Assembly: GCF_000004825.1 (NCBI RefSeq)
Contig: NW_008805076.1
Coordinates: 124,001-188,000, forward strand
Reading direction: 5' to 3'
From: Heterostelium album PN500
Lineage: Eukaryota > Evosea > Eumycetozoa > Acytosteliales > Acytosteliaceae
DNA length: 64,000 nt
Under the pieces are notes generated by a model. It worked only from the letters and a program-made list of their open reading frames with translations, was not told the DNA's origin and ran no database searches. A program made the translations under genes and the position numbers. This document shows, piece after piece, positions 1-64,000 of the stretch (position 1 is the first letter of the stretch; each line of letters begins with the position of its first letter).

Positions 1-3000
1 TGAGGATTTACCAGAGATTGAACAATCTTTGTTTTCGGTTTGAATTAGGAGTGAAAAATCAGGATCTATACTACAGGTCTGACATTGTGGTAAATGGATT
101 CCAATGTAGGTGACACCGTCTTGAGTGCTGTTGATAACTTCATTTCTTGAATAGGTCGATCTTCCATCAGAGAGTGAGAATGGTAAGAACTTTCCATAAA
201 ATGCCAATCCATTCTTGATGATCTTGAAATATTTAACGGAATCATCAAGAGTTCCAGTGGCAATTGGTGACTTTGAATCACAACCATAATTGTCTTCCTC
301 TTCTATTTTTGTGTTGAAAACCACTCTCAAAGTGTTTAAGTTTGATGAATACACCCATCCATTGATATCAACTGAGAGTTTAAGTCCATTTGGTGGAATT
401 GTAAATTGTTGGTTGGCAAATGTCAAATCTCTTGATTTGTTTGAATGTTGAATCAGTGCCAGAATATTTACTTTACTATCGGTTTGAATGGAATATCTTA
501 AATAAGTTACATCATCCAAGCTATAATTAAACGTTGTCCATTCTGAAGTTATTAATTCATTGACAATGATTCCACTTGGATCTAACTCTTGAACTCCAAC
601 CATATTGAAATTGAAATCATAACCATTCGCTATTATTGATGTAACTGGAGTAGTTTGATTTAGATTGATATGGCCACCATCAAAAATTTCTAGAGAATGT
701 ATTTAAAAAAAATCATATTAATTTAACCAATTTAGTATAAATATTAAATTTTTAAAAGAAATATTAATTACTTACTTAATTCACAATATGAACCATAGAA
801 ACCAGTAGAACAAATACATTTGGTATTAATACATCGACCATTTTCATTACATCTATCATTGAAACCAAAATCATTAGGAATATCGATAGCTTCAACAAAT
901 AGACGGGGCATAACGAATTCAAAGTTATTCAGAATAATCTTAACGTCCAAGAGACCACTGGAAATCATACCAATTTGACAATCCCAATAAGTTGCATTGA
1001 TTGGGCCTCCAACTATTCCTGATATCATCAATTTACCCACTTTATATGTACCAAAATTTCCACTTGCAATTTTCCTCCATCTGAATTTATTTTACTATAT
1101 GATGAAACTAATGGGAAACCTATAAAAAAGAAAGTTGAATTTTATATTAATATTAATTTTTTAATATTTAATTTAACAACTTGCTTGTAGTTTTGGCTAA
1201 AAAGGGATTATTAAATAAGTATGATCTCAGAGAAACGTTAAAAATATTGGCGATCAGAGGATGTAGTAAAGTGGCTGTACAAATCATATATGTACTGTTG
1301 AAATAGTTTATGTCACAAACTCCATTATTTATGATGGTAATTGTATGATTTGGAAAGGATTGATTGAACTGTCCAAATAATTCCAATTTGAAATTGGTCA
1401 AATTGTAAGAGGTAACCGAAGTTTGAGATATATAGGTCACTACATTGATTAGTTTGTTAGTTAGTAGAGTATAAAACGATGTGACATCAATTTTACATAC
1501 TATCTGATACCCAAGAAATATTAAATACTATATTTCTTGATGTAGAGAAATAAAGTGTTGTCTGACCAGTTGGCACTGTAGGTTTATAAGAAAACAATAT
1601 GTTTGGATTTATGACTTGAAGTGTTGACGGTGAAAAATCACCAGGTGCTCTATATCCTAGAAGTTTTCCCTTTAGAATACAAGTTGAATTTGAATATCCC
1701 AACATAAAAAATTTTGAAAATAACTGTGGTTCTAAAGTATTAAAAAATTAATAACACCTTTAAAAATATGATTTAGACCAAACATACCACAATCTACACC
1801 AGGTTTGGTTTTTACTACTTTCGGTGGTAATTGAATATAACTTGGTAAATTTCCTTTTAAACAATAAATACAATCTGGTAGAGTGGTGATAGATGTATTT
1901 CTAAAACTTAAAAGATTTGCTGTGCAAAAAGAATCTGGAATTTTTCCTGTAATAGAGGGATTGTTTTCAAAATCTATTCTATTGGGAGTAAGATTTGAAT
2001 ACTCTGGAATTTGGCCTGTCATATTATTGTTGTTAAGAATGAAAAATGTCAAATCTCCATCAGTGCTAATCCATCTTTCATCAGGAAATTTAGTAGCCTG
2101 CCTGTTGTTAATAAATGAAAACTTGGGGATTTTATAGGCATCGGTAGGCATAGTGGAATTCGAAAATACCCTAAAAACATTTTAATATATTAGATTATAG
2201 TTGTAAAATGAAAATAAAAATACTTACAACATATTCAAAAATTTGAATATTGTTAAATTCCTGGGAGAATAGTCTTGCATATTTACTAAATTTCTTTATC
2301 TTTTAGGTAAGTATTATTGTTTAAATATAAAATATTAAATTCTTACAAATTTAATAAAAAAGGAGTGTCCATTTGCAAAATTCTATTATTATTATATCGT
2401 GTAATTGACCTTAAAAATAGACTTAAAAAACTTAATTGATACCAATCTTAGTAGATTAACTTACATATCAATATAATTTGAGGTTTTAATAAAATATTTC
2501 ACTTTTTCGAAGAATATGATTCTGTAAACATCCTGTTTTATAAATGTAAGTTTGATATTCTAATATTATTTCATCATTGAATACTTACAATTTAGTTAAC
2601 ATTGGGAAAAGAGATTTATCGATTGTAAAAAAGCTCCCACCAGTATTATTAAGAAATTGGCAATTTGTTTCACTAGTGGAAATCAGTATTGATAAACATT
2701 TATTAGAGTAAATTTTTTATACTTACAAAGATCTTGTAGGATAAATAGTATTAGAAATCTTTAATTCACATAAATTGTTTTTGAATTGTATTGAAACAAA
2801 ATCTGCTTTAAAAACAGATAAAGGAATATTAGGTATTATAAAATCTGATAATTTTCTAAACAATGCAAAATATTTAAATAAGTTATAAATTGTTTTAACC
2901 TCTATTTCTTTATTTTTATACTACTTACAAAGTTGATAGTTTTAGATAAACTGGGAAGTCTGGTGATATCATTCCAATATAGTTTGTTATTCTATAATTT

Positions 3001-3577
3001 AATAGGTTAGTTTGAACTATTTTTTTCTATTCTAAAGATTTCAATCTTACTGTAAACTTTGTAACTTCACATTTGAAGGGGTATCAATTAAATACAATAT
3101 ATCAAAATCTGTATTAATATTTGAATTGTTTCCAATAGTTCTTGCATCGAATGTAGTTAAATTTGGAAAATACAATTGGTTGATAAACGAGGGTATTCCT
3201 TGGTTTGTTACTGTAAAATTATTTGGTAAAACTCTATAATTATTTAAACTAATATATCGTAAAATAGTAAAATTTATAACTATAATTACATTTTTGTAAT
3301 AGTTTCATCATTTCCTGATCTCAAACAAATCAGAGAACCCAAGCCATTCGTAATGAAATCACACTCACTACTGGTCATATTCCATCCAATTTGATAAAAT
3401 TGTGCTACCCATCTTAATGAACTCACTAAATATATTTAAAAATAAAAATAAAAATTTTTTAGATCTACATTTTTTAATTATCTTAAAATAAAATTGTATC
3501 TTACATTCATCAGAGTCAATTTCACCTTTGATCACAATAATGTTATAAAGTAAAAATAAATATATCAATTTTTTCAT
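1..3577 (-). CDS. ComC-like EGF/LRR surface protein, copy A (C-terminus off window)
   Basis: Large multi-exon gene for a predicted type I membrane or secreted protein. I start at 3577 because MKKLIYLFLLYN followed by VIKG is a good signal peptide; an upstream in-frame ATG at 3607 would bury it. Further along come short exons with leucine-rich, plant-like motifs (GQIPEYSNL, GKIPDSFC), a beta-sandwich region that may be IPT/TIG-like, and an EGF-like module at about 785-840 (CNENGRCINTKCICSTGFYGSYC pattern, six cysteines). Then comes a C-terminal ectodomain. The reading frame runs off the left edge before any membrane helix, so this entry is partial. The order of parts matches the D. discoideum ComC family (from knowledge, not searched). 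It lies 180 bp downstream of copy B in the same orientation, so the pair looks like a tandem duplication. About fourteen exons are inferred from GT/AG boundaries, several of them approximate. Confidence 0.72.
53..455. repeat. 403-bp identical block shared by copies A and B (unit 1)
   Basis: Base-by-base comparison shows 53-455 identical to 3960-4362, in the same orientation and at a constant offset of 3907. The sequence on either side diverges at once. It encodes the membrane-proximal ectodomain of both ComC-like genes. Confidence 0.9.
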
Positions 3578-3757
3578 ATTAATTTTTTGTTTATTTGTTA
3601 AAATCATTGTCTTTTAAAGTTAAAAATGATCACGTTTTTTTTTTCTTTTTTTTTTTCGATTTATTATAAATTTTTTATTTTTTTACAAACAATCTATTTT
3701 TTTTATTTTTTTTATTTTTTTCTATTTTTTTCCATATCTTTTCAAGAATTAAAAAGG

Positions 3758-6700
3758 TTAACCTTTTTCTCCTTTTCCGAGTTTTTGCATTGCCACATTG
3801 ACCAATAATTTGATGTTTCTTCTTTTTTTTCGAATATAAAAACCAGCTATTATTAATAAAGAAATTCCAACAACACCACATACCACAGCAATAGTAATGA
3901 TTGCCCATTGTTTTAAACCAGATTTCGCACAATCCTCTCTATCTCCTTGGATAAGCAAAGAAAAATCAGGATCTATACTACAGGTCTGACATTGTGGTAA
4001 ATGGATTCCAATGTAGGTGACACCGTCTTGAGTGCTGTTGATAACTTCATTTCTTGAATAGGTCGATCTTCCATCAGAGAGTGAGAATGGTAAGAACTTT
4101 CCATAAAATGCCAATCCATTCTTGATGATCTTGAAATATTTAACGGAATCATCAAGAGTTCCAGTGGCAATTGGTGACTTTGAATCACAACCATAATTGT
4201 CTTCCTCTTCTATTTTTGTGTTGAAAACCACTCTCAAAGTGTTTAAGTTTGATGAATACACCCATCCATTGATATCAACTGAGAGTTTAAGTCCATTTGG
4301 TGGAATTGTAAATTGTTGGTTGGCAAATGTCAAATCTCTTGATTTGTTTGAATGTTGAATCAATGCCAAAATATTTACTTTACTTTCAGTTTGAATCGTA
4401 TAATTTAAATAGGTTACTTCATCTAAATTATAGGTTGTTGAGTTCCATTTTGTTGTTATCAACTCTTTAATGATTGCTCCACTTGGATCTAACTCTTGAA
4501 CTCCAACCATATTGAAATTGAAATCATAACCATTTGCAACAATTGATGTAACTGGTGTTGTATGATTAAAATTAATTTGACCTCCTTCATATAATCCTAA
4601 ATTATTAAACAAAAAATAAGAGTTAGAAATTTTTAATTTTAAAATAAATAAAGATTTTATATATTCTTACTTGATTCGCAATATGAACCATAGAAACCAG
4701 TAGAACAAACACATTTAGTATTGATACATTGACCATTTCCATTACATCTATCATTGGGACCACAATCAATTGGCTTATCAAGTGATTCAACAAAAATTTG
4801 TGGCATATCGAAATCAAAGTTCTTCATTTTGATCTTTACATCCAACAGACCACTCTTGATTGGTTCGATATCACACTGCCAATAGGATGAATTCTTTGGA
4901 GTTCCTAAACACTCCTTTCCTCCTATCAATATCGTTCCAACTCCTAAGGAACCAAAATATCCAGTTACTTTCAAAGATCCACCAGTTGAATTTAATTGAC
5001 TATAGGATGAAACCAAAGGATAAGCTTTTTGAAAAAGAAATTAATAAAACTATTTGATTATCAATATTTTTTTCTTATTGATTACATACCCTTTACATTT
5101 ACTATTTTTTCAAAAGTAAGGTAATTAGATTGCAAAGTGACTACAAAATCTTTATTTGTGCTTAAGGGTGTTGGTAATGGCATTGTACATTGAATGAAAC
5201 TTGAATTACCAAAAGAGGCATTAAAAGTAAAATCATTATTAATGGTTATAAGGTTTTTTCCTGAAACATTAAAAGTACCCTCAATATAGAATGTTATAGA
5301 GTCTAAACTATAAACATGATTTATATATGATAGAATCGTTGCTATTTAAGAAAAGAAAAAAAAATTAATAAAATTTCCTTTTGTTTTTTTTGTTTTTTCC
5401 TAATTGAACTTACTATCAGTTACCCATTCAATATCGAATGAAATTTTTCTTTTGGATGAAAATACAATAGTTTGACTACCTGAAGGTGTTGAGGTTTGAT
5501 ATGTAAAAAGTGTATTGGCACGAACAATTTGAAGTTGGCTAGGTGAAAAATCACCAGAATCAAGATATCCCAACATTTTTCCAGATAATGGAATTATTTT
5601 ACTAGAAATATCCAAAACAAAGAATTTCTTTTCTAAATTTGGTTCTATTGTTTAAAGATTAATATTAAATATATAAAGAAGAATTTATCAACGAAACAAA
5701 ACAACTTACCACAGATAAATCCTTTTTGGGGTATAATAGAAGTTGGAAGTTGTACAAAATTTGGATATGAACCATTCAAACAAAGTAGGCAATCTGGGAG
5801 AGTGGTGAGTGATGTATTTCTTAAATATAGTTGTTGAGCAGTACAAAATGAATCTGGGATTCTACCTGTAATCAAAGGATTATACATCATATCGATTTTA
5901 AAGAAAGATATACTTGAGTACTCTGGAATTTGACCAGATACACTTGTGTTTCTCACATCCAAAGATATCTTCATATACGGATCGTCTCTATTTGAAATAA
6001 GCCACTCCTCAGGAGGAAAAGTTGACACATAAGGATTATTAGAAATAGTCAAAGTTTCAAGTGGAATCACATCAGTTGGAAGTACTGAATTATCAAAAAC
6101 TCTGTAGAAACATACAATATTTTATTAGATATTTCCAAATTTAAAGTTATCACTAAAACAATTAATACTTACACAAATCCAAGCCTTGCAAATTTCTTCA
6201 AATTTCTAGTATATTTATCTATATTTGTAAGAGTTCTATACATATTATTAGTACTATGACTAAAATAAAAAAATAATCCTTTCCTACTTACAAAAATCTC
6301 AGTATTACAGCTCTATCTAAATCAAGTAACCTATTTCTTTTTGGTCCACCATCCATTGATCTAAAATTCTTTTAAGATTAGTAGTCATTCAATAATTTAT
6401 CTCTATTTGTTTAATTCCATGGAAAAACAGAAGAAAATTAAAAAAATTTGAGTGGTTGACACCCAAATTTTAATTTTTTCCATCTGTCATTGAATGGAAT
6501 TTAACATTTAAAAGTTTTCTTACACTATTCCTTGTACAGGACTAGCACTATATTTTACAACTCTATCTGATTCACCATCATACATCAACCTAGATTGAGA
6601 TTGAAAAATTAAATTAGCAAATTGAAATTTCAATTTTCAAATATAAAAGTTAAATACCTACAAACTGGTTAAAGATGGAAACTGAATCTCATTGAAATCA

Positions 6701-7720
6701 AAAACATTTGAAGTTTCATTATTAACAAATTGGCAATTGGTTTCGCTATATAATGATAAAATATTAGAAATTTTAACAATAATATAATATATTATAATGC
6801 TCACATGTGTTGTAATTTTGGATAAATAATTGGTGCAATCTGTAGAACACATGGATTTTTTCTGAATTGAATATCAATTTGATTTGATGTATTTAAGAAT
6901 TTCATCTGAGAGTTTGGAATATGAAAATCATATAGAAGTCTAACAGAAAAAGATAGAAATGTTAAAAAAAAAAAAAAAGTTTTTCATAATTTAATAAACT
7001 TACAATTTAAAAAGATATGATAAATATCTAGGGAAATCTGGAGAAATGGTGCCAATATAATTTGTAATACTTGTAAAGAGATAAAATTAATAAGATTTAT
7101 ATTTTTAAAACTGGATTTCTATTCTTTCTTACCTTAGAGAAGATAGTTTCTTGTTGTTTTGATTGTCTAATAAATCAAGTATATTATAATTGTTGTTAAT
7201 ATTGGAAGGTGGATTAGCTGGACCAATATATAACTCTGTTAAATAAGGGAAATATAAATTATCAGTCTCAGTAGTATTGCCATTATTTCTTGTAGTATCA
7301 AGAATCATGATTCTATTTAATTTAAAAACAAAAAAAAAAAAACAAATAAGTAACTTTGATAATTTGTTGTAGATTAAGATAGAATAATTACATTTCAGTT
7401 ATATGCATTATTGAACCGTCGACAGAACATGTCAATTTCGAAGGTGTTGGACCACCAGCATAAATGGTAGCACATGTATCTCCACCTAAGTACCAATCGG
7501 CTTGGTAAAATTGAATTAAAAACCTTAGAGATCTCACTATTGAAATTAATTGTATTTGATTATTATTAAAACAACTGTTGTTTCCTCTTGATCAACACTA
7601 ATCGATTAATTGCTAAAAAAAACTTAACATACATTCATTTGGTTCTATAGGCTGAGATTTTAATTTACATATGAAAATCGATAGAAAAATAAATAAGGAA
7701 AGATATTTTACTTCTTTCAT
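3758..7720 (-). CDS. ComC-like EGF/LRR transmembrane protein, copy B
   Basis: Complete tandem paralogue of copy A. The start at 7720 gives a signal peptide (MKEVKYLSLFIFLSIFICKL). About fourteen exons are visible. The exons at 6104-5710 carry LRR-like motifs (SGQIPEYSS, GRIPDSFC, TSLTTLPDC). The next exons form a beta-rich, possibly IPT/TIG region. At 4690-4770 there is an EGF-like module with six cysteines (CNGNGQCINTKCVCSTGFYG). The last exon, 3758-4596, holds an ectodomain ending in a CQTC motif, one membrane helix (IITIAVVCGVVGISLL) and a short basic tail (YIRKKRRN). The exon junction at 4670/4597 reads through as YCES-RLYEGG. A role in adhesion or cell-cell signalling is expected from the family but not shown here. 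Total length is roughly 1,000 aa; some internal exon limits are approximate. Confidence 0.78.
3960..4362. repeat. 403-bp identical block shared by copies A and B (unit 2)
   Basis: Second unit of the block at 53-455. It lies inside the last exon of copy B, upstream of the membrane helix. No mismatch was found over 403 bp. Confidence 0.9.
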
Positions 7721-8246
7721 CTCTAAATATCTATAATAAAAGTTAAAAAGATCGTTTGTAATTCATGTTTGTCAATCAAAAAAAAATCTCGTAAAACGAA
7801 AAAATAAAATAAAAATAAAATAAAAATAGATAGATTTATTTTTATGGCATCACAAAAAAAAAAAAGAATTATTATTGAAGAACCAGGAGTCGTCTGCACA
7901 AACCACAGCTCTGGTTGATCATCTTCATTGATGAACGATAAATCAAAAAAAATCTTTCAAAGGTCGAGTACCGCAACACATGATTTTTCCTGAAAAACAA
8001 TTAAAACTAAAATCATGATCTATTATTTAGTTTTTTTTTTCAGATCAAAGAGAATCTTCAGTGAACTTGTCACTTGTTAAATTGTTATTATAATATAAAA
8101 ACAGAGTTCTTAAATACTTGAGATATTTATATATATATATAATTAACATTAATATTAGAAGATATAATGTTATAATTTTTAATTAAATGGTTTGTTTTTT
8201 TTTTTTGTTATATTTTTGTTTTTCTTTGTTTTAAACGAGGTACTGA
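7721..8246. other. Intergenic region with a GC-richer structured island
   Basis: 526 bp upstream of copy B and downstream of the kinase. Most is A/T runs. The exception is about 7880-7985, where base composition is close to coding. 7881-7916 can fold as a hairpin (AACCAGGAG pairing with CTCTGGTT, one bulge). No open frame of useful length was seen. A small structured RNA is possible, but I could not identify a class. Confidence 0.3.
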
Positions 8247-11200
8247 TCAGTTTTTAATTGGTGATAATGATCGAGGAGTAGATGATTCGCTAGAGTCTCT
8301 CTCTGATACAAAACCAATGGGATTGTTCCAACTGATTTCTTTGAGCTTTGATACAATATATGGGAAGAGTGGACGTTTGGCAGGATCGGTGTCCCAACAC
8401 TGCACGAGTAGATCGGCAAAGTCTTTGTCGCAATTGTCTGGAATGGTAGGTCGAAGTCCGGCGTATGCTACTTGCGCCGACGCTTGCGATCCGTCGAGAT
8501 CAGAGAATGGAATCTCGCCAACCAGTAACTCCCAGACCACCAGCGAAAAACAATAGACATCCATCTTCTCGCTGTAGTGTCCGAGGTTCTTGGTGATCTC
8601 GGGTGGTCGCCAACGCGGATTGCAAATGCCACCGTTGGTCATGGTCATTGAACCGTCGCGTGGCTTCTCACGCGACAGTCCGAAATCAGAGATCTTCAGA
8701 TTGCCGAGTTCGTCCAGTAGGATGTTCTGACTGGTGAGATCGCGATGCACGATGTTCAGTGTGTGCAGATGTGCCAGACCAAGCGCAATATCGGTGGCCA
8801 TCTTTAGGACGAGCGGAAAAGAGTATTTGACTTTCGGTGTATTCGGGTTGTGCAAAACATTGTAGAGACTGCCACCACTCATATACTCAGTGATGATACA
8901 TGCCGGCTTATAACACGCACCCATAAACATAACGATATTCTGATGATTGCCGCGTTTCAGATTTTCTACTTCCCTCAGGAATCTCTCTTTAAACTGTTCT
9001 TCATCGCCTATTATCTTCAATTTCTTTACTGCTACATGTATACCTTTCCACCATCCTTCCCAAACCTCTGTAAATAATCAATAATGTAAAAATAAAGAGT
9101 TTGTTTGTTAATTATCGTCGTCATCATCATCATCATCATGATTTTCAAGCAATTAACAACAAAACTTACCACTAAATGCTCCTTCACCAACTTTTTGAAC
9201 AAACTGTATATCATTGATCTCTATTATATCATTTCTATCGTTTAAGATTTCCTTTAGTTCATTAAATCGATTTTTCTTTATCTTTTCATTTTCTAAAGCT
9301 TTTTGAATATCATTTATCTATAGATAGTTATATTAATTGTTAATAAAAGATCGATCAAAGATGTTTTGTTTATATAACACTTACACAATCTTTAGCACTA
9401 TTTGAAGACATAAAAAGTGAATCAGAAATAGATCTACCTCTTGGACGCTGTTGTGAAACAGAGAGATGATTTCTGTTGTGGTTGTGGCTGTTGCCGTTGT
9501 TATTGTTGTTCGAAGACGATGATGATGAAGTTGTCGAAAGATTCGACTTTTCCTTGACAGAGTCATGCTCAGAGTGCAGAAAAGTGATATCTTTGGTGTA
9601 GTCAGAGACCGCTTCTTTCTTTTGGGCGCCAAAGAAGAGACTGTCGTTGCTTCCACTACTTGTGTTGTTGTGCATGTTGTGATCATTCAGCTTGATGCCT
9701 CCACTACGATGCGACGATGACGATACAGTTAGACGTTGGAATCCACTTCCAATACTACCGATGCTATTGTCAGATATCATACTGTTTTGCTCGCTGTTCG
9801 AGACTGTTATCGTAAATATATCTTTGGTATCATAGGAAAGATCTCTGGGTGCATAGTGACGTGGTGTGGTTGGTGGCGATATGGATGAATTATACATTGG
9901 TTGCGAAGAAGAAGAAGATTGTTGTTGTTGTAGTTGTTGTTGTGTTGTTATGTGTTGTTGATGGCTGACTGCCTGTTGTTGTTGTAGTTGCTGCAGCTGC
10001 AGTTGTTGTTGCTGCTGGTTGTTGGAGTTCAAGAAAGAACTAATTAGCGACTTGTTAAAGAGTTCTGACGTGCTGCCTATAGAGGAATGTAAAATCGATG
10101 TAGTCGATAGATTGTCCTGATTGTTGCTATTGTTGTTATTGAAAGTAGATGGTGGGAAAGGTGTGAGTTGCAGACCATTAGATAATCTGTTGGTGGTCGG
10201 AGTGATAATGGATGGCGATGAAATGGAAAGTGGTATATTGTTGGTATTTGGCATTGGTAGGTTATTGAAATTACTAAAACTATTATTTAAACTTGGAGGA
10301 TTGGAGGTTATAATACTCTTTAGTTGATTGTTGTTGTTGTTGTTACTGTTAGACTGTGGCTGTTGTTGTTGATGTTGTTGTTGGTGATGTTGTGAAGATG
10401 ACGAAGCTGAAGACGAGGATATTCTAGTGTTGTTGTTGTCATCGTCTGCGAAACTAAAGTGATTGATACTGTTGTTGCTGATGGTGAGTTGATTGATATT
10501 TCTCAGACCATCGTCACTGTCGTAGCCAAAGGTTGCCGTTGAATTTACACTGTTATTAAAACTGAAATGACTGTTGTTGCTATTGTTATTAATATTGTTG
10601 TTGCTGTTGATAATATTACTGGCGGCTGATGTTGTTGTTGGAGGATTATAGCTACTATTACTCAGATTATGTCTATTGGTACTATTTGTTCTACTTCTAT
10701 TAATATTAATATTATTATTGTTGTTGTTGTTGTTGATGCTACTGCTAATGTTATTGATATTGAAATCGATTGAATTACTCATGGCACTACTTGGTCTAAA
10801 GGCAGAGGATGGCCGACTTGTAGAGATCTGATGGCAGTGCTCACAAATGATGATCTGGTGGTCGCGTAACGACGAAGATGAATCATTGTGAAGTATCATC
10901 GAAGATAGTGAATTTGAAGTTGACGAAATACTACTACTAAGATTATCATTATTGTTGTTATTGTTGCTGTTGCTGTTGCTGTTGATGTGATGATTGTCTT
11001 TGCCAGCTACCAGTGAATTTGGTGTTCTTGGTGTCTGACATTCATTGGGAGTGTTAATCAAGCTAGTTGATGTACTGTTTGTATATTCTTGATTGGATAG
11101 AGTTGATGATCGATCATTCATGCTTTGTAATTGCATCAATTGTGATTGACTATTACTATTGCTATTTGTAATACTATTATTATTTTGATTATATTCATAA

Positions 11201-11592
11201 ATATTATTGTTATTGTTGTTGTCGATGAAATCATTTGTATTTGATTCTCCCAAATTTGTATCGATTGATGACGATGAATGAGATTGTGATTTATCAAAGG
11301 AGGAAGATGGACGTCTGCTGTTGCTGTTTGACGAACAGGTTGAAGTGGAAGTAGAGTTTGACGATAGTTGTCGCTGATTCTTCTTTTTACTGGTTTTTTG
11401 TTGTTTCTCCTGCTTTGCAAAGCTGCCTTGTCGACGATGTCCAATCACCGAAACGGTGGAAGGCGGTGATCCCGTCACCACACTGCTACTACCACCACCT
11501 CCTACATCACTTAGAGTGCCACTACTAACTGTACCGGTGGTTGCATTACTACTCTCTTGTTGTTGCAACTCTTTACTAGAAGACGTTCCCAT
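8247..11592 (-). CDS. TKL-family protein kinase with N-myristoylation signal
   Basis: Three exons (11592-9385, 9317-9170, 9067-8247) join in phase to 1,058 aa. The first ~735 residues are low complexity, rich in Ser, Asn and Gln. They begin MGTSSSKE, a good N-myristoylation consensus (Gly2, Ser at position 6), suggesting membrane attachment. A basic helical linker leads into the kinase domain, residues ~770-1030. Visible motifs are the Gly loop GEGAFSEV, VAVKK (catalytic Lys about 800), HRDLTSQN (893 on), DFGLSR (913 on) and RWRPPE (APE equivalent). HRDLTSQN and CNPRWRPPE are typical of the Raf/MLK-like TKL group common in dictyostelids, so Ser/Thr specificity is likely. All catalytic residues are present, so it should be active. 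The two introns split the linker and the Gly loop. The short tail is Ser-rich. Confidence 0.9.
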
Positions 11593-14365
11593 CTTCCAAG
11601 TGTTTTTACCAGTAAGATAATATTGATTTCTAAATAGAGGTTATATCTTTTACTTTAATATATTTATATATATCTATATATAATAATCGATTATTGATAA
11701 ATAAATAATAAAAATTAATTTTATTTATTTTGATTTGATGATTTTGATTTTGATTTGATTCGATTAGATATGATTTTGATTTTGATTTTGATTTATGATT
11801 ATGATTATGATTATGTTTAAGATCTAAACTAAAGTGGTTGTGATTTGATTATATTGAATGACTTGACTTTACTGGTTGATTATTCTATTTAATATAAAAT
11901 ATAAAAAAATGAGCAAAAAACCTATAGATCTGAATATCTTATTTTTGTAATTTTATTATTATTACTATTATTATTATTGTATAAAATGATAAAAAAAAAA
12001 AAAGTATTAGTTAGATATCTAACTTTTTTGTATTTTTTATTTTTCAAAAAAATGAAAGATATTTAATGGGTAAATGTATACCATTATAATAGTACAGCAA
12101 ACAAAAAAAAAATAAAAATAAAAACAAAAAAAAAAAAACAAACTATGCTCATAAAAAAAAATTGCAAATATAATTTAAATTAAATAAATAAATGACAGAG
12201 ATTTATTTTTTTTTTATTTTTATTTTTATGTGTATGTGTGAGAAGGAGAAGTGTGTGTGTGGTGTTAGTGGTGTGTGTGTGTGTTGGTGTAATAGTGGAA
12301 GTGTGTTACTTTCACTAACTAAATAACCACCTCAACACAATACTTGGATACAAAGGTAATGATAATCATGTGGAATTAAGGAAAATAATTAAATAAATAT
12401 AAATAAAAACAAAAGGCGTGACAAGAAGAAAGAAGAAGAAGGTGTTTATTTTTGAAACATCAACACACAGCACACACATACCCACACACAAGATTCACAA
12501 TTATATGTGTGTAAGAGATACAATGTGTGTACGATGTTTTTAGTTATTTATTTATTTTTTTATTGTTTTGGTTTGGTGTTGGTGTTGTTGTTATGATGTT
12601 TGGATTTGGATGATGTTGTTGCTTCATTTGTATCCATCTTGTTTGTTTGTTTGTTGGTTGCTGCAGCTGTTGTTATTGTTTTGTTTTGTTTTGTTATGAT
12701 TTGTTTGTTGGTCTGTGGAAATTGAGAGTAACACTGAAGCGACATCTTTGTTGAATGAAGAAATGAGGGAGATTATTAGCAAAATCAACAAAACAAATCA
12801 TAACAAAACAAAACAAAACTGGTTGGTGTGATGAGAGAGAGAGAGAGGGTGGGTAGTGTTTCAATTGCTAATTAGGAGAGAGGAGGTAAGGTTAGTTGGA
12901 TATTATAGAGGAAGTGTAGCCTTGCAACAACTACCAATAACCATATATCAAACAAATTATAAAATGAAATTGATCTAATGTAATTACATTATGAATCATA
13001 ACCATATTCACCAACAACATACAAAGTTTGTTTTTTTCAATACAAAATTAATATTATATTATATTTTTGGTTTTGTAAGATTGTTGTGTTATGTCAATAT
13101 TGATAAAATAATAAGTCACTATAATACTAATTACACTCTTTTACAATTATCATTAATGTTGTATGGTGCTTCGGAATTGATTTGGATTGAATATTGTGTG
13201 TGTTTGTGTGTTTCGACAGCAGAACATACAAACAACAACAATAATAACAACTCGAAAGAAAGTAAAAATAATATTACTTTCTATTGGTGATTTGATTATC
13301 ATTTTTAATGTTGATGTTATTATTGTTGTTGATGATACATCCATATAAAAATTATTAATTGTTCAACATGTACAGAATCAAGGAGAATTGGATTTGGATA
13401 GGAATTAGTGTAAATTATAAAATTTAAACGGAAAGTTGACATCTTGAATCAAATACTGATGATCCAATTGGTAATTATCATACTTTTTTAGAATATATTT
13501 TTTAGTAAGAGTGTAAGATTCTCCTTTTTCTTATTTATCTCATATGTTCACCCTATTTTCTCTATTATTATTTGAGAAGGTAAAACTTAAATTCTATTTC
13601 CAACTTTTATTACTATAATAGTTTATATTATTTATATTATATTAAATTATCTATTATTATTATTATTTTATTTTGTTCATTGATTTATCAAAACTTGTTG
13701 TTCTAAAAACCTAAAATAGAAAAAAAAGAATTCTAAACCGACAAAAACATTAATGTAGAATCACAAAGAATAATAGTTTTTTTTTTATATAGATTCGAGA
13801 GTTTATTACTTTTTTTGTTTTTTTATTTGTTTCTTACACTTTTCACAATTTAGATTATTATTATTGTTATGCATTAATCCAAACAAACAATATTTAAAAA
13901 TTTTACTAAAGATCAAAAAGAAAAAAAAACATAACTTCAAAATTAGAAGAGATCATGCTTTTACTTTAGATGTTGAAAGTGTTTTTTGTTGCTTAGTTGT
14001 TCAACAATCTAAATATCGCTATCAAAACAAACATTACTAAGCTGATAGCTATGTGGGAAATTATAATGTGACAAAACAATATCATCATGGTATCACAAAT
14101 ACTAAAAATGCATAAGAATTCAAAGAGATAAGGATTGTTGCGTGGGAGAAATATAAATGTGGTGTTTTTAAGTGGTGGTCTCATTTATACTCAACCAAAT
14201 TAATCTTATAATTTAATTCCCTTTTGAGGTCAATTTGTGTGTAAAGTTGCTTTATTAATTTTTTTTTTGTTTCAAAATACCTTTTGAAATCTCTTTTTCA
14301 TCTTGTTTTGTAGTAAATTTTAATTTTGAATACAAATAGTGATCAAAAGTCTTTAACTATTTAGT
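11593..14365. other. Long non-coding region
   Basis: About 2.8 kb upstream of the kinase. It holds A/T tracts, GATTTT-type repeats (11730-11800), GT-rich simple sequence (12225-12300) and CA/GT-rich sequence (12460-12535). Open frames at 12560-12745, 12991-13290 and 13993-14184 are low complexity or lack any recognisable protein character. I see no convincing gene; part may be kinase promoter and 5' leader. Confidence 0.6.
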
Positions 14366-14391
14366 CTTACTACAGTCAAACACCTTCGGAT
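14366..14391 (-). repeat. Inverted fragment of tRNA-Tyr
   Basis: Eighteen bases (14366-14383) are the exact reverse complement of 14499-14516, the anticodon arm and intron start of the tRNA-Tyr gene. Read on the minus strand, the fragment is preceded by TCCGA, as in the real gene, with the D arm missing. It looks like a deleted 5' half of a second tRNA-Tyr lying head-to-head with the intact one. Confidence 0.6.
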
Positions 14392-14475
14392 TAATGATTC
14401 TATCAAAAAATATGAAAAATTTTTAGATTTAAACGATAAAAATCAAAAATAGATTTTTTTGAAATCATCATATAT

Positions 14476-14565
14476 CCGACTTTAACTCAAGTGGTAGAGT
14501 GTTTGACTGTAGTAAGAATCACAAGAGATATCAAAAGGTTGCTAGTTCGAGTCTGGCAAGTCGGA
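14476..14565 (+). tRNA. tRNA-Tyr (GUA), intron-containing
   Basis: Folds as a complete cloverleaf. The acceptor stem is CCGACTT with AAGTCGG and discriminator A. The D stem is ACTC/GAGT with loop AAGTGGTA, the anticodon stem TTTGA/TCAAA, and the T arm GCTAG-TTCGAGT-CTGGC. The anticodon GTA is at 14509-14511. A 17-nt intron (14513-14529) sits one base 3' of the anticodon, the canonical place. C1:G72 with A73 is the eukaryotic tyrosine identity set. The B box is GTTCGAGTC and a T-rich stretch follows (TCTTTT), consistent with Pol III termination. Confidence 0.95.
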
Positions 14566-14708
14566 TCTTTTAAAATTGAAGTACCCGGATGCGGTAAGGA
14601 TAAAAAATTTTGTATTGGTATAAGCAATCCATTTCCAGAAATAACCAGGAATTATGTAAGGAATCAGAATAGAGAACTATATATAGTTATATAAACAATT
14701 CACACGAA

Positions 14709-14805
14709 ACCTTGAGAGTCACAATTATTAATCAGAACTCTCAAGGTAAATATAACTAATATTTAATACATTAAATAAAGACAATTATTAATCAGAACTC
14801 TCAAG
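14709..14805. repeat. 25-bp direct repeat pair with hairpin, downstream of tRNA
   Basis: 14721-14745 and 14781-14805 are identical (acaattattaatcagaact then ctcaag), 60 bp apart. The first copy is preceded by ccttgagagt (14710-14719), the reverse complement of its own right end. This gives a hairpin at 14710-14746. Dictyostelid retroelements often insert beside tRNA genes, so this may be a remnant, but no element ends or coding remains were recognised. Confidence 0.55.
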
Positions 14806-14866
14806 TGTTCTCTCTTTGATTGTATTATATACAATACTCTGATTTATTTTAGATAAATCCATCTTG

Positions 14867-15120
14867 TTACAATTGGTTTGGATTTTTCCATCTTCCCAAT
14901 TGGGGGTTTGAGTTACCACACATTGGACAGGAGTCGGTAATTGTTTTTTTTTGCAAAAAAAGATTAGCTCCTCCTCTAGCTGGTAGTGTTCTCATCAATC
15001 CTCCTCTATTCTCGGCGTGTGGCCTCTGCACTAATTTGTTTCTTCTCATAATTTGTTTGTTTTATATTGCCAAAAAATTAATTTGCATTTACAGGGTAGC
15101 AATTTTATCGAGGCCCACAT
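14867..15120 (-). CDS. Possible small protein with a CxxC motif
   Basis: Weak model. The region 14870-15180 is clearly less AT-rich than its surroundings. A two-exon reading (15120-15093, 15030-14867) with a GTAAAT donor and TTAG acceptor closes in phase to 63 aa. It starts MWASIKLLP and ends in a tail with CPMCGNSNPQLG, half of a zinc-ribbon-like site. The middle is Arg/Gly-rich. Without the intron, the frame from 15049 (MRRNKLVQRPH) also works. No family recognised. It could equally be part of an untranslated RNA or an element near the tRNA. Confidence 0.3.
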
Positions 15121-15480
15121 CTATTAGAGCATAGGGTTTCCAAATTTTCCCTTCAAATTGCAAGGCTCATCGCTTCTTTAACCAAAAACGGAGACAGAAT
15201 AAAAAAAAAGACTGAGAAACAGTTGTTTTATATTTACTTTGGCCGTTTGTTACCGCTGTACTTTCTTAAATTTGCTGTAAGAAGGTTCTTCTGTGTTATA
15301 TTTATTAGAAAACTTATTAGTTATTATTTGTTTAAATAGTTGTTTGTCTTTGGTGACATCATAATTCGATACTTGAGATCTTCATTGATTCAAAAGTTAT
15401 TTTTATTACATAGTTATATTTTATTTTAATTATTTTTTTATGTTTTACAAGTGAAAGTTTAACTATAGTGAATATATTGT

Positions 15481-17117
15481 TTAATGACCATGTTTCTCCT
15501 TTTTAGATATACCGAACTGTGTTTTCAAAAACTCGTAGGTAACAAATGTAATACCATGACTTGGAATACTCTTCATGAAGTTTGGAATGATACCTCTGTA
15601 GAGACCAAGGAAACCTTCTTTTTTCACTGTTTTCTGTAGACCATCGATCAAACCGGAATAACGTTCTGGATTGGCAACGGTTCCTCCAGTGACCAGACGT
15701 GTTTTAATGACGTGGATTGGATACGATACAACCTGTCCCATAGTACTGGAGATGGATGCGCACAACAGCAGCTGTGAAGGCGTGGCAATCTCCGCTGGCG
15801 ATCTCTTGATGATCTCGTGTTTCAATGTTTCATAGACGAGCATATTGATACCAGAGTGAGGAATGGTCGAGAGAATCGATGCACCCAATCCACGATAGAA
15901 TGCACGGAAGCCGTCGGTTCTGTAGGTCTGACGGAAACAATCGAAAATACCAGTGTAGGTACCGACTGGCTCCGCAGAGAGTCTGGTACGAACCACCTCC
16001 ATTGGGAAGAGAGTGGTGTGCGAAACAACACCGGCCGAAGCACCCGAGATAAAACGCTGGGCACTGGTCAACTCTGCATCGGTCTCGGCAAACAAACGCT
16101 TGACTGCCTCGAACGATGCAAACTTGACCGCCGACTCTGGACTGACTTTGAGGATGTTGGCAAAGTTACCTCTGAACAAACCACGGAAACCACCGTCGGC
16201 ATAGACAATTCTAAAGGTTTCAGCAATCGATCGAGGAGCACCGTGATTCAGCTGATAGGTAAGTTTGACACGTTCAATCGGTGCAGTGGCAGTACGCGAG
16301 ATAACACCGGCAGCAGCACCGGCACCCATAAACGACAATGTGTTTTTAATAGCAATTTGAGTGGCCTCTGATAACGATTGTGCTGGAATAGTCGAGAATG
16401 AAGGTGGTGGTGGAGCGAAACCTCCACCATCATCACCACCATCCAAAATCTGTGAATCCTTCCAAAACGCTAAAGCTGCTGATAATTTTGTTGTTGGTAA
16501 TAAAACTAATAATTCACTAATATAAATAAATAACAAAATAATAATAAGTTAGTAAGAATCCATTACATATTCAATAACAAACTATCTATATTTCTATTCT
16601 ATCTACTAACTACTTACCGCCATTCATCAAAATCCACTTTCTTATCTTTATTTGTATCGATACGATTGAATAGACGTACCAACTCTTGTTCAGAATATAT
16701 TTTAATTCCAAGTTTGTGAATTGATTTCTCTATCTCTTGAATATCCAATGTTCCATTATGATCGGTATCAAACTCATTGAAAAGTTTTTGAAGTGATTCA
16801 ATATTATGATTTATATAATTTGAGAATTCCTAATTATTTTTAATAATCAACTTTGTAAGCAATTGATTCATTTGAAAAGATATAACTTTTTTTTTACTTA
16901 CTTCTATTGAAACATTACCATCATGATTGGTATCTACTTCTTGAAGGAAATCATTGATTGATTGATCGGTGGCAGGTATCTTTAGTTTCAAGAAACCCTC
17001 TTTCAATTCTTCCTTTGTAATTTTACCATCGTTATTGCTGTCGAGTGAATGAAATAGGTTTGAAATATATTGTTTATCACCAGATACCACTGTAGGATTA
17101 ATATTAGAAGGTTTCAT
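15481..17117 (-). CDS. mcfB: Calcium-binding mitochondrial carrier (SCaMC type)
   Basis: Three exons (17117-16902, 16829-16618, 16516-15481) close in phase to 487 aa. The N-terminal half has four EF-hand loops at about residues 26-37 (DSNNDGKITKEE), 62-73 (DTNHDGNVS), 93-104 (DTDHNGTLD) and 130-141 (DTNKDKKVDFDE). The C-terminal half is a three-repeat mitochondrial carrier. Its signatures are TAPIERVKL, FPMEVVRTRL and YPIHVIKTRL; the third lacks the acidic residue, as is usual in this group. The family exchanges ATP-Mg or ADP for phosphate across the inner mitochondrial membrane under control of cytosolic Ca2+. Length and layout match SCaMC proteins and D. discoideum McfB. All four EF loops keep Asp at position 1; the fourth has Lys at position 6, where Gly is usual, and may be weak. 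Confidence 0.93.
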
Positions 17118-17604
17118 TTTAAATAATTATATTATTATTATATATGTAAATAAATAAATATCAATAACTAAAAAAGTGATTTGACCTTCAAACAACAAAC
17201 CTTAAGAAAAAGGGCTTCACATTGATCAGCCCATATAATCAACCAAACACACACATCACACAAAAAAATACAAACAACAAAAAAGATATTTTAATTTTTT
17301 TTTTTAATTAAAAAAATTGTTAAAAAAAAATAAATTAAATTGATAATTGGTTTGGTTCAATTTCGGGTTCATCAAAATTTCAATATAAAAAGTAAAAGAT
17401 AAAAAGTCAATTGCGCTCGTGACCATCAAAAATTTTTTTTTTAAAAATACTTTATTTTTTTTTTTTGATTTTGACCGAATCGGTAAAATATAATAATTAT
17501 ATAATTATATATTACCATTTATGTAAAGACACGAACGACACAGACAGACAAATTGTTTTGTTTTGTGAAAAAAATAAAATAAATTATAATTTATATATTT
17601 ATTA
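17118..17604. other. Intergenic region
   Basis: 487 bp of A/T-rich sequence between two minus-strand genes. It holds a weakly less AT-rich patch at 17160-17250 and many T/A tracts; no gene seen. It probably contains the mcfB-like promoter and the 3' end of no more than a short UTR from the next gene. Confidence 0.5.
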
Positions 17605-19407
17605 TTATGAAAGCCTTGTTGATTTTGATTTTTTTTCTTCAGAGTAATAACCTATGGCACCATCATAGCTACGGTAGATTGTATCTACACTCTTATCGAT
17701 CTGACTCCATTTATTCTTGTCTACTGAATAGAAATGATTCTGATGAGTCTTACCACCGATGAATAGAATCTCTGAGGAGTTTTGACGGAATTTCTTTGGA
17801 CAAAAGATCATCGAGTGTTTGTTGCTGCTGTTCGATATGGCCAGTGGCGGATTCAGTATCTCTTTGCTTTTGGTCTTGATCGACACCGAGTAGAAGTTTC
17901 GCTCCTTGTCGAGAATGTAGACTTTGTCGTGGCCGTCGAAGCAGCTGGCAATGATACGCTCGCGGAATCCCATGTGTTCGATGTAGGTGGTGCATTCGCC
18001 CGATGCAATATTGAAGGCCAACATGTTTTTGATTTCCTTGCCGGCCAAGTCACAACCACCGACAATATAGATGATGCCATCCAAGTAGAACGAGAGTGAT
18101 TCGGAGCGCGGCATCTCCATTGCGCCGACATGCTCAAACTCCATTGTCTCTGTGTCGAACGAGTCGATACGAGTGACACGTCCAGTCTTGGTTGCACCGC
18201 CAATCAAGTAGATATAGCGACTTCCGTCGTAGCAAGTGGAGATTCCACAGCCACCGAGCTTCGTTTGAATGGGTGCACTGTGATCCCATTGTCGGGTGGC
18301 GATGTTGAAGCGCGAGTAGCTATTGGATTTGTTGGATCCACCGAATATGAAAATGTAGTCGCGTGTCGCAGCGAGCGAGTTGAACGGTAAGAGACGCTCT
18401 TCGTAGTCTTCGGCTTTGTGTTGTGACCACTCCAGTGTCTCCAAGTCGAAAAAGTGTATTCCATTCTCGCCTACCGTCAGCAGCATATTGATGACGTGAT
18501 GACAGGTAGACACCACCGGTTGATCGTCTTCCAAATCGACAATCTCGTACATGTTGCTGAGCATCGACCTGGCATTCTCGAGACGTTCCTCTTCGAACCT
18601 GATATCAAAGTGATTCGGTAGCTTGTAGCTGTTGGTTTTGAACGATCCCGAATACTCTTTGATGCGCTTCAACAAACTATAGTTATTTTCATGAAAACAT
18701 TCACTTATATTGCTTCCACTACAACTACTATCCAAACCACTATTATGACCACTACTACTTCCAATGCCATTGCCATGTCCATTGCCAACACTACTACTAT
18801 TTCCATTGCCATTTCCAAGACCATTTATAATTGTCGACGACATGAATTCATTGATTGAAGAAGAATCACGAATAGATTCAATTATAACAGAACTATTCAT
18901 TTCTTTTGAATTCCAATTGACATCTTCTTCTTCTTCTTCCTTTTCATCTTCGCTATCTTTCTCAGAATGATTATCATTATCTTCCAATTGTTTAGTATCC
19001 TCTCCACCTCCACCAAGTGTATTTGAACTCTTTATAATGATATTGAGTGATTTCAATTCCTCCAATATAGTTTTTAGCAATGTTTCCGCTTCTCTTCGTT
19101 CATCCAATATCGGTTTCTTTATCTTTAGTTCCTCTGTCATCAACATGGTATGCAGTTCATTATAGTGTTGTACAATCTTTTGTTCGGTCTTATTGAATGA
19201 TTCTATCATAACGGTACACCTATTCATAAGTCTCCAAAGATATTCCAACCTCTCTGTATACTGTTCACTCTGTGTAATCGATTCTAAATCATCGATCAGA
19301 TGTCCTCGATGCACAGAAGTACAACATTTCACACAAACGATTTCATTACAAGTCGAACATAGAAACTCTAAATATTTATTATGTATACTACATCTACTTT
19401 CATCCAT
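17605..19407 (-). CDS. B-box zinc finger, coiled-coil and kelch protein
   Basis: Single exon of 600 aa. A B-box type zinc finger lies at residues 6-36 (Cys6, His9, Cys17, Cys20, Cys25, Cys28, His33, His36). A helical, probably coiled-coil stretch follows at ~45-125, then an acidic and Ser/Gly/Asn-rich linker (~130-240). Residues ~280-590 form kelch-like beta-propeller repeats with GG pairs (FIFGGSNKS, YLIGGATKT, IYIVGGCDL, LFIGGKTHQ). The layout recalls TRIM proteins without a RING; in dictyostelids B-box proteins with such tails are common and mostly unstudied. It probably acts as a protein-interaction scaffold. No catalytic site seen. Confidence 0.85.
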   Translation of the reverse strand: MDESRCSIHNKYLEFLCSTCNEIVCVKCCTSVHRGHLIDDLESITQSEQYTERLEYLWRLMNRCTVMIESFNKTEQKIVQHYNELHTMLMTEELKIKKPILDERREAETLLKTILEELKSLNIIIKSSNTLGGGGEDTKQLEDNDNHSEKDSEDEKEEEEEDVNWNSKEMNSSVIIESIRDSSSINEFMSSTIINGLGNGNGNSSSVGNGHGNGIGSSSGHNSGLDSSCSGSNISECFHENNYSLLKRIKEYSGSFKTNSYKLPNHFDIRFEEERLENARSMLSNMYEIVDLEDDQPVVSTCHHVINMLLTVGENGIHFFDLETLEWSQHKAEDYEERLLPFNSLAATRDYIFIFGGSNKSNSYSRFNIATRQWDHSAPIQTKLGGCGISTCYDGSRYIYLIGGATKTGRVTRIDSFDTETMEFEHVGAMEMPRSESLSFYLDGIIYIVGGCDLAGKEIKNMLAFNIASGECTTYIEHMGFRERIIASCFDGHDKVYILDKERNFYSVSIKTKSKEILNPPLAISNSSNKHSMIFCPKKFRQNSSEILFIGGKTHQNHFYSVDKNKWSQIDKSVDTIYRSYDGAIGYYSEEKKSKSTRLS

Positions 19408-19760
19408 CTCTTTCTTCTTTTTTTAATGTTTAAACTAAACTTAAACTAAAATAAAACTACAAAAATAATACAAAATATATTTACAAAAACATAACTAACT
19501 TATTTATATATATATATATCTTTTTCTATCTTATTATTATATTATATTATATTAATAATGTTATAAAACCGAATAATTTAATTATTTAATAATAAAATAA
19601 GTTAATTGTTTAATTTTTGTTTTTTTTTTTAATTAATGTGGTTAGGATTCGCAAACTTCTTGTTATTAAATTCTTTGATTATCGCAACAACAACAATTAA
19701 AAGAATCAAAAAATCTGAATACTAAAAAATCAGAGAATTTTTTTAATTTAATTTCATTTA
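19408..19760. other. Intergenic region
   Basis: 353 bp, strongly A/T-rich with TA runs (19505-19520). No gene or repeat of note seen; likely the promoter of the B-box gene. Confidence 0.5.
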
Positions 19761-22700
19761 TTACAAACATAAATGTTTTAGTTTGTCAATGATCGATATT
19801 AATGTTGCTGTTTCATTGTCTTTAGATATATCTATCAATATATTTTGACAACTATTTAAAATAGTTGATCTCTTCTTTTTCTGACTTTCTTTAAGTTCAT
19901 CGTTGTTATTGTTGTCATCTTCACCATTGTCATTGTTCAATTTATCAATTATACCTATTGTTGTTAAATATTAAACATTGTTAAATTAGTTAGTTAGTTA
20001 GTTAGTTGTTTGTTTTATAATGAAGTGTAGTGTTGGTGTTGTTTTTAGTACTTTACCTAATGTTAATATATAAAATATTTGTAAATCAATAAAAGTATCG
20101 GTACTTGTATAGACAAGAAGTTTGATTGTTTTCACTAGATATAGCAATCCAAATAAATAGTTAAAGGTGTTCTCATGTTGAAATATAACTTTTTTGATTT
20201 GATTAAGTATTGATTTGATGAATTGCATTGTATATTGTTGATGTTGTTGATAGTGTTGTGGTGGTTGTTCTCGAATGTTATTCGAAAATATAACGATATT
20301 ACTACACAGACATTGATAGAGAAACGAAAGAACCGTTGTTTCACATAGATTCGAATCGATAAGTCTAGGAATAAAGTGATCGACCAAAACATCATAGTAT
20401 CCAACAGCACTATATGGTAACTGAATAGAGGCAATCATCGTGAATAGCTTTAATTTCGATTGTCTAAACAATGATTGTAAATATTCATCATTATTAATAG
20501 CCTAAATTTAATAGAGTTCAAAGCAATTAATAATGATAATAAGAATAATTAAGAGTATTATTATTATTTACTTACTTTTATCATTTCATTTGTATGATAT
20601 TCAGATATAGATGATAAATCAATGATATTATGTATGATAATCATCTCTTTTGTGAAATGTTTTGTTGTTGGTAGATTATTATGTGATTGTTGTAATAGCT
20701 TCAAATTGATTTTGGTTTTATATGTTATTGTTGTTGTTGTTGTTTTTGATTTATAATAATCTATTCTTTGTTGTAATATCCAATCTATATTTATATCTTT
20801 ATCTACATTTATCGACAACTCTAATTCATTTGACTTTGATACTATCAATCTAATAATATTATAAATCTGTTGTATATGTATAGAATTCAACCAAATACCA
20901 TTATATAACTTGATTATACTACAATATAACTTTGATATAATATCTTTATCTAAAAATAGTATTAATATTGCTATTAATGTTAACTTTAAGAATATAATTT
21001 TAAACCTTACCTTTTAGTTTATATTTAGATAGTAATAACTCTAGTAAATCAAGTGTAAATGTAATCTTTGAAGGATCAATCGTATTGTTGTTGTTGTTGT
21101 TATCGAATGAGAGTAGTGGGAATATGATCTCTTGGAATAATGCATCTTGATAGTGATTAACTATAGATGGTAGTTTGACTTCAGAGAGTAGACAGTATAT
21201 GAATTGAATACAATTGGCTCTGGTCTGGTCAGTCGTTATAAACTGCTGTTTAAATAGTTCGCCAAACAGTGTCTTTGCTTTGAAGTAAGGAAAGTGTCTT
21301 ACAATCAATCTAACCAAGAATTGTTGTTGACCTTTATTCTTTATAGAATTCTTTACAATACTATTAATCACACTGCTATTATCAACGATAGATAACTATT
21401 ATTTAAATATAGTATTAGGTAAGTGAAACTTTTAATTTTAAATGTAAGTTCATTGTGTTAATTTAAACTTACGATTTGTAATTCATTTAGAGTATCATCA
21501 TTTTGTTGGTGATCTTCATCGTTCGATAGTTGATTCAAACATTTGGTAATCGATATGTTCAAACTGAGAGTATAGTTATTGGTATAGAGATGCTGTAGAT
21601 GTTTAAATGGTTGTTCCAACTCAAAGTCATCCACTATTCTAAATAGTGTAGATATGAATGATTTAAAAGTTTGGCTTGACAGTTTCCTATTAAAAGTTGC
21701 ATTTAAACATAAACTACCAATTCTATCAATGATTTCAATATTAAACTATAATAATAATAACAATATAAAAAGTTGATGATTAGTATTATTAGATTAGTCT
21801 ATTATATTATTGATTATTCTAACTATTCTACATACATTCATCTTACTATGTAAATAATAAAAGTAGAAATAGATGACCCAAATCGATTCATAATCAATCG
21901 TTGCAGAAGAAGTAACTAAACTATTTAAAAGATTATACCAACTTTTAAGAAAGAAGAAAAAGAAGAGATAGTTAAAGTTAGTATTATTATTTTCATTTGT
22001 TAGAAATCTTTTTAGATTATTAAATAGTAGTAGTAGTAGTAATAGTTACATTGTTAAAAGATGATTAAAAATATTTTGTTGATTTGGAAGTAGATAAGAG
22101 ATGTGATACGGTATCCATATGAAGGTTGAAACAAGATTCGATTCATTCTCTTGAATAATACAATCGAATAGAAAATTGATATGTGATTCCAATATTTTAC
22201 ATTGACCATCGTAACTATTACTATTACTACTATTTAACTTTAATAGTAATAATAAAGATGGTTTAAATGTTGATAACATATCAATCTTTGATTGAAAATC
22301 ACAATGTTTAATAAAGTTGATACCAGGTGGTGTCCAACAACTAGTTGTTTCATATCCACCATGAGCAGCACTAATAACATCATCTAATTGTTGTTGTTGT
22401 TGCTTTTGTTGATCCTTATGTACACTTATATTTGTATTATCTTCTACAATGTTGTTATAACTACTACTACTACTGCTATTACAATCAATTGTTGGTTTAT
22501 AGCTATTAATAAAACTATATAATCTAAAATTTAAAATACCAATATTAGCTAGATTATTGATTATTAATTAGGATTAGTTTAGAAGTAGAATAATGATTAT
22601 TATATTATTACAATATGATTACATACGTCTTTCAAACTTTTGATTACTGATGATCGATTGTAATGATTTCAAGTTATCATAGAAGAATTGACCATTGAAT

Positions 22701-23042
22701 AACTCTAATGACTTCCATTGTTCGAATACAACTGAATTGAATAGCTCTAACAGTTCTATATAGATAGTTCTCTCTTGTGTTGCATCTAATTCATTGACTA
22801 ATAAATCAATAACTACAAATGTTATTCTAAATCTATATGTTTCATCTAAAAATTAATAATATATCAGTAATCTATCTATATATATTTATATTAAATTTTA
22901 ATATTAAATCAAACTTACCTTTAATGATATTTGAATGATTAGCAAGTAATTGGATTATATTATTTGTAAATGATTTTGTTGATAATATAGATGATATAAA
23001 ACATTTATATAATATTGTGAATAATGATTTTATAGTTGATTC

Positions 23043-23074
<32 letters not shown>

Positions 23075-23816
23075 CATTTGATTTGATAATAGAATGTATA
23101 AGTGATTCTAACAGTTGTAATGATTCAATATTATACTGTGATAGCTGTTTGTCGTCATCTATTATTAAAGATTCCAATCGATACAATAGATTGATTCTAT
23201 CGATTATATAAACGAATTGATTCAATGATAGATTCAAATGATAATCATTATCATTGAACATACTATCGATATCACCATTGCCCAAATAATCTAATTCACC
23301 ACTATTATTGCTATTATTTATATTATTATCTATGTTATTATCTTCTTTTTCTTTAATATTATTATAATAGAAATCAGTATGTTTAAAAAGATATGAAAAG
23401 ATAATTTGTGATTTGCTCTCATCATTAGTTTTCACCAAGTTATTCAACAACTGAATGATTAACTCTAAACTATCGTCATTGTTATTGTTTTTGTTATAAT
23501 CATTTCGATCGATGGTTAATAAGTAATTCAATGATAATGTTATTGGTAACAGATGATCCTATTGTATATGTTTATTTAATTGTTAGTTAGTTAGTTAGTT
23601 TATGTATGCTTAACTTTGGCTGATGATTATGATTATGATATTATTTACCTTTTTAAATATAAAATAGTTTTGATTATCTAAAGATGATGATGATGATGAT
23701 GATAATAGTTTATTCGATAGTTCATCTCTAAATGATCTAATCTCAACAATAGTTGATTCTTTTAGTCTTTTCTGTTTCTTTGGTTTTGCATTCGATAGTA
23801 AATCAATGGTAAACAT
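19761..23816 (-). CDS. Unidentified 1,100-aa helical protein
   Basis: Ten exons joined by hand close in phase to 1,100 aa. Running down from 23816, the exons are 23816-23649, 23558-22919, 22845-22627, 22548-22050, 21941-21836, 21745-21473, 21395-21011, 20949-20576, 20501-20057 and 19954-19761. One intron uses the ATCTAG acceptor at 22549; the nearer TTTTAG would break the frame. The protein is almost wholly alpha-helical and leucine-rich with Asn/Gln inserts, like a HEAT/ARM-type solenoid. It begins MFTIDLLSNAKPKKQKRLKE and ends with a basic patch (KESQKKKRS) and a final helix. No catalytic motif, membrane segment or signal peptide. I do not recognise the family. The basic N-terminus and solenoid form would fit a nuclear or nucleolar scaffold, but that is a guess. 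Confidence 0.8.
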
Positions 23817-24156
23817 TTAAAATCGATAAAATAAAGATAATTAAATTGATGTTTGTTTTGGTTCACCTGTTTTTTTTTTTTGGTTAGCAAAACTATAGTC
23901 TCTGAATATCACTGAAAAAATGAATAAAAACACTGTTAAAGAAATTGTTATCAAATAGAGAGAATGTTATTGAAAAACATTTTAATATCTATTATTGAAA
24001 AATATTCCTTTAATTTTTAAATTAAATATAGACTAAATATTTTGGAAATAGATAAATTCGATTACAACAATTAAATAATTTTTTATAAATATAAATAATT
24101 CTTTTATTTTTTTTAGAATAAATAAAATAATTTAATTTATCAGAATTTAGTGATTA
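23817..24156. other. Intergenic region
   Basis: A/T-rich sequence upstream of the 1,100-aa gene. No gene seen. Confidence 0.5.
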
Positions 24157-24290
24157 TTACAAAATTGTGCATTATCTCTACCTTGAAAGTCATTTCAGGC
24201 CGGAATCCTGCAGTTTCATTTGAACTTTGTTGAGTAGAAGCACTTTGAACTATTGAAATTGATAGTTTCTTTTTTTACAGATGATTCACA
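24157..24290 (-). pseudogene. Decayed member of the CaaX small-peptide family
   Basis: The minus strand resembles the second exon of the family. It holds KKETIN-like, AGT-TCA-rich, ACTCAACAAAGT and GAAACTGCAGGATT segments, then TGC ACA ATT TTG TAA (CTIL plus stop) at 24171-24157. Frameshifts and stops separate the parts, and no MLH exon is found upstream. It lies just 3' of the second kinase, at the cluster edge. Confidence 0.65.
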
Positions 24291-24794
24291 AAAAGATGAA
24301 AAGATGTCAATAAATAGAGAATTTCATCCGCATGTTTTATTAATAGAATTATATCTCAGTTTTATTTTAAACAACCAAAAATAAGGTTGTTTTTTATTTT
24401 TAATATTCTTTAATATATAAATCAGATTGAAAGTATCAAATTCCACCAGATTCTTTTTTTAGAGAATAAAATTAAATTCATTTTATTTCGTCTGAAGAGT
24501 TCCTTCTAATTAAAACTCATTGGGTAATTTTTAAAAATTTAAGATGACTTAAATAAAAAGAAACATCCGATCATAATTATTTGTAGATCTTTTGTTCTTT
24601 AAATTAATAATATTTATTCTTTTCTTATATAATATTTTTTTTTCATGATTGAACTTCCTCAAACTTGTTTTCACTTAGCACTAAAAAATTCTTTTATTAT
24701 TTAAAATGTTATTTCTAATATGTTAAAAGTAGAGCAGTGACCTATTCTCCTGAAATTTGAAAGATCTGAGAATCTCTACATTTTAATAGATAAT
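24291..24794. other. Intergenic region
   Basis: 504 bp of A/T-rich DNA between the decayed peptide gene and the second kinase. No further feature recognised. Confidence 0.5.
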
Positions 24795-26423
24795 TCAATT
24801 ACTATTGGTGATGGTTTCAAGATACTGATTTAATAATAGATTTAATGATTCTATATTCTTTGGACTCAGATCCAACAATCGATGTATCAAGTCAATTAAT
24901 TGTTTTGAATACCTGAATTCCGAAATTTTAATTTCTCCTTTGGTTTGGAGTAGTTGATGATTATTTCGATCATCTTGATGACTGATCAATTTACAAAAAT
25001 AAAGTGTTAGTATCAAATGATAATAAATAATATTTTAAATAATGACTATTGAATATTTACCAGCATAATAATTTGAGAATTGTTGATCCAATTGAAAAGA
25101 TGTCACATGATTGAGCATATTGTATTATATTCATCTTTTCCTATTAATTGTTTATGGTTCGAATTTAGTTATAAATCTAATATAGATTTGAATAGTCAAT
25201 TCTATTTAATAGAATTTACTTACTGGTATATAACCTTGTGCTCCTCGAGTTGCATATAAAATTGAGTTTATAATGGATGGATCTGTTATTTCATGATCGA
25301 TACATTTCAAATTCAAAATCGAATCACCTTCAAGAATGTGTTCATTTGTATCTGGATACTCAATGATTGTTGATTCACCAATGAATTTACAATAGCCAAA
25401 ATCTCCAAGCATCAAAGTCAAATCATCTTGATCTCCACCAAAGAATACATTCGATGGTTTAATATCGCAATGAACAATTCCAAGTTTATCAAGATCCAAA
25501 AGAATTTCGAAAAGCTGCAAAATATATTTACGAATATCTGATTCTCTAAAGATTCTATATATATATATTCAAGTGGTTTGTTTGATATATAAATATATAT
25601 CAGTGTTCTTTCATTAATACATTTAGGCAAAATTTATAATTATACATACGTATTTAGATCAGTTAAACGTTTATACTCTTGAGCAAGATCCCCACCATGA
25701 CAATATTCAGTAACTAGATGAAAGATATGATTATCTTTATCATCTAAAAAATCAAAGAGTTGAACAAATCTTGGATTACCTTTGAGTAATTTCATTGCAT
25801 TGATTTCATTTAATGCTCTTTCATAATTCCGATTATCTTTATCTATATAATCAATTTTTTTATATACATACTTTGAATTGGTTGTGTTAGTTTAACAATT
25901 TTTAACTAATTCGATATCTAAACGACCTTACCAATCTCTGATCAGTACCACACACTAAATCTACTTGATTGATATGATTACTGTTTGTAAATCTTGATAT
26001 CGAATGATATTGTTTGTTATTAATGATAATCGATTGTTTGAAATAACTAAGATTGTGTTTGAATTGACATTTTGCAATATTGAATCTGTATGATTGTGAT
26101 TTGTTTAATAGCTCGATGCATATTGGTATCGCATCTAAATTTAATAGATTCGAGGGGTAAGAATATGATCTTATTATTATTAATTGATATTGAGTATCGA
26201 CTGTATCTGGTATTACTATCTCATTATTATTATTATTAATATTTCCTATTAATATGATATTACAGTATTGTTCATTCTCCTTATCTTTCATATGATTGTA
26301 AACTAAAACAATGAATCTATCAAATAAAGAATCAATATCAAATTTCAATACATTCTTTCCTTTGACTAATCTATCTGTTTCCTCGACATTATTTGTATTC
26401 ATTTTGAAGTGAATCTTATGCAT
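24795..26423 (-). CDS. Protein kinase-like protein with non-RD catalytic loop
   Basis: Five exons (26423-25932, 25870-25650, 25554-25224, 25140-25061, 24981-24795) close in phase to 436 aa. Residues 1-130 match nothing I know. The kinase domain starts around residue 135 with no clear Gly-rich loop. Visible motifs are YVYKK (Lys168/169, VAIK equivalent), a helix-C stretch with ERALNEINAMK, hinge TEYCHGGDL, catalytic loop HCDIKPSN (Asp268; Cys replaces the usual Arg), DFGYCK (289 on) and GYIPEK in the APE position. Catalytic Asp, Asn and the DFG Asp remain, so activity is possible without activation-loop phosphorylation. The exon 2 to exon 3 join restores TDLN-TIFRESDIRKYILQL exactly as kinase helix E requires. 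A second ATG at 26402 is possible. The gene sits inside the small-peptide cluster. Confidence 0.82.
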
Positions 26424-26481
26424 ACTAAAAGAATGATTTTTTTGGTTTTTATTATAAAAAATTTTTATCTTGCGACCAATA

Positions 26482-26570
26482 AAACTTAAAATTTTGATTC
26501 TGGATACAAAAAATCAAAATTTTTATTTTGGAGGTCTAAGACCAAAAAAACTTAAAATTTTGATTCTGGT
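26482..26570. repeat. 22-bp direct repeat pair
   Basis: aaacttaaaattttgattct plus gg occurs at about 26482-26503 and 26548-26569. It lies in the sequence that replaces the 3' half of the truncated peptide gene at 26639-26765, so it may mark the junk or insert that broke it. Confidence 0.5.
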
Positions 26571-26638
26571 TACAAATTTTAAGTTTTTCGACTTGATTGA
26601 TAGGTACTGGCATTGCCTTGGCGGCTACCTTATTGTCC

Positions 26639-26765
26639 TTAGACGTACAACACATATGATAAACCACTAAGATTAAGGTTTTCAAGATTTTCTATAATTT
26701 AGATACAATTTTAATATAAAATAAATATTTTAGTTTTTAAAATTTTTATACTTACTGTGCAACAT
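26639..26765 (-). pseudogene. Truncated CaaX small-peptide gene
   Basis: Exon 1 (26765-26756, ATGTTGCACA) and the start of exon 2 (from 26691) match the family: MLHKNLENLNLSGLS. After that the sequence switches abruptly to unrelated DNA and stops at 26639, giving only 18 codons. The rest of the leader, the variable tail and the CaaX box are gone. A TATA-like box and TTTTGAAC-type element are still present upstream (about 26845-26893 on this strand). Confidence 0.75.
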
Positions 26766-27470
26766 TTTCAAATGATTTTAAAATAAACAAATTTATATAT
26801 TATATAAATATTATATTTTCGAAATATCTAAATATATTTAAAAGTTTTGATTTGTTTTCAATAATAAAAGTTCAAAATTTTCAATATTTATAATAAAGAA
26901 ATCCTTACTCCCAAAAAAAAAAAACTTAAAATAGTGTCATTTTTATAAATATATTTATTTGAAAGAAATTAACTTGGCACTATTCAAAGATGGTTAGAGG
27001 AGATTTGATTGAAATAATAGGTTTTTAAATATGAAATTAAAATATTATATAATTAAGTAAAATTCTGTGATTTAAATTACTGTCGTACATTACCAAATTT
27101 AATAAGATTAAATGTAATTTGGGTGTAGGTTTTATTTCCTTTACCTCACCATTCTTTTTTTTTTTTTGATCACAAAAACACTAATTTTTTATATTTTTTA
27201 AATTTATAAAAAACTGTCAAGGGAAAAACAATTCTAATAATTCTTTCTTTTGTAAATGTTTTAATGAAATCATGAAAATAAAAAGTTAATAAAAATATAG
27301 AAATTGTAATTCTATATATTAATTTATTTGATTGATGAAAAAGAGTATATAGAAAATATAAAAGAGAAAAAAATGAAATTAAATATATTGTTTTTAGAAA
27401 ATAACATTATTCTTTTATTTTTTGTTGATTAAATAAAAATTATTTAATTGAACTTTGGAGATATCTTTAA

Positions 27471-27743
27471 TTATAATATTTGACAAACATTTACAGCTTC
27501 ACTTCTCAAAGATTCCCTCCACTCACTCGCCAAATCAGTTGTTCCATTGGTACTTTGATGAGTGGCAGTACTTTGAGAACTATTGATATTTATAGTTTCT
27601 TTAGTCAATGAAGATACACTGGATAAACTAAGATTTTCAAGATTTTCTTTATAAATTGGTAAATATTTTAATTAATAAAAACACATTTTATAAATTTCTT
27701 TTTAAAGATTAGTTAGTTTAATAAACTACTTACTGTGCAACAT
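27471..27743 (-). CDS. CaaX small peptide precursor, 61 aa (CQIL)
   Basis: Exon 1 is only ATGTTGCACA (27743-27734), followed by a GTAAGT donor. Exon 2 runs 27646-27471. The join gives 61 aa starting MLHKNLENLSLSSVSS, then KETININSSQSTATHQSTN, a charged tail (SEWRESLRSEA) and final CQIL. A cysteine, two aliphatic residues and a terminal Leu form a CaaX box expected to be geranylgeranylated. No signal peptide or membrane helix. Same gene layout as its neighbours at 28586 and 29478, all on the minus strand. Product function unknown; a prenylated peptide or small membrane-anchored protein is inferred. Confidence 0.82.
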
Positions 27744-27800
27744 TTTCAAAGTCTATTATAAAAAAAATAATTATTGAATTTATATTCTTTTATCTTGATT

Positions 27801-27846
27801 GATTTTATTTGATTCCTTAAATGTTCAAAATTCTTTGTATTTATAA
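27801..27846 (-). promoter_or_regulatory. Shared upstream module of peptide gene at 27471
   Basis: On the minus strand: TTATAAATACAAAGAATTTT, then GAACATTTAAGGAATCAAAT. The same order of elements precedes the other family genes at a similar distance (about 60-100 bp before this ATG). Confidence 0.65.
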
Positions 27847-28585
27847 CAAAGAAAGGAAGATATAGATGTCAATAAAATTTTATTAATAATTTAATTTTAA
27901 AGAGAATAAGATCTCCAGATTTAAATTTCCAAAAATAAATTCTATTATTAGGTTTTATATTTAATACTAAAAATGTTCTTAAAATTCATTCCTTTAAGAA
28001 TTATTGAGATAGAATATATGTATTTATAATAGCTTTGATTTTCTCTTTTAATTGAATTCCTTTTATTTTTTTCATTTTTAGCTCTTACTAAAAAACAATA
28101 ACTGAGATCAATGAAATATTTTTATTATTATCATCATCTCTCTTATGATAATAAACGAATCTAAATCTATTATTTAATCTTTTTATCTAAATTTAATTTT
28201 AATGATATTTGATTAATAGAAATTTATTTATAAATGAACATGTTATTATATAAATTTAGAGAATATTGTTAGAAATAATAGTTTATTCTTGTAGTTGTTG
28301 ATGTACAATTAAAAGAATTGGTGAGTTTAAGTGAGATGATGATTTGATTTCAAACAAGAACCTATTATAATCGATCAGAATCGCTGGTATCTAGATATAT
28401 TTCTTAAATAATAAGAAAGTTGAATTTTTAAATACATAATTAAAAGTTGAATTCTTAATTAATCAAAACAAAATTAATAAAATAGATGATAGGAAAGATG
28501 AAAATAAAAGGGAATGTTGTTTTTGGTAAGTCGAACCAAAAAAACATTAAAATTTATTCTTTGATTGATTAATAAAATTATTTAA

Positions 28586-28847
28586 TTACAAAATAGAACA
28601 AGTTTGTTTGTTATCAAGCCAGATTTTACCTTCTCCGAAACCAGTAGATCCATTGATACTTTGACCAGAGGATGCGCCTTGTGAACTGTTAACATTGATA
28701 GTTTCTTTGGTTAAAGATGATACACTATTCATATTAAGATTTTCAAGATTTTCTTTTAAATTTTGATAAAAATTAAATTAATAAACAAACTTTTTAAATT
28801 CAATATATATTTTAGTTAAAGTGAATAAACTACTTACTGTGCAACAT
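28586..28847 (-). CDS. CaaX small peptide precursor, 58 aa (CSIL)
   Basis: Exons 28847-28838 and 28752-28586 give 58 aa. The leader is MLHKNLENLNMNSVSSLTKE followed by TINVNSSQ, almost the same as the neighbours. The middle differs (GASSGQSINGSTG) and the tail is KIWLDNKQTCSIL. The CSIL end is a CaaX box, probably for geranylgeranylation. The donor GTAAGT and acceptor AAAAG are conserved. Function unknown. Confidence 0.82.
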
Positions 28848-28900
28848 TTTCAAAGTTTTTAAAATAATACCTATAATTGAATTTATATTCTTATTTATCT

Positions 28901-28948
28901 TTTTGATTGTTTTGATCTTAGAATGTTCAAAATTCTTTGTATTTATAG
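28901..28948 (-). promoter_or_regulatory. Shared upstream module of peptide gene at 28586
   Basis: Minus strand holds TATAAATACAAAGAATTTTG directly followed by AACATTCTAAGATCAAAACA. Nearly the same as the module at 27801-27846. Confidence 0.65.
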
Positions 28949-29477
28949 CAAAAAATTGTTCACTTTGTCCTAATAAAAGATAAATAAATATCAATTTATA
29001 GATGATAATAATTTAAATTTCTACCTCCTCCTCCTTTTTTAATTTTAATAAAAGATTGATATCTCCTATTTTGAAACTACTAAATTTAAACTCTATTTTG
29101 TTTTTGCAAATTGGTATTGGAAATATAAACAGTGTTTTTAAATAAACAAATTTCATCTCAAATAAGTCATTGATTTTTAAAATATTTAATCATAATAATC
29201 ATTATTCTTAATCTTAAGATAAAAATAATATTGATTGGGTTAAAATAATAAAAAAATTAATAAATTTAGTATTGAGAACAAACAATAAAATTGTATTTAA
29301 TATAATGCTTTTTTAAAACTGAAAAAAAAATTTATAAATTTTGTTTTGATTCATATATAAAGTAAGAGTAGATTGAAAACAAGATGTATGAAAATATCTA
29401 TATATAAAATAATAATTTTATTCTTTTTTTTGTTGATTAAATAAAAAATAAATATGTTTATAAATTAAGTCAAACTA

Positions 29478-29703
29478 TTACATTATTACACAGGCCCACT
29501 CTTCGGAATGAAATCCAGCATTTCTATTGGTACTTTGTTGAGTAGCTGCACTTTGTGAATTATTTACTCTTATAGTTTCTTTGGTTAAAGATGATACACC
29601 ACTAAAATTAAGGTTCTCAAGATTTTCTATAATTTTTGATAAAATTTGATTAAAATTTAAATAAATGATTGGTTTTATATATTTTTTACATACTGTGCAA
29701 CAT
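29478..29703 (-). CDS. CaaX small peptide precursor, 52 aa (CVIM)
   Basis: Exons 29703-29694 and 29626-29478 give 52 aa. It has the MLHKNLENLNFSGVSSLTKE leader, then TIRVNNSQSAATQQSTN and the tail GFHSEEWACVIM. Terminal CVIM is a classic farnesylation-type CaaX box. The donor here is GTATGT rather than GTAAGT. It is nearly identical in protein to the gene at 61928-62155, 32 kb away on the opposite strand, which ends GFHSEEWTCVIM. Confidence 0.83.
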
Positions 29704-29779
29704 TTTAGAAAGATTTAAAATAAATATCTATTTAATTTAAAGTTTTAGTATTTTCTTTTTTATTTGATTGTATTATTGT

Positions 29780-29817
29780 TTTGATTCTTTAATGTTCAAA
29801 ATTCTCACTATTTATAC
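29780..29817 (-). promoter_or_regulatory. Shared upstream module of peptide gene at 29478
   Basis: Minus strand: TATAAATAGTGAGAATTTTG, then AACATTAAAGAATCAAAA. Same order and spacing as in the other members. Confidence 0.65.
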
Positions 29818-31067
29818 TAAGAAATCCTTTTTTCAAAAAAAATAGGAAACAAGTGTCAATGTATTTTTATTAATATATTTAATTTATTTGAAACTATTCA
29901 GTTTTTGGTCACTTTTCAAAATTCGTGATTATGATCTACCAAATAATAGGTGTGCAAAGAAAAACATATCAACTTAAAAAATCAAAAGAATTACACTCAA
30001 TATGTATATATCTTGAATTTTAAAAAAACTAAGAATAAATATATATCTTTCATTTCCAAATTTGGTATGATTACACACCTAATTTTTGAGTAAGGTATTT
30101 TTTTGATCAGATGAGTGAACACTATTTTCTAAATTGTACAAAATTCTGTGAAACAAATTATTTTTTGTGTGTAGTGAGGGTGAAATAATTATTTTAAACC
30201 TTAATTTTAAAAAAATGATTGGTTTTCAATTTATATCTACATTGTTGTTCTTTATTTTAAAAATAATAAGCTTGTTTTAAGATTTGTTTTATTAATACAT
30301 GCATTAGATCTTAACTTATAAGGTAATTGATTAAAATAAAAAGTTTAACTAAAAAATTATGATATATTTATATATGGACTGTTGACGAAGCTTTAGCTTA
30401 AATCAGAACTTTACAAACTCTTTAAATAATTGAATTATTATTAATCCATAAATCAATTCTACTATTTATTAAACGTGATACCATTACTAAAGAGAAAGAA
30501 TTGATTAGGAGAAATTTAAAGTTGGATAATTATTTCTAAATGTATATTCTTATATATCTTTTTGGATTGTTTGATTTGATTTTATTCTGAAATGTTCTTA
30601 ATCATCTATTTTAAATACCTATAATGAGTGATTTTCTAGTAAACCCTTTTATTGCTAACTTAAAGCAGACGACTATTTAGAGATACAACACAGACCATTA
30701 TTTAGCAGCACTGAGGCCACAATCTTCATCCTCGCCAAGTAAGCTATAAATGAAGTTATAATGAAATTCTTTTACACCATCTATATCTACAAAACTCTTC
30801 TAATGTAATTCATTTGCCTGTTAAATGAAATTAGATAAATTTCAAAGAAATTAGAGTTATAATACAAATATATAAATCAAATAAATAAATTAGTACAAAT
30901 TTATTAGATCTTTTTTTTGTTTTTTTTTGTTTTTTTTTTAACCAGATTAAACTTAAGTTTTGTTTTTTTTAAAAATTAATTTAAACAGGGGTGAAGTCAG
31001 TAATCTGATGATCTAAACTGATTAAAAAGTTTAAATAACTTATACCAAACTAAGAGAGAATATAACT
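29818..31067. other. Intergenic region with a possible orphan peptide-gene promoter
   Basis: 1.25 kb A/T-rich. At about 30573-30620 the minus strand has a weaker version of the family module (ATAGG-TATTTAAAATAG, AAGAACATTTC, AGAATAAAATC) with no MLH exon after it. A less AT-rich patch at 30660-30740 has no useful frame. Poly-T tracts lie at 30911-30970. Confidence 0.4.
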
Positions 31068-32962
31068 ATGTTAAATAATAATAGTAATAATTTTTTAAGG
31101 TCCACTATTAATAAATATATTACTAACAGTGGAAAAAGAATAGTTTCAAGTGCAAGATGTAATAACTACTTAAAAATAAACAAAAACAATAGATTTAATC
31201 ATGATCAATACAACTTTAAAGATCAATCAAATAACAATAATCAACAACAACAACAATCAAAGTTTAATCTATCGAATATATTTACAATTTCTGTAAGTTT
31301 TTAAAAATATAACTGAAAATAACAAACAAACAAATAAACAAAAAAGTTAAACTTTTATCACTTATTGTTATGTTATATAGTCAATTGGAATATGTTTAAT
31401 AGCAGGTGGAACAGCAAGTCTATTGGATCAAAATCAAATTAAAATACCAGTTGAAGCGATGAATGAATTGAAATCGTTGCTTGGTGATCGTGTTGATCTT
31501 TCGAAAGGCGATATAGAAGCACATGGAAAAGATTTCAGTTATCATCCACCACACAATCCAGAGGCAGTTGTCTATCCAAAGACCGAGGAAGAGGTGACTG
31601 GCATCATCAATATCTGCTCCAAGTACAATGTACCGATCATTCCATACGGTTCCGGCACCAGTCTAGAGGGACACATTCACGCTTACCACGGTGGTGTCTG
31701 CATTGATTTCCGTCTGATGAAAAAAGTGATCAAGTTGGAGCTAGACGACTTCCACGTAACCGTTCAGCCGGGAATCACCTACGACGAGCTCAACGAAGAG
31801 CTACTGCCACACGGCTACTTCTTTGCTATGGATCCAGGACCCGGTGCATCTATTGGTGGCATGGTCGGAACCAGCTGCTCGGGAACACACGCCGTCAAAT
31901 ACGGCACCATGAAAGACAATGTTTTGGCACTGAGAGTGGTGCTCCCCGATGGCCGATTGGTAAAGACGCGAACCGTCGCCAAAAAGTCGTCGGCCGGCTA
32001 CGATTTGACACATCTGTTCATTGGCGCCGAGGGAACTCTCGGTGTAGTCACCGAAGTCACTCTGAAAATTCACCCGCTTCCTGAGAGAACCGCCGTCTCG
32101 CTAGTCACTTTCGACTCGATTGAGGATGCCTCGAAAACAGTGATACAAACGATGCAAGACGGCATTCAAATTGGTCGTGCTGAACTGCTGGACGACGTCA
32201 TGTTGAAAGCTGTCAATCTGAGTAACGATACACAGTTCGAGGAGGTTCCAACATTGATTTTCGAATTCACAGGATCACCTGCGCAAGTGGACGAACAGAT
32301 TCTCAAGGTAGAGTCAATCTCTGCAAAGAACAAATGTAATAAATTCACATTTGCAACCGATCCAGTCGAAAGAGAGAAACTATGGTTTGCAAGAAAAGTT
32401 GCTCTCTGGAGTGCAACCACATTGAAACCTGGCAACGAAGTTTTAATCACCGATGTTTGTGTTCCAATTTCACAACTATCGAAAATCATTGTAGAAACAA
32501 AGAAAGATATTGAATCAACTTCATTATTAGCACCATTAGTTGTATGTTAACTAATTTATTTATATTATTAATATTTAATTTACTAATTATAATTATCTTT
32601 TTTTCAGAGTCATGCAGGTGATGGTAATTTCCATCTTTTCGTGCTATTCGATCCAAACAATCAAAAGGAATTAAATGAAGCAAAATCTTTGAGTGATAAA
32701 CTAGTTCATAGAGCATTAGAAATGGGTGGTACTTGTACAGGTGAACATGGTGTTGCTGTAAGTTATCATTATTATTATTACTATTTGTAGAGTTTATAAA
32801 TTATTAATAATCTTTTAATTATTACAATTAATTATATAGCTTGGTAAAAAGAAATATTTGGAAAAAGAACTAGGAAAAAATGCAGTGGATTTAATGAAAA
32901 CTATTAAAAGAACAATTGATCCAAAGAATATTATGAATCCAGGAAAAGTAATTGATGTTTAA
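31068..32962 (+). CDS. ldhd: D-lactate dehydrogenase (cytochrome), mitochondrial
   Basis: Four exons (31068-31292, 31381-32541, 32608-32757, 32840-32962) close in phase to 552 aa. FAD-linked oxidase family: PEAVVYPKTEEEVTGII and PYGSGTSLEGH mark the FAD_binding_4 (PCMH-type) domain. VQPGITYDELNEEL, DPGPGASIGGM and GAEGTLGVVTEVTL follow, and the C-terminal SHAGDGNFH and GEHGVALGK motifs are typical of LDHD and GlcD enzymes. The first ~75 residues are Asn/Gln/Arg-rich with few acidic residues, fitting a mitochondrial presequence. Expected reaction: D-lactate to pyruvate with electrons to cytochrome c. A D-2-hydroxyglutarate dehydrogenase role is less likely from these motifs. Ends 84 bp from the convergent aminopeptidase gene. 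Confidence 0.92.
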
Positions 32963-33046
32963 TTAGTTTGGATATTTAAACAAAATAAATAAAAAGGATA
33001 AATTAAGTTATATTATTATTATTTTAATTTATTTTTTAATTGTTTT

Positions 33047-35148
33047 TTAGAGACCTAAATCTTTGGCAACCATCTTTGAACAAATGTTGTGATAGAAATT
33101 TCTGTGGGTGGTAAAGGTGGAGACAGCCAATTCTCTGTTGACTTTGTTCAACTCACGGTATAGTGGTCTGACGAATTTCATTCTACCTTGTTCGACGAGG
33201 AATTTGGCAACCAATGGTTGGATTCTGGTGATTCCCGATTGCAAACAAAGACTGTACCACTTGGCACGATACTCGGCGTTACGAGTCTCGGTGAGGTGAT
33301 AGAGTTTGTCCATCTTCTCGATGGCGTCGACTGGCAAGTGATCGTTGGCAGTCAAAACCAAGAGTGTGTCCAAGAATAGAATGGTTTGTTGTGAGTTGAA
33401 CGCTTGGAAGTCCGAGGCACTCTCGATACCGTCACCCTTGGTGGCGATCCATTTCTTGGCCAACTCTTTGGCTTGCTCGGCCAACTGACAGGTGAAAGCG
33501 ACCTGGTTGTGTGGCATACCTGGGTTGTTGAACCACGACTGCCAGTCGACGACGGCGATGGCGTCGGCCATTCCCTTCTCAGTGAAATAATTGATAAAGT
33601 AGTTCTTCATTTGTTCGGCGGTGATCGATTGGTAGGCAAAGTGAGCGATGTATGACTTGAGCCAAGCTTCAAATTCGGTGACTCCAACCAAACTCTGGAG
33701 ATAGCAGAGCAAGTTGAAACCTTTGTCGTATGGCACCGAGCTGAAAGCATCGTCTGGATCGATACCGTCGAGATTTGGACGGAGAGCGGTCAGTGGATTG
33801 GTGGCACCGAATTGGTCGATGTCGTCCTTGAGGTGTTTCAAACCGTTGATCGCTTCGAATTGGAACATGTCCTCACCGTAGAGACGACCGATAATCTTAC
33901 GCTCGACAAACACAGTGAAACCTTCGTTCAAGAAGAACTCGGACCAGAAACGATTGGTAACCAAATTACCGCACCATGAATGGGCAATCTCGTGAGCGAT
34001 GACATTCTCGAGAGAACGGTCACCAGCCAACAAAGTTGGAGTGACAAATACCAACATTGGATTCTCCATACCTCCGTATGGGAATGAGGGTGGAAGCAAC
34101 AAAATATCGTAACGCTTCCAGATGTATGGAGTCAACAATGATTCACCGGTTTGAATGAACTTCTCGGTATTGGCAAATTCATAGGCACCGCTATCAACCA
34201 TCTCTGGCTCCGACCATACCATTGTTCTTGGTCCAATTTCTCTTGATTCTAAATGTCCAACAACAATTGCAATTAAATAAGTCTAAAAATATATATATAT
34301 ATAATATCATGTTAATATAAAGTATTATTCTTTTTTCTAATCAATTCTAAACATACTGGAATTGCAATATCTTGGTCAAAAGTATAGGTAATCTTGTCAC
34401 CATCAACTTTCTTTCCAGTGGAGGAAGCGCTCATCAAAGCAGTCAATGGAGCTGGAACAGTAATTTCAGCAGAGTACTTGACTTTGTTTGATGGACTATC
34501 TTGACATGGAACCAAAGATCTAGCATGAATACTATAATTATTTCCAAATAATAATAAAAATGAAAAAGGTTAGTTTTTCAAAACTAATTCGTGTTCAATT
34601 GTTCAAAATTGACATATTATCTGTTTTGTTTTTAGAAAAAACACATACGCTTGACATTGTGAGAACAAATATGGATGTTGTTTACCAGCAGTTTGTCTAT
34701 AAATAAAATAATGTTTTGAAAAAGGTTAGAGATGTGAATATTTAGCTAAATCTATCTTTAATCTAGTCTGTCTGTTGTTTGTTTATACTTACTCTTTTGA
34801 TAACCATTGAAGAGCAGTAGATTCAACGGTGGTTGAATAGTGTACACGAGCAGTGAATGTCTTGTTGGCACCACGTTGTTCTTGTGGAACTTCAATGACG
34901 ATGGCAGTACCAAAGATTTCGTGTTTGGCAGCAAGGTGATACTTGATTGGTTGGTTTGACAAATCGGTGACACCAGTGACATTCAAGTGATTGCTGTCCA
35001 ACTTTAACTCTGAGACTTGGTCGTTTTGGAGGGTGGCAACGACATCGACGTAACCAGCCAAACACGACTTGGCAAAGTCTACAGTCAATACCAAGTGCAA
35101 AGAATCAACTTTTGCCTCTGATGGATTCGATAGTGATGATGGATCCAT
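33047..35148 (-). CDS. lkhA: Leukotriene A4 hydrolase-type M1 aminopeptidase
   Basis: Four exons (35148-34793, 34696-34649, 34531-34357, 34282-33047) close in phase to 604 aa; human LTA4H is 611. M1 zinc peptidase signatures are GGMEN (residues 263-267) and HEIAH-x18-E with His290, Glu291, His294 and Glu313 as zinc and catalytic residues. The N-terminal beta domain and the C-terminal helical domain (from about residue 450) have the lengths expected for LTA4H rather than longer M1 enzymes. The animal enzyme hydrolyses leukotriene A4 and cuts tripeptides. In an amoeba the aminopeptidase activity is the safer prediction. Exon 2 is just 48 nt. No signal peptide, so cytosolic. Confidence 0.93.
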
Positions 35149-35766
35149 ATTTTCTAATTATTTATAAATATTAATATTATTATTTCTTTTTCGAAAAAAT
35201 GAAATTAATCTAACAAAAAAAAAAAAGGGTGAACACATTTATTGTCAGCAACATCAGATTAGATTTTTCAAGAGAATTTTTTGTCCAAAAAAGTCAAATA
35301 AAAAATAGTTTTTTTTAATTTTTACTATTATTTTTAGATACAAATCTATAAAATATTATTAGATTATTATTTAGATAGAAATTATTTAATCTTTGATTTG
35401 TCAAAGTAATCAATCAAACAATATATTTATTCTCTAAAAACATTTTGAGATATAAAAAAAAAAATTTTGGTAAAAAAAAAAATGAAAAAAAAAAAATACA
35501 AAGTCATCTGGTCATTTAAGAGTGGTGCTGATGTTAATACACTGAAGTGGTCAGAGTCAATATATTATGATTTATTTCGGTTCATTTTTTTTTGATATCA
35601 ATTTATAAAAAGAAAAGTTAGTTGTTGTAATTTTATTTATTATTATTGTTTGTTATTAATTAAAAAAAAAAAGTAAAGTAAATCTTAAATCAATCGATAG
35701 ATATATACCACAGTTCATTTTATTAGTGATCAGTTAATATATATATAAAAGCGAAAGAAATATATA
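35149..35766. promoter_or_regulatory. Divergent intergenic region, aminopeptidase/COPI zeta
   Basis: 618 bp between divergent genes, so it should hold both promoters. A/T runs dominate. A less AT-rich patch at 35500-35575 (around ggtcatttaagagtggtgct) is the only distinctive part. No gene seen. Confidence 0.5.
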
Positions 35767-36592
35767 ATGTCAAATTTTGTAAGAATAATGATTACTATAT
35801 TGATCATTCATTTTTAAATATAAATATAATATTAGTTTGATTAATAAGATCTAATTACTAATATAAAAACACTATCGATAAAATTATATATAGTTATATA
35901 GTGTTAAATACTTTTTTATCTTGGATAACAAGGGTAATAGAATTATAGCAAAGTATTATAGTAATGATTTCGAAAATGTAAACAAACAGAAAGCTTTTGA
36001 GAAACGTATATTTGAAAAGACTGCCAAAGTAAATGGTAATGATCAATCACACTTTACGAATAGATAGAAATGAATGATAATGATAATGTGTATTCTTTTA
36101 TTGACAGATCAATTATTACTACTATTATCATCATTATCATAATAATATTATAGGCGAAATTGCAATGTTGGACAACTATATCATTATATACAAGGCATAC
36201 TCGAATGTCATCATTTACGTCGTTGGAGACAGAGATCAAAATGAATTGGCACTACTCCATGTTATAAATAGTTTTACTGAAACTTTACATTCTTTGTCAG
36301 AGTATGTATTGTTATTATTGTTATTATTATTATTATAGTTATTATTATGAATGAATACTAATCAATTTCAAAAAGGAATGGTATAAATAAAAAGACGATT
36401 TTAGATAATATAAACTTGACACTGTTGACATTGGATGAGATTATCGATGAAGGTATCGTTTTGGAGAGCGATCCCACCGTTATTGCAGATCGTGTTGGTA
36501 TTAGGGTCGAAGGTGAACAGGATGATCTTGACCAATCGATTTCACAAGTTATTACATCTGCCAATAATTTCTTGAAATATTTAAATAAATAA
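35767..36592 (+). CDS. copZ: Coatomer subunit zeta
   Basis: Four exons (35767-35778, 35894-36035, 36154-36301, 36376-36592) close in phase to 172 aa. Exon 1 holds only MSNF. The protein has the clathrin-adaptor small-chain fold signature of COPI zeta: SVKYFFILDNKGNRIIAKYY, QKAFEKRIFEKT and LTLDEIIDEGIVLESDP. The ESDP motif and LDEIIDEG pattern separate it from AP sigma chains. It should act in the COPI coat for Golgi-to-ER vesicle transport. Length is normal (about 175-180 in other species). The exon 2 donor is taken at 36036 because the earlier GT at 36029 breaks the frame. Confidence 0.94.
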
Positions 36593-37194
36593 ATAAAACA
36601 AACAAACAAACAAATAATAGAATTAAATTATAAACATAACTATCGATACTAGGTCTTCATATCTCTCTAAATGTTGTTGTAATCACAACAAAGTTATTCC
36701 TGGGAATTGATCAAACAAATCAGATCAAACAACAACATTCTACAAGATCGATCAACCTAACCATCTAAACAACCAAAACAATCAAAGTCTTAATCATCAT
36801 CATCATCATACCATATTTTACTGATTTTGAATTGTAATGATCAGTCACAGTACTGTTTAAGATTGGATTGTTGTCAAAATCATTGCCTGTCAAAAAATAA
36901 AAAAAAATAATCAAAACAAAATTTAATCACAATTGTGTGTGTGTGGTTTGGTTTAGGTATGCATGTTCATAATAAAATAAATAAAAATAATTAAAATATT
37001 GTGGTGGGAAGCAAAAAAAAAAAAACAAACAACTTCATTATTAATTTTTTATATTAAAAACACTTTATAGTTTTGTCATAAAATTTATAAATAGAAAACA
37101 AATAATTTATTAAAAAATAATAACTTTGTATAATATCTAAACAACAAAACAAAAATAATCAAATAAATTTATATACTTTAAATAATATTAAAAT
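36593..37194. other. Intergenic region
   Basis: 602 bp. A less AT-rich stretch at 36650-36800 has no frame. Long A runs (37010-37030) and ATTTATAA-type sequence precede the CBS gene. No feature recognised. Confidence 0.5.
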
Positions 37195-38519
37195 ATGCCA
37201 ATCGAAAGAATATTTGCATCACAAAAAGTAGATTCACTACATGGAACAAAGAATAAAATAGTTCAAGTAGATTCCAATGCTATTCCAGCACAAGCATTTA
37301 ATGTAAATAATAATAATAGATTTTACAAAAACAAAACAAAAAACAGTAATTGATTTTAACAATTGTAAATCTGTTTATATTTTATTTTAGGTTCTAATTG
37401 ATAATAGGATTCAATCGGTACCAGTATATGATTTGGTTGCAAATAAATATAGTGGATTTCTAGATATCCGTGATTTGGTTTCATTTACAGTGTTTATCAA
37501 TGATAACAATGTTCAGGCACAGACTCTATTGGATATTGTAAACTTTGGTGTGAAAATGTTTAAACATCCTACTGATGTATCTATAACATGTATGTTATGT
37601 TTTATTATCATTATAGTTATTATTACAATTTGTTTGTTTGTTTGAAATTAACTTTATATTTTCTAATAATTATTATTTTAGATTTATCAAGAAGAAATCC
37701 TTTCAATTCTGTTACTTTAGGATCACCTTTATTAAAGGTAGTGGAGATACTCTCGAAAGGTACACATAGAGTTCCAATAGTCGATGAGAATAACAAGTTG
37801 GTGGATATCATCTCACAGTCATCGATAATCAGTTTCATAGAGAAGAATATTGGTGTTGATATTTTACCATCTCTAGATAAAAAGGTAAGTTTTGTTTAAC
37901 ATTTCAATTGAGTCATGATGTTTTAACAAACAAACAAACAAACAAACTAATTAAATGTTATTTTATTGTTGTAAAGATTTCAGAGTTGAAAGATTTAGGT
38001 GTATCACCTGTTACATCGGTAACGACAAATGTAAAGGCAATCGATGTATTTAGATTGATGGATACACATCAGAGAAGTGGCGTTGCAATCGTCGATGAGA
38101 ATAACAAGCTGGTTGGAACCATTAGTAGCGAGGATCTAAAACTGTTCATTAACAATCCATCGACCGATGTACTCCAACTGACAATCATGAAGTTCCTAAG
38201 TTGTATTAGACAACTTAATAATTCAGAAGTAAGTGTAGTCTTATATGAAAGTATTAATAATAATATTAAACATTAAGCTAACTATCGTTTTATTAAAATA
38301 ACAAAACACAATCAAAACAAAACAAAACAAAACAAAACAAATATATAGAAACCATTGGTATATTGTACATTGGATAATACATTTAGAGAGTTAATCGCAA
38401 AGATGGTTGCATCTCGAATTCATAGAGTATTCATTGTGCAACAGGACATGACACTCGTCAAGGTTATCAGTATTACAGATATTCTTAGATTTATTTTAAA
38501 GAAAGAAAACACCGTGTAA
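37195..38519 (+). CDS. Four-CBS-domain protein (AMPK gamma/SNF4-like)
   Basis: Five exons (37195-37302, 37391-37589, 37682-37884, 37977-38228, 38349-38519) close in phase to 310 aa, close to the length of AMPK gamma subunits. Two Bateman modules, each of two CBS motifs, are visible. CBS1 has IQSVPVYDLVANKYSGFLDI, CBS2 GTHRVPIVDENNKLVDIIS, CBS3 RSGVAIVDENNKLVGTISS and CBS4 RIHRVFIVQQDMTLVKVIS. Such modules bind adenine nucleotides. It lacks any catalytic domain, so an energy-sensing regulatory subunit is likely. It could be the gamma subunit of a SNF1/AMPK complex or a free-standing CBS protein; the sequence does not decide. It converges with TRAPPC6, 280 bp away. Confidence 0.85.
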
Positions 38520-38799
38520 ACAAGCAACAACAAGCAAGTGAAGAATAATAATAATAATAATAATAATGATGATGATGTAATTACATTAAGATCTAGATAG
38601 AGAGAAAACAAGTTAAAAATAAATGAATAACAAACAAAACAAAACAAACAAACATGATATATCTATAACAAATATATATATATTTTTAATTTTTTATCAA
38701 GTTATTAATTACATATATTTAATTTCTTTATGATTTGTTATGGTTATTGATATCATTTTGTTATCACTCTTTCTTGCTTTGCTTTGTTTTGTTATATGT

Positions 38800-39845
38800 T
38801 TATGTTTCAAGTTTGATTGTAAATACAACTGAATGTATTTGTTGAATTTCAAATGTGATCGTTGATTTATATCCAAAGTTTGCCATGGCACCTTTGATTA
38901 AACCGATTGCAAAGTACACATAATCAGAACAGTCTTTGGTTGTTGAGTTGGGATCGAAAGAAAGATGAAGTAACCATTGAAACCTTTGATCTGTTAATAC
39001 AAATACACCCTACGTATATAGATAGATAAATAGCAAATAAACAATTGTTTGTTAATCGAATTGTAAACATTCATTCATTTGATGTAATTCATTTATCATA
39101 CCTTATGATTGGTTCTTAAACTATCTATTGATTTCTTAAATATAGCAATCCAAAATACTTTACAAATAAACTTTACAACATCTAATACCTCTGATAATAA
39201 TTGTTGTTCAATTGTTAATCTATATATATATATCGTATAAATAGTTAGATAAGTATTAGTTTGTGTTTTTGTTTAATAATAATAATAAATCAATTGAGCT
39301 ACATACTTTTCAACAAGTTTATGACCAACTTTATATCCTAGTTTCTCTAATTTCTTTGATATCTGAGTCTTGTCTCTCGATGACTTGACGATGTAGTCGA
39401 TCATTTCAATATACAGGAATTCAAAACAGCTTACACTGATCTCTTTTTGCGGTAGTGTTGGCGCGGCTGCGCTGTTGGCAGTGGCCAATGCCGACGATGC
39501 TGTAGAGAGTGACGATGCTGTTGTGTTGCTGGTCGGGTTGATAGCCGACGCCAAATTCGATGTCGATATCGCTTGATGATGATAGGTCGACGACATCGTA
39601 TTGGTCAGCGGCGAGTTCGCAGCGGACAACGATGTTGGCAGTGACTGACTGAACGATGCCAGTGGACTTATCGATGGATTGCCGACTGACGACGATATCT
39701 GTGATGCTGTAATCCCGGTGAAACTGGGTGTTGCCGATGTAGAAGTAACATTGATGCCTGGTGTTGACAATCCTACACTCGATGACACTGATAAAGGACT
39801 ATCATTTGATGGTGAATTATTATTATTATTATTGTTATTACTCAT
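38800..39845 (-). CDS. trappc6: TRAPP complex subunit 6 (Trs33-like)
   Basis: Three exons (39845-39307, 39219-39102, 39009-38800) close in phase to 288 aa. The C-terminal ~160 residues match the Bet3-like fold of TRAPPC6/Trs33: FEFLYIEMIDYIV, KLEKLGYKVGHKLVEKLT, VKFICKVFWIAIFKKSIDSL, RTNHKGVFVL and a final YFAIGLIKGAMANFGY. TRAPP is a tethering and Rab exchange complex at the Golgi. The first ~125 residues are Ser/Thr/Asn/Ala low complexity and are not part of the family domain. The start is set at 39845 (MSNNNN); no ATG lies upstream in frame. Confidence 0.93.
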
Positions 39846-40753
39846 TTTGATTGTAAATATCAATATCTAATAAAAATGATGATTGACAAAAAAAAAAAAT
39901 TTAAATCAATTCAGATTTTCATGAAAAACAATAAAAAATTAATGTTGCAAAAAATAATAAACTTATTATAGATTTATTTGAAAAAATTTACTTTCTATTG
40001 TTGAGTGTTGATGATACCATTTTGGTATCAGGTACTGTTACTCTAACGTGATATGTTAAAAATGTAAAGCCATACCTTCTTCCTTCATCCAAATTGAACG
40101 TAAATTCACTACTGCTATTGTCTTCCCCTTCAGCAAATACTTTTCCTGTTAGCGTTTTAACATATGACTAATATCGTCCGAATTAGATAGCAAATCATGC
40201 TCGACAACTTTGACACACGTGGATCGACAAGAGCTTTGGTTTAATAGGGTTATTAGAAAAACTTATATTATTCTTCATTTCAATGTCATTGGATAGACTC
40301 GGTACTAGAAAGAAAACTAAATTATTCATTAAAATTAAAAAAAAAAACCAAAATAGGTTAGTTTTTTAAAATATTTATAAATATAAGAATATATATAATT
40401 CTGTCTTACAAATATTTTAAATAAATCTATAATATATTTATCACTTTAATTTCATAATAATAGTATATATCTTTTGAGAATTTTAAGAATGAATTTAATA
40501 CTCTATAATTTATAAAACAATGAGAAAGAAAATTTTTGTTAAAACTTTACAAAATTTGACAAATTAATATTATATTAATTAAATACTTCTGTTAAATATC
40601 GTTCCTAAAGTGTGGGTAACATAACTCTAGAGCAAATAAACTATTTCATGAAAATAGTTCCAAAGAATATCCAAATTAAATATGTTTATAAATGTTAATT
40701 GAAAAATAGTTGTCAACAAAATAATTTTTTGTTTTATTTAAATTAATTTTTGT
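39846..40753. other. Intergenic region containing a gene remnant
   Basis: 908 bp upstream of TRAPPC6. It is A/T-rich except for about 40010-40300, listed separately as a remnant. Confidence 0.5.
40010..40300 (-). pseudogene. Frameshifted remnant of an unidentified protein gene
   Basis: This patch has coding-like composition on the minus strand. One frame reads CVKVVEHDLLSNSDDISHML up to a stop near 40165; a second frame continues LTGKVFAEGEDNSSSEFTFN, then YGFTFLTYHVRVTVPDTK and stops at about 40010. The two parts fit as one chain broken by a frameshift (or an unseen intron). No start or upstream exons found. I do not recognise the family. Confidence 0.4.
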
Positions 40754-42470
40754 TTAGATCTTTACTGGAGCTGGAATGGTGTAGTTGATCTTTAATTTCT
40801 CTAGTTTCGATTTCAAATTCTTTTGTTTGGTGGCAGTACGTGCTAAACGATTGGATTCAGTGTTGCTGTTGCTTGTTGTTGGTGTTTGTTGTGATTGTGT
40901 TGTAGTTGTTGTAGTTGTTGTTGTTGATTTAGATGATGATCTTAAAGTTGTGGCTGGTCTCTTGTTTGGTCTAAATGCTCGCTTTGGAACAGAGGTTGAA
41001 ACTTTACAAATCAATTTCTTCTTGAACATGATGTATCCATCCATTGATTCGGCGGCGATCTTTGCTACCTCCTTATCATCAAACTTTACAAATGCATAGT
41101 GCTTCGATTTTTTGGTCTTTGGATTTCTGGCGACCTTTACATTGGTTACATTTCCAAACTGTGAGAAGTACTTTGTCAACTCTTTCTCAAAGAAACCATG
41201 TGGTAAATGTCCAATATAAATGATTTTATCTGCTTCCTATAAATTATTTTAATAGTAGATAATATAATAAAAAGTTTGTTAGAATTTATCTTTTTGAAAA
41301 ATGATTTAATGAATTTGAATGGGAGTGAAATAATAATAAACTTACATGTGGTTCAGAAGTAATTTCAATTTCTTTCTTTGTTGACTTTACTTTTTCAACT
41401 TTCTTTGGTTTCTTCTCTGTTGTTGCTGATGTCTTGGAAGCGGCCAACTTGGCAGCAGCTGGAATTTGTTTGGTTGGTTGTTGTTTCTTTTCGATTGGTT
41501 TTGGTGTGGTAGTGGTGGTGGTAGTAGTTTCTTCTTTTTGTTTCTTTGGTGTTGGTTGTTTTGTATTTGGTTGTTGCTCAACAGTTGGTTCTGGAGCAGC
41601 CTTTCTCTTGTTCTTTCCACTGGAAAGTGGAATGATATCCTCGGATTTAGCGAATGCATCTGCTTTCTTTGGTGTGGTGGTGGTGGTAGTAGTTGCTTGT
41701 TTAACTGGTGTTGTGGCGGCAACTGTTTGTTTGACTGGTGTTGTTGTTGCTACTTGTTTAGTTGATTTAACTGGAGTTTGAGCTTTTGGTGGTGGAGTAA
41801 TTTCTTCTTCATCATCATCACTATCTTCATCACTGAAATCTTCATCACTGAAATCAGCAGAATCGAAATCTTCATCATCTTCGTCGTCGTTGTCACCACC
41901 GAATCCGTGGTCAGCTGGATTATATTCCTCGTCATCTTTATCTAAACCAAATTCCTTCTCTAAAGCAGCGATTTCATCGTCGTCCAACTCTTCCAATTCC
42001 TCATCGTCGAAATCCTCATCTTCCTCTTCCTCTTGAACAATCTTCTTTACTGGTTGTTTCTTCTTTGATGCTGGTTCCTGTACTGTTTTGCTATTGATGT
42101 TCTTCTTTGTTGTGGTTGTGGTTGTAGCTACCTTTTTAGTTGGTGTAGCTGCTTTAGTTGGAGCTGGTGCAGCTGCAACGACTGCGGTGGCAGTCTTCTT
42201 CTTCTCGACTGGAGTAGCAACTGGTTTGGCAGCGGCAACAGTCTTCTTTGCAGCTGGAACAGCTGGCGCAGTCTTAGTTGCAACTTTAGCAGCTACAACT
42301 GGTTTCTTTTCAGTTGGTGCTGCAGCAACAACAGCCTTTGGTTTGGCGGTAGTTGTAGTTGATTTCTTGACTGTTTCTAAAAATATAAAGTAGATTTAAG
42401 AGAGAGGTAACATTAATATCTTATTTACTGATTAATCTTCTCAATATAAAAACAACATACTTGTGGACAT
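40754..42470 (-). CDS. nifk: NIFK-like nucleolar RRM protein
   Basis: Three exons (42470-42461, 42376-41346, 41236-40754) close in phase to 507 aa. Exon 1 holds just MST plus one base. Residues ~1-340 are low complexity: Lys/Ala/Thr/Val-rich, with an acidic block (EEEEDEDFDDEELEELDDDE and similar) and Thr runs, as in nucleolin-type proteins. The RRM starts near residue 351. It has IIYIGHLPHGFFEKELTKYF (RNP2 region) and KSKHYAFVKF (RNP1). GHLPHGF and SKHYAF are hallmarks of NIFK/Nop15, which act in pre-rRNA processing for the large ribosomal subunit. The tail is basic. Human NIFK is about 290 aa, so the acidic N-terminal extension is unusual. Confidence 0.88.
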
Positions 42471-43062
42471 TTTAAATATTATTTATATTATATCGAAATC
42501 AAATAATTGATATCACAGTCAAAAAATATTAGTAAAAAAAGACGAAAAAAAATCACATTTCTCTCGTCAACCGAAAGAATAAATTGAATTTTTATTTTTT
42601 TATTTTTTTGAATTTTTTATTTTCGCTGCACTTTGGTCGATAACGTTATAATAATACTGAAACAAAGTAAAGTACCACAAACATCAACCATATGACTTTT
42701 ATTTTAAAATAAAACACTCTTAAAAAATATAATAGATTTGAAATTGTTCACATAATTAATATTATAGCAATGAAGATTGATTGATTTGACCACCACAAAG
42801 CTGTGTTGTTTCTTTGATTGACAAAAGTCAATATTAAAATTTTTTTTATAAACATTAAATTTATTTGTTTATTTTTTTTTTAATTAAAAATTATCGTGTG
42901 TGAAGTTGATTGCTTGATCAAAAAAAAAAAATATCCTTTTTTTTATTTTATTTTTTTCTTTGTATTAATAATTGTTTTCCACATTGTTTCATATTATTTA
43001 TCATTTTTATATTATTATTTTAAATTATTATCATTTTATATATTACCAATTAATTGATTGAA
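42471..43062. promoter_or_regulatory. Divergent intergenic region
   Basis: 592 bp between divergent genes. Long T/A runs, plus a less AT-rich patch at 42780-42835 (gaccaccacaaagctgtg). It should contain both promoters; no specific element identified. Confidence 0.5.
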
Positions 43063-45042
43063 ATGATTAAAAATATAGTTAGAGGATATCAAATCAAAAT
43101 CAACAACAATCATGTATATAAATCAACAACAATAACAACAACCTTCTCTTCATTAAAAACATCTGTATTATCATCAACATCATTATTTAATCAACAACAA
43201 CAACAACAATCGAATATTATAAAACTACAGAGATATCAATCGACATCATCATCTTCTTCTGGATCATCGTCGTCATCATCATCATCCTCTAAAAAAGGAA
43301 ATAATAGCAATGAACATGAACATTTAGATTCTTTAGAAGATTCATTGGTGAATCATAATCAAGAAGGTAAAAATAGAATAAAACCACATGCATATTTATT
43401 TAATCAATAATATTATTGTTGTTGTTCTTATTAATAATAATAATATTTTTAAGAATTCCAAAGAGCACCTAGATTCTTTTGGATTGGTGTCGGTGCATTG
43501 ATTTCAGCGGTTGCCCTTGACATGTATCAGGACTATCTGGCTTTCGACGAGAAGATCATGCTTTCCGACATCGAAAAAATACTCAATAATGATAATCCAT
43601 TGGAACGCACTGAAGCTCTCTTAAACATTGTAGTAAGAGCTCCAATCTGTAAGTATAATCAAAATAATAACACATTAATTATTGGTATTAACATCAACAT
43701 CATTATCTTTGTCATTAAATAATAATAGATCATACTATTGAAAAGTTATTCAAAAATGGAATTGTAGATGTTTTGGTAAAATCATTGGATGATAATGATC
43801 CAACTGTACAGGCAACTGCTATACGTGCACTTCAAGAATTTATATCAAGAGGTTATGGTATGTAGTAGTAGATGTATTGGTTCAACCCTTTTTGTAAACT
43901 ACAATTTGTGAATAATTCATTAATTGTTAATGTTATTTCTATAGAGGTATTTGGAGAACAAGCAGTTCAGAAAGGAGCATCTACAATCGTTGCGAAAACA
44001 ATGTTGCTAAGAGGAATGAATTGTGAAGCTGCAACCAATCTTTGGTTTTCTTTAATGTACATAAGTAAGTAAACAAGTCAATAAATAATACATCCCATAG
44101 ACATAAAACTAAAAAACAAACTATTTAAATTAGAGAGAAATCAACAACAATTATTAGGCTCAAATGAATTCATATCGAATTTGAATCAATTAGCTCACTC
44201 TGATTCATTGTATCTCCAAGAAGTAGCTGTTGAAACATTTAAAATATTGTTTGCAAATCGTATGTAATTAAAAAAAAAAAAAATACAAAACTGGTTTGAC
44301 ATATTAATATTTTATTATATTAATGAATATTCATTTGATAATAATAATAATAATAATAACAGGTGATAACTACACATTGTTACCAAAGATAAGAGGTGTC
44401 ATAGCACATCTTCGTAAATCAAAGAATGTTCTGATTTCGAATTACTGTGAGCAGTTTCTCGGTGTGTTGAATGGTTCGTTCATTCCACCAATTGGCACAC
44501 CGGTTTCAAAGCACAAGGAGATGACTGACCACGGTCTGTACAGGCTGCATCTCTCGTACAATGCAATGATGGCACCACTTGCCTATCTCTATTGTTCTTA
44601 TAGGTGGTCGCGTTACACCAACGACACCATCTACACCAATGCCAAAGGTGTCACCGGTGCCATTGCCCTACTGATTGCAGGCTCGTTGGCATCGATCAGT
44701 CTCTATCCACAATATCATACAAAGATGATCGATAATCGTATGCGTGATGAATTAAAGAGATTGGAATCAACTGATCAACAACTACAACAACAACAACAAA
44801 CAGATATAAATACAGCGACAACAACAACAACAGCAGCGACAACAAAAGCAACAGAAGATTTAACAATGTTTACAAAATTAAAGAGTGCTGCATTTGCACC
44901 GGCTTCACTCTTTGTTATCAATCAATTGTTCCCAGTAGTAGGTAATATCGTTCTCATTAAAGGATGGAGAAATTCAAGATTCATATTCCTGCCTGCTGTT
45001 GCCCTTTTACTTCCTTATTGTTTGGAGATGAAAGGTCAATAA
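43063..45042 (+). CDS. ARM-like multi-pass membrane protein, probably mitochondrial
   Basis: Six exons (43063-43366, 43454-43648, 43729-43857, 43945-44064, 44134-44259, 44363-45042) close in phase to 517 aa. The N-terminus is basic and Ser/Thr-rich without acidic residues (MIKNIVRGYQIKI, then LQRYQSTSSS), typical of a mitochondrial presequence. One hydrophobic helix follows (FFWIGVGALISAVAL). The middle has two or more ARM/HEAT-like helical pairs (LVKSLDDNDPTVQATAIRAL). The C-terminal third has about four more hydrophobic segments (APLAYLYCSY, AIALLIAGSLASIS, SLFVINQLFPVVGNIVL, FIFLPAVALLLPY) split by a Gln/Thr-rich insert. No catalytic motif. I do not recognise the family. Confidence 0.82.
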
Positions 45043-45461
45043 TAACAACAATAATAATAATAACAATATAATAATAGTAATAAATTGAAAATATAAATAA
45101 TAATAAATTATACTCCAATAAAATGAATGATTTTATATTTTATTTAAACAGAATATGCATATATACACACAAGACAACTTAAGTTTGTTAGTTACTAATC
45201 CATTTTCATAAAGACTTAAATGATTCTTGTTTAATTGAAAAAAAAAACAAAAAAAAAAAGTTTCCTGAAAACATAGATTTATATTTAGATATTATTTCCA
45301 AAAAATCATTTGGTATATATTTAGTTTATTTGTTGTTCTCTTCTCTTTCTTATAATTGAAAAAATTTGAATGAATATAACTTGCACTTGCAAGTTAAATA
45401 TGATTGTTGTTAAAAAAAAAAAGGTTGCCTTTTTGGGTTTCTCGAATAGTTTGATTAACTA
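45043..45461. other. Convergent intergenic region
   Basis: 419 bp between two gene 3' ends. It carries a perfect inverted repeat at 45378-45395 (AACTTGCA-CT-TGCAAGTT) and A runs. Likely 3' UTR and polyadenylation sequence for both genes. Confidence 0.5.
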
Positions 45462-46914
45462 TTAGTTGATTATACATTTTCCACCTCTATCGAAATCCTC
45501 TGAATATAGCTCATTGTCCTCTAAAGAATCTATTGAATCTTCATCGTCACTTATAACCAATAGATTTTCTATATCCTCTGAATCTTCATCATCATTATTA
45601 TTATTATCATGTTGTTGTCGTTGTTGTCGTTGTTGTTGTTTTAAATATTGTTGCTGTTGTTGTTTAATACCATTACTAATATTATTATTTTTAGCTGCGG
45701 CGGTATCAGGTGAAATTGTATTGAGAACTAATCCGTCTTCCTGTACAGAGAGAGCAGTGACTTTGTCACGTAGAAACTTTGTGGTTTCGTCGGTGAGTAC
45801 AACGTCCTTTGCTTGATAGACCAACTCCAATGGATCGATAGTCGGTGTCTTATTCCTAATGGTATCAAAGAATTGCGACAGTCCATCACACAGCAAATAT
45901 TGTTCCAAAAGTTTCAACAGTGCAATAGATAATCTAAATAAAACTTCAATAGCCATACCATTTGAATTCGATCCCCAAAAGAAATAATCCTAAACAATTA
46001 AGAATTACCAATTAGTTGAAAATTATTATAATAATATTTATAATTATTATTTTGATTGTTATTGTTATTTACCCAAACAATTGATATAGATTCAACTGGT
46101 AATATATATACAAAGATGGTACTCCACCAAGACTGAATGAACATATACACAGAAACACCGGATGAATGCAGGTGTTTCGATAGAGCAGGAAGGTGTGCTC
46201 CCAATTCATTTTCAAAGATCTTCAAGTACGACGGCAGCAGTGTGTTGTTTTTCCTAAAGAAATGTCTCATCTAAAAAATGTCGAAAAAAGTAAAAGCTTA
46301 GTTTGTTGTGTTATTATAATGTTTCTAAACTACAATAACTAACCCCATGTTTTTTAATTAATAAATCCATCAACCAAAATGACTGTTCCTCTGTGAAATA
46401 ACATAGTAATACCAATGCCAGATAATTCATTCCTTGTGTATATCTAACTTCATTATTATAATTTGCATATGCTTTTAAAACGTTATATAAAGATTGTTTA
46501 CAGCTATGTTTGTTTGATCGATTAAGAATTAGATTAGTATTATTTGAATTGAATTAGATTAGATTGGATCAGTTAGTTTAGTTACTTTTTAAGTTGTTTT
46601 GATTTCAATTTCTTTTTGTAGTCTGATGAGGGATAGGTTCTTGCTACGTCGGTTGCAACGTCTGACTCTATTTCCTCGTCGGAGATCTGTAGTTGATTCT
46701 GAAAGATGTCTTTATGCTCGGGATTACCCATGAGTTTATCGAGCTCTTGCATCGTTTGCCATACCGACGATCTATATTGATCGGGCAGTGGTAGCTTCTT
46801 TGTGAAGTGCTCCTCTATCTTGTTTCTGATCAACATGATCCTTGTCGTAGGTTTCTCTCCATGTGGCCATCTCTCCAGATAGTAATCCCAAGATTGATCA
46901 TCATCTTTTATCAT
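45462..46914 (-). CDS. TBC-domain Rab GTPase-activating protein
   Basis: Four exons (46914-46586, 46503-46344, 46270-46073, 45989-45462) close in phase to 404 aa. TBC signatures appear in order: YRSSVWQTMQ, then IESDVATDVARTYP (the IxxDxxRT motif with the catalytic Arg), YTQGMNYLALVLL (YxQGMN with the catalytic Gln), HLHSSGVSVYMFIQSWWSTI and SIVWDYFFWGSN. Both catalytic fingers (Arg and Gln) are kept, so GAP activity on a Rab is expected. The tail is Gln/Asn-rich then acidic, ending GGKCIIN. It has no extra domain such as PH or SH3. Rab target unknown. Confidence 0.9.
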
Positions 46915-48017
46915 TTATTATCACACAATTATTACTGTTTATTTTTGAAAAAACTTTAATACTAAATTATATATAAATAGAACACACAATATAAATATAT
47001 ATTACTATTTCTGATAACAAACAAATAAAATAAAATAAAGAATATTGAATATTTCTTAAGTATTATTAATAGAATATATAAATAACTTATAAATAAATAA
47101 TTAAAAATGAGAATGAATTATATTAGAAAGTTTGCTAAATTAATAAATGATTGGGTAATCACTCTTGCAAACATCAAGTAAAAACAACATGTTGTTACAT
47201 CATTTTTAACGATCATGTTTTTTTTTTTACTTTTTTTTTTTTTTTTTTTTGTTTATTACTCAAAAATTTAATACTGCGAATTTTCATTCATTACATTGAA
47301 ATTTAGTATTGATTTGATTTATTTGTTCAACCAAATCACACCACAAACCATCATTCAAATTTTTGATTATCACCATTATCATCACAGAAACGATTATATA
47401 GTACTAATCATGTTCATCTAATTAGTGGTATCATCATCATAAATAAATAATAATAGTAAAAGTATCTATTTTTAGTCGTGTTGTTTTATGTTATGTTGTA
47501 ACTAATTAGATCATTTATATACTACTATAAAATTGGTTTGTTTGTTTGTTTGTTTGTTTGTTTGTTTGTTTGTTTGTTTGTTTGTTTGTTTGTTTGTTGA
47601 TGTATATAAATAGAATCATTGAATCACTCAATTATTATTTGTTAAAGAATAAAAATCAAAGTAAATTTCAAAAAATTAATATTTTAAAGTTTTAAATCTT
47701 TTAATTAATTAAAAGATATACTCTGCTTTTCATTGATCATTGATCACATTCAAAATCGTTATAGTGATGACTAGCTCCAACAATCCTAAATTGGCATAGG
47801 ATGTCGTTTTTTTTTTCAATCCGATATTCACCAAAATTAATATCTTCCATTCCATTTTTAAAATTTTAAAAAAAAATTAAAAATTTCCTTGCAATTTATG
47901 CTAATGATTAATATGATTTGTGTCTGTTTGCTCTTCAATCAATCTATCTATCTATCTATTTATATAATTATAATTAATTTGTAAATAATAACAATAACAA
48001 TATTAACACAATAATAA
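46915..48017. promoter_or_regulatory. Divergent intergenic region
   Basis: 1.1 kb between the TBC gene and the Mpo1-like gene. Very A/T-rich with a 20-plus T run (47220-47250) and a long GTTT microsatellite (47536-47598). No gene seen; holds both promoters. Confidence 0.5.
47536..47598 (+). repeat. GTTT microsatellite, about 16 units
   Basis: Uninterrupted GTTT tetranucleotide repeat of roughly 63 bp in the divergent promoter region. Likely length-variable between strains. Confidence 0.9.
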
Positions 48018-48862
48018 ATGGCATTATTTAATTTAGTTGATCAAGCTGCATCTTATGGTGCTTATCATCATAATAATGTGTATGTAATTAGTTAGTTAGT
48101 TATTATCATATTAGGTTTAATCAACCTATTATTATTATTATTATTATGTTGTTGAATTCAGTAACAATAGCAACAACAATATTTAATAATATATTAATGT
48201 AATTACTACCTACCACACCTTTCAATAAATAGAAATAAATTCATTCATATTGTATTTGTACCAGCTATCCTTTATACTGCATTTGTAATGTTGTCGTTTG
48301 TCAATGTACCACAGGCAGTTCCTTACTTACAGCAATTGAACCAAATCACAACATTCCTCCCAGTTTCAATCACCACTCCAATTGCACTGTTAATCTCACT
48401 CTACTACTGTGTCCTTGATATCAGAGTTGGTGTAAGTTTATTTGATTCTCCAAATACTATTCTATTCTATTCTTTTTTATATATATCTAACAAAATATGG
48501 TGTTGGTGGTTATATTATAATATGATGTGTATATGATATGAATGTATTATATATAGGTTGTAGGATTGGCATGGATTATGGCAGCAAACTATTTGGCAGA
48601 GTATACAATTTTGCATATGAGCAATGCTTTTATGTTTGCTTTGGGTGTTCACATTGTTTCGTGGGTATTGCAATTCGTAGGACACGGTGTGTTTGAAGGT
48701 CGTCGTCCAGCATTGGTCGACAACATCTTCCAAGTGTTCATCGCTCCATTCTTTGTCACCTTGGAGTGCATCTTTTTGTTGGGTCTCATGGGTAAAACTC
48801 AAGTCGCCGTTGAGAAACGTATCATTTCCAACATTGCATCAATGTCAAAGAAGACCAAATAA
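48018..48862 (+). CDS. Mpo1-like (DUF962) ER membrane protein
   Basis: Three exons (48018-48079, 48233-48431, 48557-48862) close in phase to 188 aa; yeast Mpo1 is 174. The family signature YxxYHxxxxNkxiHxxfvP is visible as [19 protein letters not shown]. Further conserved parts are [36 protein letters not shown] and a hydrophobic C-terminal region (four or so membrane segments). Mpo1 is an Fe-dependent dioxygenase of 2-hydroxy fatty acids in the ER, acting in sphingoid base degradation. The His residues in YHH, FIH, GVH and GHG fit its metal site. Exon 1 ends inside the signature, so a search of single open frames would miss it. Confidence 0.92.
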
Positions 48863-49214
48863 AAAAAAAATAAACATAAAATAGTTTGGAAATAATGATG
48901 GTATTTTTATTAATTTGGAAAAAATATTATTCATACAATTTAATATAAATAAATATCTTTTTGAAATTAATTAATAGATGATTATCAAATGAAAAGCTTT
49001 CAATGTTGTAATACTAAAAAAAACTACTTAATAAATGAACAGAAATGTTGACCATCTAGCTTGACGACAGATTTTATCTGCATGAATTTGGCACTTTTGC
49101 TCAAAAAATTTTCAAAAAAAAACTTTGTAGATCAGTTCATCGAAAACTTGTTGTTGATTTAATTTAGTGATAATAAATTGATCAAAATTATAATTAATAA
49201 TAAATATAAAAAAA
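48863..49214. other. Intergenic region
   Basis: 352 bp between two plus-strand genes. A less AT-rich patch at 49040-49110 (gttgaccatctagcttgacg) stands out; the rest is A/T runs. No gene seen. Confidence 0.45.
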
Positions 49215-50194
49215 ATGAGTATAAATTTGGTAGAGTTAGTATCTGTTTGTTTAGAGCTTGCAGAGCAATCAGGTGATATCATTAGAAATATTTATAGATC
49301 TGGATCATTAGATGTAAAATATAAGTAATTATCATAGATTTTGGTTAAAATAGAAAACAAAACATTGGTATTGATTTGTTTAAACATTGAAATTCAAAAA
49401 ATGAAACAAAAAAAAGAGGTGTAGATGATCCAGTTACTATTGCAGATATCACAGTTCAGAAACATATAGTTGCAGGTCTGAGATGTTATTGGCCAGAGCT
49501 AAGAATCATTGGCGAGGAAGAGTTGCAAATCGGTGAAACACCAACTGTTTTACCATCACTCAAACGACTGGCGTCGTACGATGCCATCGAAGTTCCATTG
49601 AGCGAGCTGATAGTGTTTATCGATCCTCTCGACGCAACACGTGAATTCACTCTTGGGAACGTTCAGTGTGTGATGACACTGATTGGAATCAGTCGTCGCG
49701 GATCACCGATTGCCGGAGTGATTCACCAGCCTTTCGTCGATGTCGCTGGCGATGCCTGTGAGAATGCAGAGCAATGGGTAGGCCGTTCGGTGTATGGCAT
49801 CGTTGGCATTCCAGTGGTGGGTGTGCGTGACCGTCGTCAACCGGAGGATCGCGACAAGATCATCTTGGCAACGACAGCATCGCACTACAACGAGCAAGTC
49901 GATAGAGCAGTCCAACTAATCAAACCAGACAAAGTTATTCGTGCCGGTGGTGCAGGATTCAAAGCACTGATGGTCATTGAGCGACTTGCCGACGTCTATG
50001 TATTCCCGACTGTCGGTATGAAGTATTGGGATATCTGTGCGCCACACGCCATTCTCTCTGCGTGTGGAGGTCACCTAACAAATCCAGCCGGTAACAATAT
50101 CGATTACTCTGATCAAAAGATTGAAAACAAAGATGGTGTAGTAATTTCAATGGGTAATCATCAACATTTCATTAATTTATTAAATAATAAATAA
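49215..50194 (+). CDS. bpnt1: 3'(2'),5'-bisphosphate nucleotidase-like phosphatase
   Basis: Two exons (49215-49324, 49417-50194) close in phase to 295 aa, the usual size. Belongs to the inositol monophosphatase-like, lithium-sensitive Mg2+ phosphatases. Metal-binding motifs are DPVTIAD (loop 1), IIGEEE (residues ~67-70), DPLDATREF (106-114) and KYWDICAPHA (Asp242). DPLDxTxEF points to BPNT1, which turns PAP into AMP and clears inhibitory by-product of sulfation. Ala replaces the usual Gly in DPLDG; this is uncommon and worth noting. An inositol polyphosphate 1-phosphatase is the main alternative. Confidence 0.88.
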
Positions 50195-51590
50195 TCTTAT
50201 TGTTTTGTATTTTGTATTTTTAGTATTTTTAAACATAAAGAAAATAAAAGATATCAATGACGCAAAGACAATGAAGAGAAGATGATAATTAATAATTGAG
50301 AATATGAGTTTTTTATTGTAATTTAATATGATCAACTAATTTTTGATATTAATATTTAAAGTTCTTTCTTTGATAACATCTCGTAACTTGGGCACGTATC
50401 CATTCTATTGTTTGAAGCTGTTCCAAAAGCGATTGAGATGTTCCAGGTAGCAAAACCAGATTCCTTTGGTGATTTGACTTGGTATTAATAAAAACCTAGG
50501 AGTGTTGTTTACAAAATCTAGTGGTAATTTGTCAATTTCCAATTGGTCTTTGTCAACAGAGCCAACGCCTACAACAAATCCTACCATGACAGCCCAACTG
50601 ACAGATGTTGACGGAGCAGAAGATCACACAAAAGGGAGTGCTTGATGCAGAGGTTGGTCCAACAAAATAGATTTTTTGAGACAAGTATGACTTCAATTGT
50701 ATATCAGGGGAAATATATCACTAACATCTATGAAACCTGTTTCTATTTTCAAAGTATGGAGAAACAATGGAATAACTCGTGAAACTTTTCTAAAAAGTTT
50801 GATCTATTTAAAAAGACTCACCAACAACAAAGACTACTCCCTTCAACTCAACTATCGATATCAATTTTGATTTCTACCATTTCAAAATCGGGGTTATGAC
50901 CATATAGTTCCATTTTAGTGAATTAAAATTAGTTGATCATATTAAACTACCATATTGAATATTCAACTTTTCTAAAAGTTCAAAAGTTTTTATTATAAAT
51001 CAAATTCTAAAGATAACTTTATTATAAGAGAATATATTGCATTATTACTTTAAAGATCAATCAATCTAATTCAACTTTATTTTAACTTGTTTGTAATAAA
51101 ACATATAAAACTATGATATAGTTAGCATTTCACAAATTAATTAAATATATTATTATTTATTTTATTTTCTATTTTTTTATTATTTCAAATTCTTTGAAGA
51201 ACAGAAAATAAAAATGAAAATAGATAAATAAATAAATCACCCTTTTTTTTAAATCTTTTAGATCAAATTATGTAAATTAAAAGATTTTATTTTTTTGAAA
51301 CTGTTTTTTTTTTTACCACCTTGAATTTTTTACCCACATAAATTTTACCAGACGAAATGTCTGAAAATTAGTTTAATTTTGTGACCATTATAAGGTTGGA
51401 AGTGTCATAATAATTAAAAATAAATAGTTTTATTTTTATCATTGCTAATTTTATTTATTATTATTTAATTTTTTGTTTAAAACAACAAATTGTATGTTTC
51501 CTTTTATAATATTTTAAAAATAAAATAATAAATAAAAATCAGGAAAAGTTAACAACAAGCATAATATCCAATTATATTAATTATATAATT
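50195..51590. other. Intergenic region with a decayed coding remnant
   Basis: 1.4 kb between plus-strand genes. 50340-50950 is less AT-rich and contains broken frames (next entry). From 50950 to 51590 it is ordinary A/T-rich promoter-like sequence. Confidence 0.5.
50345..50590 (-). pseudogene. Possible frameshifted gene remnant
   Basis: On the minus strand one frame reads MVGFVVGVGSVDKDQ up to IPSQITKG, then a neighbouring frame continues NLVLLPGTSQSLLEQLQTIE and EWIRAQVTRCYQRKN to a stop near 50359. Base composition is coding-like in both parts, suggesting one frame broken by an indel. Family not recognised, and no upstream exon found. Confidence 0.35.
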
Positions 51591-54275
51591 ATGGCAAAAA
51601 ATGAAGATGTCAACAAGGAAGTTGAACATATAAATAGTAATAATTCAATTATTAATAATAACAATAATAATAGTGATAATAATAATCAACAAAATAATCA
51701 AAATACTTTAAAAATAAGTAGATTACCACCACCTTTACCTCCTACATCTAATAACAACAATAGCAATAGCAATAGCAACAACAATAATATTAGTAGTTTA
51801 AATAATGTAACAATAACAGTTCAACCACCACCACAACAAACAACCACACAACAACAGCAACAAACAACAACACCTTTGCCACCAATGAGCCAACATCAAC
51901 AGTTTCAACATTTAGATTTCTATAGTGATGGTGAGAGTGATAGAATGACAAGAGATAACAACAACAGCAATGCATCTGAGCATACCAAAACAAGACCAAG
52001 AAGACCATCTTCACCGTTGGCATTCCTAAGATCGCTCTCACCTAAACACAAAGAAAAAGAAAAAGACAAAAAGAAAGAGAAACATCTAAAGTCGCAAATG
52101 GAGCAATTATCTGTTTCACCACCAAGAGGCATGGGTGTACATAACTATTACAACCACGAAAGTACACCCTCTACATCTCCAAACATATCATTATCAACAA
52201 CAATCAATAACAATAACAATAATAATAATAATAGCATAAGTTTAGTTACAAGTTTTAATAATAATAATAATTTAGTAACTAGCACAGGTAATAATAATAA
52301 TAATAATTTAATAACTAGTAATAGAAAGTTTAGTGGTGCAAGTTTGGTAGATAGCGGAATGAGTAGTGGTGGTTCAAGTTTGATGTCGAGCAATGGCGAT
52401 AGTAGATTCAATAGTCTACCACATACGGTGATTCTGAGAATTCTAAACTTTTTGGTACAGAGTAGAATCGATGGTGAAAAGTCAGAGATCAAACTAGAGT
52501 ATCGCTCTCCTCCCATGCCTCACCAAAAGTCTGCTGCTGGCGGCCAGGAATCAAGCTTGTCTTCCAGTGGTCAGCCGCTATCCAACTCACTCCAATCCAG
52601 TATCAATAACAACAGTGGTGTAAAGGTCAATCCGAATCAAGATCTTCAAACAATGTCACTGGTCTGCAAGTACTGGGCGAAAGAGATAACACCACAGGTA
52701 TTCCACCACTTTGTAGTGAAGTCACCGAAGCATCTGAAATCGCTGATACGTCTGGTGTCGAAAGGCATCATCGATGGTGGTCGTCGCTTCAACTTTTACT
52801 ACGTAGCGATGATTCTCGACAAGTCGTCATCGTTCCAAAAGTTTATCAATATTCTCAAGCATACAATGCCAGACCGTCTTCCCGACAAGTTCTACAAGGC
52901 AACCTCAAAACCGATAATGACAAACGTCTTCTCCAAGTCGCTGTTTACTTCGTTCTTTGACAATTGCTCGACGATGGAGTATTTCCGTTTCTATCAACGT
53001 TGGGTATCGCCAGACAATTTCGAGGCGATCGGTCACGCTCTCCGTACGAATCACTCGATCACTCATATTTCGTTTAGAAACAACAATCTGGACGACGAGT
53101 TTGTCGTCGATATCATCCAGGCACTCCACGAGAATAACACCATTCAGATTCTGGATTTCCGTCTCAATAAACTCGGTAACCAAACGGCTATCAGTCTGGC
53201 CGGTGCACTCCTAAAGAATCGGTCGTTGACCTGTGTCGATTTGTTCTACAATGCCATTGGACCGGAGGGTGGTGTTGCCATTGCCAATTCCTTGCGTACC
53301 AACCGTACCCTGCGTAAACTCTACTTGGGATGGAATCATATCAATGGACAGACCGCTTCCATACTCTCGGAATCACTCAAAGTCAACAACGTCATCGAGA
53401 GCATCTATCTCGATCGTATCGATGACCATTCCGGTTCGCTGCTGGCCGAGTCACTGGCGGTCAATACCTCTGTGACAGAGCTGAACCTTGCCGATTGCCA
53501 ACTGAAACAATTCACAGCCAAAGCACTGGGTAGTGCTTTCAAGGTGAACAAATCACTTGCCGATCTCAACTTTAGATGTAACCAGCTTGGTGCCGACCTC
53601 AAGGATATCTCACAGTCGCTCAGCGTCAACCATACTCTGACCAGAATCAACTTGTCCGACAACAGAATCAACGATGAATCTGGCAGACTCTTGGCAGAGT
53701 CACTCAAGACAAACCACTCGATTACCTCACTCTCACTGTCACTCAACCAACTCGGTAATAAATTCGCAGATGAAATGGGAGTAGCGCTATTAGAAAACAC
53801 TACATTGAAACTCCTCGATCTCTCTAACAATCAAATAGAGTTTACCGGTGCACAACATATTGCCAATGCACTGGCGTCCAACAGCACATTGAAACTGTTG
53901 AATCTCTGTCAGAACAGTCTCAGCTCCAAGTTTGGTCCTCTCATTGCTTATTCACTCACTCAGAACAAATCGTTGACACATCTCGAGCTTGCTTATGTCG
54001 GAATCGGTAGTGCCGGTGCAGTCTCTCTGGCCAAAGCAGTCAAAGACAACATCCACCTGCGAAAGTTGAATCTCAGCGAAAATCAAATCGGCGACGACGG
54101 TGCACTTGCTTTTGCCGATGCAATCAAATCGAATCAGTTCCTCTACGTCTTGGATTTAAGTTACAACAATTTCACCTATCGAGTCAAAGAAGTCTTTGAA
54201 AAGATACAAGAACAAAACAATACTTTACAATTCTCAATTTCATCTGTACCTCTACATTGGAAATTCCAACTATAA
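51591..54275 (+). CDS. F-box and ribonuclease-inhibitor-type LRR protein
   Basis: Single exon of 894 aa. Residues 1-270 are Asn/Gln/Ser/Thr/Pro low complexity with a basic Lys/Glu patch (KHKEKEKDKKKEKH). An F-box-like motif is split by a ~65-residue insert: FNSLPHTVILRILNFLVQSR, then LQTMSLVCKYWAKEITPQVF. From about residue 480 to 870 there are some 13 leucine-rich repeats of the RI type (for example SLTCVDLFYNAIGPEGGVAI, TLKLLDLSNNQIEFTGAQHI), about 28 residues each. F-box/LRR proteins usually choose substrates for SCF ubiquitin ligases. The split F-box makes Skp1 binding uncertain; a plain RI-LRR scaffold is the alternative. Its end lies 18 bp from the convergent CoA-transferase gene. Confidence 0.85.
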   Translation: MAKNEDVNKEVEHINSNNSIINNNNNNSDNNNQQNNQNTLKISRLPPPLPPTSNNNNSNSNSNNNNISSLNNVTITVQPPPQQTTTQQQQQTTTPLPPMSQHQQFQHLDFYSDGESDRMTRDNNNSNASEHTKTRPRRPSSPLAFLRSLSPKHKEKEKDKKKEKHLKSQMEQLSVSPPRGMGVHNYYNHESTPSTSPNISLSTTINNNNNNNNNSISLVTSFNNNNNLVTSTGNNNNNNLITSNRKFSGASLVDSGMSSGGSSLMSSNGDSRFNSLPHTVILRILNFLVQSRIDGEKSEIKLEYRSPPMPHQKSAAGGQESSLSSSGQPLSNSLQSSINNNSGVKVNPNQDLQTMSLVCKYWAKEITPQVFHHFVVKSPKHLKSLIRLVSKGIIDGGRRFNFYYVAMILDKSSSFQKFINILKHTMPDRLPDKFYKATSKPIMTNVFSKSLFTSFFDNCSTMEYFRFYQRWVSPDNFEAIGHALRTNHSITHISFRNNNLDDEFVVDIIQALHENNTIQILDFRLNKLGNQTAISLAGALLKNRSLTCVDLFYNAIGPEGGVAIANSLRTNRTLRKLYLGWNHINGQTASILSESLKVNNVIESIYLDRIDDHSGSLLAESLAVNTSVTELNLADCQLKQFTAKALGSAFKVNKSLADLNFRCNQLGADLKDISQSLSVNHTLTRINLSDNRINDESGRLLAESLKTNHSITSLSLSLNQLGNKFADEMGVALLENTTLKLLDLSNNQIEFTGAQHIANALASNSTLKLLNLCQNSLSSKFGPLIAYSLTQNKSLTHLELAYVGIGSAGAVSLAKAVKDNIHLRKLNLSENQIGDDGALAFADAIKSNQFLYVLDLSYNNFTYRVKEVFEKIQEQNNTLQFSISSVPLHWKFQL

Positions 54276-54293
54276 ATAAAATATCTGTTATTT

Positions 54294-55939
54294 TTAGTTT
54301 ATTATCTTTGTATCTCTTAGTCGTTTGATTTCCAGCTCAGAGAATCCCAAACGCTCCATCACCTCGTCGGTATGTTGTCCGAGCGTTGGTGGTGGTGTTG
54401 TTTCAGTGTGAATCTTACTCTCACTGAAATGTATTGGACAACCAACAACCTTTAGTTTATCAAGTTCATACACTTTGTTTTGAGGAGTTGTCTTTTGTTT
54501 GTTCAAAGTGGTTGGTGTTGGTGTAGGTTGTTCAGATAGATCCAATTCCCATACCATGTTTCTATGTTGAATCTGAGGATGTGAATAGACTTCCGAGAGT
54601 TGATTGATAGGTGAACATGGGACATTTGCTTTGCCAAGAAGATCGATCCACTCTTTGGTTGTTCTCATCATTGATCGCGCATTCAAATGTTCAAGCAGCT
54701 CTTGTCTGTTGGCAACACGCTTTGCGTTACTAGAGAATCGAGCGTCGCCACTAATCGATCTGTCGACACCAAGGGTATTACAAAGTGAATGAAATTGTGA
54801 ATCGTTGCCAACAGCAACAACGTAGAATCCATCCGATGACTTTAGTGAATCGTACGGAGAGATACTTGGATGTGAATTACCGATTCTCTTTGGGTTGACG
54901 CCCGTAACCAGGTAGTTGGATGCCTGATTAGCCAGGAAAGTAGCTTGAACATCCAGCAGACTTACATCGATATGCTGTCCACGATTTGTTTGGTTTCTAA
55001 GATGTAGTGCTGCCTGTATAGCAACGTTCGAGTACATTCCAGTCATCATATCGACAATTGCAACGCCACACTTCATCGGTTCACTCTCAGTTCCTGTTAT
55101 ACTCATCAAACCACCCATCGCTTGAATTGCAAAGTCGTAACCAGGCAAATTTGCAAACGGTCCATTCTGACCAAATCCAGTAATAGAACAATAAATGATT
55201 CCTTCAAATTATTATTATTATATTAATATCAATTACTATCATCATTATTAACCTAACTAATATTAATTGGTTGATATCATACTTGGATTGATTGAAGAAA
55301 TAGATTTATAATCTAGATTATATTTTTCCAAACCACCAACTTTAAAATTTTCCAATAAAACATCACACTCTTTTGATAATTCGTGAATAATCTAATAATA
55401 ATAATAATTTGTTTGTTTTTAGAATTCTAGCAATAATAATGATGATGATTTAATAAATAAGATAGATATAGTTTACCTTTTGACCTTCAGGTTTAGAGAA
55501 ATCAACTGCAATTGATTTCTTATTTCTATTTGTGCAACTAAAGTAAGCTGTATTTATGTTACCTTTTGGATCCTTTAATAAGAAGTAGAAAAACAAGATG
55601 GTTAGAGGATATTTTAAGTTTTAAATCAACATTTATCATCAAATATCATGTTTGTTTGTTGTTTGTTGTTTCATTCATTCATACTTTATAAAAAGGAGGA
55701 CCCCATTCTCTTGTATCATCACCTTGTATCGATTCTACTTTGATAACATCTGCACCAAGATCACCTAACAACTGTGAAGACCATGGACCTGCTAACACAC
55801 GACTCAAATCTAAAACTTTAAATCCTTCAAGTGGTTTTATTGAAGTAGCATTACTACTACTACGACTACAATATCTATTATTTAATGATAATTTATAATT
55901 ATAAGAACTATATAGTTTTCTAGTTTTTGTAATAAACAT
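54294..55939 (-). CDS. sugct: Family III CoA-transferase, mitochondrial (SUGCT-like)
   Basis: Four exons (55939-55685, 55572-55477, 55391-55283, 55201-54294) close in phase to 455 aa. CaiB/BaiF family: [66 protein letters not shown] and a catalytic Asp in VAIVDMMTG (about residue 204). The N-terminal ~35 residues are Arg/Ser/Tyr-rich without acidic residues, a likely mitochondrial presequence. Closest in layout to succinyl-CoA:glutarate CoA-transferase, which recycles glutarate from lysine and tryptophan breakdown. Other family III transferases (formyl-CoA, carnitine) cannot be excluded from sequence alone. A Pro/Thr-rich loop ([16 protein letters not shown]) interrupts the C-terminal part. 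Confidence 0.9.
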
Positions 55940-56296
55940 TTGTTACTCTATTAATATTATTATTATTATTACAATCGTTTTTTAAAATAATATAATTAAA
56001 TAATCGATTGATAGATTTTTTTTAATCTATCAATTATCTCACAACAGTGGGTGTTGTGTTACCCAAAAAAATGTCTTTCATTGTTTAAAAAATCTGCAGA
56101 TAATTCATTATCTGCCAACTCATCTCACCACCAGGACGATCTAAAAAAAATCTTTTTGAACAATGATATTTAAATATTTATTTAAATAATATATATTATA
56201 AAGAATGAAATTAAAATTCAATTTTTTTATTTAAATTATATATTTAAATTAAAATTGCAAATTAATGTAGAGTTTGGTTGTTTGTTTTGTTTTAGA
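55940..56296. promoter_or_regulatory. Promoter region with perfect 20-bp inverted repeat
   Basis: 357 bp upstream of the CoA-transferase. 56096-56115 is GCAGATAAT-TC-ATTATCTGC, a perfect nine-base inverted repeat with a 2-nt spacer, in a patch less AT-rich than its surroundings (56040-56150). It could be a factor-binding site or hairpin. Confidence 0.45.
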
Positions 56297-57115
56297 TTAT
56301 AATAATAGATATTGACTCTCTTTTAAAGGATAATCTATTTTATCAGAGAATGTTGAGAATAACATTGAAAGGATGGTCGATAGAAAAGTTAGACCTGTTG
56401 AAATACATATACAAATCCAACCTGTAGTCGGATGCCAAATATGTTGTTTGTTATTTCCAAAAAAGTGATAGTGATGCTCTTCATCACAGATTGCATCATT
56501 GCTGCCACTATTACTACTTGAATGTCCATCGGGATCGATATATCCATGATCTATACAATCTCTTCTCAAACTTTTTGGTATACCAACAAATATAAAAGTT
56601 GAAAGAAAACAAAAGAAACAAATTACCTAAATAAAATAAAAAAATATTAATCAAAAAATAAATAATAATGTAACAATATAGTTATTATTACTTACCATTG
56701 GTGTATATTTTGTAAGGGTAGTTAATAATTTACTTTGTTGTACTTTTTCATGGTAGATACATAATAGCACCAATACCATTCCAAATGCTGTGAATACCCA
56801 GGCAATTATAGCAAAAGAAATCGAAGCTTCAAAGAGTTGCATTGTATATTTATTGGTAGAGTCCCAACCTTGATAATAAGTTTCATCTTTTGTTATATTC
56901 TTAATCCAATCATATTTATAATATAATTGTACATTTGTAGATTTCTCTTTAAAAGTCCACCAATATGCTATCCAAAAAAAAAATAAAAATTATTAATATC
57001 TTTTTTAAAAATAATATAAATAGTTTTTTAAAATCTTACTTGAAAGTGATACAATTAATAATATAAATGATATAAATAATGTTACCAATACAGAAATATT
57101 TACTTTTTGTTCCAT
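56297..57115 (-). CDS. Four-TM membrane protein
   Basis: Three exons (57115-57040, 56967-56696, 56626-56297) close in phase to 225 aa. Four hydrophobic helices: VTLFISFILLIVSL (TM1), ISFAIIAWVFTAFGMVLVLL (TM2), VICFFCFLSTFIFVGI (TM3) and TGWICICISTGLTFLST (TM4). The first extracellular loop (~60 residues) has Trp-Trp and a WDST motif. The second loop carries CIDHGYIDPDG and CDEEHHYHFFG, with two cysteines and a His cluster. The tetraspan/claudin-like layout suggests a surface scaffold, but no diagnostic CCG or GLW motif is present. Function unknown. Confidence 0.8.
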
Positions 57116-57866
57116 TTCTTTGAATTTTTTTATCTTTTCAGAGTTTAATATAACAAAAATTTTATTTTACAACTAAATTAATTTATAGGATATCCCTAAC
57201 TTTGAGTTATCGATTCTTTATTCTCTGGGATTAGTTACCGCATCTCCATGACATTTATATTTATACTTAATTAAGCTTAAATGTCAATATACAATTCAAT
57301 TTAAAAAAGGGGTTACATATAAATTTTGATCATATTGTCTAAAATTTTGGCAAAATCAATATTTTTTTTTTTTTTACAGTTACAATCGTTCTTTGGGTTG
57401 TATTAGAACCACAACCAAAAAGATCCACCGAAATATTCTTTTAATATTACTAACCAGGGATATTAAAAAGTTAGATCAAGAAACCTATTTTGAATTTTCA
57501 AAGAGGTATGAATATCTATAAATATAACTCTTAAAATTGTTGTTTTTATAAATTTTAAGAATTCATTCATTTATTTACTTTACGAATTACTTTCTTACAC
57601 ACATATTTGACAATGAATTATAAAAAAAAAAAAAGGGTGTTATATATTAATTAATTACTAATCACCCCATTAAAAAGACAATCAATCAGTGTTGTGGGTG
57701 TGTGAAAGCTTTTTTAGTCCGATTTAAATCAGTACTTTTTATTTATATTTTGCGAAAGTTTTTTTTTTTTCCTTTTTGTTTTTTATTTATTTTAAATGAT
57801 CAATGATTGTTTATAATAATAATAATAGATTATTTTTATAAATAAATACAACAACAACTTTTAAAA
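57116..57866. promoter_or_regulatory. Divergent intergenic region
   Basis: 751 bp between the four-TM gene and the saposin gene. Patches at 57190-57260 and 57385-57480 are less AT-rich; the second has GGTTGT/ACAACC able to form a short hairpin at 57397-57415. The rest is A/T-rich with a T run before the saposin ATG. No gene seen. Confidence 0.45.
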
Positions 57867-59096
57867 ATGTATAGTTTAAAAAAGAATAAATTTGTAGTTT
57901 TATTGTTATTATTTGTATTATTAGTAGATTGTGGTGTTTATTCGGTTAGTGTTAAACAAAGAGAGAGCAAAGAGAACAAAGAGAACAAAGAGAATAAAGA
58001 TGATAAAGTCGAACTTTGTAAATTTCTAGTTGGATATATTAAGGGTCTTGACAATTCAGAGGATGGCAAAGTCATTGAACGTCAACAGATCAAACAGGAA
58101 CTCAATGAAGTCTGTCACTTCATGCCAGATCAAATGAGTGAAGTTTGTTATAACATGTTATCGAAATCCGACTTTTCGATAGTTGAAGACATTCTAGATA
58201 GAAAGTTATCGTCCAATGACATTTGTGATAATAGTGATAAATCATTAAAAATTAAACAACCACAACAACAAAAACCACAACTACCAAAAAAACCAAAACA
58301 ACAACAACATCAAATTATAAATAGAATTTCAACAGATAGATTGGAATGTAATCTTTGTAATTTCTTGGTCAGTCAAATAGAAGGATATATTCAGAAGAAT
58401 CAAACCGAAGAGGAGATCATTGCTGATCTCGAACAGAGTTGTAATATTCTTGGATCAATGTCCACCGATTGCAAAGAGCTGGTAGCCGACTACATGCCCG
58501 AGGCAATCAAAAGAATAATGAATAAAGAGAGTCCAGATGTTGTTTGTACTGAAATTGGAATTTGTACACCAACAACTACTACCACAACAACTAGCAGTTC
58601 TTCAACTACAGGCGGATCCAACCCAACATCCAAGTCACACTCTGGATTCGAGTGTCCATCATGTGAATACCTGGCAGGTCAAGTCATCACCTACTTAAAA
58701 GAGAATCAATCGATATCGACAATGCTACAGGAGTTGAATACCGATTGTCAGGTTTTCAGAGATCAATCTTGGATTCATATCTGTCAAAAAGTTGTTGCTG
58801 AACACGGAGAAGAGTTGATTAGAGATGTAAGAATTTCCAAAAGTCCGTCAGAGGCGTGTAAAATGGTAGGAATATGTGGTTCAACAACTTCATCATCATC
58901 GTCATCGTCGTCATCCTCGACATCCAACAGCGGATATAGTAGTGGTGGTTCGACAGCAACTTCAGGAACTTCAGGTACATCCGCCTCTGGAAGCGGTGGT
59001 GGATATCTCTCCGGAAGTGGTAGTAGTGGAAGCAGCAACAGTGCAAGTTCAGGTGACAGTGGAACTGGTTATGCCTATCGCATGACCATCAACTAA
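57867..59096 (+). CDS. Secreted protein with three saposin B-type domains
   Basis: Single exon of 409 aa. Signal peptide: MYSLKKNKFVVLLLLFVLLV. Three saposin-like domains follow at about residues 48-125, 155-230 and 268-335. Each has the CxxC or CxFL start and paired cysteines (LECNLCNFLVSQIEGYI to VVCTEIGIC; FECPSCEYLAGQVITYL to EACKMVGIC). The first is more divergent (ELCKFLVGYI, DICDN), with four or five cysteines. Gln/Pro/Lys and Thr/Ser linkers separate them, and the tail is Ser/Gly-rich. Saposins help lysosomal lipid hydrolases or, in amoebae, include pore-forming amoebapore-like proteins. The long linkers suggest processing into single units. No GPI or membrane tail. Confidence 0.9.
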   Translation: MYSLKKNKFVVLLLLFVLLVDCGVYSVSVKQRESKENKENKENKDDKVELCKFLVGYIKGLDNSEDGKVIERQQIKQELNEVCHFMPDQMSEVCYNMLSKSDFSIVEDILDRKLSSNDICDNSDKSLKIKQPQQQKPQLPKKPKQQQHQIINRISTDRLECNLCNFLVSQIEGYIQKNQTEEEIIADLEQSCNILGSMSTDCKELVADYMPEAIKRIMNKESPDVVCTEIGICTPTTTTTTTSSSSTTGGSNPTSKSHSGFECPSCEYLAGQVITYLKENQSISTMLQELNTDCQVFRDQSWIHICQKVVAEHGEELIRDVRISKSPSEACKMVGICGSTTSSSSSSSSSSTSNSGYSSGGSTATSGTSGTSASGSGGGYLSGSGSSGSSNSASSGDSGTGYAYRMTIN

Positions 59097-59342
59097 AAAC
59101 CAATCATTTTAAAACTCCACCCCCTATTACAAAAATTATTTTATTGTAATAAATAAAATACATTAATTTATATCATTATCAAAGATCCAATCTTTTTGAA
59201 CATAAACCATGAATCATTATTTTCATTCTGGATTAATTAATTAAAATACTTGCTTCAAATCTTTTTATTGAATTACTTTGAAGGTTTATTTTAGACAAAT
59301 TAAGACCCTTGTTGAATATTAACATAAAATTTCCTTTGGACA
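59097..59342. other. Intergenic region
   Basis: A/T-rich 3' region of the saposin gene; no feature seen. Confidence 0.4.
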
Positions 59343-59999
59343 ATGAATCAATATCTTGATTGTACAGGCAACTATAATACAGCCAATAATGATTTCAACG
59401 GTGAATCAATTTTAAAGGATGTTTCAAATGGTTTAAATGTTGTTACTGTTGATCAAGTAACAGGAGACTCATATGAAGATAATTTTAACACTGCCAATGA
59501 TGACAAAGAATGGAATAGATTCCTTCTTTTCATCCAATCATTGAAAGTTTGTACTTTTGTTTTGATATCCGTCCAAGATTCAATTGGAGATATTAATAAC
59601 ACTTCAGAAAGTCGCACCCCACTTATTTCAGTTTTTACAAATTTGGAATAATAAAAAAATAAAAAAAAAATGTGAAAAAAAATTTGAAAAAACAAAACTG
59701 AGATTCTTGCAAGGGGGTTCAAAAGTACCTGCTATGTTTACCTATATTTGGTGCTTTATTTTCAATTATTTTTATAAAAAACATGCCAACAATGTGTGAA
59801 ATAGGGGTTTAAATCATTTTTTTAGACTTACGAGTCCCCGGAGTGAAGCAATCTCAAAAAGATAATAAGAATCGCATTCTCTTTGATTGGTGCAACTAGG
59901 TGTATCTATTTTGTAAGTTCATTGGGATCAGCATTTGAACAATACAGTGTTAATGGTCAAGTTTGTGTTTCATCTTGGTAACTTCCTTCAATTCTTGAT
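59343..59999 (+). pseudogene. Decayed ILEI/FAM3-domain protein gene
   Basis: The open frame 59343-59651 contains GLNVVTVDQVTGDSYEDNFN, then EWNRFLLFIQSL and VCTFVLISVQDSIGD. This is the core of an ILEI/FAM3 domain (VVVID-G-V-D--FDTY, then a helix and VLVAVQD). The domain's last part appears ~200 bp later in another frame: RIAFSLIGATR, then SSLGSAFEQYSVNGQVCVSS ending at 59997. Between them lie stops, A runs and a TGA, though a TTTTTAG at 59825 could be an acceptor. No signal peptide or start context is seen. A recent pseudogene or a gene with unresolved introns. Confidence 0.5.
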
Positions 60000-60600
60000 G
60001 GAACTTAAAAATATGGAGAAACAACGTTATATACTGAGCAGAGTATATTTACAATTCCATCATTTAATAACCCTTAATTAATAAAAAAGCTAATAAAAGT
60101 ATAAATTTTAATGTATTTTTAAAAAAAAAGAATTAAATTAAATTCTTAAGATATTGAAAAAATTATTAAAAAAAACATTTTTAATTTCTCCTACAATGTT
60201 TCAAAATTTTTTATAGGTGTGATCAAAAATGGATCTTCCCAATAATTATTTATAAATAAGTTTTTAAATCTAAAATATATCACTATTTATTTATGTTTTT
60301 AATATTATTAAATAATCTATTTTGTATTAAGATAGTTCTTTGAATATAAAATTTTTTTAATTTTAAATTGATTTTGTGAATACAATTAAGGTTTCAAAAT
60401 TATAAATAAATTTTAGAATTAAATTTATAGGGGTATTTTGTTTTAATATTAGTAAATGAAACTAATTTTTTTTTGATTTAAATAAGGATTCTATTGGAAT
60501 TGATCGTGATACAATAGAAGAAAGATTGAATTATAATAAAACCTAAAATAAAAATTGGGTTATATAATTAAAAAAGTCTGAAATAAATCTATTTCTCTCC
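60000..60600. other. Intergenic region
   Basis: Strongly A/T-rich, no coding character or repeat recognised. Confidence 0.5.
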
Positions 60601-60642
60601 TTTAAATACAAAGAATTTTGATCATTTTAAGAATCAAATCAA
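60601..60642 (+). promoter_or_regulatory. Shared upstream module of peptide gene at 60702
   Basis: TTTAAATACAAAGAATTTTG then ATCATTTTAAGAATCAAATC. Matches, on the opposite strand, the modules at 27801, 28901 and 29780; it starts about 100 bp before the ATG. Confidence 0.65.
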
Positions 60643-60701
60643 TTGAATCAAAAAAATAAATAAGAATTGGAATTCAAATATTATATATATAAATTTTGAA
60701 A

Positions 60702-60944
60702 ATGTTGCACAGTAAGTAGTTTTTTAACTCCTTTTTCTCAAATTTTGAAAGTTTATTTATTAAATAAATTTTAAAAGAAAATCTTGAAAACCTTAATTTT
60801 AGTAGTGTATCGTCTTTGGCTATAGAAACTATTAATATCAATAGTTCTCAGAGTTCAGTAACTCAACAAAGTACCAATGAAACAACTATATTTGGAAAGC
60901 CTTGGGCTCGACAGGAACACCCAAAGGGATGTTCGATAATGTAA
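60702..60944 (+). CDS. CaaX small peptide precursor, 58 aa (CSIM)
   Basis: Exons 60702-60711 (ATGTTGCACA) and 60778-60944 give 58 aa. The leader MLHKNLENLNFSSVSS is kept; LAIET replaces the usual LTKET. ININSSQSSVTQQSTN is followed by a variable, Pro/Lys-containing tail (FGKPWARQEHPKG) and CSIM, a farnesylation-type CaaX box. First member of a plus-strand cluster. No signal peptide. Function unknown. Confidence 0.82.
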
Positions 60945-61796
60945 TATTTAAATTAAATAATTATTTTTATTTAATCATTAACCAATAAAAAACAGTTTAT
61001 TTATAAAAAAACCTAAAAGCTTGTATGATCATGTCCAATCGGGTATTTAATTGTTTTTAAAATTTTTAATGATAATTCTACTTAATTTACTTCTTGATAA
61101 GTTTATTTTTGGTCTACCATACTCCTCCCCATCCTCTATAGACTAACTTTTCTTAAGAATTAGTAATTTTATGAAAGAAAGAACCATATTGGTAAAATTG
61201 TCATTGATAGTTCAAATATTCAACAATCGATTCCCAAATAACCTTAACAAAAAAATTAATAATTATTATCAAGAAATATAGAGTTAAAGTCCTTCTACAT
61301 TTAAAATACAATTTGATTACTTGATATCCACAATATCTTCATGTTTTGAAATATAAGAGTTTTATTTTGAACCTAGGTTTATATTCTCATGTAGAGTAAA
61401 ATTGTTTTTTAATTTTCTACATATCGGTTTTTTTATTAATTCAATTATTTATTTTAAAAGTTTGTTTATTAGAATAAGTATTTCACCCAAAAAACTGATC
61501 CAGTATGTGTTGTTTACTTTTTAAAATAGTGTAGTGAAAGAAAACACTAAAATAAGAATAACAAATGGAAATGAAACATATTTCTTATAAATTATATTTT
61601 AAAATCCTAGACCCAAACCTTTTTTTATTTCTTTTTTAAGTTTAATTTTTTTATTCTAAAAATCTCATTCAGATACATCACAATCACCAATTTGGCTGCA
61701 CCCACAAAACTTTTATTATTTCAAATAAATAAAATATATCGAAAAAATTTTATTGACTCCTGTCTATACCTTTTTCTTTGGTATGAAAGGATTTCT
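60945..61796. other. Intergenic region
   Basis: About 850 bp, A/T-rich. A slightly less AT-rich stretch at 61110-61150 has no useful frame. Nothing recognised. Confidence 0.5.
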
Positions 61797-61844
61797 TATT
61801 ATAAAAAGGAAACATTTTGAACTTTTTTAAGAATCATTTCAATC
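61797..61844 (+). promoter_or_regulatory. Shared upstream module of peptide gene at 61928
   Basis: TTATTATAAAAAGGAAACAT, then TTTGAACTTTTTTAAGAATC. TATA-like box, TTTTGAAC and AGAATCA in the family order. Confidence 0.65.
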
Positions 61845-61927
61845 AAAACTTATTGAAAATTCATTTAATTATATAAATATTATTTATTATTGAATTATAT
61901 AGATATTTATTTTAAAAACTTTCTAAA

Positions 61928-62155
61928 ATGTTGCACAGTAAGTAAAAAAAATAATTGAAACAAATATTTTAAAAAATAGGATATTAATTAAATTTTTGAT
62001 AAAAAGAAAATCTGGAAAACCTTAATTTTAGTGGTGTATCATCTTTAACCAAAGAAACTATCAATGTCAATAATTCACAAAGTGCAGCTGCTCAACAAAG
62101 TACTAACAGAACGGCTGGATTTCATTCAGAAGAGTGGACATGTGTAATAATGTAA
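61928..62155 (+). CDS. CaaX small peptide precursor, 52 aa (CVIM)
   Basis: Exons 61928-61937 and 62007-62155 give 52 aa: MLHKNLENLNFSGVSSLTKE, then TINVNNSQSAAAQQSTN and tail GFHSEEWTCVIM. Farnesylation-type CaaX box CVIM. Close to the minus-strand member at 29478-29703; the two tails differ only at one position (Thr versus Ala before Cys), so they may give nearly the same mature peptide. Confidence 0.83.
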
Positions 62156-62873
62156 TAAAAAAATAGCAATTTAATTAAAATTAAAATGTTAGAATAAAAA
62201 CCAAAGTTAAACCGAACATATTAATTAAAAATAAAGAAGAGTTGTAAATTTAAGAATAATAATCAATTTTCTCTTATTATTAAGAACTTTTTTATTATGA
62301 TGATTTTAACTTTTAAGAATCAAATCAAATCAAATCAAATAAAAAGGAATAATAAAAAAATGTGTTTTTTCATTTTATAGGTTGTGTTTTTATTTCCTTT
62401 TTTGAATTTTATCACTATTTTGCCAACACACACACTAAAGATGTTCAAAATTTTTTGATTTTTTGGGGAGGGATAAAATGAAAATACACAAATCAAATAA
62501 TTGATTATATAGTATTTTTCTATACTTTTAACTTTAATTTGTTTAACCCTCAAAAAAAAAACATAAATTTAGTTCCCCCAAAAAATTGATTCACAGGTTT
62601 TTGTTCATGTGTTCAAATAAAACTTACCCCAAAAATTAGAAAAAAATAACACTCTATATATTTTTCTTAATTTATTACCTGATTTGAATAATTGTGTTCC
62701 TAATTTATTTGAATCATGATTGAATCTTGAATATTAAAAAAGTTAAATTGTAAAAATAGTATTCTACTATAATCATTGAGATCTCAATCACCAATTTTGC
62801 CCAAAAACCTGATAATTTCAATTAAATTTTATATATAACTTTTTATTGAAACTAATTTATCCTGTTTTATTTA
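62156..62873. other. Intergenic region with a possible orphan promoter module
   Basis: About 720 bp. At 62290-62340 there is ATTATGATGATTTTAACTTT followed by TAAGAATCAAATCAAATC, similar to the family module, but no MLH exon follows. The rest is A/T-rich. Confidence 0.4.
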
Positions 62874-62919
62874 TTATAAATAGGATGAATTTTGAACATT
62901 TATTAGAATCAGATCAAAT
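62874..62919 (+). promoter_or_regulatory. Shared upstream module of peptide gene at 62980
   Basis: TTATAAATAGGATGAATTTT, then GAACATTTATTAGAATCAGA. Starts 106 bp before the ATG. Confidence 0.68.
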
Positions 62920-62979
62920 AAAAAAAGAAAATAAAGAATATAAATTCAACTAAAAGATATTATTTTAAAAACTTTTGAA

Positions 62980-63229
62980 ATGTTGCACAGTAAGTAGTGG
63001 AATCACTTTTACTAAAATAACTTTATTAATTAAATTTTTTTCAAAATTTAAAGAAAATCTAGAAAATCTTAATATGAACAGTGTTTCATCTTTAACCAAA
63101 GAAACAATCAAAGTTAACAGTTCACAAAGTGCTGCTACTCAACAAAGTACCAATGGTTTAACTTATAGTATGGCTGATGATTGGTGGGCATATTTGAATA
63201 AACCTCAAGGAGACTGCACAATATTGTAA
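62980..63229 (+). CDS. CaaX small peptide precursor, 61 aa (CTIL)
   Basis: Exons 62980-62989 and 63054-63229 give 61 aa. The intron also happens to be open in another start frame, so an unspliced reading from 62975 exists; the spliced form is preferred because every member shares it. Leader MLHKNLENLNMNSVSSLTKE, then TIKVNSSQSAATQQSTN, a Trp/Tyr-rich tail (DDWWAYLNKPQGD) and CTIL, a geranylgeranylation-type CaaX box. Function unknown. Confidence 0.83.
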
Positions 63230-63640
63230 TAATTTTAAATTACAATTTATTAAATAAAAATTTTTATTTAATCAACAAACAATAAATAAATATTTATGTT
63301 TAAATTTTAAAAATCGTAGTCTATTGACAAAATTCAATATAATTTATGATTTTTTTTTTTACAATTTCTTAAATAATCTTTTATAGGAAACATTCATTCA
63401 ACTTCTAGAGTGAAAAACCCTTCTAATTATATAAAAAACAAATTATTTTAAAGATTCTATCTTTAAATTATAAACAGATCAGAATGTTAAAATGACCTCC
63501 CTTAAAAAACTAAAAATAATTTTAAAAGAGAAGTTTATTGGATGATGAAAATAGAATCTTGAAAATAGCAAGTTTAATTTAGAATTTAATCTAGATTTAA
63601 TTTAAATTTATTGAAATCAATGTATCCTATTTTTTATGAT

Positions 63641-63679
63641 TATAAATACATACATTTTGAACTTTTTAAAAATCATATA
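63641..63679 (+). promoter_or_regulatory. Shared upstream module of broken peptide gene at 63731
   Basis: TATAAATACATACATTTTGA, then ACTTTTTAAAAATCATAT. About 90 bp before the ATG. Confidence 0.6.
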
Positions 63680-63730
63680 AAAACAATTAAAAAGAAATAT
63701 TCAAATTGATAGATATTTAAACTTTTGAAA

Positions 63731-63983
63731 ATGTTGCTTGGTAAGTATAACAGATTTTCTTTAAATTTTAAAAAAAATCTAATTAAAAAATTTAAAGAAA
63801 ATCTTGAAAATCTTAATTTAAATAGTTCAAAAGAAACTATCAATTTAAATAGTTCATAAGGGTCAAAGTACTAACGGAACAACTGTACTCCCAATCCAGT
63901 ATTGGACTAAAGATCAATGGGAAAAATACGGAACATTTGGTAACCAATACCTATATAGTAAAAGTTCCTGTGTAATATTATAA
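63731..63983 (+). pseudogene. Broken CaaX small-peptide gene (CVIL)
   Basis: Exon 1 is 63731-63740 (MLL instead of MLH) with a GTAAGT donor; exon 2 starts at 63798. The leader is shortened (NLENLNLNSSKETINLNSS) and hits TAA at 63857-63859. Compared with the member at 28586, the site fits a C-to-T change plus an 11-bp deletion. After the shift the old frame resumes with QSTNGTT, a long Tyr/Trp-rich tail and SSCVIL at 63983. A sequencing error cannot be ruled out, but two lesions together favour real decay. Confidence 0.7.
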
Positions 63984-64000
63984 TATTTCATTTTAATTAA

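Follow-up and report, generated by a model that had tools for sequence, protein, structure and literature searches.

The DNA analysed here is a 64,000-nucleotide stretch of the genome of the dictyostelid Heterostelium album (the window). It contains six intact two-exon genes for micro-proteins ending in a CaaX box, located at 27.5-29.7 kb on the minus strand and at 60.7-63.2 kb on the plus strand, together with relics of further copies. The loci are as follows.

g27, 27471..27743, minus strand: exon 1 27734-27743, intron 27647-27733, exon 2 27471-27646; 61 aa, CQIL
g28, 28586..28847, minus strand: exon 1 28838-28847, intron 28753-28837, exon 2 28586-28752; 58 aa, CSIL
g29, 29478..29703, minus strand: exon 1 29694-29703, intron 29627-29693 (GTATGT donor), exon 2 29478-29626; 52 aa, CVIM
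g60, 60702..60944, plus strand: exon 1 60702-60711, intron 60712-60777, exon 2 60778-60944; 58 aa, CSIM
g61, 61928..62155, plus strand: exon 1 61928-61937, intron 61938-62006, exon 2 62007-62155; 52 aa, CVIM
g62, 62980..63229, plus strand: exon 1 62980-62989, intron 62990-63053, exon 2 63054-63229; 61 aa, CTIL
r26, 26656..26765, minus strand: relic in which the promoter, the first exon, the intron and some 12 leader codons survive
r63, 63731..63983, plus strand: relic with exon 1 ATGTTGCTTG, a 57-nt intron and a shortened leader with a stop
r24, 24157..24289, minus strand: relic with partial leader and tail in a broken frame
Core promoter element of g27, 27819..27845, minus strand: TATAAATA-N6-ATTTTGAACATTT

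Gene structure and copies

Exon 1 of the intact genes is 10 nt long and identical in all six. It is followed by an AT-rich GT-AG intron of 64-87 nt (n = 6), with the donor GTAAGT in every gene except g29. In silico splicing gave the products and C-termini listed above; these ends and lengths (52-61 aa) agree with the original prediction of six intact CaaX genes in two clusters. Upstream of exon 2, in its own frame, no ATG occurs before a stop or exon 1 is reached, so the full-length protein requires the splice. An internal methionine is present at residue 11 in g28 and g62. Each protein has a conserved, Ser/Asn/Gln-rich leader of about 37 residues. These two-exon genes, as judged from their sequences, very likely form a real family.

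Three broken copies had also been predicted, and all were found in the window; a fourth relic, with first exon ATGTTACTCA, lies outside it at 96.5 kb of the same contig (C15), 27 kb away from the window. The claim of a shared exon 1 applied to the six intact genes and r26, which carry ATGTTGCACA, but not to r63, which has ATGTTGCTTG, or to r24, where the window scan found no match with one mismatch allowed. In r26 (intron of 64 nt), similarity fades past the leader codons and stops appear in frame. The tail frame of r63 reads CVIL and then a stop. In r24, CTIL is readable before two stops, in a frame different from that of the surviving tail stretch. Beyond these six genes and four relics, no further copy was found among the best-scoring candidates in the 32.9-Mb genome.

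The promoter pattern TATAAATA-N3..8-ATTTTGAACWTTT had four matches in the genome, each at a family member (r26, g27, g62 and r63). Exon 1 had eight matches genome-wide. The one on contig C9 was judged to be due to chance because it is not followed by the family exon and sits within another open frame.

Chance could not explain the family as a whole. With one mismatch permitted, ATGTTGCACAGT matched the window seven times, all exactly and all at the six intact genes and one relic; 100 shuffles gave a mean of 0.38 matches and a maximum of 2. In C15:1-256000 (family included), stop-terminated frames of 25 aa or longer numbered 5,454; 35 of them had CaaX ends and nine had C-x-I-[LM] ends. A two-exon scan of these 256 kb of one contig, which used no family sequence but had exon, intron and donor limits set with the family layout known, produced 44 models; the 10 with a CaaX end all came from seven family loci. 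When each of nine other residues was substituted for Cys in the motif, the same scan gave no model with such an end. As the copies are related, these scan counts are not independent trials.

Variation and constraint in the leader, the tail and the CaaX box

The leader is constrained at the protein level. Its pN/pS was 0.23 in the true frame, against 1.25 and 1.98 in the other two, and none of 1000 column shuffles reached so low a value. Differences at the three codon positions numbered 67, 49 and 175, each of 555. A constant leader and a constant CaaX end had been predicted, and both held; the leader values support a protein-coding family.

The tail without the CaaX box had a pN/pS of 0.92 (0.88 and 0.92 in shifted frames), indicating no overall constraint. 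We do not claim positive selection on the tail, because its value equals those of the other frames. For the CaaX box pN/pS was 0.37, a value based on four codons.

The tails do not behave uniformly. In g29 and g61, tail DNA differs by 10% and the introns by 25%; in g28 and g62, the tails fail to align while the introns differ by only 12%. Alignment z scores for tail versus intron, which are somewhat unequal in length, were 11.1 versus 3.2 for g29/g61 (tail better), 2.2 versus 2.3 for g27/g60 (equal) and 0.3 versus 7.6 for g28/g62 (tail worse). The ranking thus changes by pair, and a uniformly hypervariable tail is the wrong description. The predicted variable tail stands in that most tails are different, but the g29/g61 tail has been kept. 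All six intact tails contain a tryptophan.

In all six intact genes the CaaX box is in frame with the stop, and C-x-I-L before a stop is still readable in both relics that keep their 3′ end (r63 and r24). Since the six intact copies lie within 36 kb, this retention is partly owed to shared ancestry. From these ends, the proteins are probably prenylated. A CaaX box ending in Leu is assigned to geranylgeranylation by the rule quoted in PMC9141697; as half of the members (g27, g28 and g62) end in Leu, a geranylgeranyl rather than a farnesyl group is predicted for them, and the other three (g29, g60 and g61) end in Met. Profile searches of the genome found, over cut-off, PF00432 (Prenyltrans) at three loci and PF04140 (ICMT), PF02517 (Rce1-like) and PF16491 (M48_N). 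Of 14 control genomes, the Rce1-like profile also matched 11 and the ICMT profile 5; by themselves, then, these two matches are no proof of CaaX enzymes. A Ras-type stable membrane anchor usually has a second signal beside the CaaX box. The usual second signal would be missing here, because each intact protein has a single Cys and only 1-3 K/R in the 12 residues before it, that is, no polybasic stretch.

Database comparisons and possible roles

The proteins are hydrophilic (the highest 19-residue Kyte-Doolittle mean was 0.65) and probably disordered. The structure model of the exon-2 part was unstructured, but at low confidence (mean pLDDT 52.5) and built from six sequences, so it is uninformative and does not prove disorder. 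Each of two weak Pfam matches, Peptidase_C93 (E 0.009) and DsbD_N (E 0.11), concerned a single one of the six members; like three solved-structure matches (E 0.28 or worse), they were taken as chance, and other Pfam membership is unsupported. Heterotrimeric G-protein gamma subunits are also small and CaaX-terminated, but no match to them or to a GGL domain appeared in Pfam or solved structures, and the low-confidence model had no helix. None of 13 candidates in the protein database was a relative at E up to 10; this says nothing about other dictyostelids, because a neighbour-gene control (7999 best candidates scored) retrieved the window's own protein alone.

From the sequences we infer splicing, prenylation, location, timing and role as follows. 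Each gene of this small duplicated family would yield a protein of 52-61 residues, the 10-nt first exon being spliced to give a product that has no obvious hydrophobic stretch. The only cysteine, in the CaaX box, would be prenylated, by farnesyltransferase in CxIM members and by geranylgeranyltransferase I in CxIL members, and the prenylated end would then be trimmed and carboxymethylated. The constant leader may be the common working or handling part, and the tail the copy-specific part adjoining the lipid. We favour, as the probable outcome, lipid-tagged proteins that stay at membranes; analogy to sigN suggests that they act in development. The main rival to such retention is release from the cell.

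Fungal a-type pheromone precursors mostly have farnesyl-type ends, and their mature peptide is conserved between copies. They resemble the present family in being short precursors with a C-terminal CaaX box (PMC3068285, in part), but belong to another kingdom, with no sequence relation shown. The predicted pheromone-precursor layout holds for the short CaaX precursor; three of six members end in Leu, however, and neither a receptor nor a leader-cleavage site was identified, so the layout is only an analogy. The conserved part here is the leader. If the proteins were exported in this manner, the leader would be removed and the prenylated, methylated tail transported out and sensed by a receptor, each tail type being its own signal. 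We consider this unlikely, though a serious alternative. The constant leader, variable tail and single CaaX Cys, the tryptophan in every tail, the absence of polybasic and second-Cys signals, the kept g29/g61 and unalignable g28/g62 tails, and the ICMT and CaaX-protease family matches would all suit it. Against it, no leader-cleavage site, receptor or transporter was identified, half of the members end in Leu, conservation lies in the leader and not in the presumed mature peptide, and amino-acid change in the tail is not in excess. The STE3 receptor profile had no match in this genome or in the control genomes and was therefore uninformative. Slightly less likely again is a social-amoeba lipopeptide signalling system unrelated by descent to fungal pheromones, in which constant leaders deliver several kinds of prenylated tail and the kept g29/g61 and replaced g28/g62 tails serve as different signals, used for instance to recognise kin, mating types or cell types.

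The remaining explanations concern ancestry or the nature of the product. PF05710, which we take to be the Pfam family covering hssA/sigN proteins, matched the same genome 12 times but none of the six members (E up to 10; HMMER filters discard most matches above 0.1). The sigN genes of Dictyostelium, as partly described in PMC2257962, share with our genes a tiny first exon, a single small intron (66-111 nt in the listed genes), clusters of near-copies and an N-terminal region better conserved than the C-terminal one; they differ in a 13-nt exon 1 and in products of 87-89 aa that are Ser/Cys/Gly-rich with a predicted transmembrane stretch. The words CaaX and prenyl are absent from the main text of that paper. 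The hssA/7E/2C family of D. discoideum, with nearly 100 genes, has a 13-bp first exon, a second exon of about 200 bp and developmental expression, and the passages on hssA mention no CaaX end (PMC6198379). A layout of this kind, with a first exon of another length, was already known in dictyostelids, a point on which the original prediction was silent (sigN, PMC2257962; tiny exon, hssA, PMC6198379, both in part). That the genes are a divergent hssA/7E/2C-sigN branch having acquired a CaaX end would accord with this layout, the Ser-rich products and the PF05710 matches elsewhere in the genome, but the first exon, the protein length, the single Cys and the lack of PF05710 in the members make it improbable. 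Frame-shifted hssA is reported still to suppress a culmination defect (PMC6198379, in part), as it might if the transcripts functioned as RNA with an incidental reading frame; we regard this as very improbable here, since the leader constraint is missing in other frames and no Rfam family was found at the genes at the gathering threshold. Equally hard to credit is the idea that the C-terminal motif is no CaaX box but a 3′ element conserved as DNA or RNA (roughly TGY-NNN-ATW-WTR-TAA). Eight 3′ ends are alike as DNA and the r24 motif outlasts its frame, but where the six intact genes vary, the changes keep phase with the stop and are synonymous, alter the first a or exchange L and M; with so few sites this argument is weak.

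No described family combining leader, variable tail and CaaX box was among the matches listed in the open-access literature, in line with the prediction that no similar dictyostelid family had been described. The family exemplifies genes whose exons are very short, a class that annotation methods reportedly handle poorly (PMC5282741, in part). If translated and prenylated, the proteins would constitute a compact lipid-tagged micro-protein set in a social amoeba, few enough for cluster-by-cluster deletion, and lipidated peptides would join the candidate signals of aggregative multicellularity.

Gene structure and members of the family

The window contains seven copies of the exon-1 sequence ATGTTGCACAGT, all exact; with one mismatch allowed, the expectation is 0.38. 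Six of the seven gave proteins of 52–61 residues once a GT-AG intron of 64–87 nt was spliced out in silico, and all six have a CaaX C-terminus. The original prediction of six intact members of this length, with introns of 60–90 nt, was borne out. These genes form two clusters:

27.5–29.7 kb, minus strand: g27 (ending CQIL), g28 (CSIL) and g29 (CVIM)
60.7–63.2 kb, plus strand: g60 (CSIM), g61 (CVIM) and g62 (CTIL)

A TATA box and ATTTTGAAC lie 5′ of the family genes. The promoter pattern TATAAATA-N3..8-ATTTTGAACWTTT had four matches genome-wide, each at a family member (two intact genes, two relics); the promoters of the remaining members deviate from it. Three broken members had also been predicted. 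All three were recovered, and the set was extended by a fourth relic outside the window:

24157–24289, minus strand: r24, leader and tail partly retained; C-T-I-L readable before a stop, in a frame different from that of the remaining tail stretch
26656–26765, minus strand: r26, still with its promoter, first exon and intron and some 12 leader codons
63731–63983, plus strand: r63, exon 1 altered, stop within the leader, tail frame ending C-V-I-L
96.5 kb on C15, the contig of the window: fourth relic, leader only

For r63, a later splice acceptor proposed by a mechanical scan could still give a CVIL-terminated protein of 46 residues. Searches at the DNA, protein and pattern level in the organism's own genome (32,926,113 bases, 39 contigs) found no family member beyond C15; these searches score the best candidates only, and the family counts are lower bounds. 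A lone exon-1 match on contig C9 was taken as chance.

Several other features were seen in the window:

1–702 and 3758–4666, minus strand: two reading frames with a long identical stretch in common, as tandem genes of a receptor-like type would have; Pfam ComC_SSD match in the second
14476–14565, plus strand: 90-nt tRNA match by Rfam, missed by ARAGORN, possibly due to an intron
25206–25568, minus strand: short reading frame resembling a protein kinase, downstream of r26 at a distance of about 1.2 kb
25902–26513, between the kinase-like frame and r26: reading frame without a match to any Pfam family
33047–34282, minus strand, between the clusters: Leukotriene A4 hydrolase-type M1 peptidase reading frame

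Coding constraint and the CaaX end

In the six-protein alignment, 25 columns are invariant. Of these, 22 fall within residues 1–37, as expected from the predicted conserved leader; the others are one Trp, the CaaX Cys and one Ile. Pooled over the six intact genes, the leader gave pS 0.453, pN 0.105 and pN/pS 0.23, compared with 1.25 and 1.98 in the shifted frames, and none of 1000 alignment-column shuffles was as low (minimum 0.30). For the tail without the CaaX box, pN/pS was 0.92, similar to the other frames (0.88, 0.92), and for the CaaX codons it was 0.37, from four codons with very few sites. All these pooled values are descriptive only, because the pairwise comparisons share branches.

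In C15:1–256000, where A+T content is 68.9% (joined 256 kb), 5,454 frames of 25 residues or more run to a stop codon, and 35 of them have a CaaX end. A small-exon gene scan, which used no family sequence but had its limits chosen with the family layout in mind, returned 44 models. Ten had a CaaX end, all at seven family loci (alternative acceptors included). The corresponding motif with the Cys replaced by S, T, N, K, E, Q, D, W or H ended none of the models.

Relations among copies and to known families

In a leader tree (~112 nt, 200 bootstraps), g28 grouped with g62 (support 72) and g29 with g61 (support 80), and these four were separated from g27 and g60 (support 70). Each pair has one member in each of the oppositely oriented clusters. 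With this modest support, the tree is consistent with an old three-gene set represented in both clusters. Outside the leader, g29/g61 are conserved in the tail (z 11.1), with z 3.2 in the intron and −0.4 in the 3′ flank. For g28/g62 the intron aligns (z 7.6), and tail (z 0.3) and 3′ flank (z 1.1) are unalignable. The g27/g60 comparison is weak in tail (z 2.2) and intron (z 2.3) and somewhat better in the 3′ flank (z 4.1). Among 28 tail pairs, relics included, the sole clear likeness was g29/g61 (z 11.7; runner-up g27/g62, z 4.2); the predicted tail variability is mostly borne out. These sequence comparisons fit copy-specific tails with one tail type kept, but conversion of the genes' 5′ half would give the same picture.

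The gene layout resembles that of dictyostelid sigN and hssA genes, in which the first exon is 13 nt in 89 of 96 sigN genes (PMC2257962) and 13 bp in hssA genes (PMC6198379). None of the six intact members matches the small-protein profile PF05710. PF05710 has at least 12 matches elsewhere in the genome, on contigs C2, C4, C7 and C16 and partly as opposed pairs, marking another family of small genes. No such CaaX micro-protein family was found among the open-access dictyostelid articles listed in literature searches; it may be annotated somewhere without a name.

Predicted processing of the proteins

Each protein has a single Cys, lacks a strongly hydrophobic stretch and carries one to three K/R among the 12 residues preceding the Cys. 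A structure model of the exon-2 part had a mean pLDDT of 52.5, and no structure was assigned. By the CaaX rule given in PMC9141697 (terminal Met, farnesyl; terminal Leu, geranylgeranyl), three of the six members are predicted to be farnesylated and three geranylgeranylated. The genome has profile matches over the cut-off to Prenyltrans (three loci), ICMT, Rce1-like and M48_N; of 14 control genomes, 5 also match the ICMT profile and 11 the Rce1-like profile. Judged from sequence, C-terminal lipidation would be the likeliest fate of these proteins, whether they are held at a membrane or exported.
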